Assembly: GCF_040436345.1 (NCBI RefSeq)
Contig: NC_133232.1
Location: 25,512,315-25,576,314 of the forward strand
From: Pagrus major
Taxonomy: Eukaryota > Chordata > Actinopteri > Spariformes > Sparidae
DNA: 64,000 bases
Direction of reading: 5' to 3'
The notes under the pieces are model-generated. The model did not search any database. It was given only the letters and a program-made list of their open reading frames with translations, and was not told the origin of the DNA. The translations under genes and the position numbers were made by a program. This document shows, piece after piece, positions 1 through 64,000 of the stretch. Positions within the stretch are counted from its first letter, which is position 1; each line of letters begins with the position of its first letter.

Positions 1-256
1 TACTGACTACTGCCCTTCAGCTATAGCTTCATCATTCCCAACAAGTCTCAGCACTCATAATGTCTCACTACAATTATTTATGTGAATGAAAGGGCATTAC
101 CGCCTTGTAGCCTTACTTTAAATCCATTCATAGTTTTTTGAGAAAAGAAAAACAAAGGGCTCTCGTAACAGTTCAGGGGGAAAAAGAAAGAAAGCAGCAG
201 TAATGGCTGGGACACATTATGTGATATACACTACAGATGACACTCATGTGTGTTCC

Positions 257-301
257 CATCCATCCATCCATCCATCCATCCATCCATCCATCCATCCATC
301 A
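257..301. repeat. (CATC)n tetranucleotide microsatellite
   Basis: About eleven uninterrupted CATC units, visible directly in the sequence. It is an ordinary vertebrate simple repeat and probably length-polymorphic. Confidence 0.95.
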
Positions 302-2861
302 GTCTGTGTAAGTCCACACTCTTGTTTCTTCACTCCTCTCTTTTCACTCTCATCCCTCCCTCCTGCTCCCTCATTCTCTGTCCTCTTCCCCTTTCATCTC
401 AGGCCAGACATGCCCAACTGTAGCCAATTAGCATTTTTCTCCCTCTCCTTTTCTCTCTCACTCACCCCCCCTCTTCTCTTCCCCTCCGTTTTTTGCCCTC
501 TCTTCGCTCCTCTCTCTGTTTGTTGTGTAAATTAGATTTGGGGGCTCTAGACAGATTTTGTACTGTTTAAGCTCTCTCTTTTTTCTCCTCTCCTTCTCTT
601 AACATGAATAAACCTGCTGGCAATTAAACATTTATGGAACTGGCATGCCCCCATTTATCCCATCTCACTCCGTCTTTCTCTCTTTCCCACCCGCTCTCCC
701 TACCCATTCACCTCTAACCTGCTTTTATCCCGCTCTGTCACTCTCTCTTTTCTTCTCGTGTTTTCGCACTGACGCTGGCATTGTCTGCTGCCTCCTCACC
801 TTTCAACACCTGCTGTACAGGTCGTCCAGTCCCTGCACTCGTCCGTCCTCATCCTTTCGTCCTGTCTCTCTCTTTCTCTCTCTCTCTCCCTGGGTGGAAT
901 AGGGGAATGATTAGTGAGAACACATTCAGATTTTCCTTCCATGTGTCGTGCCAGTGAAACGCCCGTGTGCCCGCAGCATTTGGGACAGCTGTGCCAGGGA
1001 AGAAGTGGTGTTTGAGTGTGTGTGTGTGTGTGGGAATGCATGAGAGTGTGTTAAGGATAAGAAAGGCCGGGGTTGAAAAGCAACAGAGCGTGGAACAATA
1101 AGCAGCACTTGCATAACATAAATGAGGAGCCGTGTAGCTGGTTGTACAATGTGTGTGGTAGCAGAGTGGGTGTGTGTTTGTGTGTATGATCGGTGCACAT
1201 GTTTGCTGCTTATACATCACAGATGTTTGTGTACCGATTCGTGGTTGATCAAGGTGTGTGCAGACGCATGTGAGTGTGTGTAGGCTATGTGTTTTCAGTC
1301 GTGGGAAATCTAATTCTGCTCTTGCAGCCCAGATGTGCTGCATGGTGCTATGAAACCTGACCCCCCCTCACCAACTATAGCAGCCCCCTCTCCTCCCTTG
1401 TCCTCCAAACCCGCCCAGAACTCTGCGTTAAGACACATGTGGAAACAATTCAGTCAATGCCCTGAGCAGGGTAGCCCTCACACACACAAACAGACGCATA
1501 CACACACTTCACTCACACACACACACAAGATACACACTCATTTCACACTCACCCCTCTCATATACTATGCACAGACACACACACGCCCAGCATATGCTCA
1601 CATGTTACTCTCATCTGTCCCCTGTTGAGGTGCTCATTGCATGGCATTTGACAGTGTGTTAACTCTACTGTGATCCTAAACTGCTATCAGGTTGTCTACA
1701 CTCAATCAGTAAGTCATGTGTATCCCCTGGATAGCTCAGGGTTTATGGAGGAGGTGAGCAGGGGGCTACACTTTCAGAACAATATGTGCAGAGAGGAGGA
1801 CGTAAATTTTGGGGGATTCTGTAACATTGTAATGCTAGCTACTATGCTATATCAGCCTGTGATGCACAATGTTTTGTCTCTTGTGTAATCATAAGGTCTG
1901 ACGTGAAGCAGAGGAAAAGTGTGAGTTATTTTCATACAACCACACTGTTACTGACATAAACATATTTGTATATTAGTCATTACTGAATATAAAACACAAC
2001 ATGTGAAGAAGTCCAATTCACTTTTAACTAACTTTTAAAGAAACATCATTAATTTTAGATTTAGCAGGTGGATGAAAATATAATCTTATAAACTGCTGCA
2101 GTTCTCTAAGTTTTAAACTATTTAGGTTGTTAAATGATAAATCTTATGTCCTGTACTTATGTTAGGACTGGGTGTTTGCAATCTCATATTTTCATATTTA
2201 TCTTTAAATTTAATTATCTAACCGGTAGTAGTCATTATGAAAGTATGGGACTGTTGCTTACCTTCAGAATGGCCCTTTACTTGTCATCTTTGTTTGTATT
2301 AAAACTGAAGTGCAAATTGCTATACAAGTGGCAAGAATAGCATAAACAACATATAATTTGTTTTAGGTTCAGCAATAACCACCAAACAAATTCCTGTAGT
2401 ATAATTGTGTGGCTGCACTGACTGACACTGACTTGTATTCCTCATATAAACCATTCCCTGTGTGTGTATTTATCACAACACCCAAAAGCCCTCGTGATGT
2501 AAGAAAAGCATTCTGGGAGTCCACCATGACATTTAGAGAATTCATTCCAGTCCTCTCACAATAACTGCTTTTATTGCTTAGTATTGTGATTGGTGACATC
2601 CACCCTACAGTTTGCAGTGTGCAGTTTTCCGCAGTGTGGTCCAGTTTAATATTTAACACAATCGTGCTTTGATAGTATTGTTCAATATGAATTGAACTGA
2701 CCTGATATCAGTGGTTTTCATCCATTTTCAACAACCAAACTGAGCAACTGTGAGCGTCTCTCAGTCTGACTTTTTGTACATTTAGTTTGCGCAAGCATAA
2801 ATGTAACACCAGAACACCAGAAACAGAAAGTAAAAGTTAAAAACTGATTACAAAAAGGGTG

Positions 2862-3650
2862 ACATTTTAAGGATACATTAATGAGCATTAGTTAATGGAA
2901 TAATGACGATTAACTAATTTGAACAGCAATAATTTACTTATGGTGTTCATGTTGACTAAGGTATTAATTTTTACACTATTTAATATTTTATACATATGCT
3001 ATTAACATTAGGTAATGAATGTCATGAAATTCACAGCTAAACCATTTCATTAAGAGAAAACTGTTTTTAGAAATATTTATTTAAAGTTAATGATTGTCGA
3101 CTCACTTCTACATCCTCAAACTTATGACTTATATTTGGTCAAGTTTTTGATCAGTAGACACACTCCATTGTCTTTATACAGAGGTTTGCCCTGTTTTTTT
3201 AATCTTCATGTAAACCTTCCCTAACTTATAGCCTAATCTAAAAAGCATGTTATACTGTATAAGCATTATTAAACCTTAACTGGCCTTTAATGAATGCTCA
3301 TTGTAACCCTTATTGTAAAGATGAGAACATGTATCCCTTAAGTAACACTTCATAAATGTATCTTATTCAACCATTTATTATTAATGACTGGACATCAATT
3401 CATCCCGACAACCATCTGCTATTTCTACATAATATTGCTTTAATGCTTATTATTGTATTAATTAACCGTTAGTCAATGCTTATCACCGTATTAACTAATG
3501 TTAATAGCATCTTTATGAACTATTAAATAATGTATAAATTCATATCTTAGTTAACGTGAACACTGTTAATTAACTGTTAGTTAATGATTCTTACCGCATT
3601 TACTTATAATAAGTAATGTACTCATATAGTAAAGTATACCCTACAAGGTA
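2862..3650. mobile_element. Fold-back / MITE-like element with long imperfect inverted repeats
   Basis: Left-arm sequence around 2,940-3,010 (GTGTTCATGTTGACTAAGG, then TATGCTATTAACATTAG) recurs in inverted form around 3,495-3,575 (GTGTTCACGTTAACTAAGA, then GATGCTATTAACATTAG on the minus strand). The outer parts also pair loosely: GGGTGACATTTTAAGG at 2,867 against GGGTATACTTTAC read inward from about 3,645. No transposase frame lies inside, so a non-autonomous DNA transposon is the likeliest reading. I could not fix the exact ends or a target-site duplication. Confidence 0.55.
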
Positions 3651-3778
3651 CTGTGCTAAGCATAAAGAGAAAACAAAAACAAAATTGGTTTTCATTGCAC
3701 GTGGTTATATTTTCTTTACAGTACAGACATGATTTCTCTAAGCAGCTGACATTCATATGTACCTGGCTCTGGGCTTAC

Positions 3779-3866
3779 CATCACTGCAATTTGTTTCTCC
3801 AGATTTCGGCAATACTGTGAAGCCAGGTGAGGCTGAAGTAGGTGAAGCAAATGGCAGCCACCACAG
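3779..3866 (-). other. Possible minus-strand exon (unconfirmed)
   Basis: On the minus strand a pyrimidine tract ending in CAG precedes an 88-nt stretch that ends ATG followed by GTAAGC, a good donor. Two frames are open through it. The third reads a hydrophobic membrane-like peptide (VVAAICFTYFSLTWLH) and then stops at TGA. I recognise no product. It may belong with the exon-like stretch at 6,347-6,393, or both may be chance. Confidence 0.2.
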
Positions 3867-5591
3867 CTGAGAGAATAAGAGATAATCACACTAATCAATC
3901 AAGCAAACACACCATCCAAATATATGTACCTTTAAGACTTAGTATCCCCTTCACTGAACAATAACTATTGCAATAAGCCTATGTCACAGGAGGAAAAGCA
4001 CAGGTGTAACTAATAATATTATTGATGGCTGAATTCCGTCACACCTCTATCTTTAATGTTGTTCCTACTGTCAAAGTTAGATTGTCTACAATGTAAAAAG
4101 TCCTATGTTGACCAAGAAAAGTATAGACATAAAGACAACATTCTTCATATCACAATTTAAAGTGCTTTGGGTTCAATTTACTTCCTATCAGCTCTTGACA
4201 TAAACAAGAGCTTACAGCATGAATGAAACATGAGGCCATTAACAATGTTTTTATTTGTATCTAAGTGGTCTGTTGACTTCAAGAGTTTTCTCTGAGCCAG
4301 CATCTAGTGGTTTTTACAGGGAGTGCACCTCAAGGCACTTTTGCAAGAGCTCAAGGATCCAGCTGTGGTTGCTGCTTGACTCAGTGTTTATCAACAGTGT
4401 GCACGCTAAAGTGAAAACAAATATCACGTAAGTCTGAACACACGATCGAGCCACTGAAACAAGTACCAGTGCACTTGATAAGTGACAAGCATTACTGTAC
4501 TTTGCTCTGTTCACCTGCGGCGTACAGTCGGGCAACAGTTTGAAATGTGATTATCAAAGTGTGAGAAAGTGTGTGTGTGTGTGTGTGTGTCAGGTCAGGA
4601 GAGAGCAGAGGCTGGGTTGTTTTTGATACAGCCCAAAGTGCAGAAACAAGCCCATTTCTGTAATTTAATATTTCACTGCCTTCACATCTGGAGCTGCATG
4701 TAAAAATGGAAAATAGAGGGGTGGGATATAAGACTGACATGGAGAGAGGGAGGAAGAAAGAGGAGAGAAAAAATACACCCTCCTCTCCTCTCCTCTCCAC
4801 AGCACACACATTCACAGCCTTCACTCACTCACTACTCACACTATGACCACATGCTTGTCTGCGTACACACACTTTTTTACGGTAACACAGGATGCATACT
4901 TGCCGCATGCACATATACTTCTTGTCTTTCGTTTTCCTTCTCCCTCTCAATCAGTCTCCGTTTTTTTCAAACACACACACACACACACACCACTCTGGGG
5001 TGACTGGTGTTGTAAGTTGGCGTGAGTGTGTAGGTGATCTGGGTGTGATTACTGCTTGGCTCTCCGACAGCTCTGATGATGACATTCAGTGCTTTGAGCT
5101 CCTCTGGCCTGGGCCCGCTCCAAACACAACCAGGCAGTACACTCTCTCTACCTCGCAACCATGCATATATGTGGCCTAGATACTACAGCAACACACACTC
5201 GACATATTGTACCTAACGTTCAGCTGCACATTCAGGTTCTGGTGTGGGAGTGTGAAGTTCAGGCACGACAAAAAAAAAAACACGTTAGCTGTGTACTTTG
5301 TGCTCCTCGAGGTCAAATTATGTGCATCTTGCTGTGTTTAACGATGAGATATGACTTCCAAGGTCACGTCACCCTCTCAGTCTTACACACACCCGACTGT
5401 TATGTTGTTTACAAGAAGTGCAACCTGCTGTTGAGTCCGCTGCTGCTCCTCAAGTCTCTTCTATCTGTCTGTGTTGTCACCGCCTCTGTCTGTATCCCAT
5501 TTGCTCCAAGTGTCGGTTTGCCTCATTTAAATGCCAAGCTTAGGGAGCAGCTGTGTGTTGGATCGTTGCTATCAAGGCAGAGTCAACATAT

Positions 5592-5593
<2 letters not shown>

Positions 5594-5665
<72 letters not shown>
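5594..5665. repeat. (CA)n microsatellite
   Basis: About 36 uninterrupted CA dinucleotides. Shorter CA/GT runs occur near 1,018-1,031, 4,570-4,590 and 4,970-4,990. Confidence 0.95.
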
Positions 5666-5666
<1 letters not shown>

Positions 5667-6346
5667 ATCTTCTCAGTTGTGGGGCTTCATGCCCAGATTG
5701 TGTTAATCCTCTCTGTCCTCCACATATTTCTCTACACCCATCAACGTCAACGCCGCTTTGATGAAGACACACACATGCACACACACACACTTACTACTCT
5801 CCATCATTATCATTGTTTCAGCTGGAGAAGAGTCAGCGCTTTTGTTTGTAATTACAGGGGTTTGAAGTGAAAGGGAAGAATTTTTAAGAAGAGAGAGAAG
5901 AGGATGGATGGTGGAAAAGGGGGAAAAAAGAAAGACTAGGTCAGAAAAAAAACACACCAGCGTGTCTGTGACATATTAGTCACATTTTACCGTAATTGTT
6001 GTTCGACCCCATCCCACACTTGTAAAAAAAGAAGAAAAAAAGAAATACTTTGGGAATGTGCTTTGCAGTGGATGGCTTCCAAGGTTTTGTCTGGTGTGTT
6101 CTGTACAAAGGGCAAAAGGAGCTTTGTGGCTGGCTGGTATGGCTTTAAAAACATTACAGCTATGGGTAGGGGCCTGTTCCGCTTCCTAAGCCTGGGGCTT
6201 GAGTTAGGATTGACCCCATCAAAGCAGAATAGATTGTGCCATTTGTAGAGGTACTAAAGAGTCTTCAGCTGTAGTCTTTCAGTTTCCCTAAAATCAAAAC
6301 GAATCCCTCAGTGCAAAACCCAAGATAAAGGAAACATGCGACCTAC

Positions 6347-6393
6347 TTGGTTCTCGTCCATCTGGACATGTGGTGATAAGACAACCTGAGGAT
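6347..6393 (-). other. Possible 47-nt minus-strand exon (unconfirmed)
   Basis: On the minus strand a strong pyrimidine tract ending TTGTTTTGCAG precedes a 47-nt stretch that ends CAA followed by GTAGGT. With two bases completing a split codon, it reads PQVVLSPHVQMDENQ. Both splice signals are good, but no partner exon is secure and I do not recognise the peptide. Confidence 0.22.
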
Positions 6394-7735
6394 CTGCAAA
6401 ACAAGAAAAAAACCAATTGATTGATGGACTGATTGATTCACTTTTCAGCAAACCTATCGATTCAACATCACAAACAGTAAGCCTGCCTGTCAGAAGCATT
6501 AGCTTGTTTGACTGAGGCACAGAAATGTTCAAAAACAACCCTGCTGAATGATGACAGGCACGTGGCACACAGCAACATCCACACAGCTTGCAGCGATCCC
6601 TCAGGGTTCATAAAACACAAGCCTCGTTAAAGCCTGCGCCCCCACTGTGACAAGCAAGTGAAGGTCGCAGTTCAGGGATAAGGGTCGTCATGAGTAAAAT
6701 CAGAGTGTGAGGGAGACTTGTAGTAAACAATACTTGTCCGTCCAACTGTTAATCCTCACATATTTTATCATGTCAGTTTTTTTACATCTTTGGAGCTCGT
6801 CTTTCTCTTTTCCCCCTTTGATCCCTTGTTTCTTGGACAGTTCACACAAACTCCAGTGCCACTTTCAACACTCATATTTCATGCAGCATCTTGGAAATGA
6901 GTGCTGTTTTCACTTGCTTGTTTGTGCAAGGAGACATTTCTACAACGGGGAGAAACTGGTTATGCAAAAGCACTGCAATTTATGGCTGAAACGTATGCAC
7001 AAAAAAAACGCGCAAACACACTCGCACACAACTGCTTTCAAACTCGCAGCGCTTGGGGAGGTGTGTGACCCATGTACGTCCTCTCCTGACTCCCAGTGTT
7101 GCCCAACAGGGAGTGTTTGTGTGGTATCCATGGGCAACGGCTAGAGAGGGTGGGGGAGGCTGATGTAGAGAGGCGGGGCTGCAGCCACACTTTCTACTCT
7201 GGTTTGTTTGCATGTCTGATTGCTGAATGTGTGTGTGCGTGTGCCTGCAGAGCATGCAGGTGGGCTTATGCACGATGTCATTCGTGTGTGGCTGTGTGTG
7301 TGTGTCTGTTTTTGTGCATGCATGTGTGTGCCTGTGCAGTGTGTGGAAAGTGTTGTTGTCTACAGGCTAACTGTTACTGACAAGCACACACTGACTACTG
7401 GAGTCAAAAAGTTAAATGCACTCTATGCTCTTTTCTCTCCCCGGAGGCTCCCTCTTTCTGCCTCTCTAGCTTTCTCTCCTCCCATTTTTATTTTCTATAT
7501 TTTTCTCTCTGTCATACTCTCCTGCTTTTTCTCTCTCCCTGACGATTTCTTTCTTTTACTCCCTCCTCCCTCCCTCCCTCCATCTCTGATGATTTTAGCA
7601 GAGGTGTGACTCATTGGGCATCAAGCCACAATGTCAGGTAGTGAGGGGAGGGCGGGAATGAGGTGGAGAGAGAGAGAGAAAGAGAGAATGAGAGGGGGAA
7701 GGAGAGTTGTTTTAAAAACAGTGAGGTATAGTGCA

Positions 7736-7755
7736 GGGGGGGGGGGGGGGGGGGG
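7736..7755 (+). repeat. G20 homopolymer in a purine-rich strand
   Basis: Twenty consecutive G residues lie within about 240 bp of almost pure purine sequence (7,640-7,880). Such tracts can form G-quadruplexes and are prone to length errors in both replication and sequencing. Confidence 0.9.
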
Positions 7756-8361
7756 CAAGAGATATGCAAAACGGAGAGGAATGTGCAAGAAGGAAAGAGT
7801 GAGAGTGAAAGAGGGAGACTGGGGAGAGGGAGGGGTGTACAGTCAGCACAAGGAAAACATAAAAAAGGAGGGAAATGAATAATTTCTGCAAACGGTTTCC
7901 GTCACGATTGAGTTTTTTCCTCCTTGCATGTTTTCTCGATTGCGGCTCATGTTTTGGCCATGCAGCACACTGTGCGAGCTGACCAATGTGTTTATGTGCA
8001 AACCTGTTCATGGGCAGGCCTCCATTCATGACTTTTTATGCTTTAAAGTAGCTAATTACCGAGGGGCTCATTAATATACGCCCGCCTCCCTGTAAAAAAA
8101 AGACCTGGAGGAAATAGAGAAGTGGGGGAAGGAGGGATGGTTGGGAGAAGGGTGTAGAGGATGAAGAGGGCTGCAAAGAGGAGAAGTGGAGGTAGGGATG
8201 GGTGGAGAGGAGGCACAAAAGAGGAGAAGTGGTGTGATTATGAGGATTTTAGTACAGAGAGGGTTACACAGGCACATTCATGTTCATGTGACTTGTCAAT
8301 CAACTGTCTTTGTGGCCCCTAAGGCAGGGGCTCTACACTCTCATCTCAGGCTTGGCACTCG

Positions 8362-8363
<2 letters not shown>

Positions 8364-8418
<55 letters not shown>
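8364..8418. repeat. (CA)n microsatellite
   Basis: About 27 CA dinucleotides without interruption. A second interrupted CA/AAAC-rich patch follows at 8,523-8,570. Confidence 0.95.
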
Positions 8419-8421
<3 letters not shown>

Positions 8422-10195
8422 GCTGATAATACGGACATCGGGGTATTTTCTTCTGCCTTGTGATGAGACATTGTACTGGACGATTTTGTTTAATATGCCC
8501 TAAGGTTCAGGCCACCCTGAGGACACACACATTCACATGCGCACACACACACAAACAAAAACACACACACTTGAGCTTTGACTTCTGTCCTCAGTAGACT
8601 CTGCATCTGTGCCAGAGCCATGTCTCCGTCTCCTCTCTGTCTCCATCTTCTCTTCCTTCCTCATGTTTTTCTTCCTTCCCTCAAATCTCAGATCATCTTG
8701 TTGACAAATCGCGAGAAAGTGTTACCGTCGAATCATTGAATGTGTCTGTGTTAAAAAATGATGATGATTGTAGTGTTATTTCATCCAGACCAAACATTCC
8801 CATGATGTTGTTTGTAATGTTTCAGGTGTAGCTCAAACTCAAGTCCCCGGAGCTTCTCTCGACACTGCCCCCTTCAGATCACTTCCTCTCACTGACCTCG
8901 GCACTCATATGAGATGCCACTGTTTTTGTATATCTGCTTCACTTTGGACAAAACTCGAGGAAGCATGGGTACACAAACATTCAGTCAGCATTTCAACTTG
9001 TTGCCAATGTGCACGTACGGCCTGATGTGTACTCAGTGCACCACAACTACTATTTTACTTTGCGAGTATTTTCGGTGTGGTGCTGTTATTACATCTTGGC
9101 GTGTGTGTGCACATTATGATTAATTGGAGGGCGGCCTGATCAATCCAGTGTATTTCAGCAGTGGTGACAGAGGCACGGGGAAGATCAAAGTCATCCTGAT
9201 AGATTGCTATCACCACTCCCACCTGTTCCCTCTGGAATTTCCTCTCTTCCCAGCATGTGTGCATACGCGTGCACGTCTGTTATGTCTATCAGACTGTTTG
9301 TGTTTCTGCATGTGTGCCTAAGTTTGCATCTGTTACCAGGTGGACGTGGACCTGTGTTTGAGCGTGTACGCGTGTGTGTGTATGTGTGTGTAGTCTGTTT
9401 CAACACGTCTGCAACTTGCGGGAATCTTATAATCTGGAGCTGGGATATGTGCTCATGTCTGTGTCTGTCTAGCCCTGCTCCACCTCTCTTTCTTCCTTTC
9501 TCTTTTTCTCTCACTCTTTGACAGCTCTAATAAGTTCAGTAGATCAGGTTACACCCCTCGATACATGCCAACTTCTCCCTGTTTTTCTGTTCTTTCTCTA
9601 ATTCTGTCTTCTTTCTTTTGCCCCGTTTTCATTTAAATGCTACGTCTCACCAGCAGACAGTTTCTCACGAACATGAGGACACACACACACACACATACAC
9701 ACCGACAGGGAGTGACACACAGTGCATGCACGCACTGTCTCTGCAGGCCTCTCAGGTTGCTGACATTTTCCATTTTTGCGCATATAAAGTAATAATAATA
9801 ATATTAGTGGGTGTGACAGAGCAAGGGTCCATTCACTGCAACTGCCAGCCTCCTATAAATATCCCCCTTCTTCGGGGGAATCCGAGAAGCAGCAGAGACC
9901 TTCAGTTTACACAGCTGAGGAGCATGTGGACGAAAAACCCTCTATTCTCTCTTTCCCTCTTTTTCCTCCCTCTCCTTTCCCCTATCCCTGCTCTTCATTT
10001 TCCTATCACATCACCACTCAGCCTGCTACTGTGCGTCTGACATTTCTGTTTTCTGTCTTTGTCTTCTCTTATCTCCTCTCACCTGCCTTCCTCCCCCATG
10101 ATGTCTTGCACCTATCTCTATATCTCGTGTGACCTCCCACCTTTCTTCTCAGCCTCGCATCTCTCTTTTTTCTCGCTGTTCGCCTCCTCTGATAG

Positions 10196-10259
10196 ATATT
10201 GTGGTGACACGCCGGACAGAGTTCAGCAGGTTATTGCGGAGACTGTGGAGAGTGATGAG
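10196..10259 (+). other. Possible 64-nt plus-strand exon (unconfirmed)
   Basis: A long pyrimidine tract ending CTCTGATAG precedes 64 nt that end GATGAG followed by GTGAGG. One frame reads YCGDTPDRVQQVIAETVESD, which looks like real protein, and a second frame is also open. I recognise no family and find no partner exon, so this is a candidate only. Confidence 0.22.
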
Positions 10260-10620
10260 GTGAGGCTAATTGCAGGTGGAAGTCACCTCTAACTCTCTTT
10301 CATCACGTCCCTGTGTTTTGTTGTTTCATCGCTTCCCTCTGCCTTCTGACTCTCTATCTCACCTCCACATGCAGACACACATATACACACATATACACTC
10401 AGTGTCACATCTGCTGAAGTAATGAAAATAATCTCAGGGGCCCCACACACGCAAGCTCCATACACACATGATATACGTGTATAAACATACATATATTCAT
10501 AGCAGTTTATTTACATACTTCATCATGTATGGGCCTTACCTCATGTGTGTATATCAGTAAGACAGACAGAGGAGATGGGTGGAAAGTGTACTTTGGCCTG
10601 TTGTTTTATTGGTCTTGAGC

Positions 10621-10634
10621 TCCACCTAGTGGAT
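10621..10634 (-). promoter_or_regulatory. CTCF-like motif, reverse orientation
   Basis: Read on the minus strand this is CCACTAGGTGGAGC, one mismatch from the CTCF core CCASYAGRKGGCRS. It faces opposite to the other CTCF-like motifs in the window. Occupancy is not known from sequence. Confidence 0.4.
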
Positions 10635-11444
10635 TTTCTGTGCTAACGTCACATTAAAAGGCCTCTGACTTTCCTAGAAATGTGACGTCATTCTGAAAGC
10701 AATCCGGGTGTACAATGAAGTCGGCCCAGTTTCATCTTTAGCGTTGGGGAAAATGCTGAAAGGTATAAATTGGGCAGTAGACAGCATCAGGGTCACGTAT
10801 GTTTTCTTGAAGAGGGGTCCGTCATACAGAATATATAGTAACATAAAAATAAAATCAAAGCAGACAGCAACTAAAAGCCTTTTTTAAAAGCTTAACTCTG
10901 GTTTGTTTATTATTGTGGTGAACTGAATATCACAGCTCAATCATATTAATTCATCACCAGTCAGTGAACTGAACAGACACAAAGCCTGAAGCTGTCTGTC
11001 ATCAGTTGTGATTTACCACATACCACGTGATCTGCAGGACCTCCAGGAAGCGACGCACCTGTCCCTCCGCCTCCAGCCGCGTCACCAGCCCTACTTTTTA
11101 ATATTCACTCATGACCTCATTTCTCCTCTACGTTTCTTTGTAAACTTCCTCCGTGTTTAATCAACACGTTAGTCCTACGCTTCTTACTTTCAGGTTGAAA
11201 CCCGGAAACAGACTACACAAGCCAGACGGACAGATGTTTTTTTTTGTCCTTTTTCCCTTCATACGTCTTCAAAGGCATTTTTATCCCAGAACTACAAGCT
11301 GTTGTTATAACAACACAAAGTTAAATTAGTGGAATAAATAACTAGCAGTGGTCGTGTTATGATATTGTAACAAAGGACTTTGAGCCCATATGAACCATCT
11401 GATGACTTCCTTCCAGCATTACATACTCCGAATCTGACTATAAA

Positions 11445-11482
11445 TAAACAAACAAACAAACAAACAAACAAACAAACAAACA
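11445..11482. repeat. (AAAC)n microsatellite
   Basis: About nine tandem AAAC units, seen directly. Confidence 0.9.
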
Positions 11483-12401
11483 CATTTCCACTGTTCTGAC
11501 TGAGTTGTATCCTCCACAGAAATAACATCTCACTGTGGTCCTTCTTACGGACGTGTTGCTCAGGAGAGCAGCTCAGTCTTACCGGTTTGTCACCAGTAGA
11601 AGTCGCTGTTAGATGGCTCAGTATTTTACAATGCCTTTAATATGGTGTCCTTAGCTGCTCCCTATCAATTGAATAAAACTAATTTAAAGTGAGGTAGCTC
11701 AGTCTGTAAGGTGGGGAAAGTAAAAAACACTATTATGTTCTGACAAAAGTTGTAAACTAAAAGTTTAATAAAAGGGGCACACTAACTTAAAGCACAAACA
11801 TCAATAATCAGAACTGATTTCACAGAAATGAATATACAATACATACATACTACATTAATGTATTATATTTATTATGTTATGTATTATGTCTCTACAGAAT
11901 AAGTTTCCGATTTTCTCTAAAAGGGTTCATGCAGCCTCGCAATACAAGTTGTGCAACAACTAATTAGCCTATTAATAATAATACACTGCTAGAAGCCAAC
12001 TACTATGCCCCTCGGTAGCACTAATATTTAATAAGGCATGCTAATGATCTCATCTGAAGGGGGGAGGTTACTAACGCCAGCATTGAATTTAATGTAATTT
12101 ATTTAGCTTTATTGTTTGTCAGGGGGAATAAATCATCAGTTGTCCCCCACCAGAAGTTAACTCTGAGCAACGAATCTGATAAAATGAACCTCTACTAAAT
12201 AAGTGTAATAAGAAACACCATGCTTAAGACTGCATAATACATACACATCCGTAAATTACATAACGTGAAGGTGAATCTCAAGTTTTTTTTTAATGTCAAA
12301 CGATTTAGAAAACAAATCTTAAAACAATAAAATTCTGATTACAGAATATTTACAGTGATCACTGCTTATTTGGCAACAGAAGCTGCTGTTCCGATTAATA
12401 T

Positions 12402-12415
12402 CCGGCAGATGGCGC
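12402..12415 (+). promoter_or_regulatory. CTCF-like motif, forward orientation
   Basis: CCGGCAGATGGCGC matches the CTCF core with a single departure at the third base. It has the same orientation as the promoter elements of the array. Confidence 0.45.
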
Positions 12416-13379
12416 GCTAAGATCACAGATTAAAAAAAGGCCAGAGATAGTATAGACAATAAATAATGGCCTCTGATGGGAACAGAGTGACAACTACAGG
12501 ATCTTAATTGACAAATCCTGATTGATGCTTCGGGGAATCTTTATTAATCAGCTTTAACTGCGTTTTTATTTAATTTAATGTGTTGAGTGATTGAGAGGCC
12601 TTCAGTGACTTGTTCCCATACATTTATGTGTGGTGCAGACTAATCCTCACATCCTCATCCTCACTTTGTCACTTTGTTTATTTTTTTGGTCAAGAACAAG
12701 AAACATTCTATGCAGACATTCATGTTTTATGTGTGCACATCCTGCTGTTTAAAGTGTGTATCAAATTGGATATGTTTGTAATATCTTCCCAGATGAACCT
12801 GATGAAGACTGTAGGCTGAAACACACTGGTTTTCCTGAATACACTTATTGTCTTGGAGGTTCAGATTCATGAACAGGTGGCTGACGACTGAAGTTATTAC
12901 TATGACATGCCTTTATGTTTAAAAGACAAATGATCGCTTGGGTGACTTGAACTATAATGGTTAAATAGGCCGGTCATGATGAATCCTCAGAGCTTTCAGT
13001 CAGTGTGGAGCAGGGACAACCATTATGTCAAAAGTCAAGGTTAAGAAGGGCAGCATGTAGGAGTGTTTTATTTATTTATGACAGGTTGTGATGTTGTTTT
13101 AAAGAGAAATACTGTTGCACCATCATTTTATTTGAAGGATGAATCCCTTGAGGTGAGCCATGATGTTTTCAGGGGTTCTTAACACAAATATACATAAAAT
13201 ACAATATAAAAACGACACAAATACATACATACAGTAAATGTACACATACCCAAACAAAGTTACATGAAGATTATGAATACATACTATAAACAATACAGCT
13301 AAATGCTCCATTTGATGATATGGCAAGATAATGTTTTCCTTTTTATACTATTCCATATTAGAAATAGCCTGGACAGCAG

Positions 13380-13393
13380 CCAGTAGATGGCGC
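13380..13393 (+). promoter_or_regulatory. Consensus CTCF motif, forward orientation
   Basis: CCAGTAGATGGCGC fits the CTCF core CCASYAGRKGGCRS at every position. It lies about 2.9 kb upstream of the C-type protocadherin, in the same orientation as that gene. It could anchor a loop with downstream enhancers, which is inference. Confidence 0.55.
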
Positions 13394-15833
13394 CACCAGA
13401 TCACAAATGAAATTAAATGAATCAGCTGGAGTCCCCTGTGCACATTGTGGGTCAAATGAAATGTCGCCTGTACCTGCTCAACTGAAACCACTTGGGAAAA
13501 TTAAAGATACGCTTCTTTATCTTTAAGCAAGAAAAGAATAAATGAAAAGTTTTCCAACCATTACTCTTTAACTTTAGTTAATCCACCCCCCCCGCCACCT
13601 TCTCACCCTGTGTCCCTCACCTCAGTGAGGGCTGGAGTGCCGGGTCACGGTCAGGTGGTTGCTGAGCGGTAGTTCAGAGAAAGTAATGGCTGTCTTTCTG
13701 TCGGACAATGGGGTGAGCGAGGCGATAGGGGCGGATGAGACCGGCTTAATGCTCCGTGTAATGCATGTTAATGTAACAGGCACCGAGGGACCGCCGGCCG
13801 GAGTGCTTTGGGATTATTTATCACAAAACATTTGTATTCTTCCGTCGGAGAACGGTTGATCCCGGATAGCTGCACACTAATCCTTCACTCCGTTAATTAA
13901 AAAGAAGGGGAAAGCAATGGAACTGGTGGTGGTGATTTTTTTTTTCCTTTTCCAGAAATGTAATCATTTCTGGAGAAGCTTAACCATCTGCTTGAGGTTA
14001 AGTCTGCAAGCAGATTGTGTTTTCTGCTTATTTAAACCTGGGGATTTTAGTGTTTTTTTCCTGAAAAGGGGAGGGTGTTGCATTTCGGGGGCTGCTTGTT
14101 GGACAGATAGGTCTGGGACCATTCTTGTGCTCATGAAGAATAGTATAAGTGATACTTATGATGTAACATTTTGTTCCACAATGAGCATTTTAGCGCTGCA
14201 GTGTTCATTCAGACATAAGTCATGACCTTTGTTTTCCACCCTGGATATGAATCATACCGAAAATGACATCCCACCTCCATCCCCTGACGCCCAAACTTAT
14301 TATTCTCCAAGTTGGCTGAAAAGAGAAATGTCACAAACAACCACTTTCTCAAAGTTGAAGTATTCCCATCAGCCCCGTTTGTTTTCTCTCAAGTGAAAAG
14401 ATCACAACATCATCAGACATCAACGCCGCTTGGTTTCCCTGATCATTCTCACAGAGGACCAGCAACCATCAATACAATTTTCGACAGAGGACGCAGTCCT
14501 CAGGTTTCGGGGGCAGCTTAACAGAAAATGTAGCGTCTAGTGTAAAAGAAAGAAAACTTCCCCTAGGAAACAGAAAAATTTGCTTCTTGTTCTTTCCCTC
14601 TCATCTCCTTCTCTCTTGTTTTTCCTCTTCTTTTAAAGCTAACGAGCCCAGCGCTGCCCGGGGGCCAAGGCTGTGTCGTCAGTCCCAAGAAGAGACTTTC
14701 AGATTTCCAGCCACCGTTTTACATTAGGATGCCACTCGTGTCCGTGTGGAGACGAACCCGTATTCACAAAGGCATCCTTTAGTTTCTCTCCTTCCCTCTC
14801 TCGTTCTCCCTCTCTGAGGTTCAGTGGTTGTCTAACTGACCAGGATTAACAGGAAAAAGATTAGATCTGAACAAACATGTGCCGCACTCTAAAGAGGCCA
14901 GAGTTGTCCTCTTTGTCCTATAACAAGTATGGTGCTTAGTGGCAGCGGTTCATCCACAGAGTTCAGTCCTCGAAAACATCCCTCAGCTTTTCCTCTGTCA
15001 TCTGCAAACTGTGAACACATCACCTATGGGATAATCCAAACTATAATACCTGATTAGAGACAAGTATGATTAAGGCTTTATGACAGTGCTTTTATGTTGA
15101 TTATGTTGATACATGTTCAGGCCAACTTAAGTGAATTAAAGTCGTGTAATGCGCATTTGTATGAGTGTATCGCTCGCACGTGACTGTCACTGTAATCATT
15201 ATAAGCTCCAAAATGTTGCGATCGCTCATTTAAATACTGATTAAAATTGAAAATACTGACCCATCAAAGATTCTTTTTGTAAAACCCAATTTCGTGTCTG
15301 ATGATTAATGAATGGGACTGTTTTTTTTGCAATCTGGGCATTCATCTTCAAAGGGCTCTCATTAAAAAGCATTAAAAATCCCAGGAGCCTAAACTGGCAG
15401 GGGCCACTGGCCCATTTGAGGCGAAGCGAATGAGTGCTCAGGCCAGTGTGTGTCTATTCTTTTTTTTTTTTTTTGTAAAAGTGGAACCGTGATGAATAGT
15501 TTATTCTGCATTGAAGCTATAATGAGGTTATAATAGATCAATGTAAAATAATGCCGCTGCCATCCTGGGCCTGGAGGGCACTGTGGTCACCATGACAAAT
15601 CCTTGTCCATCCTCATCTGTTAAAGGCAGCCTAGAAAACGACACCCACAACACAATTTGTCCCCTAATCCAAATCTGGCTCTGACGTCTGGTGTCAAACT
15701 TACGCCTTCTCGTCTCTTTAATGGGTCAGAGGAACAGACATGAGGATGTGAAAGGGTTAAGCGTCTACAGTAATTAGAGTCGCACTTCGCGTCGGCGTCC
15801 TCCAATACGGAGCTGCGAGAAGCTGCGTCCACC

Positions 15834-15838
<5 letters not shown>

Positions 15839-15889
<51 letters not shown>

Positions 15890-15892
15890 CTC
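15839..15892. repeat. (CT)n microsatellite upstream of the C-type gene
   Basis: A CT dinucleotide run about 45 bases long, continuing as TTTC units, roughly 350 bp before the start codon. It may lie in or near the promoter or 5' UTR of the gene at 16,244. Confidence 0.95.
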
Positions 15893-16206
15893 ACAGACAC
15901 AACCCACACACACGCGCCTACCCACCAGTTCCTCCGACTGTCTAATACACTGTAAAATCAAAGCGCGAGCCTCCCCCGTTCACACATCACCGGTGTTGCG
16001 CGTGGAGCACAACAGAGAGGGAGAGAGGTGCTTTCACTGTCCTCTCCCCTCAGCTTAACTCTCCAGTAAAGTTATCCACACACCTAGATGTTACAAACTT
16101 ACATCTGAAGATTTTTTTTTTATTTTTTATTTTTTCAATTGGGACACACTCTGCTTTTGTTTGCACTTTTTTAGCTCCGCAGCTGAGTGGCTTTGTGAGG
16201 CGCAAG

Positions 16207-16218
16207 ATGTCTAGGTGA
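16207..16218 (+). promoter_or_regulatory. Three-codon upstream ORF in the leader of the C-type gene
   Basis: ATG-TCT-AGG-TGA ends 25 bases before the main ATG at 16,244. If the leader is transcribed through here it could dampen initiation at the main start. The transcription start cannot be seen from the sequence. Confidence 0.4.
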
Positions 16219-16243
16219 GGTGATTTTTACGCACGCCGCTGAG

Positions 16244-18766
16244 ATGGATCACAGACTCTCCAGAGGCAGCTGGGTACCAGTGACTGGGCTGGTTATATGT
16301 CTGCTTCTGTGTGCGTGTGTAGTGGACCTGGTTCTTGCGCAAATTCGGTACTCCATCCCCGAGGAGCTGGAGCATGGAGCTTTTGTGGGCAACATCGCCG
16401 AAGACCTGGGCTTGGATGTGGCCAAGCTGTCAGCCCGTCGGTTTCGTATCGTCTCCGGCGCAAAGAAGCAGTACTTAGAAGTGAACTTGGAGAATGGCAT
16501 CCTCTTCGTCAACGAGAAAATAGACAGAGAGGAGCTGTGTGAACGAAGTCCGGGCTGCTTTTTACACTTACAAGTGGTGATTGAAAACCCACTAGAACTG
16601 TACAGAGTGGAAGTGGAGATTTTAGATGTGAATGACAACTCCCCCAGTTTCCCGTGGAGCGAGTTTAATCTTGACATCACAGAGTCGGCTGCGCCCGGCT
16701 CCTGTTTCCCGTTAGAGAGCGCACAGGACCAGGACGTGGGCACGAACTCCCTGCGCTCCTACCAGCTGAGCGCAAACGAGCACTTCATCCTGAATATCCA
16801 GACGCGCAATGATGGAAGCAAGTTTGCTGAGCTCGTGTTGGACACCCCACTGGACCGGGAGCAGCAGAAAAAGCACGAAATGGTTCTGACTGCCTTTGAC
16901 GGGGGGTCACCGGAACGCTCCGGTACAGCACTGATAACTATCACAGTGTTAGACGCAAACGATAACGTGCCCGTGTTTGACCGCTCAGTTTACCGGGCGA
17001 GCCTGGTGGAGAACGCGCCGAGGGGGACGATGGTGCTGAAGCTGAACGCCACAGACCTGGATGAGGGCTCCAATGGGGAGGTGACCTACGCGTTTAGCGG
17101 GCACGCACCCCTTAAGGTGCGCGAACTGTTCAATGTGGACCCGTACACCGGTGAAATCCGAGTGAAGGGTGTTGTGGACTATGAGAAAGCCAGCGTGTAC
17201 GAGCTGTATGTGCAGGCAAAAGACCGGGGACCCTCAGCTGTGGCAGTACACAGCAAAGTGCTTGTAGACATCCTGGATGTGAATGACAACGCACCCGAAG
17301 TCATCCTCACATCAGTGTCTACTCCTGTGCAGGAAGACGCGCCACCGGGCACGGTGATAGCTGTTATCAGTGTCATGGACCGGGACGCGGGAGAGAACGG
17401 GAACGTTGACTGCCAAATCCCGAGCAACGTCCCCTTTCAGCTCCACTCATCTTTTAAAAACTATTACACCCTGGTGACAAGCGAGTTCCTGGACAGGGAG
17501 ACGGTGTCTGAGTACAACATCACCCTCACAGCCAGAGACCTGGGCTCTCCTTCGCTCTCCACCAGGAAAACCATCCTCGTCCAAGTGTCTGACATTAATG
17601 ACAACCCCCCGCGCTTCTCTCAACCTTCATACACAGTGTATGTGACCGAGAATAATGCCCCCGGCGCTTCCATTTGCTCTGTAACTGCATTCGACCCCGA
17701 TTCTAACCAGAACGCCTATCTGTCTTATTCTATTCTCGAGGGTCAGATTCAGGGCATGCCCGTGTCCACTTATGTCTCAATCAACTCTGACAACGGCAAT
17801 ATCTACGCACTGCGCTCCTTTGATTATGAGCAACTTAGAAACTTTCAGATTCTGGTTCAAGCGCAAGACGCCGGTTTCCCCCCTCTCGCCAGTAATGTCA
17901 CAGTCAACGTCTTTGTCTTGGACCAGAACGACAATGCACCTGTTATTGTGTCCCCGCTGCCTAAAAACGGCACGGTGGCCACAGAGGTGGTTCCGCGGTC
18001 AGTAGACGCTGGGTATCTGGTTACCAAAATAACAGCGTTAGACGCGGACGCGGGGCAGAACTCCCGGCTGTCCTATCAGGTGTTGCAGGCTACAGACCCC
18101 GGGCTGTTCAGCGTGGCTCTGTACACGGGAGAAATCAGGACTATTCGCCGGCTGGTGGAAAAGGACGCAACAAGGCAAAGACTGGTCATATTAGTCAAGG
18201 ACAACGGGCAGCCGCCGCTCTCCGCCACCGTCTCCATTGTCCTCACAGTGGTAGACAGCGTGCCCGAGTCGCTGTCAGATTTCGGAGACCTCACTCTCAG
18301 CCCACAGCCCCCCTCCAACCTCGCTCTCTATTTGATCGTGTCACTGAGCACCATATCTTTAATATTCCTGGTGGCAATTATCGTGCTGGCTGCGGTCAAG
18401 TGCTACAAGGACAGGGAGACCATTAGCGGGTACAACCTCCCCCCGTTCGCCTGCTGCTGTTGCGGGGGCTTTCAGCCCGAGCCGCCCCCGGAGGTGTTCA
18501 AAAAATCCAACCTCAACCTGCAGATCTCGTCCGCCGCCAAAGTGCCCACGAACTGCATGGAGGTGAATGGAAACAGCAGTCTCTCACAGTCATATTGTTA
18601 TAAAGTGTGCCTGACTCCTGAATCAGCCAAAAGTGACTTTATGTTTCTGAAGCCGTGCAGCCCGGGCAGCACACCGAGGAACAACGAGGCGAAGAGCGCA
18701 GAAAACTCGTGGAACGCGCAAAGCCGGAGCGCATCTGTGAACAACGGAGCAACTACTCCCAACGAG
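16244..18766 (+). CDS. C-type (alpha-C2-like) clustered protocadherin, exon 1
   Basis: This exon encodes residues 1-841 of a 1,021-residue calcium-dependent adhesion receptor. The reading frame is also open upstream, but only from a GTG at 16,220, so I start at the first ATG. Residues 1-32 are a signal peptide. Six cadherin repeats follow, with linkers DVNDNSP, DANDNVP, DVNDNAP, DINDNPP and DQNDNAP at about residues 128, 237, 345, 450 and 560. EC1 carries the clustered-Pcdh CX5C loop. One membrane span lies at about 693-720, followed by a CCCCGG juxtamembrane cluster. The tail motif [20 protein letters not shown] resembles alpha-C2, and also delta-2 protocadherins such as PCDH10. The N-terminus ([14 protein letters not shown]) is strikingly PCDH10-like. 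The exon ends AAC-GAG before GTACAG, in phase 0, and splices to 21,276. No CTCF-type promoter element is visible upstream, as expected for C-type genes. Confidence 0.93.
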
Positions 18767-19831
18767 GTACAGAGATATCAGAGCATAAGATGTTAGAGCT
18801 CGTGTTGTTCATTTCACTCACTGTCACCTCAAAATCCATCTCAGATTTCTATCTGATAAAGAATCTAGACTGTGACATTCTGCCATGAAGGTCAAATTAC
18901 GCATGCCAGACAGATTTAAACTCAACTTGAGCAAAAACTGAGCAAAGCCACGATTTTCTTCTTCTTCTCTCCCTCTTGTGCGTTACACAGCATGTTGTCT
19001 CGAATGTTTTTTTCTAATTATGGAAATCATTTATCCTAATTGCGCAGCCTATGGTAATGTTTGGCACCGGGGAAATGAAATGAGACGATGTGAGATTAGA
19101 TTTTAATTGACATCTTAATGAAAGTGTAAAATCCTATCCTGCGAGGATCATATTCTGTGCGCATACCGTGTCTCATCATCTGTATGGAATGAAGTGAGAT
19201 ATCAATTACTGTGTGAGAGGGAGAGGGGATGTAGCTCAAGTTGACTCCTCTTTTCAGTCTTGGTAACATTTCCAGGTGTCTTCACGACAAAAGAAATACA
19301 CGTGGAAAAAGCTTTACACAATAATTCATGAATTTAATTATAGTCTGTGGCCTGAAAGATGCATGTCTACATCACCCAGTGTCATTGTCACACACTTCTC
19401 ATGCGATGAGGGGACACACACCTGCACCCAGCGCACCCACCTGAGTTTGAACAAAAAGCCAAGGTTATATACGTGACGGGCAAGGTGAATTGTTTGAATC
19501 CATCGGCCTTGAGTTCAGACAATTCGTCTTCGATCAGTCGGGTTTGCGACACGCCTTCTTGTTCTCAAACTAACAATATAGGACAGATAACCTCACTAAC
19601 TATGCCTCAAGGGCACGGGCGCAAGCCGAGCCATTATACTACACACAATGTGGCGTATTCGCAAGGGGGGGCTGCCCATTATTGATGAAAAATGGCAAAT
19701 GGCCGATTTTGGGGAGACAGGGGAGGACATGGAGAGGGGAGGGGGCAAGGAGAAGGAGGGGGTGCAAGGACATGGCTGGACTGAGACGTGGGCCGCCTGT
19801 AGATCGGCCCCGGCGTTGTCCTCTGAATGCG

Positions 19832-19888
<57 letters not shown>

Positions 19889-21275
19889 GGCTTCATATTT
19901 GTCGAGCGAGGGTGGGGGAGAGGAGGGGGTGTAACAGGAGGAGGGGGAGGAAGGAGACAAGGAGAAAGGGAATTTACGGAGGCAGGGTGTCTACACCAGT
20001 GTTTTCTAATTCTAATAGACGGGGCAGCAGCCCGTAAATGTGTGCGTATTGCTCATTGTCGCCTTCGTGGAAGCGCAGAGGGACAAAGACTCAGAGTCAT
20101 GATACCGGACTCCACCAGGCAGACTGAGAAATGTCACCGCGGTCACTGGCACACACACCTCTGGCCACAAGAGGGATTTCGAGGTCATGGTGATTGTTCC
20201 GCCCGCAGCTATGCTCCTTCAGGAGAGAGTGTCCTTCCTGTCGTTAATTGGTTCCCCTAATTCACCCGGCGGTGTCCCTCAGCGCGCCCACGTGAGTCGT
20301 CGTGAGGTCGTCAGTGACACATTAAATCTCAAAGGCAAATCACAGTGAAACTATGTGAGCGTTGCACAAAGCAAGTGCACGGGCCTCCGCTTAAGTTGAT
20401 GAATTGAAGGTGAAAAGGGAGATTAAACACACATCCAACCGTGTAAGACACGCAGGACAGGTGCGTGCACGTGTACAGTGGGCTCTGCGTGCTTTGCGTG
20501 TTGAGCTGTCTCGGCTTACATACAGCTTCAAGGACCGCAAACTTTTCAAGGCTCTCTGCGAGACTTTTAATTAAAAACCTTGCTCGAGGAGCATCAGGCA
20601 AATATTAATGTAAAATGATGCATAAAATCCACAAAACAATGACGTGTGTAATTTTCTTAATTTCCTCCCTGGCACGCTTTCCTTTGAAGATTAAAATCAT
20701 GTTTCGTTTCATCCCGGTGGGGTTCTAATTGGTTTTGTGCGTAGTTGGCGAGGAGTGTATTTTGAATACAGATTCTAATAATACGCCAACGTCGCATTCT
20801 CCTTGTTAACAACTTTAAGTGAATTAATAGAGCGTGGAATCCATACTATGAGACGCAGACCCGGAATAAATATCACTCGGGTGCTCTCCCCCCCTCTCAC
20901 CCCTCCCGCTGCAACACAGAGGATAAAAGCAAAACTAAGTGACAGGCGAGTGGTAGCTGAAGGCAACAGCACCTCCGCTCTCGACATGTCTGTTCCGCCA
21001 AACATCCACAGGGCGGCAGCCAAGATCCACGAGGAAAAACAGTCCTGTCTCCATTTCAGGGCGATCACAAAGATAGACTGCTGCTCATGTCAGTTATCAC
21101 TGACCTCTGCTGACTCAAGGAGAGAGCATGAGCAGACAAGTTTGTTGTCAAATCCGCTTTCGAAATAGATCTGTGCAGTGGCATTTCACTGCCACAGCAT
21201 GTGCCTGTACATGGGGAGGGTGTCATCTTTATAAAATTTAAATTAACTTTGTTTTTTTCTGTCTTTCTCCTGCAG
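18767..21275 (+). other. Intron 1 of the C-type protocadherin
   Basis: A 2.5-kb intron between donor GTACAG and acceptor TTTCTCCTGCAG. It contains a (GA)n repeat (19,834-19,886), a CTCF-like motif with one core mismatch at about 20,165 (CCACAAGAGGGATT), and two AT-rich blocks with several TAAT-type homeodomain sites (about 18,990-19,220 and 20,560-20,760). The TAAT blocks could be regulatory but nothing proves it. Confidence 0.8.
19834..19886. repeat. (GA)n microsatellite
   Basis: About 26 GA dinucleotides inside intron 1 of the C-type protocadherin. Open frames here are repeat artefacts. Confidence 0.95.
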
Positions 21276-21334
21276 CTGAAGCAGCCAAACACAGACTGGA
21301 CTCTCACAAAGAATCAGAACTCCTCCATCAAAAG
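21276..21334 (+). CDS. C-type protocadherin, constant-type exon 2
   Basis: A 59-nt exon with a strong pyrimidine acceptor (TTTCTCCTGCAG) and donor AAAAG/GTAACA. Joined in phase 0 to exon 1 it reads LKQPNTDWTLTKNQNSSIK and leaves two bases for a split serine codon. The QPNTDW core is the signature of the first constant exon of alpha (QPNPDW) and gamma (PPNTDW) protocadherins. This anchors the gene in the clustered family rather than among solitary delta protocadherins. Confidence 0.87.
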
Positions 21335-21496
21335 GTAACACTTTTGACCTTTGACCTTTGTCAACCCAACCTTACATTTATCTCTATATTACACCATTTA
21401 ATACACTAGAGCCTGTATAAAAACCACTCCGGTTAAAATAGATATAGATATTTAATTTACGTACAATTAAAGCACAAACTTGTATCTTGTTCACAG

Positions 21497-21624
21497 TTAT
21501 AACTCGATCAACATGGATGGCACCCTCATGCGTAAGGCCATGCACGCAGACCCAGAAAACTATGTCACCTCCATGGCACCTGGACAGTACTGGACCTGGG
21601 GGACTCACATGAGAGGCATGAAAG
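21497..21624 (+). CDS. C-type protocadherin, constant-type exon 3
   Basis: A 128-nt exon between acceptor CTTGTTCACAG and donor ATGAAAG/GTAACA. It completes the split serine codon and reads on in one open frame: YNSINMDGTLMRKAMHADPE, then NYVTSMAPGQYWTWGTHMRG. It sits where the second alpha constant exon sits but is only loosely similar to the mammalian version. It leaves one base, which joins exon 4 to make aspartate. All reading-frame joins from exon 1 to exon 4 are consistent. Confidence 0.82.
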
Positions 21625-21933
21625 GTAACAGTCAAAACGACACACATTTAGGGTTAGGTTTTGTATGTACTGTATGTTATGGGCACCCAAATATAACCAA
21701 TAATTTCATGGTATTATAAGATGAGATTTCCTTTGTTGTTCACTTGGAAATTTGGTTTGTTGGTATAGTCTGACCTCCACTACCACTAACAAAAGCAGGG
21801 TTATATTCTTCTTTTGCTGTATGTTGTTGTTTATTGTCCAGATTCAAAAGCAGTAAACTATAAAAAGTGTTATTTAAATGAAAAGAGCACTACAGCAGTA
21901 AGTAGTAATCTCCTTGTCTATGTCACACTACAG

Positions 21934-22289
21934 ACTATAAGATGTCTCCTTCAACCAGTGGAGTCCCCTCTCGCCCTTGGACTCCTCGCTGCACGCCTCC
22001 TCCCCAACAGCAGCAGCCATCAATCCCCCCGCACCCTCATCCTCACCCTCACCCTCACCCTCACCCACACCCACACCCTCACCCGCACCCACACCCACCA
22101 CCCGACTACCATCACAATGTGTACATCCCCGGGACACCTTCGGGCTTTTGCACCCTGAGGCCCGCATCGCAGCGCAGCAGTGAGCTGGACGTCCACAATT
22201 CCTTCTCCACCTTTGGCAAGAAGCGGCGTCTTCAGATGTCCCCCCAGGGAGAGGCTGCGATGATAAATAATGACCTGTACAATGACTGA
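21934..22289 (+). CDS. C-type protocadherin, final constant-type exon 4
   Basis: After acceptor CACACTACAG this exon completes an aspartate codon and runs to TGA at 22,287-22,289. It encodes about the last 117 residues. In order it has a QQQQ run, eleven His-Pro dipeptides (22,032-22,097, about residues 937-958), a PDYHHNVYIPGTPSGF motif and SFSTFGKKRR. VYIPG recalls the gamma constant tail (NVYIPGS). The spacing from IPG to FxTFGKK recalls the alpha constant tail, and delta-2 tails end similarly (FSTFGK). The lysine-rich end typical of mammalian alpha is absent; here the protein ends NNDLYND. Confidence 0.88.
22032..22097 (+). repeat. Coding His-Pro hexanucleotide repeat
   Basis: Eleven HP dipeptides encoded mostly by CAC-CCT units inside exon 4 of the C-type protocadherin. 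The CACCCT hexamer array is also a minisatellite, so alleles may differ by whole HP units without breaking frame. This tract explains the long open frames seen in other phases here. Confidence 0.9.
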
Positions 22290-22519
22290 CCTATCATTGA
22301 CTCTCTGAATGGGTGTTTGAAATGATGGATATTCCCATATGAAAACAGGAGAGACCATTCAGTACATACAGTATAATAATGGACATATGATTTATAAGTG
22401 GTCTGAAGAGGATGAAGAGAAATAATGAATCAGTTTTGGCTAAAATGCTGAAAGAAAAAGAAGTCTGATGGCTATTTATGTGACAAGCCACTGTAACATG
22501 GCCAATGTATGTGTCTGCC

Positions 22520-22568
<49 letters not shown>

Positions 22569-22850
22569 TAGACAATCAAACTGGAGCAGCAATTACATCC
22601 AAAATGTTTTCAAAAAGCATTAGTGGACAATAATTTTGCACATCCTTATGAATTTATATTTTTCTTTCTATGAAAAGTGTTTTCTTTTTCTATGTTTGTT
22701 TGCTAACAGAGCTTGTGTGAATATGACCAATAGTATGATGATGTATATGCAAGCTGCAACATGATGCAGATAACTGTAAAGACGGGGGATTGTCCCCACA
22801 CATGTACTGTATACATTTATGAAAATAAAGTATTTTTTTCACATGGTCTT
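22290..22850 (+). terminator. 3' UTR and poly(A) signal of the C-type protocadherin
   Basis: A canonical AATAAA lies at 22,824-22,829, about 535 bases after the stop codon, followed by a T-rich stretch and GTCTT-type sequence. The UTR includes an (ATT)n microsatellite. This is the natural transcript end and separates the gene from the array downstream. Confidence 0.7.
22521..22569. repeat. (ATT)n microsatellite in the 3' UTR
   Basis: Sixteen tandem ATT units within the 3' UTR of the C-type protocadherin. Confidence 0.95.
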
Positions 22851-22949
22851 CCTCATGTCTCTTAAACGCGCATGTGTGGCCCCTGCTGTGATTCATGAAA
22901 CCCAGGGCTGAACACGGGTTCGGTCGATCAACATGCACGGAGCATTTAG

Positions 22950-23480
22950 ATGTGAGTCTCTGTGTTTAATTAGCTTGAGTCAATTATTTTTGGGGTGAAA
23001 AAGTTCCGCAGCTACTCCTACAAGGGTGAAAAGCTTTTCGCCTTGGTAAGCTGTTTTCACGGTGAGGAATAAACATAGTAAAATGCTAACATATGCTAAT
23101 TGGAGTGCTTGCATTTCCATTTGCCCGCAGAGAATAGTGGGGTTCATTAAGTGAACAAACAGAACCTCCTCTCTCGAAATATCACTTTAATTAAGACCAC
23201 GAACACGAAAACAAGCGTCAGGGGAGCAGAGGGGGGGCTCAGCTCCAAATGCCACACCTGGATGTGAGCTCGGGGGCCCTGCGACTTCTCTCTCTGTGCC
23301 CTTTTACGTCTTACTTCTCAGGGAATTAGTTCCTGCCATCAACAGATGAGAGCTGGCCACTGCCCAGAAATGAACAGGGTAATTAGGTCGTCGCATGGCT
23401 CAGATTGAAAATAATTCCGTTAATAAGGAAACGGGTGTCCGTAGAGAGCAGGGAGGGGGAGCAGGCTAACCTTCTCTGCG
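22950..23480. promoter_or_regulatory. Candidate enhancer block downstream of the constant-type exons
   Basis: This unique stretch has repeated ATTA/TAAT homeodomain-type cores (TTTAATTAGC, GCTAATTGG, TTTAATTAAG, GGTAATTAGG) and TTGCATTTCCATTTGC. It lies just beyond the constant exons. In mammals an enhancer (HS5-1) lies in the comparable place after the alpha constant exons. Position and composition are seen; the enhancer role is inferred. Confidence 0.25.
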
Positions 23481-23972
23481 GTAAGGTGATCCATGGGGAC
23501 GGCTGAAGGGGCAGGCGTTTTTAGGTCAGCTTGGCTTACTTTCAGATGAGAGAGGAATGGAGCTATGCTCTTAATATAGAGGTGTGGGACTGTTCTTACT
23601 CTCTGCTACAAGAACCACTTTAAGTTTAAAGTAACTATAGTTATTTTAGAAACATCAAACAAAACATATTCAGAAGCATCACGTATATGTCTGCACCTGG
23701 AGAGCAAAACAATCAGGCTCACACAAATATCGCGGTTGGTGAAATTGTTTTGAAATTACAGAGTTGTGATTGGTGACATTATGGTCATGAAGGGTATAAC
23801 ATCTCCCAGTCTGTTCCGTTGCAGTAACGTGATGCTCTGCACAGGGCACCTCGTGTCACTTGACATCCTTCAGCCGTGTTGGTCATCTCCACCAGGAGCT
23901 GTCCATGACCACGGTGCTGAAATTGTTTTTACCAGAGGTTCTTTCACAGTCAGCCGCAATGTCCCCGATCGT

Positions 23973-23986
23973 CCACAAGAGGGCGC
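23973..23986 (+). promoter_or_regulatory. CTCF motif, forward orientation
   Basis: CCACAAGAGGGCGC is a near-perfect CTCF core, lying in GC-rich sequence. It sits between the C-type gene and the array, where an insulator or loop anchor would be expected. Confidence 0.55.
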
Positions 23987-24048
23987 GTCCAACACGACTA
24001 AATGAAAACTGGTGCAGTATGTTAGACTGAATGTTTTGGAGGCACACG

Positions 24049-24131
<83 letters not shown>
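24049..24131. repeat. (AC)n microsatellite
   Basis: About 41 uninterrupted AC dinucleotides, the longest in the window, 60 bases after the CTCF-like motif at 23,973. Confidence 0.95.
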
Positions 24132-24134
<3 letters not shown>

Positions 24135-24295
24135 CTTAACCTTATTACCTTTATAACCAACATGTCTTTGCATTGCAATTTTCATTGGTGGAATAGCTAT
24201 TCAGATTGTTTATCTCTAGTAAACGTAGAAGTTCGACAACATTAAAAACAAACAAAAACTCTGTTACAGCAATCTGGCATTAATTTAACGTAAGT

Positions 24296-24345
24296 AAAAG
24301 TAATAATAATAACAACAACAACAATAATAATAAACTTTATTTACA
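24296..24345. repeat. AAT/AAC-rich repeat fragment
   Basis: A run of AAT and AAC units leads into AAACTTTATTTACATAGCAA. This resembles the end of a widespread teleost interspersed repeat, recognised by eye only. Confidence 0.45.
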
Positions 24346-24559
24346 TAGCAAGCAAAACAAAAACAACAAATGCAATAAAATGGGAATTTAAGAGCAATAA
24401 ACAAGAAATATAAAACAAAGAGATTAAACAACACATTTTGAATAGACATTATCCAAATGATTGTATTTTATACATGTGTGTTTTTAAAAGCTTTTTAATT
24501 TATGCAAGATACTAAGTACTAAAGAAACAGCTGTAAGTGCTCATTATTTAGAAAAATGG

Positions 24560-24864
24560 CCCCTGTGAGTGTTATACAGTAATACATATTACTGGATTAC
24601 TGATGCATTGATGTGCAAGAAACATTTGAATGTTGTGGCTGGTCATGGTAGAGCTCATTTGGACTACTTTTTGACTATTTCCTTTCTGTTATAGCTTAAT
24701 CTGCAAGTAACTAGTAACTATAGCTGTCAAAAAGTATTATCAAAGCTCTGAAATGAGGTGGAGTAGAAGCATTTAGTGGCCTTAAATGGAAATAATCAAG
24801 TGAAGTAACACAAATTTGCACTTAAGTGAAGTACTTGAGGAAGTGTGCTTAGTTACATTCCACT
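24560..24864 (+). mobile_element. Teleost interspersed repeat ending in AGTTACATTCCACTT
   Basis: The stretch reads like a familiar high-copy repeat of spiny-rayed fishes. It has a 'ctggtcatggtagagctcat' segment, an 'aagtaactagtaacta' segment, and an end of the form ACTTAAGTGAAGTACTTGAG followed by TTAGTTACATTCCACTT. A short inverted fragment of the same end lies at 59,290-59,325. The family name cannot be assigned without a repeat library. Confidence 0.55.
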
Positions 24865-25127
24865 TCTTCTTGGGCTCAGGCTTATTAAAGAATCCATACT
24901 CTCATCATGTGGAGTCCCACAAGCAACAATGCTTGTGACCCATTTGCATCCCAGCATGAGAAATTATAGACAACTCTAATTGAAGTTATTGACCACATTC
25001 ACACAGTGTGAGGCAGTCAAATACTGGAGGAAATTAAAATCATCTATGACTCATACCCAGTCACAGTAAATGTGCTTATGATAATCATTTGCACCATTTT
25101 CTAACACTGACATTGGCACTGGTTTCT

Positions 25128-25141
25128 CCACCAGAGGGCAT
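25128..25141 (+). promoter_or_regulatory. CTCF-like motif, forward orientation
   Basis: CCACCAGAGGGCAT matches the CTCF core at all but the last base. It lies 1.15 kb after the motif at 23,973, in the same orientation. Confidence 0.5.
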
Positions 25142-26133
25142 CATTGAGTAAGAATCACTGCACACCAAACAAACAGTCTTATGTTGGAGGAGTACTTTCT
25201 TTGTAAACCCAGTCAGTGTGGGGCTGGGAGGTCACAATGACGTAATCCAAAACAGTGTCAGACAAAAAAAGGAGCTTGACTGAATGCATTTGGGGGAAGA
25301 AAAAAAAAGAGAGTGGAGGCGGGAGGGGCAGAGGAAGTTCTCCTCTCTTTTTTTTCCTTTTGTTGAGAGAGATACACATTGGACCACAAACAACAGCATA
25401 ACAATCGTAGTTTTGGCTGTTAATCATCAAATAAAAGCTCTGTTTCCAATTTCACTGTCATATATATGTAAATAGAACTGACATATGTAGAAATTATTTG
25501 ACAGATTTACTTTAAATGCACGCAGAAAGTCATATTTTATGTATGAATGCAGTCTGTGCTAAATGTTTGTGTTGTGTTTTATTGCCATAAAAACATTAGA
25601 ACCACTGTCCCAGGTGCTGTCAGCTAACAGTGTAACTAATGATTTATCACTGACCCACTGCAGAGTTTGATGCTTTATTGCTTTAAGTGACACGGGAGGA
25701 TAACACAACTTGGGATGTAGTTGAAGAGTTTGTTTTGTGGTTATTAATTTGATACTGGTTCTCAATCAGTTGGATTTCACAGACCTCAGGCTAAGGAGTG
25801 AATAACACTGCAGTCATTTACATCTTTGACAACTGGAAATGGGCAAGTCTTACTTTGTTCAGTTCCTCACTTTGCCTTCAAAATATCAGTTTGTTCTGTT
25901 ATGAAATATGAAATAGCATATTGCTGTTTATTAGATTAGCAGAAAATCAGGGGATCAGGCTCAGCTAAGGATGGTCCTTGCCCCAGGAAAAGCATGCGTA
26001 TTAGTCATCTGTACAGGAGGTAAATATGTAAAAACACACATTAACAATGCAGTGAGATCTCTATGACAATAGAGCCTATGAAGTAATTGCTTTACATATA
26101 GAATAATAGGCCTTTGAGTGAGCAAGGCACATG

Positions 26134-26385
26134 AGTACTGCATTTCTATAACGCTTGCCCAATTTACTGACTGCTCAAAGCGCTTTACCACACCATGCTC
26201 ACACACATTCATACACTGATGGCAGAGACTGCCATGCAAGGTGCCAACTGCTCATCGGGAGCAATTTGGGGTTTAGTATGTTGCTCAAGGATACTTCGAC
26301 ATGCAGCAGGGGGAGCCAGGGATTTGAACCAGCAACCTTCCAATTACTGGACAACCTGCTCTACCTCCTTAGCTACAGCTGCCCT
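26134..26385 (+). mobile_element. Teleost SINE-like interspersed repeat
   Basis: It begins near ATTTCTATAACGCTTGCCC, continues through CAAAGCGCTTTACCACACC and GAGCAATTTGGGGTTTAGTA, and ends with GGGATTTGAACCAGCAACC and CTCTACCTCCTTAGCTACAG. This arrangement is a common high-copy element of percomorph genomes. The 'GGATTTGAACC' segment looks like the reverse of a tRNA-type B box. Recognition is from memory, not a library search. Confidence 0.6.
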
Positions 26386-29300
26386 AACATGATAATATGT
26401 ACTCGTACTGTACTTTATATTGTACTTTTTGTGAGATTGCTTAATGCAGTTATTATTGCCCTCATCTCTTGCCCGTGGTTACATAATGTGAATAATAAAG
26501 GGGTCTTCCATACAGTCATTAATAGAAAGTTACAGTATATTAACTGTAGTTATGCACAATCTTAAGGTAATTGCACTCTATACTTTTACTCCACTACATT
26601 GGCCAGTGGCCATTAGCCAACTTTTAATTTCCTTTTGCCCCTGTTTCATGTAAATGTGCACTATCAGCAGGAGAGAAAATCCCAAGTGAGAGGAATACAA
26701 TCATTGTTAAATAGTGACTTAAAATGCAGTATTTTTAAAATATATCTCCCTCCTGGTTTTCACACACAGTAACACCAAGCAAGGGATTGAGGTTGTGGAA
26801 TGCAAATACAAAAAAAAAATTAAAGTTTTCAATTAAATCATTTTATTATTTCTTATTTTCAAGCATGATTACACAAGAGCATCCGGCTTGTTAATTTAAA
26901 AAATAATGACAGAGCAATCACTATGTTAATCCCATCATGTGCAAAACACAAATGCATTATTCAGCATCACCTAGTCCAACAATAACATGTAGGCTTTCTA
27001 CTTTTCTTCAAACCACAGATACGCTACAGCTGTACATTTCATATTATCTTAACATTTTTACAATGCATGTCACATCATGTTCAGATAACATACTGTATAT
27101 GGGCTGACTTACATGTCAGGAGGAGGAGAGGATGGATGAGATAGTTGCTGTTCTAGATGGTGTTTCAATATTTGTTAGTCCAAAAATACTGGATATTTTT
27201 AATGAGAAGCCGTGTTAGTGGCAACAAAACTGGATATTTTTTTTGGCGAGACATTGGTACAATTCGCAGACATGTTTGTGGCAACATGATCTTTTCCTAA
27301 CCCTGACCAAGTGTTTCAACATATCCGTGGTTTGCAAAAAAGTACATCGCCTACATTTACTGTGGTGATTGAGTGACTGTCTTTGAAGTCTGGGAAGGGA
27401 CCTGATCACACAAGAGCACACACAACCACTAGCTTAAAATAATAGAAAACTCCTGTATTATTTATGAAGGTTTGCTGGTTATTTTCATTTCGCTGGTATG
27501 TGGTTCACTTCTCTTTTCTCACTTGAGGCTTTTCTTTCCTTTGGACCCCAAATTAGTTCCACTTGACTCAAATCTACCAACTCAAATCTACCATGTAAAA
27601 ACAAAATGAAAGTATGACTAAAGAAAGGCATATATTAGTAATGTAAGAGCCATTTATCCATTTGTTCATATTTTAGTTTATTTTTGTTGTAATACACTTT
27701 CCGTACACTGGGTGGCACTTACCTTTCATGACCCTGCAGTGAAACAAGGGTAATGCACCCAGATGCATTGCAGGCCAGGTGGCATATAGTTTTTCGACCT
27801 TGGTCAAGGCGTCAGAAGATAGTGTAGCAGTTGCTCAAATTTGATGAAGCCAATTGTGTTATGGACGATGTTCTATCTGGATGCAAGACACTTATAAATA
27901 AATAAATGAAGCAGCAAAAGCAAAGGTCATATCAGTTTTCTTTAGTGGCTAGTAAGTCAGGTCTGCTGAGTCCCAACTGACCTTGCTGCTCTATCACTTA
28001 TTGCAATTTGCTGTTCCATACTGGACTTACACGTTCTGAATGGCTGGATTGCATAGGGATCTTTTTCCATGCCAAGGGTCAGACACCTCCTGGTGTGCAT
28101 CCAGCCAGGAAGCTGGATGACATCTATAGCCCTGACTGATGAGTACGTCCACAAGTTAAAATAGCTTTTTTTTTAAATTACCCAAATTACTTCAGTGTGT
28201 ATTCAGTACCTTGTACACCTTGGGTAACATGATAGTTCTGTCGACCTTCTGTCGGACTTGCAACCCCAAGAAATATTTGAACCTCGGATATTGGTTGGGA
28301 AATAGAAAAGGACACACAGGCTGGTTACTGAATAGGCGGAGACGTGAGTTATAAATTAAAGGTTTTATTTTAAACAATAAATCAAAATCAACATAAACAG
28401 GCATGGGTTGGAACTGCTGAGAGGGAAAATAAAGGGTTAATGGGCAAATGAAACTCTTAAAATCAGTAAGGTGAATATAAATAACTTTTTTTTACAATTA
28501 TCTTTGAAAAAGGCCTCAATATGAAATATCAAAGAATTAGTGAAATTGTATTAAAGTTTGGTCCAACCATGACTGAAAAGGAAAACTAAGCTGAGGCCAT
28601 GTGTGGAGAGGCAGACTACACAGAGGCAGTGTCCAGGGGTGCTACCACTACTCACCTTCAGTGCAGTACAGCAAAATGGTCCAATCAATAGTGTATACCC
28701 GTGTGTTTACTCGCATGCAAAAAGTGAAGGTACCTCACCACGGTGCCTAGCGTCCCAACAATATGGCACTCTGCTTAGGAAAATAACTAGACAAATGGTC
28801 AGAAAAAACAATTCAAACAAACACTAATGAATTAAGGGACAGGCAAAATAAATCAAAACCACCAATACTGGCAAAACAATTGCAGAATGCAAACTAAATG
28901 TAAAGATGTAGGCAAAACACAAAACTAAACTAAAGGGGAAAATGTGGGCAAAACAGCAGTGGTTATTGTGCAGGTGAACCTGAAAACAGGGGAAACATTA
29001 GCTAGGCTCACTGCATGTTAAAATACATTTTAAAATCTAAGCCTAATCACCACTCATGCACCAGACATAAACGCAGAAAGCACTCTGGTAAGGGGCAAAC
29101 AGGGATTCCTCACATGGACAGCCGTTTCAAACAAAGACAGTCCACTATAATACACATTTCAGGTGGGAATATGCATTTTAAAAAAAGGTTTTTTTCCAGC
29201 ATTCCTGGGACACCAAACACTGCCAGCCAAAGCAGGGACAGAGAACAGGAAGCAGAGGCAGAACAATGGCACACAGGTGCCTTATAGTTTTGCCCTGATT

Positions 29301-29629
29301 AGGGAATTTGTTGGGGACGGAGTTGATTCACGTTGATGGAGTTGTAGCAGAGTATCTGCAAGTTTACAAAGCAAATTAATGTCCTTTAGGATCCCTCACA
29401 ATCACATAGTACACAACATGGTTTTGCTCTTGGGGAAACCTTATACTGCTGAAATATAGCAGCGTATTATACAGCCCATGGCAACATAATAAAATACAGT
29501 GCACAAGCGTTGCTAAATGACACCAAACCTCTGTCATACATATGAAATACATTAAGTCGAGTGTGTTCTTTGGCCAACCTAAATCTGAACACATTTCAAC
29601 ATACTAACTAAGAGAAATGCACTGTTTAC

Positions 29630-29715
29630 CCATTTTGCATGCAACTCATCCTTGGACACATCTCTCATCAGAAAGTTAGTTTCCTCTGTCTGGGACACTG
29701 TCTCTGTCAGCAGCC
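29630..29715 (-). other. Possible minus-strand exon (unconfirmed)
   Basis: On the minus strand, acceptor TCAATCCAG precedes 86 nt with a single open frame (LLTETVSQTEETNFLMRDVS, then KDELHAKW) that ends TGG before GTAAAC. Only one frame is open, and its composition is protein-like. I do not recognise it. Opposite-strand genes inside protocadherin loci are not impossible (TAF7 and SLC25A2 lie within the human locus), but this peptide matches neither from memory. Confidence 0.25.
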
Positions 29716-30067
29716 CTGGATTGACACAAAGGCAAGATGTTATCCAGGAGAACATATTATAAATATTCTTCCCATAGAGACCAACCTATAATTCTACCTG
29801 TAGAGGTTTATGTTTACTGATACTCTTATCTCTCATATCAGGTGATTGCTGACTGGGTTGTTGTCACACAAATCTAGTCACTATTCACCAAAATACAAGC
29901 ACAAATGTTTAACTTGTTTAAAATAAATTGTGATGCTCACAGCATTTTGTCTGTTACTGAGGGAAAACTGAACATTTTTGTCAACTGTCTCTGTCCTGTG
30001 AACTATTGGTTATTACCAGTTATTGGTCAACAAAGCTGATTCTACAATAGTTATACATTATACAGTC

Positions 30068-30087
30068 TCTGCCACAAGGTGCCACTG
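30068..30087 (+). promoter_or_regulatory. Weak CTCF-like element upstream of array gene 1
   Basis: CCACAAGGTGCCAC departs from the CTCF core at two positions and lacks the GCGCTG box of the other array promoters. It sits 225 bases before the start of gene 1. No REST-like block follows. It may be a diverged conserved element or chance. Confidence 0.3.
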
Positions 30088-30306
30088 TGGACCACTAAAA
30101 CATAATGCATCACTCTCCTCCAGTCATTACAGCGACACACCCATTTAAAAAGGGTGCAGGACACAGCTTCTTGGAAGATGTGCTTTTTTATTTTTAAATT
30201 AACAACACGAACCTAAGACATGACGTGAGATATTTAGTCAGATCCTACAAATCAACAAAACAACCTGTTTTTACAATCTGGAGTGCTGTTCCCTGAAGAC
30301 GAGAGG

Positions 30307-32685
30307 ATGCATTTCTGGACCACTGTCTTTGTCTGGTGTGCAGTATGGCCAGGCGCTTTGTCTGTGACACGGTACTCCATAGCCGAGGAGATGGAGAGGG
30401 GCTCTGTTGTGGCTAATCTCGCTGCGGATTTGGGACTTGATCTTGGAGGTTTGGCACAACGAGAGGTAAAACTTGATATTTTCCAAAACAAAAAATATCT
30501 AGATGTCAATAAAAAGACAGGAGAGCTGTATATCGTGGAAAAGATGGACAGGGAATATCTTTGTCCGAAATTAACCTCCTGTTTCCTAAAGCTTGATGTT
30601 ATCATAGAAAGCCCCTTACGTATCTTCAACATTGAACTCGGAATAACGGACATAAATGATAACGCTCCACATTTTCGACGAGACAGAGTAGAGCTAGACG
30701 TTTCAGAATCGGCTACACCGGGAGAGAGATTCTCCCTGCCTAATGCTGTGGATCCAGATGTTGGCGTTAATACAATTAAAACATACAGACTCAGTACCAA
30801 TGAACATTTCACCATCGAAATTCAGACGGGCAGTGATGGAACTCAATATGTTGATTTGGTGCTGACCAAATCTTTGGACAGAGAGAAGACTGCTGTTCAT
30901 AATTTAATACTGACTGCTGTGGACGGCGGGGTCCCTGTGCGCTCCGGCACTGCAAATATTATTGTAAGAGTACAGGACACAAACGATAATCCTCCTCGGT
31001 TTGACAAGCAGACCTACACGGTTAATATGACAGAAAATTCCCCTATCGGAACCTTAGTGATGAAGCTTAACGCGACAGATCTTGACGAAGGTGTGAATTC
31101 AGAGATAGTGTACTCATTCACCCTTTACACGTCAGAAAAAACACAAGATGTTTTTGCATTGAATCCTAACACAGGGGAGATAACAGTGAAAGGGACTATT
31201 GACTATGAAGATATGAAATTTTATGAGATGCACATTGAGGCCAGAGACAAAGGGACACATCCCTTACTGGGACAATGTAAAGTGGTTGTCCACGTGACAG
31301 ATATGAATGACAATTATCCTGAAATTACAATACAGTCTGTTAAAAACACAGTGGACGAGAACATCCGAGTAGGAAGTGTCATTGCTCTGGTAGGCATAAG
31401 TGACAGAGACACTGGCGATAATGGAAACGTGAGTTTATCCATAAATGACAGACTGCCATTTATTCTTAATAAGTCATCAGACAGACCCACGCATTACAAT
31501 CTCATAGTCTCTGAACCCTTGGATCGTGAATCAGTAGCTGAATATGACATCACACTGATTGTAACAGATGCAGGGACGCCGACTTTATCTGACAATGAAA
31601 CAATACATCTGCATCTATTGGATGTTAATGACAACGCGCCACAGTTCCCTCAGTCATTTTACACTATACGTGTCATGGAGAATAACGCACCTGGGGCCCT
31701 GCTCAGCTCACTCACTGCGTTTGACCCTGACCTCCATGAAAACCAGTATCTAGTTTATTTCATCCTAGAGAAGGAGATAGTCAACACCTCCATGTCCATG
31801 CTGTTCTCCATCAATCCAGAGAACGGGAATCTTTACGCACTGAAAACTTTTGACTATGAGATCGAGAAGGAGTTTCTTTTCCACATCGAGGCCAGAGACT
31901 CTGGCTCTCCTCCTCTCAGCAGTAACGTCACCGTCCACATCATTATTGTGGACCAGAACGACAACGCTCCGGTCATTGTGTCTCCGTGGCGCGCACACGG
32001 CTCTGTGGTGGAGGAAAAGATCCCCAGATCCACCGATAAAGGCTCTCTGGTGTCCAAGGTGATAGCCTTAGATACCGACTCGGTGCACAACTCTCGGATT
32101 ACCTACCAGTTTCTACAGGTGACTGACGCCACCTTGTTCAGTCTGGACCAATACAACGGAGAGATCCGGACTATGAGGATGTTCAGTTACAGAGATCCGC
32201 GCCACCAGAGACTGGTTGTTATTGCCAAGGACAACGGGGAGCCTGCTCTCTCTGCTACAGTCACCATCAAGCTGTCCACAGTGGAGACTGCTGTTAAGGC
32301 CTACTCTGACATGACTGAGGTGCCTCTAGAATACGACATCTTCTCAGACCTCAACCTGTATTTGGTCATCGGTCTGGGCTCGGTGTCTTTTCTCCTGCTC
32401 ATCACCATATTGGTCACCATCGTGCTTAAGTGTCAGACACCCAAGCCCAGCAAAGCGGCTCCTCCCTGCAGGAACAGTTTGCTCAGTGAGAGGAACTCCA
32501 CCATCGCAGACTCCACTCTGGTGTCCAACGATGCCTACTGGTACAGTCTGTTTCTAGCAGAGACCAGGAAAGGGAAGATGGTGGTCAGACAGCCTGTGCC
32601 AAAGGGCTCCAGATACATCGTGTCCAGTATACCGAGAGGCACAGGGCTGACAGACACTAGTGACTCAGCAGCTTCTACTCTGCAG
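30307..32685 (+). CDS. Gamma-type protocadherin variable exon, gene 1
   Basis: This is the most divergent array member, with 793 codons. The frame is open upstream only from a GTG, so I start at ATG 30,307 (MHFWTTVFVWCAVWPGALSV, a signal peptide). The product is a single-span homophilic adhesion receptor. Six cadherin repeats have linker motifs near residues 127, 236, 344, 449 and 559. The membrane span is at about 683-711, with a short tail (SNDAYWYSLFLAETRKGKMV) to residue 793. It ends CTG-CAG before GTGAGA in phase 0, so the tail must be completed by constant exons outside the window. EC1 has a CX5C loop (PKLTS between cysteines). EC3 and EC4 are unlike the other genes, but from QFPQSFYTIRVMENN at the start of EC5 it becomes nearly identical to them. 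Assignment to gamma rather than alpha rests on position. Confidence 0.92.
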
Positions 32686-32910
32686 GTGAGAGACTAATGT
32701 ACACATTTGTTTTTGTATTTTTCAAAGTATACCATTTAATTGTCTTATAATAAATGCGTATGGCTAAAACGTTTATCCACTTAGCAAGACAAATTGATAA
32801 GCAGCTCTAAGTTAAGGATTTGCAGCAGTTTATAATCTTAAACTTATTTTTAGATGCAGGCTATACTTGGAATGTCTGTAGTAAATATATGTCAACTGCA
32901 GGGTCTTGTA

Positions 32911-33027
32911 ATCTGCAAAGTGTGGCGCTGTTTACTCTAAAAAATACCGGGCCTCGAAAGCAATGACGGTGAATCTTTGTTCGTGGGGCAGCGATAGAAA
33001 AAACGGACAGCTCCGTGGTGCTGAAAC
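32911..33027 (+). promoter_or_regulatory. Promoter of array gene 2: CTCF-type element plus REST-like block
   Basis: TGTGGCGCTGTTTACTC at 32,921 carries the GCGCT box of protocadherin conserved sequence elements. Starting 79 bp after that box, ACAGCTCCGTGGTGCTGAA (within 33,004-33,027) contains, on the minus strand, the exact REST left half TTCAGCACCACGG. Between them lies CAATGACGGTGAAT, a relative of the GCCATGACAG block found in the other promoters. The CTCF role is established for the family; the REST reading is inference. Confidence 0.65.
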
Positions 33028-33148
33028 TCGCAGCGATGACAAGCACCACCATTTCGCTCTTTATTCAGACGGCATCTCCTTGGGATTTAAATCGCAACAG
33101 TGTGTTTTGATCGAGATCTTAAAGGCAATTTTACACATCAGCGGGAAG

Positions 33149-33166
33149 ATGCATTATATCGGCTGA
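33149..33166 (+). promoter_or_regulatory. Short upstream ORF in the gene 2 leader
   Basis: ATG-CAT-TAT-ATC-GGC-TGA ends 49 bases before the main ATG. An equivalent mini-ORF occurs at the same place before gene 4, and longer or shorter variants occur before genes 3 and 6. A damping role in translation is inference. Confidence 0.4.
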
Positions 33167-33215
33167 AGTGCCTCGAACAGTGAATACCCACACAACAATA
33201 GGGTCCGCTGCAACC

Positions 33216-35603
33216 ATGCAATCGCACACAAGGTACGTGGCGCTCATTGTTCTTTTTTCTATCGTTTATCATACATATGCTTCGGTGACTCACTACTCCA
33301 TACCGGAGGAAATGAAAGAAGGATCAGTCGTTGCAAACCTTGCGACAGATCTCAGCCTGGATGTTAAAACACTGAATCAGAGGAAGATGCGTCTGGACAT
33401 AATCGCTAATAAAAAATATGTGGATGTGAACAAAGAGACTGGTGAACTGTATATTGTGGAGAAAATTGACAGAGAACATTGCCCCACGAAGATGTCAGCA
33501 TCGTGCTATCTCAAGCTCGAGGTAATACTTGAAAATCCATTAAGAATCTTTAATATAGAGCTGGAGATTCTGGATATTAACGACAACGCCCCGCAATTTC
33601 GAAGAGATGCAATACATTTGGATATATCAGAAGCAACGCCCATTGGAGAAAGATTCTCTTTGAGCAATGCAGTTGATCCTGACATTGGGACCAATTCAGT
33701 TAAGACATATGATTTAAGTGAAAGTGAACATTTTAATATTGAAGTTCAGACAGGAAGAGATGGGTCCAAGTTTGCTGATTTGATTTTGACAAAGACTTTA
33801 GATCGGGAGCAAAAAGCTGTTCATAATTTAATACTAACAGCTGTAGATGGAGGACGGCCAGCTAGATCTGGCACTGCAAGTGTTATTGTTCACGTTTTAG
33901 ACACAAATGATAACGCACCCACATTTGACAAAGTAAGTTACAACATTGAAATAATGGAAAATTCTCCCATTGGAAGTCTTGTTGTTCATCTCAATGCAAC
34001 AGATTTAGATGAGGGGTCAAATTCTGATATAACATACTCATACAGTTTATATACGTCAGAGAAAACACAAGAAACATTCAATCTGAATCCTATCACGGGT
34101 GAAATTACAGTAAAGGGGGTGTTGAACTATGAAGATTTCAAAATTTATGATATGGAAGTGATAGCCACTGATAAAGGAGCCAATAGTTTGTCAGGACAAT
34201 GTACAATAAAGATTATTGTTGAAGACATGAACGACAACCACCCAGAAATATCTATTAAATCATTTCAGAGTCCAGTCAATGAGAACATAGAATTAGACAC
34301 AGTGATAGCTGTAGTTAGTGTCAGTGATAAAGACTCAGGAGACAATGGAGTGGTGGATCTTCATATTCCAGATAATATGCCTTTCAAACTGAGGGAGTCC
34401 TCTGATAACTATTATGAATTAGTGGTGTCAGAGCCGCTAGACCGTGAGAAGGTTCCAGAGTATGACGTCACTTTCACCGTCACAGACAGAGGTTCACCTC
34501 CTTTATCTGACAATGAAACTATGACGTTAGAGCTGCTGGATGTTAATGACAATGTTCCACAGTTCCCTCAGTCATTTTATACTATACGTGTCATGGAGAA
34601 TAACGCACCTGGGGCCCTGCTCAGCTCACTCACTGCGTTTGACCCTGACCTCCATGAAAACCAGTATCTAGTTTATTTCATCCTAGAGAAGGAGGTAGCC
34701 AACACCTCCATGTCCATGCTGTTCTCCATCAATCCAGAGAACGGGAATCTTTACGCACTCAAAACTTTTGACTATGAGATCGAGAAGGAGTTTCTTTTCC
34801 ACATCGAGGCCAGAGACTCTGGCTCTCCTCCTCTCAGCAGTAACGTCACCGTCCACATCATCATTGTGGACCAGAACGACAACGCTCCGGTCATTGTGTC
34901 TCCGTGGCGCGCACACGGCTCTGTGGTGGAGGAAAAGATCCCCAGATCCACCGATAAAGGCTCTCTGGTTGCCAAGGTGATAGCCTTAGACACCGACTCG
35001 GTGCACAACTCTCGGATTACCTACCAGTTTCTACAGGTGACTGACGCCACCTTGTTCAGTCTGGACCAATACAACGGAGAGATCCGGACTATGAGGATGT
35101 TCAGTTACAGAGATCCGCGCCACCAGAGACTGGTTGTTATTGCCAAGGACAACGGGGAGCCTGCTCTCTCTGCTACAGTCACCATCAAGCTGTCCACAGT
35201 GGAGACTGCTGTTAAGGCCTACTCTGACCTGACTGAGGTGCCTCTAGAATACGACATCTTCTCGGACCTCAACCTGTATTTGGTCATCGGTCTGGGCTCA
35301 GTGTCTTTTCTCCTGCTCATCACCATATTGGTCACCATCGTGCTCAAGTGTCAGACACCCAAGCCCAGCAAAGCGGCTCCTCCCTGCAGGAACAGTTTGC
35401 TCAGTGAGAGGAACTCCACCATTGCAGACTCCACTCTGGTCTCCAACGATGCCTACTGGTACAGTCTGTTTCTAGCAGAGACCAGGAAAGGGAAGATGGT
35501 GGTCAGACAGCCTGTGCCAAAGGGCTCCAGATACATCGTGTCCAGTATACCGAGAGGCACAGGGCTGACAGACACTAGTGACTCAGCAGCTTCTACTCTG
35601 CAG
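33216..35603 (+). CDS. Gamma-type protocadherin variable exon, gene 2
   Basis: 796 codons from ATG 33,216 (MQSHTRYVALIVLFSIVYHT, signal peptide) to CTG-CAG before GTAAGA. An upstream frame extension begins only at GTG 33,168. The EC1 loop is CX7C (PTKMSAS) and is preceded by DREHC, two residues shorter than the DREYLC of its neighbours. From about the start of EC3 ([20 protein letters not shown]) to the exon end it is almost identical to genes 3-7 and 9. It keeps private residues in EC2 (ATPIGERF, DPDIGTNSVKTYDLSE). The intron sequence after its donor is shared with that after gene 5, marking an older duplication. Confidence 0.94.
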
Positions 35604-35813
35604 GTAAGAGTGTAGTTTGCATTTGGTTTTAATTCTACATTTTCTAAACTGAAGTGGCATTTTATACTGTATCGTAGAAATTGTGAGATTACAAATACTA
35701 AATCAGTCTGATGGTTCTATTCTGCAACCTCTGCAAAAACATCGTTCAAACTCCACTTTAAATGTATAAATTGCACTGTAAAGTGCTCATGCCAAACACA
35801 GAGTGTTTAAAAA

Positions 35814-35924
35814 TGCAAAAGGTGGCGCTGTTCTCTTGTTAAAAAACAGGCAATGGCCGCCATGACAGTAAATTTTGTCATTCGGGCAGTTTGAAGAAAC
35901 GGGACAGCTCCGTGGTGCTGAAAC
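35814..35924 (+). promoter_or_regulatory. Promoter of array gene 3: CTCF-type element plus REST-like block
   Basis: GCAAAAGGTGGCGCTGTTC at 35,815 is among the best CTCF-like elements of the array. GCCGCCATGACAG follows at about 35,856. The GGGACAGCTCCGTGGTGCTG block lies at 35,901, 76 bp after the GCGCTG box. The start codon is about 160 bp further on. Confidence 0.68.
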
Positions 35925-36037
35925 GCAACGACGACAACGCGACCGCCCGTTTTGTGCGCAAATATATCACCTGGATTAAAATCACACAACTATGCCTTAG
36001 ACCAGGGCCGGAAGTATAAACTTGGATATATTTGGAA

Positions 36038-36067
36038 ATGTGCGTTATATTGGCTGAACTGCCGTGA
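36038..36067 (+). promoter_or_regulatory. Short upstream ORF in the gene 3 leader
   Basis: ATG-TGC-GTT-ATA-TTG-GCT-GAA and two more sense codons before TGA, ending 14 bases before the main ATG. In gene 6 the same ORF is cut short by TAA after six codons (44,730-44,750). Confidence 0.4.
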
Positions 36068-36081
36068 ACCTACTCACAACA

Positions 36082-38490
36082 ATGGGGTCCTTTGTAACAA
36101 TGCATTCTTGTAAAAGGTACGTGCTGCTCGTTTTTCTCCTTTCTTTCGTTCGTAACATATCGTCTTCAGTGACTCATTATTCAATACCAGAGGAGATGAA
36201 AGAAGGATCAGTTGTCGCAAACCTTGCTACAGATCTCAGTCTGGATGTTAAAGCACTGAATCAGAGGAAGATGCGTCTGGACATCATTGCAAATAAGAAA
36301 TATCTGGACGTGAACAAAGAGACTGGGGAGCTGTATATAGTGGAGAAGATAGACAGAGAATACCTTTGCCCGACAAAATCATCAACGTCTTGTTACCTCA
36401 AACTAGAAGTAATATTAGAAAATCCGCTACGAATTTTTAATATTGAAGTAGAAATTTTGGATATGAACGACAACGCCCCACAGTTTCGACGAGACGCCAT
36501 TCATTTAGATATTTCTGAAGCGACGCCAAAGGGAGAGAGATTCTCTCTGAGCAATGCAGTTGATCCTGATGTTGGAAGCAATTCAGTGAAAACATACCAT
36601 CTGAGTGACAGTGAACATTTTAATATTGAGGTGCAGACCGGAAGAGATGGGTCAAAATTTGCCGAATTAATCTTAACAAAGGCTTTAGATCGAGAGCAGC
36701 AAGCTGTTCATAATTTAGTGCTCACAGCTGTAGATGGAGGCACACCTGCTCGTTCAGGTACTGCAAGTGTTATAGTTCATGTTTCAGACACTAATGATAA
36801 TGCTCCTACATTTGACAAAGTCAGTTATAATATAAAGATAATGGAAAATTCTCCCATTGGAAGTCTCGTTGTTCATCTCAATGCAACAGATTTAGATGAG
36901 GGGTCAAATTCTGATATAACATACTCATACAGTTTATATACGTCAGAGAAAACACAAGAAACATTTCATCTGAATCCTTCCACTGGTGAAATCACTGTTA
37001 AAGGAATGTTAAATTATGAAGATTTCAAAATTTATGATATGGAAGTGATAGCCACTGATAAAGGAGCCAATAGTTTGTCAGGACAATGTACAATAAAGAT
37101 TATTGTTGAAGACATGAACGACAACCACCCTGAAATATCTATTAAATCATTTCAGAGTCCAGTCAATGAGAACATAGAATTAGACACAGTGATAGCTGTA
37201 GTTAGTGTCAGTGATAAAGACTCAGGAGACAATGGAGTGGTGGATCTTCGTATTCCAGATAATATGCCTTTCAAACTGAGGGAGTCCTCTGATAACTATT
37301 ATGAATTAGTGGTGTCAGAGCCGCTAGACCGTGAGAAGGTGCCAGAGTATGACGTCACGTTCACCGTCACAGACAGAGGTTCTCCTCCTTTATCTGACAA
37401 TGAAACTATGACGTTAGAGCTGCTGGATGTTAATGACAATGTTCCACAGTTCCCTCAGTCATTTTATACTATACGTGTCATGGAGAATAACGCACCTGGG
37501 GCCCTGCTCAGCTCACTCACTGCGTTTGACCCTGACCTCCATGAAAACCAGTATCTAGTTTATTTCATCCTAGAGAAGGAGGTAGCCAACACCTCCATGT
37601 CCATGCTGTTCTCCATCAATCCAGAGAACGGGAATCTTTACGCACTGAAAACTTTTGACTATGAGATCGAGAAGGAGTTTCTTTTCCACATCGAGGCCAG
37701 AGACTCTGGCTCCCCTCCTCTCAGCAGTAACGTCACCGTCCACATCATTATTGTGGACCAGAACGACAACGCTCCGGTCATTGTGTCTCCGTGGCGCGCA
37801 CACGGCTCTGTGGTGGAGGAAAAGATCCCCAGATCCACCGATAAAGGCTCTCTGGTGGCCAAGGTGATAGCCTTAGACACAGACTCGGTGCACAACTCTC
37901 GGATTACCTACCAGTTTCTACAGGTGACTGACGCCACCTTGTTCAGTCTGGACCAATACAACGGAGAGATCCGGACTATGAGGATGTTCAGTTACAGAGA
38001 TCCGCGCCACCAGAGACTGGTTGTTATTGCCAAGGACAACGGGGAGCCTGCTCTCTCTGCTACAGTCACCATCAAGCTGTCCACAGTGGAGACTGCTGTT
38101 AAGGCATACTCTGACATGACTGAGGTACCTCTAGAATACGACATCTTCTCAGACCTCAACCTGTATTTGGTCATCGGTCTGGGCTCGGTGTCTTTTCTCC
38201 TGCTCATCACCATATTGGTCACCATCGTGCTCAAGTGTCAGACACCAAAGCCCAGCAAAGCGGCTCCTCCCTGCAGGAACAGTTTGCTCAGTGAGAGGAA
38301 CTCCACCATCGCAGACTCCACTCTGGTTTCCAACGATGCCTACTGGTACAGTCTGTTTCTAGCAGAGACCAGGAAAGGGAAGATGGTGGTCAGACAGCCT
38401 GTGCCAAAGGGCTCCAGATACATCGTGTCCAGTATACCGAGAGGCACAGGGCTGACAGACACTAGTGACTCAGCAGCTTCTACTCTGCAG
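36082..38490 (+). CDS. Gamma-type protocadherin variable exon, gene 3
   Basis: 803 codons, starting MGSFVTMHSCKRYVLLVFLL. A second in-frame ATG at 36,100 aligns with the only ATG of gene 2 and is an alternative start. The signal peptide ends near NISS. The EC1 loop is CX7C (PTKSSTS). The 5' end and leader closely match gene 6, at a constant offset of 8,690 bases, so the two are duplicates. EC2 and beyond follow the homogenised pattern, with only scattered private residues (TKALDREQQAVHNLVL). The donor is GTAAGAGTCC, and the intronic open frame after it is not coding. Confidence 0.94.
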
Positions 38491-38709
38491 GTAAGAGTCC
38501 ACTGTAGACATTTATTGCTGTTCTTTTCAAATTATGTAGTTTAATGTCCTCTTCAAAATATTTATGGTTGCAACATTCAGCTACATAGCTGGATAATTTG
38601 CTAAACTGTGTTACTGTAAGCAGCAAAAGCAGCTGTGTTTAATCTTAAACTCATTTTTAGTTTGAGGTTTCCTGGGTAGTGTAAGCTTTAAGTGTAGCAT
38701 CTGGTAATA

Positions 38710-38824
38710 TGCAAGGAGTGGCGCTGTTTACTCCAAAACATACCAGCCCATGAACGTCATGACACTGAATCTTAGTCAGCGAGGCAGACATTGAAACAAC
38801 CGGACAGCTCCGTGGTGCTGAAAC
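38710..38824 (+). promoter_or_regulatory. Promoter of array gene 4: CTCF-type element plus REST-like block
   Basis: GCAAGGAGTGGCGCTGTTTA around 38,711-38,730 is the conserved element. GTCATGACACTGAAT follows. CGGACAGCTCCG and TGGTGCTGAAAC begin at 38,801, 80 bp after the GCGCTG box. The block is closest to that of gene 2. Confidence 0.66.
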
Positions 38825-38942
38825 TCGCAGCAGCGTCAAGCAGCAATTAGCTTTTATTTGCGACTAAATCTTGTTGGGATTTTAACTGCAGAAAAATGTT
38901 TTGATCGAGGGCTGAAAGGAAATTTTTTACATCAGCGGAAAC

Positions 38943-38960
38943 ATGTACTATATCGGCTGA
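38943..38960 (+). promoter_or_regulatory. Short upstream ORF in the gene 4 leader
   Basis: ATG-TAC-TAT-ATC-GGC-TGA, one residue different from the gene 2 mini-ORF and at nearly the same distance before the main ATG. Confidence 0.4.
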
Positions 38961-38991
38961 AGCGCCTCAAACCGTGAACCCGCACACAACA

Positions 38992-41391
38992 ATGGGGTCC
39001 TTCTTGACAATGCAGTCATACAAAAGGTACGTGTGCGTCGTACTTATTTTATTCGTTCGTAACATATCGTCTTCAGTGACTCATTATTCAATACCAGAGG
39101 AGATGAAAGAAGGATCAGTTGTCGCAAATCTTGCTACAGATCTCAGTCTGGATGTTAAAACACTGAATCAGAGGAAGATGCGTCTGGACATCATTGCAAA
39201 TAAGAAATATCTGGACGTGAACAAAGAGACTGGGGAGCTGTATGTTGTGGAGAAGATTGACAGAGAGTATCTTTGCAACACAAAATCATCTTGCTATCTG
39301 AAACTGGAAGTAATATTAGAAAATCCACTACGAATTTTTAATATTGAAGTAGAAATTCTGGATATGAACGACAACGCCCCACAATTTCGACGAGACGCCA
39401 TACATTTAGATATTTCTGAAGCAACACCGAAAGGAGAGAGATTCTCTCTGAGCAATGCAGCTGATCCTGATGTTGGAACTAATTCAGTGAAAACATACCA
39501 TCTGAGTGAGAGTGAACATTTTAATATTGAAATTCAGACCGGAAGAGATGGCTCGAAGTTTGCCGAATTAATCTTAGAAAAGACTTTAGATCGAGAGCAG
39601 CAAGCTGTTCATAATTTAATACTCACAGCTGTAGATGGAGGCACACCTGCTCGTTCAGGTACTGCAAGTGTTATTGTTCATGTTTCAGACACGAATGATA
39701 ATGCTCCTACATTTGACAAAGTCAGTTATAACATAAAAATAATGGAAAATTCTCCCATTGGAAGTCTCGTTGTTCATCTCAATGCAACAGATTTAGATGA
39801 GGGGTCAAATTCTGATATAACATACTCATACAGTTTATATACGTCAGAGAAAACACAAGAAACATTTCATCTGAATCCTTCCACTGGTGAAATCACTGTT
39901 AAAGGAATGTTAAATTATGAAGATTTCAAAATTTATGATATGGAAGTGATAGCCACTGATAAAGGAGCCAATAGTTTGTCAGGACAATGTACAATAAAGA
40001 TTATTGTTGAAGACATGAATGACAACCACCCTGAAATATCTATTAAATCATTTCAGAGTCCAGTCAATGAGAACATAGAATTAGACACAGTGATAGCTGT
40101 AGTTAGTGTCAGTGATAAAGACTCAGGAGACAATGGAGTGGTGGATCTTCGTATTCCAGATAATATGCCTTTCAAACTGAGGGAGTCCTCTGATAACTAT
40201 TATGAATTAGTGGTGTCAGAGCCGCTAGACCGTGAAAAGGTTCCTGAGTATGACGTCACTTTCACCGTCACAGACAGAGGTTCTCCTCCTTTATCTGACA
40301 ATGAAACTATGACGTTAGAGCTGCTGGATGTTAATGACAATGTTCCACAGTTCCCTCAGTCATTTTATACTATACGTGTCATGGAGAATAACGCACCTGG
40401 GGCCCTGCTCAGCTCACTCACTGCGTTTGACCCTGACCTCCATGAAAACCAGTATCTAGTTTATTTCATCCTAGAGAAGGAGGTAGCCAACACCTCCATG
40501 TCCATGCTGTTCTCCATCAATCCAGAGAACGGGAATCTTTACGCACTGAAAACTTTTGACTATGAGATCGAGAAGGAGTTTCTTTTCCACATCGAGGCCA
40601 GAGACTCTGGCTCTCCTCCTCTCAGCAGTAACGTCACCGTCCACATCATTATTGTGGACCAGAACGACAACGCTCCGGTCATTGTGTCTCCGTGGCGCGC
40701 ACACGGCTCTGTGGTGGAGGAAAAGATCCCCAGATCCACCGATAAAGGCTCTCTGGTTGCCAAGGTGATAGCCTTAGACACCGACTCGGTGCACAACTCT
40801 CGGATTACCTACCAGTTTCTACAGGTGACTGACGCCACCCTGTTCAGTCTGGACCAATACAACGGAGAGATCCGGACTATGAGGATGTTCAGTTACAGAG
40901 ATCCGCGCCACCAGAGACTGGTTGTTATTGCCAAGGACAACGGGGAGCCTGCTCTCTCTGCTACAGTCACCATCAAGCTGTCCACAGTGGAGACTGCTGT
41001 TAAGGCATACTCTGACATGACTGAGGTACCTCTAGAATACGACATCTTCTCAGACCTCAACCTGTATTTGGTCATCGGTCTGGGCTCGGTGTCTTTTCTC
41101 CTGCTCATCACCATATTGGTCACCATCGTGCTCAAGTGTCAGACACCAAAGCCCAGCAAAGCGGCTCCTCCCTGCAGGAACAGTTTGCTCAGTGAGAGGA
41201 ACTCCACCATCGCAGACTCCACTCTGGTCTCCAATGATGCCTACTGGTACAGTCTGTTTCTAGCAGAGACCAGGAAAGGGAAGATGGTGGTCAGACAGCC
41301 TGTGCCAAAGGGCTCCAGATACATCGTGTCCAGTATACCGAGAGGCACAGGGCTGACAGACACTAGTGACTCAGCTGCTTCTACTCTGCAG
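38992..41391 (+). CDS. Gamma-type protocadherin variable exon, gene 4
   Basis: 800 codons from ATG 38,992 (MGSFLTMQSYKRYVCVVLIL) to CTG-CAG before GTAAGA. The signal peptide is shorter than in gene 3. The EC1 loop is CX5C (NTKSS). In EC2 it reads NAADPDVG where most members have NAVDPDVG, and EIQTGRDG where neighbours have EVQTGRDG. Apart from these and ILEKTLDREQQ, it is nearly indistinguishable from gene 3 in the mature protein. The signal peptide and the cysteine loop are thus the main distinguishing parts. Confidence 0.94.
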
Positions 41392-41617
41392 GTAAGAGTG
41401 GATTATAGATATTTGTTTTCATATGTGCAATTTATCAACGATTAGTGTCATTTTGTGTGATACTAATTTTTTTTAGGTTAGTCGGATTTAAAAGTAAAGC
41501 TCATAAATAATGTCAATACATGACATTAGTCTTGTCAGGAAAAGTCAATTTAAACTTACATTGATATGAATAAAATATTTTTATTGAGCATGATGTTAAA
41601 TGCACCTAAAAGGGTCC

Positions 41618-41738
41618 TGCAAAACTAAAGGGTGGCGCTGTTTTGTCAGTAAAATGCCAGCCCATGAACGCCATGACAGTGAAACGTTGTGATCGAGGGC
41701 AGAACGCGAAACAGCCGGACAGCTCCGTGGTGCTGAAC
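41618..41738 (+). promoter_or_regulatory. Promoter of array gene 5: CTCF-type element plus REST-like block
   Basis: ACTAAAGGGTGGCGCTGTTT lies around 41,625-41,644. GCCATGACAGTGAAA follows at about 41,670. CGGACAGCTCCG and TGGTGCTGAAC begin at 41,716, 81 bp after the GCGCTG box. Confidence 0.66.
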
Positions 41739-41890
41739 ATCTACACTGAAAACGCGCTCCTCTTTTTAGCGCAGAAACGTCGACGGGATTGAGATTTTGT
41801 GATCTTTGGGATTACGATCTTTACAACAAAATTCAATATTACCGGAAACGTGAGGAATTTCGTTTGAAAACAGTGGACCCACACACAACA

Positions 41891-44293
41891 ATGGGGTCTG
41901 ATGTAACAATGGAGTATTGCAAAAGGTACGTGCTGCTCCTTTTTCTTCTTTCTTTCGTACGCAACATATCGTCTTCAGTGACTCATTATTCAATACCAGA
42001 GGAGATGAAAGAAGGATCAGTTGTCGCAAACCTTGCTACAGATCTCAGTCTGGATGTTAAAGCACTGAATCAGAGGAAGATGCGTCTGGACATCATTGCA
42101 AATAAGAAATATCTGGACGTGAACAAAGAGACTGGTGAACTGTATATTGTGGAGAAGATAGACAGAGAATATATTTGCCCTGCAAAGTCGTCTTGCTACC
42201 TTAGACTGGAGGTAACACTTGAGAATCCAGTACGAATTTTTAATATTGAAGTAGAAATTTTGGATATGAACGACAACGCCCCACAGTTTCGAAGAGACGT
42301 CATTCATTTAGATATTTCTGAAGCGACGCCGAAAGGAGAGAGATTTTCTCTGAGTAATGCTGTTGATCCTGATGTTGGAACTAATTCAGTGAAAACATAT
42401 CATCTGAGTGAAAGCGATTTTTTTAATATTGAAGTTCAGACCGGAAGAGAAGGGTCGAAGTTTGCCGATTTGATCTTAGAAAAGACTTTAGATCGAGAGC
42501 AGCAAGCTGTTCATAATTTAATACTCACAGCTGTAGATGGAGGCACACCTGCTCGTTCAGGGACTGCAAGTGTTATTGTTCGAGTTTTGGACACTAATGA
42601 TAATGCTCCTACATTTGACAGAGTCAGTTATAATATAAAAATAATGGAAAATTCTCCCATTGGAAGTCTTGTTGTTCATCTCAATGCAACAGATTTAGAC
42701 GAGGGGTCAAATTCTGATATAACATACTCATACAGTTTATATACGTCAGAGAAAACACAAGAAACATTTCATCTGAATCCTTCCACTGGTGAAATCACTG
42801 TTAAAGGAATGTTAAATTATGAAGATTTCAAAATTTATGATATGGAAGTGATAGCCACTGATAAAGGAGCCAATAGTTTGTCAGGACAATGTACAATAAA
42901 GATTCTTGTTGAAGACATGAACGACAACCACCCAGAAATATCTATTAAATCATTTCAGAGTCCGGTCAATGAGAACATAGAATTAGACACAGTGATAGCT
43001 GTAGTTAGTGTCAGTGATAAAGACTCAGGAGACAATGGAGTGGTGGATCTTCGTATTCCAGATAATATGCCTTTCAAACTGAGGGAGTCCTCTGATAACT
43101 ATTATGAATTAGTGGTGTCAGAGCCGCTAGACCGTGAGAAGGTTCCAGAGTATGACGTCACTTTCACCGTCACAGACAGAGGTTCACCTCCTTTATCTGA
43201 CAATGAAACTATGACGTTAGAGCTGCTGGATGTTAATGACAATGTTCCACAGTTCCCTCAGTCATTTTATACTATACGTGTCATGGAGAATAACGCACCT
43301 GGGGCCCTGCTCAGCTCACTCACTGCGTTTGACCCTGACCTCCATGAAAACCAGTATCTAGTTTATTTCATCCTAGAGAAGGAGGTAGCCAACACCTCCA
43401 TGTCCATGCTGTTCTCCATCAATCCAGAGAACGGGAATCTTTACGCACTGAAAACTTTTGACTATGAGATCGAGAAGGAGTTTCTTTTCCACATCGAGGC
43501 CAGAGACTCTGGCTCTCCTCCTCTCAGCAGTAACGTCACCGTCCACATCATCATTGTGGACCAGAACGACAACGCTCCGGTCATCGTGTCTCCGTGGCGC
43601 GCACACGGCTCTGTGGTGGAGGAAAAGATCCCCAGATCCACTGATAAAGGCTCTCTGGTTGCAAAGGTGATAGCCTTAGACACCGACTCGGTGCACAACT
43701 CTCGGATTACCTACCAGTTTCTACAGGTGACTGACGCCACCCTGTTCAGTCTGGACCAATACAACGGAGAGATCCGGACTATGAGGATGTTCAGTTACAG
43801 AGATCCGCGCCACCAGAGACTGGTTGTTATTGCCAAGGACAACGGGGAGCCTGCTCTCTCTGCTACAGTCACCATCAAGCTGTCCACAGTGGAGACTGCC
43901 GTTAAGGCCTACTCTGACATGACTGAGGTGCCTCTAGAATACGACATCTTCTCGGACCTCAACCTGTATTTGGTCATCGGTCTGGGCTCGGTGTCTTTTC
44001 TCCTGCTCATCACCATATTGGTCACCATCGTGCTCAAGTGTCAGACACCCAAGCCCAGCAAAGCGGCTCCTCCCTGCAGGAACAGTTTGCTCAGTGAGAG
44101 GAACTCCACCATCGCAGACTCCACTCTGGTCTCCAACGATGCCTACTGGTACAGTCTGTTTCTAGCAGAGACCAGGAAAGGGAAGATGGTGGTCAGACAG
44201 CCTGTGCCAAAGGGCTCCAGATACATCGTGTCCAGTATACCGAGAGGCACAGGGCTGACAGACACTAGTGACTCAGCTGCTTCTACTCTGCAG
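41891..44293 (+). CDS. Gamma-type protocadherin variable exon, gene 5
   Basis: 801 codons from ATG 41,891 (MGSDVTMEYCKRYVLLLFLL). A further 34 codons are open upstream, but only from a TTG, so I exclude them. The EC1 loop is CX5C (PAKSS). EC2 has the private run SESDFFNIEVQTGREGSKFA, with FF replacing the usual EHF. The donor is GTAAGA, and the first 60 or so intronic bases match those after gene 2. This is the upstream edge of the 8,690-bp duplication that also links genes 3 and 6. Confidence 0.94.
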
Positions 44294-44505
44294 GTAAGAG
44301 TGTAGTTTGCATTTGGTTTTAATTCTACATTTTCTAAACTGAAGTGGCATTTTATATTGTATCGTAGAAATTTTAAGATTACAAATTTTAAATCAGTCTG
44401 ATGATTATCTTCAATAAACATCTACGAAAAATATCGTTGTAAATCCACTTTAAATGTATAAATTGCACTGCAAAGTGCTTCTGTCAACCACAGAGTGTTT
44501 CAAAA

Positions 44506-44616
44506 TGCAAAAGGTGGCGCTGTTCTCTTGTTAAAAAACAGGCAATGGCCGCCATGACAGGGAATTTTGTCATTCGGGCAGTTTGAAGGAACGGGACAGC
44601 TCCGTGGTGCTGAAAC
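44506..44616 (+). promoter_or_regulatory. Promoter of array gene 6: CTCF-type element plus REST-like block
   Basis: GCAAAAGGTGGCGCTGTTC, the same element as gene 3, at about 44,507. GCCGCCATGACAGGG follows. GGGACAGCTCCGTGGTGCTG is at 44,593, 76 bp after the GCGCTG box. The spacing is identical to gene 3, as expected of a duplicate. Confidence 0.68.
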
Positions 44617-44729
44617 GCAACGACGACAACGCGACCGCCTGTTTTGTGCGCATATATATCACCTGGATTAAAACCATAAGATTATGCCTTAGACCAGGGC
44701 CGGAAGTATAAACTTGGATATATTTGGAA

Positions 44730-44750
44730 ATGTGCGTTATATTGGCTTAA
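44730..44750 (+). promoter_or_regulatory. Short upstream ORF in the gene 6 leader
   Basis: ATG-TGC-GTT-ATA-TTG-GCT-TAA. A point change relative to gene 3 converts GAA context into TAA and shortens the ORF to six codons. It ends 21 bases before the main ATG. Confidence 0.4.
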
Positions 44751-44771
44751 GTGCCGTGAACCTATACAACA

Positions 44772-47180
44772 ATGGGGTCCTTTGTAACAATGCGTCCTTG
44801 TAAAAGGTACGTGCTGCTCGTTTTTCTCCTTTCTTTCGTTCGTAACATATCGTCTTCAGTGACTCATTATTCAATACCAGAGGAGATGAAAGAAGGATCA
44901 GTTGTCGCAAACCTTGCTACAGATCTCAGTCTGGATGTTAAAACACTGAATCAGAGGAAGATGCGTCTGGACATCATTGCAAATAAGAAATATCTGGACG
45001 TGAACAAAGAGACTGGGGAGCTGTATGTTGTGGAGAAGATAGACAGAGAATATATTTGTACTACAAAGTCTTCGGCGTCTTGCTATCTAAAACTGGAAGC
45101 AATACTAGAAAACCCGGTGAGAATTTTTAATATTGAAGTAGAAATTTTGGATATGAACGACAACGCCCCAGAATTTCGACGAGACGTCATACATTTAGAT
45201 ATTTCTGAAGCGACACCAAAGGGAGAGAGATTCTCTTTGAGCAATGCAGTTGATCCTGATGTTGGAAGCAACTCAGTGAAAACATACCATCTGAGTGACA
45301 GTGAACATTTTAATATTGAAGTTCAGACCGGAAGAGATGGGTCAAAATTTGCTGAATTTATTTTGAGTAAGAATTTGGATCGAGAGCAGCAAGCTGTTCA
45401 TAATTTAATACTCACAGCTGTAGATGGAGGCACACCTGCTCGTTCAGGGACTGCAAGTGTTATTGTTCGAGTTTTGGACACTAATGATAATGCTCCTACA
45501 TTTGACAGAGTCAGTTATAATATAAAAATAATGGAAAATTCTCCCATTGGAAGTCTCGTTGTTCATCTCAATGCAACAGATTTAGACGAGGGGTCAAATT
45601 CTGATATAACATACTCATACAGTTTATATACGTCAGAGAAAACACAAGAAACATTTCATCTGAATCCTTCCACTGGTGAAATCACTGTTAAAGGAATGTT
45701 AAATTATGAAGATTTCAAAATTTATGATATGGAAGTGATAGCCACTGATAAAGGAGCCAATAGTTTGTCAGGACAATGTACAATAAAGATTCTTGTTGAA
45801 GACATGAACGACAACCACCCAGAAATATCTATTAAATCATTTCAGAGTCCAGTCAATGAGAACATAGAATTAGACACAGTGATAGCTGTAGTTAGTGTCA
45901 GTGATAAAGACTCAGGAGACAATGGAGTGGTGGATCTTCGTATTCCAGATAATATGCCTTTCAAACTGAGGGAGTCCTCTGATAACTATTATGAATTAGT
46001 GGTGTCAGAGCCGCTAGACCGTGAGAAGGTTCCAGAGTATGACGTCACTTTTACCGTCACAGACAGAGGTTCACCTCCTTTATCTGACAATGAAACTATG
46101 ACGTTAGAGCTGCTGGATGTTAATGACAATGTTCCACAGTTCCCTCAGTCATTTTATACTATACGTGTCATGGAGAATAACGCACCTGGGGCCCTGCTCA
46201 GCTCACTCACTGCGTTTGACCCTGACCTCCATGAAAACCAGTATCTAGTTTATTTCATCCTAGAGAAGGAGGTAGCCAACACCTCCATGTCCATGCTGTT
46301 CTCCATCAATCCAGAGAACGGGAATCTTTACGCACTGAAAACTTTTGACTATGAGATCGAGAAGGAGTTTCTTTTCCACATCGAGGCCAGAGACTCTGGC
46401 TCTCCTCCTCTCAGCAGTAACGTCACCGTCCACATCATTATTGTGGACCAGAACGACAACGCTCCGGTCATTGTGTCTCCGTGGCGCGCACACGGCTCTG
46501 TGGTGGAGGAAAAGATCCCCAGATCCACCGATAAAGGCTCTCTGGTTGCAAAGGTGATAGCCTTAGATACCGACTCGGTGCACAACTCTCGGATTACCTA
46601 CCAGTTTCTACAGGTGACTGACGCCACCTTGTTCAGTCTGGACCAATACAACGGAGAGATCCGGACTATGAGGATGTTCAGTTACAGAGATCCGCGCCAC
46701 CAGAGACTGGTTGTTATTGCCAAGGACAACGGGGAGCCTGCTCTCTCTGCTACAGTCACCATCAAGCTGTCCACAGTGGAGACTGCCGTTAAGGCCTACT
46801 CTGACATGACTGAGGTACCTCTAGAATACGATATCTTCTCAGACCTCAACCTGTATTTGGTCATCGGTCTGGGCTCGGTGTCTTTTCTCCTGCTCATCAC
46901 CATATTGGTCACCATCGTGCTCAAGTGTCAGACACCCAAGCCCAGCAAAGCGGCTCCTCCCTGCAGGAACAGTTTGCTCAGTGAGAGGAACTCCACCATC
47001 GCAGACTCCACTCTGGTCTCCAACGATGCCTACTGGTACAGTCTGTTTCTAGCAGAGACCAGGAAAGGGAAGATGGTGGTCAGACAGCCTGTGCCAAAGG
47101 GCTCCAGATACATCGTGTCCAGTATACCGAGAGGCACAGGGCTGACAGACACTAGTGACTCAGCAGCGTCTACTCTGCAG
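44772..47180 (+). CDS. Gamma-type protocadherin variable exon, gene 6
   Basis: 803 codons from ATG 44,772 (MGSFVTMRPCKRYVLLVFLL). The EC1 loop is CX7C (TTKSSAS), while EC1 otherwise copies gene 3. EC2 has a private AEFILSKNLDREQQ. The exon ends with a GCA-GCG-TCT variant of the alanine-alanine-serine codons and donor GTATGAAC. This exact 3' end and following intron recur after gene 8, showing that gene 8 acquired them from this gene by unequal crossing over. Confidence 0.94.
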
Positions 47181-47409
47181 GTATGAACAAAGTTATAATT
47201 TCTTCTGTACTTTCTAGTGTTTACTATCATTTAACTTGCCATATACCGAGTGATGGCATTAAGAGTATAACGTTATTTAACAAAGGTTTAGCCAAACAAC
47301 ATAACTCCTTTCAAAAATATCTGCAGCAGTCAAACACGTTGACTTCAGATTTCAACTTTTACAACCTGATCACTCTTAAAATGTGCCTCACTTGTAACAT
47401 ATTTCCCTG

Positions 47410-47530
47410 CAATTTGCGAAAAGGGGCGCTGTTTACTCGAAAAAATCCTAACCCACGGTCGCCATGACAGGGAAGCGTTGTAAAAACTGCAGAGCTCCGA
47501 AAAGCCGGACAGCTCCGCGGTGCTGAAACT
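47410..47530 (+). promoter_or_regulatory. Promoter of array gene 7: CTCF-type element plus REST-like block
   Basis: GCGAAAAGGGGCGCTGTTTA lies around 47,415-47,434. GTCGCCATGACAGGGAA follows. CGGACAGCTCCG and CGGTGCTGAAAC begin at 47,506, 80 bp after the GCGCTG box. The REST-like left half has one mismatch (CCGCGG instead of CCGTGG). Confidence 0.64.
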
Positions 47531-47690
47531 CACACGAAAGGCGACGTCGCCGTTTTGCGCGTCCAAATCTTCATGGAATAAAATTTTCATCAATACGCGC
47601 GGACGGATATCTTAAACGCAAATTTGTAAATCAGTGGATATATTCTTTACATGGACTAATGTGCTTTACGCGGTGAACAGAAGAACGATA

Positions 47691-50096
47691 ATGCCGTCCG
47701 ATGTAACAATGCATTCGTGGACAAGGTACGTGTCGCTTGTTATTCTCGTGTCATTCGTTCCTCATGTAACTGGCTCAGTGACTCATTATTCAATACCAGA
47801 GGAGATGAAAGAAGGATCAGTTGTCGCAAACCTTGCTACAGATCTCAGTCTGGATGTTAAAACACTGAATCAGAGGAAGATGCGTCTGGACATCATTGCA
47901 AATAAGAAATATCTGGACGTGAACAAAGAGACTGGGGAGCTGTATATTGTGGAGAAGATTGATAGAGAATACCTTTGTACCAAAACGCTGACACTGTGCT
48001 ACTTAAAAATGGAAGTAATACTGGAAAACCCGGTGAGAATTTTTAATATAGAAGTAGAAATTTTGGATATGAACGACAACGCCCCACAGTTTCGACGAGA
48101 CGTCATTCATTTAGATATTTCTGAAGCGACACCTAAAGGAGAGAGATTCTCTCTGAGCAATGCAGTTGATCCTGATGTTGGAAGCAACTCAGTGAAAACA
48201 TACCATCTGAGTGAAAGTGAACATTTTAATATTGAGGTGCAGACAGGAAGAGATGGGTCTAAATTTGCCGAATTGATCTTAACAAAGACTTTAGATCGAG
48301 AGCAGCAAGCTGTTCATAATTTAATACTCACAGCTGTAGATGGAGGCACACCTGCTCGTTCAGGGACTGCAAGTGTTATTGTTCGAGTTTTGGACACTAA
48401 TGATAATGCTCCTGCATTTGACAAAGTCAGTTATAATATAAAAATAATGGAAAATTCTCCCATTGGAAGTCTCGTTGTTCATCTCAATGCAACAGATTTA
48501 GATGAGGGGTCAAATTCTGATATAACATACTCATACAGTTTATATACGTCAGAGAAAACACAAGAAACATTTCATCTGAATCCTTCCACTGGTGAAATCA
48601 CTGTTAAAGGAATGTTAAATTATGAAGATTTCAAAATTTATGACATGGAAGTGATAGCCACTGATAAAGGAGCCAATAGTTTGTCAGGACAATGTACAAT
48701 AAAGATTCTTGTTGAAGACATGAACGACAACCACCCAGAAATATCTATAAAATCATTTCAGAGTCCAGTCAATGAGAACATAGAATTAGACACAGTGATA
48801 GCTGTAGTTAGTGTCAGTGATAAAGACTCAGGAGACAATGGAGTGGTGGATCTTCATATTCCAGATAATATGCCTTTCAAACTGAGGGAGTCCTCTGATA
48901 ACTATTATGAATTAGTGGTGTCAGAGCCGCTAGACCGTGAGAAGGTTCCAGAGTACGACGTCACTTTCACCGTCACAGACAGAGGTTCACCTCCTTTATC
49001 TGACAATGAAACTATGACGTTAGAGCTGCTGGATGTTAATGACAATGTTCCACAGTTCCCTCAGTCATTTTATACTATACGTGTCATGGAGAATAACGCA
49101 CCTGGGGCCCTGCTCAGCTCACTCACTGCATTTGACCCTGACCTCCATGAAAACCAGTATCTGGTTTATTTCATCCTAGAGAAGGAGGTAGCCAACACCT
49201 CCATGTCCATGCTGTTCTCCATCAATCCAGAGAACGGGAATCTTTACGCACTGAAAACGTTTGACTATGAGATTGAGAAGGAGTTTCTTTTCCACATCGA
49301 GGCCAGAGACTCTGGCTCTCCTCCTCTCAGCAGTAACGTCACTGTCCACATCATTATTGTGGACCAGAACGACAACGCTCCGGTCATCGTGTCTCCGTGG
49401 CGCGCACACGGCTCTGTGGTGGAGGAAAAGATCCCCAGATCCACTGATAAAGGCTCTCTGGTTGCCAAGGTGATAGCCTTAGACACAGACTCGGTGCACA
49501 ACTCTCGGATTACCTACCAGTTTCTACAGGTGACTGACGCCACCTTGTTCAGTCTGGACCAATACAACGGAGAGATCCGGACTATGAGGATGTTCAGTTA
49601 CAGAGATCCGCGCCACCAGAGACTGGTTGTTATTGCCAAGGACAACGGGGAGCCTGCTCTCTCTGCTACAGTCACCATCAAGCTGTCCACAGTGGAGACT
49701 GCCGTTAAGGCCTACTCTGACATGACTGAGGTGCCTCTAGAATACGACATCTTCTCAGACCTCAACCTGTATTTGGTCATCGGTCTGGGCTCGGTGTCTT
49801 TTCTCCTGCTCATCACCATATTGGTCACCATCGTGCTCAAGTGTCAGACACCCAAGCCCAGCAAAGCGGCTCCTCCCTGCAGGAACAGTTTGCTCAGTGA
49901 GAGGAACTCCACCATCGCAGACTCCACTCTGGTCTCCAACGATGCCTACTGGTACAGTCTGTTTCTAGCAGAGACCAGGAAAGGGAAGATGGTGGTCAGA
50001 CAGCCTGTGCCAAAGGGCTCCAGATACATCGTGTCCAGTATACCGAGAGGCACAGGGCTGACAGACACTAGTGACTCAGCTGCTTCTACTCTGCAG
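47691..50096 (+). CDS. Gamma-type protocadherin variable exon, gene 7
   Basis: 802 codons from ATG 47,691 (MPSDVTMHSWTRYVSLVILV). The upstream open extension begins with GTG and is excluded. A two-codon upstream ORF (ATG-GAC-TAA) lies at 47,651. The signal peptide differs from those of genes 3-6 (SFVPHVTGSVTHYS). The EC1 loop is CX6C (TKTLTL). The rest is the homogenised type, with NDNAPAFDK at the EC2/EC3 border. The donor is GTAAAT. The whole exon, leader and introns recur without a seen difference as gene 9. Confidence 0.94.
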
Positions 50097-50420
50097 GTAA
50101 ATTAATTCAATTTCATTACCAAATTATTTTTTTTTAACTTAATCAAAATCACTTTCAGAAACCGCCATTCTCTTGTGTCTTCCCCGGTCCAGCAGTTGTG
50201 AAAATGACATGTTAAAAAAAGAAGAAACATGAACAGGGATTTGGTATTAAGGTGACTCACAAAAAAAAATGATGTTCCAAATCTTCAATCCAAAAAAAGA
50301 AATCTTGGTGCAGAATCCAGTTCAAATTATAACAGTTTAAACATCACTTTCATTCATTTCAAATCAATTCGACGTTGTTATAACCTCCATGCAAATATAA
50401 TCATGCATAAACGCTTTTTT

Positions 50421-50548
50421 CTGCATTTTAGCGTCGCTGTTCCCCAGTAAAACATCCTTATTGGTGACTTTATAGGCGCCATGACAGTGTCTCATCTGGA
50501 GACAGACCGGACAGCAACAAAAGCAGGGTGGACAGCTCCCGGTGCTTA
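50421..50548 (+). promoter_or_regulatory. Promoter of array gene 8: CTCF-type element, decayed REST-like block
   Basis: TTTTAGCGTCGCTGTTCC around 50,427-50,444 keeps the CGCTGTT core but has a TCGCT instead of GCGCT box. GGCGCCATGACAGTG follows at about 50,475. The second block is GTGGACAGCTCCCGGTGCTT at about 50,528, 94-96 bp downstream. It is one base short and mismatched in the REST-like half. Confidence 0.55.
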
Positions 50549-50699
50549 ACAGGCTCTAATGGATTTATTTCGCGTGTATTTGTCTTAATCCAGCATCCTT
50601 TTATGATCAACGTCATCACAGTATATTACCTTTGCCTTTTTTCTCTGCTTCATCTGAACTGACTCACTGAAAAGGGAACATTTTATTAGCGGCGTAACA

Positions 50700-53105
50700 A
50701 TGCACATGCCTAACACTGGGGATTCTTGGAGGAGGTATGTGTCTGCGCTTTTGTTTATCGGTGCGTTTGTGAACACGGTTATTGCCGTTACCCATTATTC
50801 TGTACCCGAAGAATTAGAGGAAGGGTCGGTTGTGGCCAATTTGGCTTCTGATTTAGATTTAGACGTGAAGACTCTGAGTAAGCGGCAGATGCGGTTAGAC
50901 ATTATATCCAGCAAAAGATACCTGGATGTGAACAAAGACACAGGGGAGCTTTACATCGTTGAGAGGATCGACAGAGAGTACCTCTGTGCAGTGAAGACAA
51001 CGACATGTTTCCTGAAAATGGAGGCCATTGTGGAGAACCCGCAAAGAATATTTTATATCGAAATTGAAATAACGGATATCAATGATAACCCTCCTCACTT
51101 TCGACGAGACACCATAAACTTGGACATTATGGAATCAACCCCAGCTGGTGAGAGATTCTCTGTTAATAACGCTGTGGATCCAGATCTAGGATCAAACTCC
51201 GTTAAAACATACCTTCTGAGCGAAAATGAGCACTTTGACATAGAAATTCAAACCGGAAGAGACGGATCCAAATTTGCTGATTTAATATTAAAGAAGGGTT
51301 TGGACCGAGAAAAGCAAGCAGTGCACAGTTTAATACTGACTGCTGTGGACGGCGGAGTCCCCACTCGCACTGGAACGGCCAGTATCATTGTTCGTGTGCT
51401 AGATACTAATGACAACGCCCCAACCTTCGTCAAAGATAATTATGACGTTAATATTATGGAAAATTCTCCTGTTGGAAGTCTTGTTCTGAAGCTGAATGCT
51501 ACAGATTTAGACGAGGGGACAAATGCACAGATCGAATATACATATAGTCTGTACACATCCGAAAAAACACAAGGGACATTTAACCTGAATCCATCCACAG
51601 GCGAAATAACAGTGAAGGGAATGCTAAATTATGAAGATATTCGGAATTATGAAATGGAAATTATAGCGACGGATAAAGCAGTCAATAGTTTATCAGGGCA
51701 GTGCAAAGTAAAGATTTCTGTAGCAGATATGAATGATAATCATCCAGAAATATCAATCAAATCATTTCAGAGTCCGATCAAAGAAAATGAGCCAATAGAC
51801 ACAGTGATAGCTGTAGTTAGTGTCAGTGATAAAGACTCAGGAGACAATGGAGTGGTGGATCTTCATATTCCAGATAATATGCCTTTCAAACTGAGGGAGT
51901 CCTCTGATAACTATTATGAATTAGTGGTGTCAGAGCCGCTAGACCGTGAGAAGGTTCCAGAGTATGACGTCACTTTCACCGTCACAGACAGAGGCTCTCC
52001 TCCTTTATCTGACAATGAAACTATGACGTTAGAGCTGCTGGATGTTAATGACAATGTTCCACAGTTCCCTCAGTCATTTTATACTATACGTGTCATGGAG
52101 AATAACGCACCGGGGGCCCTGCTCAGCTCACTCACTGCGTTTGACCCTGACCTCCATGAAAACCAGTATCTAGTTTATTTCATCCTAGAGAAGGAGATTG
52201 TCAACACCTCCATGTCCATGCTGTTCTCCATCAATCCAGAGAACGGGAATCTTTACGCACTGAAAACTTTTGACTATGAGATCGAGAAGGAGTTTCTTTT
52301 CCACATCGAGGCCAGAGACTCTGGCTCTCCTCCTCTCAGCAGTAATGTCACCGTCCACATCATTATTGTGGACCAGAACGACAACGCTCCGGTCATCGTG
52401 TCTCCGTGGCGCGCACACGGCTCTGTGGTGGAGGAAAAGATCCCCAGATCCACCGATAAAGGCTCTCTGGTGTCCAAGGTGATAGCCTTAGACACCGACT
52501 CGGTGCACAACTCTCGGATTACCTACCAGTTTCTACAGGTGACTGACGCCACCTTGTTCAGTCTGGACCAATACAACGGAGAGATCCGGACTATGAGGAT
52601 GTTCAGTTACAGAGATCCGCGCCACCAGAGACTGGTTGTTATTGCCAAGGACAACGGGGAGCCTGCTCTCTCAGCGACAGTCACCATCAAGCTGTCCACA
52701 GTGGAGACTGCCGTTAAGGCCTACTCTGACATGACTGAGGTGCCTCTAGAATACGACATCTTCTCGGACCTCAACCTGTATTTGGTCATCGGTCTGGGCT
52801 CGGTGTCTTTTCTCCTGCTCATCACCATATTGGTCACCATCGTGCTCAAGTGTCAGACACCCAAGCCCAGCAAAGCGGCTCCTCCCTGCAGGAACAGTTT
52901 GCTCAGTGAGAGGAACTCCACCATCGCAGACTCCACTCTGGTCTCCAACGATGCCTACTGGTACAGTCTGTTTCTAGCAGAGACCAGGAAAGGGAAGATG
53001 GTGGTCAGACAGCCTGTGCCAAAGGGCTCCAGATACATCGTGTCCAGTATACCGAGAGGCACAGGGCTGACAGACACTAGTGACTCAGCAGCGTCTACTC
53101 TGCAG
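50700..53105 (+). CDS. Gamma-type protocadherin variable exon, gene 8 (recombinant 3' end)
   Basis: 802 codons from ATG 50,700 (MHMPNTGDSWRRYVSALLFI, signal peptide). The EC1 loop is CX6C (AVKTTT). EC1-EC3 are clearly different from genes 2-7 (VTHYSVPEELEEGSVV, FVKDNYDVNIMENSPVGSLV), so it represents another lineage. It joins the common sequence from DTVIAVVSVSDKDSG in EC4 onward. Its last stretch, codons TCA-GCA-GCG-TCT and donor GTATGAAC, is that of gene 6 rather than of its own duplicate gene 10. It is thus a fusion made by the tandem duplication. The protein is unaffected, because the exchanged part encodes the same residues. Confidence 0.93.
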
Positions 53106-53334
53106 GTATGAACAAAGTTATAATTTCTTCTGTACTTTCTAGTGTTTACTATCATTTAACTTGCCATATACCGAGTGATGGCATTAAGAGTATAACGTTA
53201 TTTAACAAAGGTTTAGCCAAACAACATAACTCCTTTCAAAAATATCTGCAGCAGTCAAACACGTTGACTTCAGATTTCAACTTTTACAACCTGATCACTC
53301 TTAAAATGTGCCTCACTTGTAACATATTTCCCTG

Positions 53335-53455
53335 CAATTTGCGAAAAGGGGCGCTGTTTACTCGAAAAAATCCTAACCCACGGTCGCCATGACAGGGAAG
53401 CGTTGTAAAAACTGCAGAGCTCCGAAAAGCCGGACAGCTCCGCGGTGCTGAAACT
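53335..53455 (+). promoter_or_regulatory. Promoter of array gene 9 (copy of the gene 7 promoter)
   Basis: Identical to the gene 7 promoter at offset 5,925: the GGGGCGCTG element, GCCATGACAGGGAA, then the CGGACAGCTCCG block with one REST-half mismatch. Confidence 0.64.
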
Positions 53456-53615
53456 CACACGAAAGGCGACGTCGCCGTTTTGCGCGTCCAAATCTTCATG
53501 GAATAAAATTTTCATCAATACGCGCGGACGGATATCTTAAACGCAAATTTGTAAATCAGTGGATATATTCTTTACATGGACTAATGTGCTTTACGCGGTG
53601 AACAGAAGAACGATA

Positions 53616-56021
53616 ATGCCGTCCGATGTAACAATGCATTCGTGGACAAGGTACGTGTCGCTTGTTATTCTCGTGTCATTCGTTCCTCATGTAACTGGCT
53701 CAGTGACTCATTATTCAATACCAGAGGAGATGAAAGAAGGATCAGTTGTCGCAAACCTTGCTACAGATCTCAGTCTGGATGTTAAAACACTGAATCAGAG
53801 GAAGATGCGTCTGGACATCATTGCAAATAAGAAATATCTGGACGTGAACAAAGAGACTGGGGAGCTGTATATTGTGGAGAAGATTGATAGAGAATACCTT
53901 TGTACCAAAACGCTGACACTGTGCTACTTAAAAATGGAAGTAATACTGGAAAACCCGGTGAGAATTTTTAATATAGAAGTAGAAATTTTGGATATGAACG
54001 ACAACGCCCCACAGTTTCGACGAGACGTCATTCATTTAGATATTTCTGAAGCGACACCTAAAGGAGAGAGATTCTCTCTGAGCAATGCAGTTGATCCTGA
54101 TGTTGGAAGCAACTCAGTGAAAACATACCATCTGAGTGAAAGTGAACATTTTAATATTGAGGTGCAGACAGGAAGAGATGGGTCTAAATTTGCCGAATTG
54201 ATCTTAACAAAGACTTTAGATCGAGAGCAGCAAGCTGTTCATAATTTAATACTCACAGCTGTAGATGGAGGCACACCTGCTCGTTCAGGGACTGCAAGTG
54301 TTATTGTTCGAGTTTTGGACACTAATGATAATGCTCCTGCATTTGACAAAGTCAGTTATAATATAAAAATAATGGAAAATTCTCCCATTGGAAGTCTCGT
54401 TGTTCATCTCAATGCAACAGATTTAGATGAGGGGTCAAATTCTGATATAACATACTCATACAGTTTATATACGTCAGAGAAAACACAAGAAACATTTCAT
54501 CTGAATCCTTCCACTGGTGAAATCACTGTTAAAGGAATGTTAAATTATGAAGATTTCAAAATTTATGACATGGAAGTGATAGCCACTGATAAAGGAGCCA
54601 ATAGTTTGTCAGGACAATGTACAATAAAGATTCTTGTTGAAGACATGAACGACAACCACCCAGAAATATCTATAAAATCATTTCAGAGTCCAGTCAATGA
54701 GAACATAGAATTAGACACAGTGATAGCTGTAGTTAGTGTCAGTGATAAAGACTCAGGAGACAATGGAGTGGTGGATCTTCATATTCCAGATAATATGCCT
54801 TTCAAACTGAGGGAGTCCTCTGATAACTATTATGAATTAGTGGTGTCAGAGCCGCTAGACCGTGAGAAGGTTCCAGAGTACGACGTCACTTTCACCGTCA
54901 CAGACAGAGGTTCACCTCCTTTATCTGACAATGAAACTATGACGTTAGAGCTGCTGGATGTTAATGACAATGTTCCACAGTTCCCTCAGTCATTTTATAC
55001 TATACGTGTCATGGAGAATAACGCACCTGGGGCCCTGCTCAGCTCACTCACTGCATTTGACCCTGACCTCCATGAAAACCAGTATCTGGTTTATTTCATC
55101 CTAGAGAAGGAGGTAGCCAACACCTCCATGTCCATGCTGTTCTCCATCAATCCAGAGAACGGGAATCTTTACGCACTGAAAACGTTTGACTATGAGATTG
55201 AGAAGGAGTTTCTTTTCCACATCGAGGCCAGAGACTCTGGCTCTCCTCCTCTCAGCAGTAACGTCACTGTCCACATCATTATTGTGGACCAGAACGACAA
55301 CGCTCCGGTCATCGTGTCTCCGTGGCGCGCACACGGCTCTGTGGTGGAGGAAAAGATCCCCAGATCCACTGATAAAGGCTCTCTGGTTGCCAAGGTGATA
55401 GCCTTAGACACAGACTCGGTGCACAACTCTCGGATTACCTACCAGTTTCTACAGGTGACTGACGCCACCTTGTTCAGTCTGGACCAATACAACGGAGAGA
55501 TCCGGACTATGAGGATGTTCAGTTACAGAGATCCGCGCCACCAGAGACTGGTTGTTATTGCCAAGGACAACGGGGAGCCTGCTCTCTCTGCTACAGTCAC
55601 CATCAAGCTGTCCACAGTGGAGACTGCCGTTAAGGCCTACTCTGACATGACTGAGGTGCCTCTAGAATACGACATCTTCTCAGACCTCAACCTGTATTTG
55701 GTCATCGGTCTGGGCTCGGTGTCTTTTCTCCTGCTCATCACCATATTGGTCACCATCGTGCTCAAGTGTCAGACACCCAAGCCCAGCAAAGCGGCTCCTC
55801 CCTGCAGGAACAGTTTGCTCAGTGAGAGGAACTCCACCATCGCAGACTCCACTCTGGTCTCCAACGATGCCTACTGGTACAGTCTGTTTCTAGCAGAGAC
55901 CAGGAAAGGGAAGATGGTGGTCAGACAGCCTGTGCCAAAGGGCTCCAGATACATCGTGTCCAGTATACCGAGAGGCACAGGGCTGACAGACACTAGTGAC
56001 TCAGCTGCTTCTACTCTGCAG
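53616..56021 (+). CDS. Gamma-type protocadherin variable exon, gene 9 (duplicate of gene 7)
   Basis: 802 codons, same protein as gene 7 throughout, including the TKTLTL cysteine loop. ATG 53,616 and donor GTAAAT after 56,021 correspond base for base. If both copies are real, they would specify the same recognition identity and act as a dosage or promoter-choice doublet. Confidence 0.92.
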
Positions 56022-56345
56022 GTAAATTAATTCAATTTCATTACCAAATTATTTTTTTTTAACTTAATCAAAATCACTTTCAGAAACCGCCATTCTCTTG
56101 TGTCTTCCCCGGTCCAGCAGTTGTGAAAATGACATGTTAAAAAAAGAAGAAACATGAACAGGGATTTGGTATTAAGGTGACTCACAAAAAAAAATGATGT
56201 TCCAAATCTTCAATCCAAAAAAAGAAATCTTGGTGCAGAATCCAGTTCAAATTATAACAGTTTAAACATCACTTTCATTCATTTCAAATCAATTCGACGT
56301 TGTTATAACCTCCATGCAAATATAATCATGCATAAACGCTTTTTT

Positions 56346-56473
56346 CTGCATTTTAGCGTCGCTGTTCCCCAGTAAAACATCCTTATTGGTGACTTTATAG
56401 GCGCCATGACAGTGTCTCATCTGGAGACAGACCGGACAGCAACAAAAGCAGGGTGGACAGCTCCCGGTGCTTA
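56346..56473 (+). promoter_or_regulatory. Promoter of array gene 10 (copy of the gene 8 promoter)
   Basis: Identical to the gene 8 promoter at offset 5,925, with the TCGCTGTT element and the shortened second block. Confidence 0.55.
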
Positions 56474-56624
56474 ACAGGCTCTAATGGATTTATTTCGCGT
56501 GTATTTGTCTTAATCCAGCATCCTTTTATGATCAACGTCATCACAGTATATTACCTTTGCCTTTTTTCTCTGCTTCATCTGAACTGACTCACTGAAAAGG
56601 GAACATTTTATTAGCGGCGTAACA

Positions 56625-59030
56625 ATGCACATGCCTAACACTGGGGATTCTTGGAGGAGGTATGTGTCTGCGCTTTTGTTTATCGGTGCGTTTGTGAACA
56701 CGGTTATTGCCGTTACCCATTATTCTGTACCCGAAGAATTAGAGGAAGGGTCGGTTGTGGCCAATTTGGCTTCTGATTTAGATTTAGACGTGAAGACTCT
56801 GAGTAAGCGGCAGATGCGGTTAGACATTATATCCAGCAAAAGATACCTGGATGTGAACAAAGACACAGGGGAGCTTTACATCGTTGAGAGGATCGACAGA
56901 GAGTACCTCTGTGCAGTGAAGACAACGACATGTTTCCTGAAAATGGAGGCCATTGTGGAGAACCCGCAAAGAATATTTTATATCGAAATTGAAATAACGG
57001 ATATCAATGATAACCCTCCTCACTTTCGACGAGACACCATAAACTTGGACATTATGGAATCAACCCCAGCTGGTGAGAGATTCTCTGTTAATAACGCTGT
57101 GGATCCAGATCTAGGATCAAACTCCGTTAAAACATACCTTCTGAGCGAAAATGAGCACTTTGACATAGAAATTCAAACCGGAAGAGACGGATCCAAATTT
57201 GCTGATTTAATATTAAAGAAGGGTTTGGACCGAGAAAAGCAAGCAGTGCACAGTTTAATACTGACTGCTGTGGACGGCGGAGTCCCCACTCGCACTGGAA
57301 CGGCCAGTATCATTGTTCGTGTGCTAGATACTAATGACAACGCCCCAACCTTCGTCAAAGATAATTATGACGTTAATATTATGGAAAATTCTCCTGTTGG
57401 AAGTCTTGTTCTGAAGCTGAATGCTACAGATTTAGACGAGGGGACAAATGCACAGATCGAATATACATATAGTCTGTACACATCCGAAAAAACACAAGGG
57501 ACATTTAACCTGAATCCATCCACAGGCGAAATAACAGTGAAGGGAATGCTAAATTATGAAGATATTCGGAATTATGAAATGGAAATTATAGCGACGGATA
57601 AAGCAGTCAATAGTTTATCAGGGCAGTGCAAAGTAAAGATTTCTGTAGCAGATATGAATGATAATCATCCAGAAATATCAATCAAATCATTTCAGAGTCC
57701 GATCAAAGAAAATGAGCCAATAGACACAGTGATAGCTGTAGTTAGTGTCAGTGATAAAGACTCAGGAGACAATGGAGTGGTGGATCTTCATATTCCAGAT
57801 AATATGCCTTTCAAACTGAGGGAGTCCTCTGATAACTATTATGAATTAGTGGTGTCAGAGCCGCTAGACCGTGAGAAGGTTCCAGAGTATGACGTCACTT
57901 TCACCGTCACAGACAGAGGCTCTCCTCCTTTATCTGACAATGAAACTATGACGTTAGAGCTGCTGGATGTTAATGACAATGTTCCACAGTTCCCTCAGTC
58001 ATTTTATACTATACGTGTCATGGAGAATAACGCACCGGGGGCCCTGCTCAGCTCACTCACTGCGTTTGACCCTGACCTCCATGAAAACCAGTATCTAGTT
58101 TATTTCATCCTAGAGAAGGAGATTGTCAACACCTCCATGTCCATGCTGTTCTCCATCAATCCAGAGAACGGGAATCTTTACGCACTGAAAACTTTTGACT
58201 ATGAGATCGAGAAGGAGTTTCTTTTCCACATCGAGGCCAGAGACTCTGGCTCTCCTCCTCTCAGCAGTAATGTCACCGTCCACATCATTATTGTGGACCA
58301 GAACGACAACGCTCCGGTCATCGTGTCTCCGTGGCGCGCACACGGCTCTGTGGTGGAGGAAAAGATCCCCAGATCCACCGATAAAGGCTCTCTGGTGTCC
58401 AAGGTGATAGCCTTAGACACCGACTCGGTGCACAACTCTCGGATTACCTACCAGTTTCTACAGGTGACTGACGCCACCTTGTTCAGTCTGGACCAATACA
58501 ACGGAGAGATCCGGACTATGAGGATGTTCAGTTACAGAGATCCGCGCCACCAGAGACTGGTTGTTATTGCCAAGGACAACGGGGAGCCTGCTCTCTCAGC
58601 GACAGTCACCATCAAGCTGTCCACAGTGGAGACTGCCGTTAAGGCCTACTCTGACATGACTGAGGTGCCTCTAGAATACGACATCTTCTCGGACCTCAAC
58701 CTGTATTTGGTCATCGGTCTGGGCTCGGTGTCTTTTCTCCTGCTCATCACCATATTGGTCACCATCGTGCTCAAGTGTCAGACACCCAAGCCCAGCAAAG
58801 CGGCTCCTCCCTGCAGGAACAGTTTGCTCAGTGAGAGGAACTCCACCATCGCAGACTCCACTCTGGTCTCCAACGATGCCTACTGGTACAGTCTGTTTCT
58901 AGCAGAGACCAGGAAAGGGAAGATGGTGGTCAGACAGCCTGTGCCAAAGGGCTCCAGATACATCGTGTCCAGTATACCGAGAGGCACAGGGCTGACAGAC
59001 ACTAGTGACTCAGCTGCTTCTACTCTGCAG
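56625..59030 (+). CDS. Gamma-type protocadherin variable exon, gene 10 (duplicate of gene 8)
   Basis: 802 codons, same protein as gene 8. It differs in silent bases only at its very 3' end (GCT-GCT-TCT rather than GCA-GCG-TCT) and in its donor and intron (GTATGGGAAAAAC). This copy therefore keeps the ancestral 3' end, and gene 8 is the recombinant. Confidence 0.92.
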
Positions 59031-59722
59031 GTATGGGAAAAACACCTATTCAGCATATGTTACACACAGATGTACATCCTGAATATTCATCAAGTCCATG
59101 CTTAAGTAACGATAGTATGGCCTTGACATGTCAGCGGGGTTGAAAGTCTCCTCTCTTCACTTTTTACGCATTCATAGTTATTAACTAAAAAGGAACCATC
59201 CATCACCAGCAAAAGTGTCATCGTGCACATTAACACCGTGGTAGACAAGTCGTCTTACAGTCATTGGCAACTAGTTTACAGTAAAACTAATTAACTAAGT
59301 ACATTTACTTAAGTACAATTTGAAGGCCCTAACACACACTAGTAACTGAGCCGCTTCCACCCCACAAGTATTGGAAAATCTTTTTTAAACATGTGTTATA
59401 CAGATATGCACTTAATGAACCTGACATAATTGAATTCAATGGATATTCGACCTTCTACTCAACGGGTATAAATAAATGTAAGGTTCACACTACTCCATTA
59501 ACTCTTTTAAATTCTGATCACCAGTGTGTTAATCCGGGCTTTAAGCATGCTGTTACTTCATCATTTTGTTCAGCATGCCTGTGTACAGACTAATTTAATG
59601 GCACAAACTATATTTCGTACATAATTTTATTTGTCACTTTAATTGGAAATCAAATAATAATTTACAAATATGAGCATTTCAGCATAAAATATTCGATTAC
59701 AGCTGGTGGCAGCCACATAGGA
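59031..59722 (+). other. Intron / intergenic stretch before gene 11
   Basis: AT-rich and non-coding. It contains a short inverted fragment of the interspersed repeat seen at 24.6-24.9 kb (AACTAAGTACATTTACTTAAG around 59,293). This is the only recognisable interspersed repeat inside the array. The frame at 59,393-59,593 has no family features. Confidence 0.6.
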
Positions 59723-59823
59723 CACAAAGCGTCGCTCTTTACCACCAAGAAATACGTCTTTGTGACGCAACCGTGGCCAGACAGTGGTTGAAAGAACAGA
59801 TCAGCCATTTCTGGACAGCTCCC
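59723..59823 (+). promoter_or_regulatory. Promoter of array gene 11: diverged element
   Basis: CAAAGCGTCGCTCTTTACC around 59,725-59,743 is a diverged conserved element. TGGACAGCTCCC at 59,812 keeps only the first half of the second block, 81 bp downstream. The REST-like left half is absent. Confidence 0.5.
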
Positions 59824-59951
59824 TTTTCAAGACACCCGGGGTTGTAATATTATCACTCGTTTGAGGATTTCCATACGGTAGCGCTGCTTTGGAACTGATA
59901 TATAGCATCTGGGAACTGGTAGAGCTTTATATTTCCGACAACCACGAACAA

Positions 59952-62363
59952 ATGATCATGGATTTTAAATCCCGCTACCGGTTTTGTAGAAGGTATGTCT
60001 CGCTGTTTCTGTTGTTTTGTGTAGCCTTCTCTACTACATCTGCTGTTACACACTACTCAATTCCCGAAGAGATGGAGCAGGGATCTGTGGTTGCTAACCT
60101 GGCATCGGATTTGGGTCTGGATGCAAAAACCCTGAGCCGCCGTAAGATAAGACTGGATGTCATCACTAATAAGAGGTACCTTGAGATTAACAAAGAAACG
60201 GGGGAGCTGCTCGTTGCTGAGAAGATTGACCGGGAATATATATGCAACAACAAGAATCCATCGTGTTTTCTTAAAATGGATGTCACAATTGAAAACCCGA
60301 TTCGGCTATTCAACATTGAAGTTGAGATAATGGACATTAATGACAATGCGCCAAAATTCCACAGGGATACAATGCATTTAGACATATCCGAATCAACCTC
60401 CCCAGGGGAGCGTTTTTCACTAACAAATGCAGTAGATCCAGATGTGGGGTCGAACTCGGTAAAAACATATCATCTTAGTGAAAGTGAACATTTCTCCATT
60501 GAAATTCAGACCGGGAGAGACGGGTCAAAGTTTGCAGATTTAATTCTGAAAAAAGCTTTAGATAGAGAGAAGCAGGCTGTTCATAATCTGATACTGACTG
60601 CAGTAGACGGTGGCGTCCCCACGCGCACAGGTACAGCCAGTATAATTGTTCGCGTGCTTGATGTGAACGACAACGCCCCTTCATTTGACAAAGACAAATA
60701 CGTTATAGAAGTGATGGAAAACTCTCCGATTGGCAGTCTAGTGATCAAACTGAATGCTACTGATTTAGATGAAGGGTCTAACTCTGATATTGTTTATTCA
60801 TACAGTTTGTATACATCAGAGAGAACGCAGCAGATGTTTAACTTGAACCCAGAAAATGGTGAAATCAGAGTGAAAGAGATGATAAATTATGAAGATTTTA
60901 AGATTTATGAAATGGAAGTTATTGCCAGCGACAAGGGGCCTAACTCCTTATCTGGACAGTGTAGACTGACAATACAGGTGACAGATATGAATGATAATCA
61001 TCCAGAAATATCCATCAAATCATTTCAGAGTCCGATCAAAGAAAATGTGCCAACAGACACAGTGATAGCTGTAGTTAGTGTCAGTGATAAAGACTCAGGA
61101 GACAATGGAGTGGTGGATCTTCGTATTCCAGATAATATGCCTTTCAAACTGAGGGAGTCCTCTGATAACTATTATGAATTAGTGGTGTCAGAGCCGCTAG
61201 ACCGTGAGAAGGTTCCAGAGTATGACGTCACTTTCACCGTCACAGACAGAGGTTCTCCTCCTTTATCTGACAATGAAACTATGACGTTAGAGCTGCTGGA
61301 TGTTAATGACAATGTTCCACAGTTCCCTCAGTCATTTTATACTATACGTGTCATGGAGAATAACGCACCTGGGGCCCTGCTCAGCTCACTCACTGCGTTT
61401 GACCCTGACCTCCATGAAAACCAGTATCTAGTTTATTTCATCCTAGAGAAGGAGATTGTCAACACCTCCATGTCCATGCTGTTCTCCATCAATCCAGAGA
61501 ACGGGAATCTTTACGCACTGAAAACTTTTGACTATGAGATCGAGAAGGAGTTTCTTTTCCACATCGAGGCCAGAGACTCTGGCTCTCCTCCTCTCAGCAG
61601 TAACGTCACCGTCCACATCATTATTGTGGACCAGAACGACAACGCTCCGGTCATTGTGTCTCCGTGGCGCGCACACGGCTCTGTGGTGGAGGAAAAGATC
61701 CCCAGATCCACCGATAAAGGCTCTCTGGTTGCAAAGGTGATAGCCTTAGACACCGACTCGGTGCACAACTCTCGGATTACCTACCAGTTTCTACAGGTGA
61801 CTGACGCCACTTTGTTCAGTCTGGACCAATACAACGGAGAGATCCGGACTATGAGGATGTTCAGTTACAGAGATCCACGCCACCAGAGACTGGTTGTTAT
61901 TGCCAAGGACAACGGGGAGCCTGCTCTCTCTGCTACAGTCACCATCAAGCTGTCCACAGTGGAGACTGCCGTTAAGGCCTACTCTGACCTGACTGAGGTG
62001 CCTCTAGAATACGACATCTTCTCAGACCTCAACCTGTATTTGGTCATCGGTCTGGGCTCGGTGTCTTTTCTCCTGCTCATCACCATATTGGTCACCATCG
62101 TGCTCAAGTGTCAGACACCCAAGCCCAGCAAAGCGGCTCCTCCCTGCAGGAACAGTTTGCTCAGTGAGAGGAACTCCACCATCGCAGACTCCACTCTGGT
62201 CTCCAACGATGCCTACTGGTACAGTCTGTTTCTAGCAGAGACCAGGAAAGGGAAGATGGTGGTCAGACAGCCTGTGCCAAAGGGCTCCAGATACATCGTG
62301 TCCAGTATACCGAGAGGCACAGGGCTGACAGACACTAGTGACTCAGCTGCTTCTACTCTGCAG
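59952..62363 (+). CDS. Gamma-type protocadherin variable exon, gene 11
   Basis: 804 codons from ATG 59,952; a second ATG at 59,958 is possible. The upstream extension starts with TTG and is excluded. The signal peptide is around YVSLFLLFCVAFSTTSA. The EC1 loop is CX6C (NNKNPS). EC1-EC3 are its own (DAKTLSRRKIRLDVITNKRY, ENGEIRVKEMINYEDFKIYE), closest in style to gene 8. Common sequence starts at about DTVIAVVSVSDKDSG in EC4. The donor is GTGAGATT. The long open frame that continues past the donor is intronic. Confidence 0.94.
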
Positions 62364-63183
62364 GTGAGATTATTTTGCTGCTCCAACCCCGGTGTCGTCT
62401 GTCATATCATATGCGAGCTATTCAATTTATTAATGGCTAATTTTTATATACCAATATAGGACTTCAGAATTTGCAATTGTCTTCTGAAAAGTGTCTCCTC
62501 CTTAAGGGCTGCAACTTTTGCCAAACTTTTTTAGACACACCTATGCTTGTTTCCTCTCGTTTATCGAACAAAGTTTGATTATGTCTTACTTTTAAGACAC
62601 TGCAGGTATGTGAAACCTCATTTAGACATGTGATACGCACAGATATTCTCCGAGAATGACCATCAAATCCAGCAATATATAAACGTGCAAATCATAACAT
62701 TTATAACAGTTATTGATTATTCAACATTGCAAAACTGTTTTCTTTTCCAGGGACTATATTAATGTATAACCATAGGTATCCAAATTGTTCATATTTACAT
62801 TGATTTGTGTTTACATTGCTCTTTTGCCATATTGGATTGGTTTTACGCACACAAATCGGCGCATAAAGGTCAAACCCGCTGGCAAAGGCTGTGACATCAT
62901 ACGTTTGGACTGATGAAATATTGTGTAGCGTGTGTTATTTAAATTTAATGAAATAACATGACACGGAAATGCTTATAAAAACAATACAACGAAAAAAACC
63001 TTGTAGTTCTTGTCCCCACACCCCTCGAATAATCTAGACCAGAAACCAGGAAAAAAACACGAATCAAATAATTGATTACAGTTTTATTTTAACCAAAATC
63101 AAAATTTCACACCCAGTTTATCTTTTTCTAACTGAATATTAACATCCCCGATATTTTGCGATGTGCAAAGGCTCCTAAAAGAC
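62364..63183 (+). other. Intron / intergenic stretch before gene 12
   Basis: AT-rich unique sequence with no open frame of note and no recognisable repeat. Confidence 0.6.
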
Positions 63184-63206
63184 TTCTCATGTCGCTGTTC
63201 TCCACA
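63184..63206 (+). promoter_or_regulatory. Promoter element of array gene 12
   Basis: TCATGTCGCTGTTCTCCAC contains the CGCTGTTC core of the conserved element, with a TCGCT box as in genes 8 and 10. I find no convincing second block between here and the start codon. Confidence 0.45.
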
Positions 63207-63419
63207 AAAACTTTACCCACTGATGAAGTCATCGTTCTCCTGGTATTTCATTGGAGGCTGGGCAGGCAGACATATTGCACGCAAACCTCTCCTGATTCCA
63301 GTATAAAGAAACGTTTCACTTGAATACCCGCGTTGACTATCATCGTTTACTTAAGGGACTGTTTATCCTTTCTCTAACACAACATCACGTTCCAAGGATT
63401 CAATAACGGATTATTCGCA

Positions 63420-64000
63420 ATGGCTCATCAACATCGCCATTATTCCCGGCGAGGGTACGTTTCCGTGATTCTCTTTCTTTCTGCCATAGTGAACACGGTC
63501 TCCACCGTCACCCATTATTCTATCCCCGAAGAAATGGAGGAAGGATCTGTTGTTGCCAATTTAGCATCTGATTTGGGATTAGACGTGAAGACTCTGAGTG
63601 AAAGGAAAATGCGCGTAGACGCTGCAGGCAATAAAAAGTATCTGGACATCAACAAGGACACAGGAGAGCTGTTTATTTTGGAAAGGATTGACAGAGAGCT
63701 GTGCCCTTCGAAGACAACAACATCGTGCTTTCTTAGATTAGACGCTACAATTGAAAATCCAATACGAATGTTTAACATTGAGGTGGAAATCACGGATATT
63801 AACGATAACGCTCCTCATTTTCGACGAGGAACAATGCATTTAGACATCTCTGAATCAAGCCCCGTTGGAGAGAGATTCTCATTGAATAATGCTGCAGATC
63901 CAGATGTTGGCACGAATTCTATTAAAGATTACCATCTCAGCTCAAGTGAACATTTCTCCATTGAAATTCAGACCGGAAGAGATGGTACGAAGTTTGCAGA
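63420..64000 (+). CDS. Gamma-type protocadherin variable exon, gene 12 (cut by the window edge)
   Basis: The 5' end is complete from ATG 63,420 (MAHQHRHYSRRGYVSVILFL). The 193 full codons present run without a stop to the middle of EC2, and the rest lies beyond the window. The signal peptide ends near NTVSTVTHYS. EC1 has a CX7C loop (PSKTTTS) preceded by DRELC, two residues shorter than DREYLC, as in gene 2. EC1 resembles genes 8 and 10 (EEMEEGSVVANLASDLGLDV). The EC1/EC2 linker is DINDNAPHF. Confidence 0.9.
   Translation, partial: MAHQHRHYSRRGYVSVILFLSAIVNTVSTVTHYSIPEEMEEGSVVANLASDLGLDVKTLSERKMRVDAAGNKKYLDINKDTGELFILERIDRELCPSKTTTSCFLRLDATIENPIRMFNIEVEITDINDNAPHFRRGTMHLDISESSPVGERFSLNNAADPDVGTNSIKDYHLSSSEHFSIEIQTGRDGTKFA

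Follow-up and report, generated by a model that had tools for sequence, protein, structure and literature searches.

A near-fixed, RE1-like promoter block with an inverted right half in a clustered protocadherin array of Pagrus major: a putative convergent REST/NRSF element

The window, i.e., the whole stretch of 64,000 nucleotides of Pagrus major DNA analysed here, is part of a clustered protocadherin locus, where gene 0 (16244-18796) is followed by an array of single-exon genes, all on the plus strand. Pfam Cadherin and Cadherin_C_2 domains are present in all three exons that were scanned. Across 264 kb (20 stretches) there are 45 variable exons, and three more stretches add a further 7. By tail and position, the genes fall into gene 0, array A (genes 1-13, which holds the block described below), array B (g14-34), and array C (g35-50); g14 was assigned to array B by position, and g51 differs from array C. 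Shortly after gene 0, at 21285, is a sequence similar to constant exon 1 (PN.DW; PNTDW), which is the only match in the 264 kb, and the plus strand of the three added stretches contains none. Since this lone constant-exon-like sequence follows gene 0, the latter may represent a delta-type unit with a single gene.

The promoters of genes 2-13 have a GGCGCT or (C/T)GTCGCT box at -208 to -292, the feature that marks a Clustered protocadherin promoter. This CGCT-type box belongs to the CSE, which binds CTCF, and CpG methylation in the box precludes binding (PMC7811963); zebrafish alpha-type promoters are described as lacking the CGCT box (PMC4978886). When genes 2-13 were scanned with a 15-bp CTCF consensus, allowing at most two mismatches and with no chance control, matches were limited to the boxes of genes 3 and 6 (35815 and 44507); the same consensus also matched before gene 1, at 30072. 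From the box towards the start codon, the promoter elements are ordered as the CGCT-type box, an A-rich stretch, the short sequence CGCCATGAC, and then a 21-bp block with the sequence GGACAGCTCC-GT-GGTGCTGAA, present in the promoters of genes 2-7 and 9. The elements have the following positions:

32924..32932, plus strand, CGCT-type box (CSE) of gene 2, 9-mer GGCGCTGTT
Starts at 35824, 38720, 41634, 44516, 47425 and 53350, the same 9-mer GGCGCTGTT in genes 3-7 and 9
Starts at 50432, 56357 and 59730, CGTCGCT box of genes 8, 10 and 11
Start at 63190, TGTCGCT box of gene 12
50477-50485, CGCCATGAC of gene 8; starts at 35858, 41669, 44550, 47460, 53385 and 56402 in the other promoters with an exact copy
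33005..33025, minus strand, putative convergent RE1 of gene 2 (ATG 33216), GGACAGCTCC-GT-GGTGCTGAA on the plus strand, with the left half TTCAGCACC read on the minus strand
35902..35922, minus strand, putative convergent RE1 of gene 3 (ATG 36082)
38802..38822, minus strand, putative convergent RE1 of gene 4 (ATG 38992)
41717..41737, minus strand, putative convergent RE1 of gene 5 (ATG 41891)
44594..44614, minus strand, putative convergent RE1 of gene 6 (ATG 44772), in a promoter near-identical to that of gene 3
47507..47527, minus strand, putative convergent RE1 of gene 7 (ATG 47691), with the spacer GC instead of GT
50530..50549, minus strand, gene 8 (ATG 50700), right half GGACAGCTCC, 1-bp spacer, and left half with one change, TTAAGCACC
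53432..53452, minus strand, putative convergent RE1 of gene 9 (ATG 53616), duplicate of the gene 7 copy
56455..56474, minus strand, gene 10 (ATG 56625), duplicate of the gene 8 copy
59813..59822, plus strand, gene 11 (ATG 59952), right half alone, 83 bp from the start of the CGTCGCT box

The original prediction described an exact block in genes 2-6, one mismatch in genes 7 and 9, a decayed copy in genes 8 and 10, only the first half in gene 11, and nothing in genes 1 and 12, and in these respects it agrees with our count. The 19-mer ACAGCTCCGTGGTGCTGAA has five exact copies and two with one mismatch in the window, all on the plus strand and all seven upstream of a Pcdh variable exon, and no further match with up to three mismatches exists within the window; a shuffled window has on average 0.01 copies. 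A search of the whole genome (786 Mb, 25 contigs, with the window on contig 18) returned the same five exact copies and none on the other strand. The left half TTCAGCACC, claimed as an exact REST left half on the minus strand, is indeed exact in the seven full copies out of ten promoters with a whole or partial block; it has one change in genes 8 and 10 and is absent in gene 11. The right half GGACAGCTCC is kept in all ten promoters of genes 2-11, and in gene 11 it stands alone. Genes 1, 12, and also 13 have nothing convincing, with best matches of 10-11/21, and a matrix scan likewise found no block there.

The distance between box and block is nearly constant. From the start of GGCGCTG to the start of GGACAGC it is 81, 78, 82, 83, 78, 82, and 82 bp in genes 2-7 and 9, and overall 78-83 bp in eight of the ten genes; the predicted range was 76-81 bp, and the difference reflects the choice of anchor. 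In genes 8, 10, and 11, the anchor used was CGTCGCT, one base upstream of that in the remaining genes, and with this anchor the single right half of gene 11, at 83 bp, is in register. The copies in genes 8 and 10 lie at 98 bp from the box, where 94-96 bp had been claimed, and a second GGACAGC is found at 77 bp; in gene 8, an additional right-half-like sequence, GGACAGCAAC, is located 21 bp upstream. Two smaller regularities were seen in the same promoters. The sequence CGCCATGAC is a second conserved piece between box and block, exact in genes 3 and 5-10. A CAG is positioned 15-18 bp before the right half in all ten promoters of genes 2-11; it could be a relic of the left half of a gapped site, and the bases after it fit the REST left half poorly.

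The number of independent copies is smaller than the number of genes. Genes 7-8 and 9-10 form one duplicated tandem unit of 5.9 kb (47187-59036) with 5922 of 5925 bases identical, which is either a very recent duplication or an assembly artefact, and the promoters of genes 3 and 6 are nearly identical, with 57/60 matches in each flank. The seven full blocks therefore correspond to five distinct promoters. Between these, the block is identical at 20-21 of 21 positions in every pair, whereas the ungapped flanks agree at only 12-26 of 60, with one flank of the pair 4/7 reaching 35/60. Across the aligned promoters of genes 2, 3, 4, 5, and 7, conservation is highest in the 21 columns of the block, at 0.98 compared with a median of 0.56 over 316 windows. 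Fourfold-degenerate sites of EC1-3, in a comparison that left out genes 9 and 10, are 87-94% identical among genes 3-7, 64-67% between gene 2 and genes 3-7, and 27-37% for genes 8 and 11 with genes 2-7 and with each other, which is near saturation. Given the values for genes 3-7, conservation of the full block has been tested over a modest coding distance. The right half, on the other hand, is present in the near-saturated genes 8 and 11 and has thus outlasted near-saturating divergence: the longest-kept part of the block is the right half on the plus strand.

These comparisons bear on whether the block could be a leftover of recent gene duplication or conversion that has no function. The Pcdh arrays of fugu are known to undergo regional conversion, and the near-identity of the 7-8 and 9-10 units, the near-copy promoters of genes 3 and 6, and the values at fourfold sites of genes 3-7 would all suit such an origin. 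Since the identity of the block in the five distinct promoters is far above that of the flanks, and a tract of conversion would be unlikely to end after 21 bp, gene conversion alone is largely refuted, and we regard a leftover of this kind as very improbable. The block is real, it is conserved beyond its own flanks among the paralogues, and it is RE1-like with an inverted right half.

The published REST core is TCAGCACCnnGGACAG. The two halves occupy positions 1-9 and 12-21 of the 21-bp motif (PMC9903721). In the block, the REST left half is perfect and the right half matches at 9/10; the two are separated by the canonical 2-bp gap, and the right half is inverted. Scores were calculated with a matrix built from 30 sites beyond array A, at most three mismatches from the consensus; the matrix is circular for canonical sites, and the block was excluded from it. 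A composite of left half, 2 bp, and inverted right half scores 28.2, compared with a maximum of 14.2 in a 1-Mb first-order Markov background (one strand). Scored as a canonical RE1, the block reaches only 11.7 in genes 2-6 and 7.8 in genes 7 and 9, against 28-37 for the 30 matrix-building sites; 3 and 13 of 999980 background positions attain these two values, and the background maximum is 19.0. A canonical RE1 was rejected on the grounds that the score is too low and the right half reversed: it scores -7.1 as placed and 10.9 when inverted, in line with the flipped orientation proposed in the original prediction. The predicted likeness to REST stands for the convergent composite, which lies far above background; read as a canonical RE1, the block exceeds most of the background and scores well below the canonical sites of the cluster.

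Half-site pairs in the 264 kb, listed above set thresholds and with spacers of 0-30 bp, number 46. The direct pairs comprise 28 at 2 bp and 1 at 8 bp, and the convergent pairs 7 at 2 bp and 2 at 1 bp; of the remaining 8, three join halves of these same blocks to other partners at 21-22 bp and five are scattered. All nine convergent pairs at 1-2 bp lie in array A promoters. Four null sequences contained 0, 0, 3, and 3 pairs, none of them convergent at 1-2 bp. No pair with the 7-9-bp gap of a gapped RE1 exceeded the thresholds used in the array promoters, and a gapped RE1 within the block was rejected, as neither half has a partner at those gaps above thresholds. The halves of the block face each other on opposite strands with a gap within 0-49 bp, the arrangement that defines a convergent non-canonical RE1. 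At the level of sequence, the relation of the block to RE1 is firm.

An alternative is a REST site consisting of the right half only, where GGACAGCTCC on the plus strand is bound and the left half is carried along or assists weakly. Retention of the right half in all ten promoters of genes 2-11, including genes 8 and 11 with their low fourfold identity to genes 2-7, is what this explanation predicts. It leaves unexplained that the left half, too, is unchanged in all seven full copies and is placed exactly at the canonical 2-bp gap, and that 0 of 4000 shuffled promoters contain a left/right pair with a spacer of 0-12 bp in any orientation, at each of two stringencies. We consider a right-half-only site unlikely, though worth keeping in view.

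The symmetry of the block invites two further explanations. The inner 16 bp, CAGCTCC-GT-GGTGCTG, form an inverted repeat with a single mismatch between the 7-bp arms, which another factor or a part of the core promoter could read as a dyad, with REST not involved. The near-fixed place relative to the CSE would suit such a role, as would the failure of convergent RE1s as silencers in a reporter assay described in PMC9903721. Against this, the outer bases that tell the REST halves apart (GGA; AA, read TT on the minus strand) are conserved, where a generic dyad predicts no such conservation, and the explanation has no candidate factor, the motifs scanned being the REST and CTCF consensus only. 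A REST-independent dyad is in our judgement improbable, to a degree similar to the right-half-only site. The near-palindromic core could also form a hairpin in the mRNA, as the block may lie within the transcribed 5' leader. All four promoters that were folded are no better than their shuffles, however (z -0.74, -0.27, -0.19, and +0.71), and the four folds differ, so that an RNA hairpin is mostly refuted and has scarcely any probability left.

We consider the chances about even that the block is a promoter-locked convergent REST/NRSF cis-regulatory element, and the overall interpretation of the original prediction is partly supported. The block probably lies near the transcription start, about 80 bp downstream of the CSE. 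REST would sit on it in non-neural cells and progenitors. According to PMC8096226, REST recognises its two halves in a single orientation, 2 or 7-9 bp apart, and consequently one REST molecule should not hold both halves of the block; REST would instead grip mainly one half at a time, with fingers 3-5 on the right half or fingers 7-8 on the left. It would thereby bring co-repressors beside the CTCF-binding CSE and keep the promoter shut, and in neurons, where REST falls, the promoter would become available for CTCF/enhancer choice. The sequence, its conservation among the paralogues, its arrangement, and its spacing are observed; we infer the binding of REST, the silencing, the nearness to the start site, and any effect on CTCF. 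The main doubts concern the binding of REST, and the fact that silencing through the convergent form is not known for REST.

The convergent form is a named non-canonical class (PMC11025195, PMC9903721), and in human peaks altered gaps are commoner in this class than in the regular form (PMC11025195). PMC9903721 describes a human reporter assay in which 52 convergent-pair sequences with spacers below 100 bp, pooled, gave no significant repression; among the non-canonical configurations, only atypically spaced pairs repressed significantly. In human cells, genes whose REST peaks contain a half-site are reported to be less repressed and more highly expressed than genes with RE1 peaks (PMC4055426). 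Convergent half-sites did not silence in the reporter assay, yet here they make up the most conserved piece of the promoter. Either REST can use the convergent form at promoters, or an element shaped like an RE1 now serves a different factor. Because natural variants (the 2-bp form, the 1-bp form, the right half alone, and promoters with no block) occur beside sister genes with canonical sites, the question is directly testable.

The sister genes belong to the neighbouring arrays, and compared with these array A is the exception. Near-canonical RE1s, defined as having at most three mismatches over 19 or fewer specified positions and lying within 1.2 kb upstream of the ATG, are found in 34 of 38 array B/C genes (28/31 for g14-g44 and 6/7 for g45-g51), all on the minus strand. 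Genes g14, g24, g32, and g51 have none within 1.2 kb upstream; g14 has an RE1 on the plus strand at 1.8 kb. A single RE1 is perfect, at window coordinate 194068. With up to four mismatches, the canonical pattern has 46 matches in 264 kb, including the seven blocks, compared with 1 and 2 in two Markov sequences. Some array C genes carry two near-canonical RE1s, and the sites of arrays B and C together supply a collection of candidate REST sites. In array B, the 9-mer GGTGTCAGT is common to 15 of 21 promoters, about 245 bp before the ATG, and is perhaps a CSE-like element that lacks the CGCT box. The RE1s of arrays B and C lie 249-1036 bp upstream of the ATG, while GGTGTCAGT stays near -245, which means that they have no fixed spacing. 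Descent of the block from these canonical sites, which are upstream at loose distances, is unsupported.

We tentatively propose, with well under even confidence, that each tandem sub-array has its own REST grammar. Array A would rely on convergent RE1s held about 80 bp past each CSE, near the transcription start and readable by REST despite the rule of one direction and gaps of 2 or 7-9 bp, and the following arrays would use canonical RE1s at loose distance. If true, the locked form would couple silencing by REST to the CTCF-binding element separately at each promoter.

One further non-canonical site is present outside the promoters, between gene 0 and gene 1, close to a CTCF match:

23895..23921, minus strand, gapped non-canonical RE1, TTCAGCACC - 8 bp - GGACAGCTCC
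23973..23987, plus strand, match to the CTCF consensus, CCACAAGAGGGCGCG, with 0 mismatches and no chance control, 51 bp after the gapped RE1

The gapped RE1 has the same right-half variant, GGACAGCTCC, as the array A block. The region 23895-23987, between the constant-exon-like sequence of gene 0 and the array, is a candidate distal regulatory element reminiscent of HS5-1. As for the gapped site here, mammalian HS5-1 contains an NRSE with an 8-bp gap (PMC8096226), but its CTCF sites are in reverse orientation (PMC7811963), while the match at 23973..23987 is forward.

REST is a known silencer of clustered protocadherins, and canonical and non-canonical NRSEs occur in the fugu, mouse, and human clusters (PMC3601302). 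The same review, citing Tan et al. 2010, locates the NRSEs of fugu in promoters and those of mammals in coding sequence, and describes ubiquitous expression in tadpoles when the NRSE is deleted from Pcdh constructs. The original prediction held that a gene-by-gene REST half-site locked to the CTCF element would be notable in fish; promoter REST elements of fugu are already published (PMC3601302), so that any novelty would be confined to the convergent form locked in place at the promoters. The literature searched contains no description of convergent RE1s in Pcdh promoters of fish, which is weak evidence of novelty, with most subscription papers outside the search.

Compared with the canonical RE1/NRSE, the block has an identical left half, the same 2-bp gap, and the same total length, and its left half is on the minus strand, as in nearly all canonical sites of the neighbouring arrays. 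It differs in the inverted right half, which reads GGACAGCTCC instead of GGCGCTGTCC on the plus strand, and in its location downstream of the CSE at near-fixed distance, where the neighbours' sites are spread over several hundred base pairs upstream of the ATG. With the convergent non-canonical RE1 it shares REST halves on opposite strands that face each other, but while the gaps of the human class are altered more often than those of the regular form, the block recurs at 2 bp (or 1 bp) in tandem promoters, near-fixed to the CSE. The fugu NRSEs of Tan et al. 2010, as summarised in PMC3601302, resemble it in being REST elements of fish Pcdh promoters, whereas the per-gene REST sites of mammals are in exons (PMC8096226). 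The right half alone, as found in gene 11, has a counterpart within the same gene family in mammalian PCDH-alpha8, which has a right-half-only REST site (PMC8096226).
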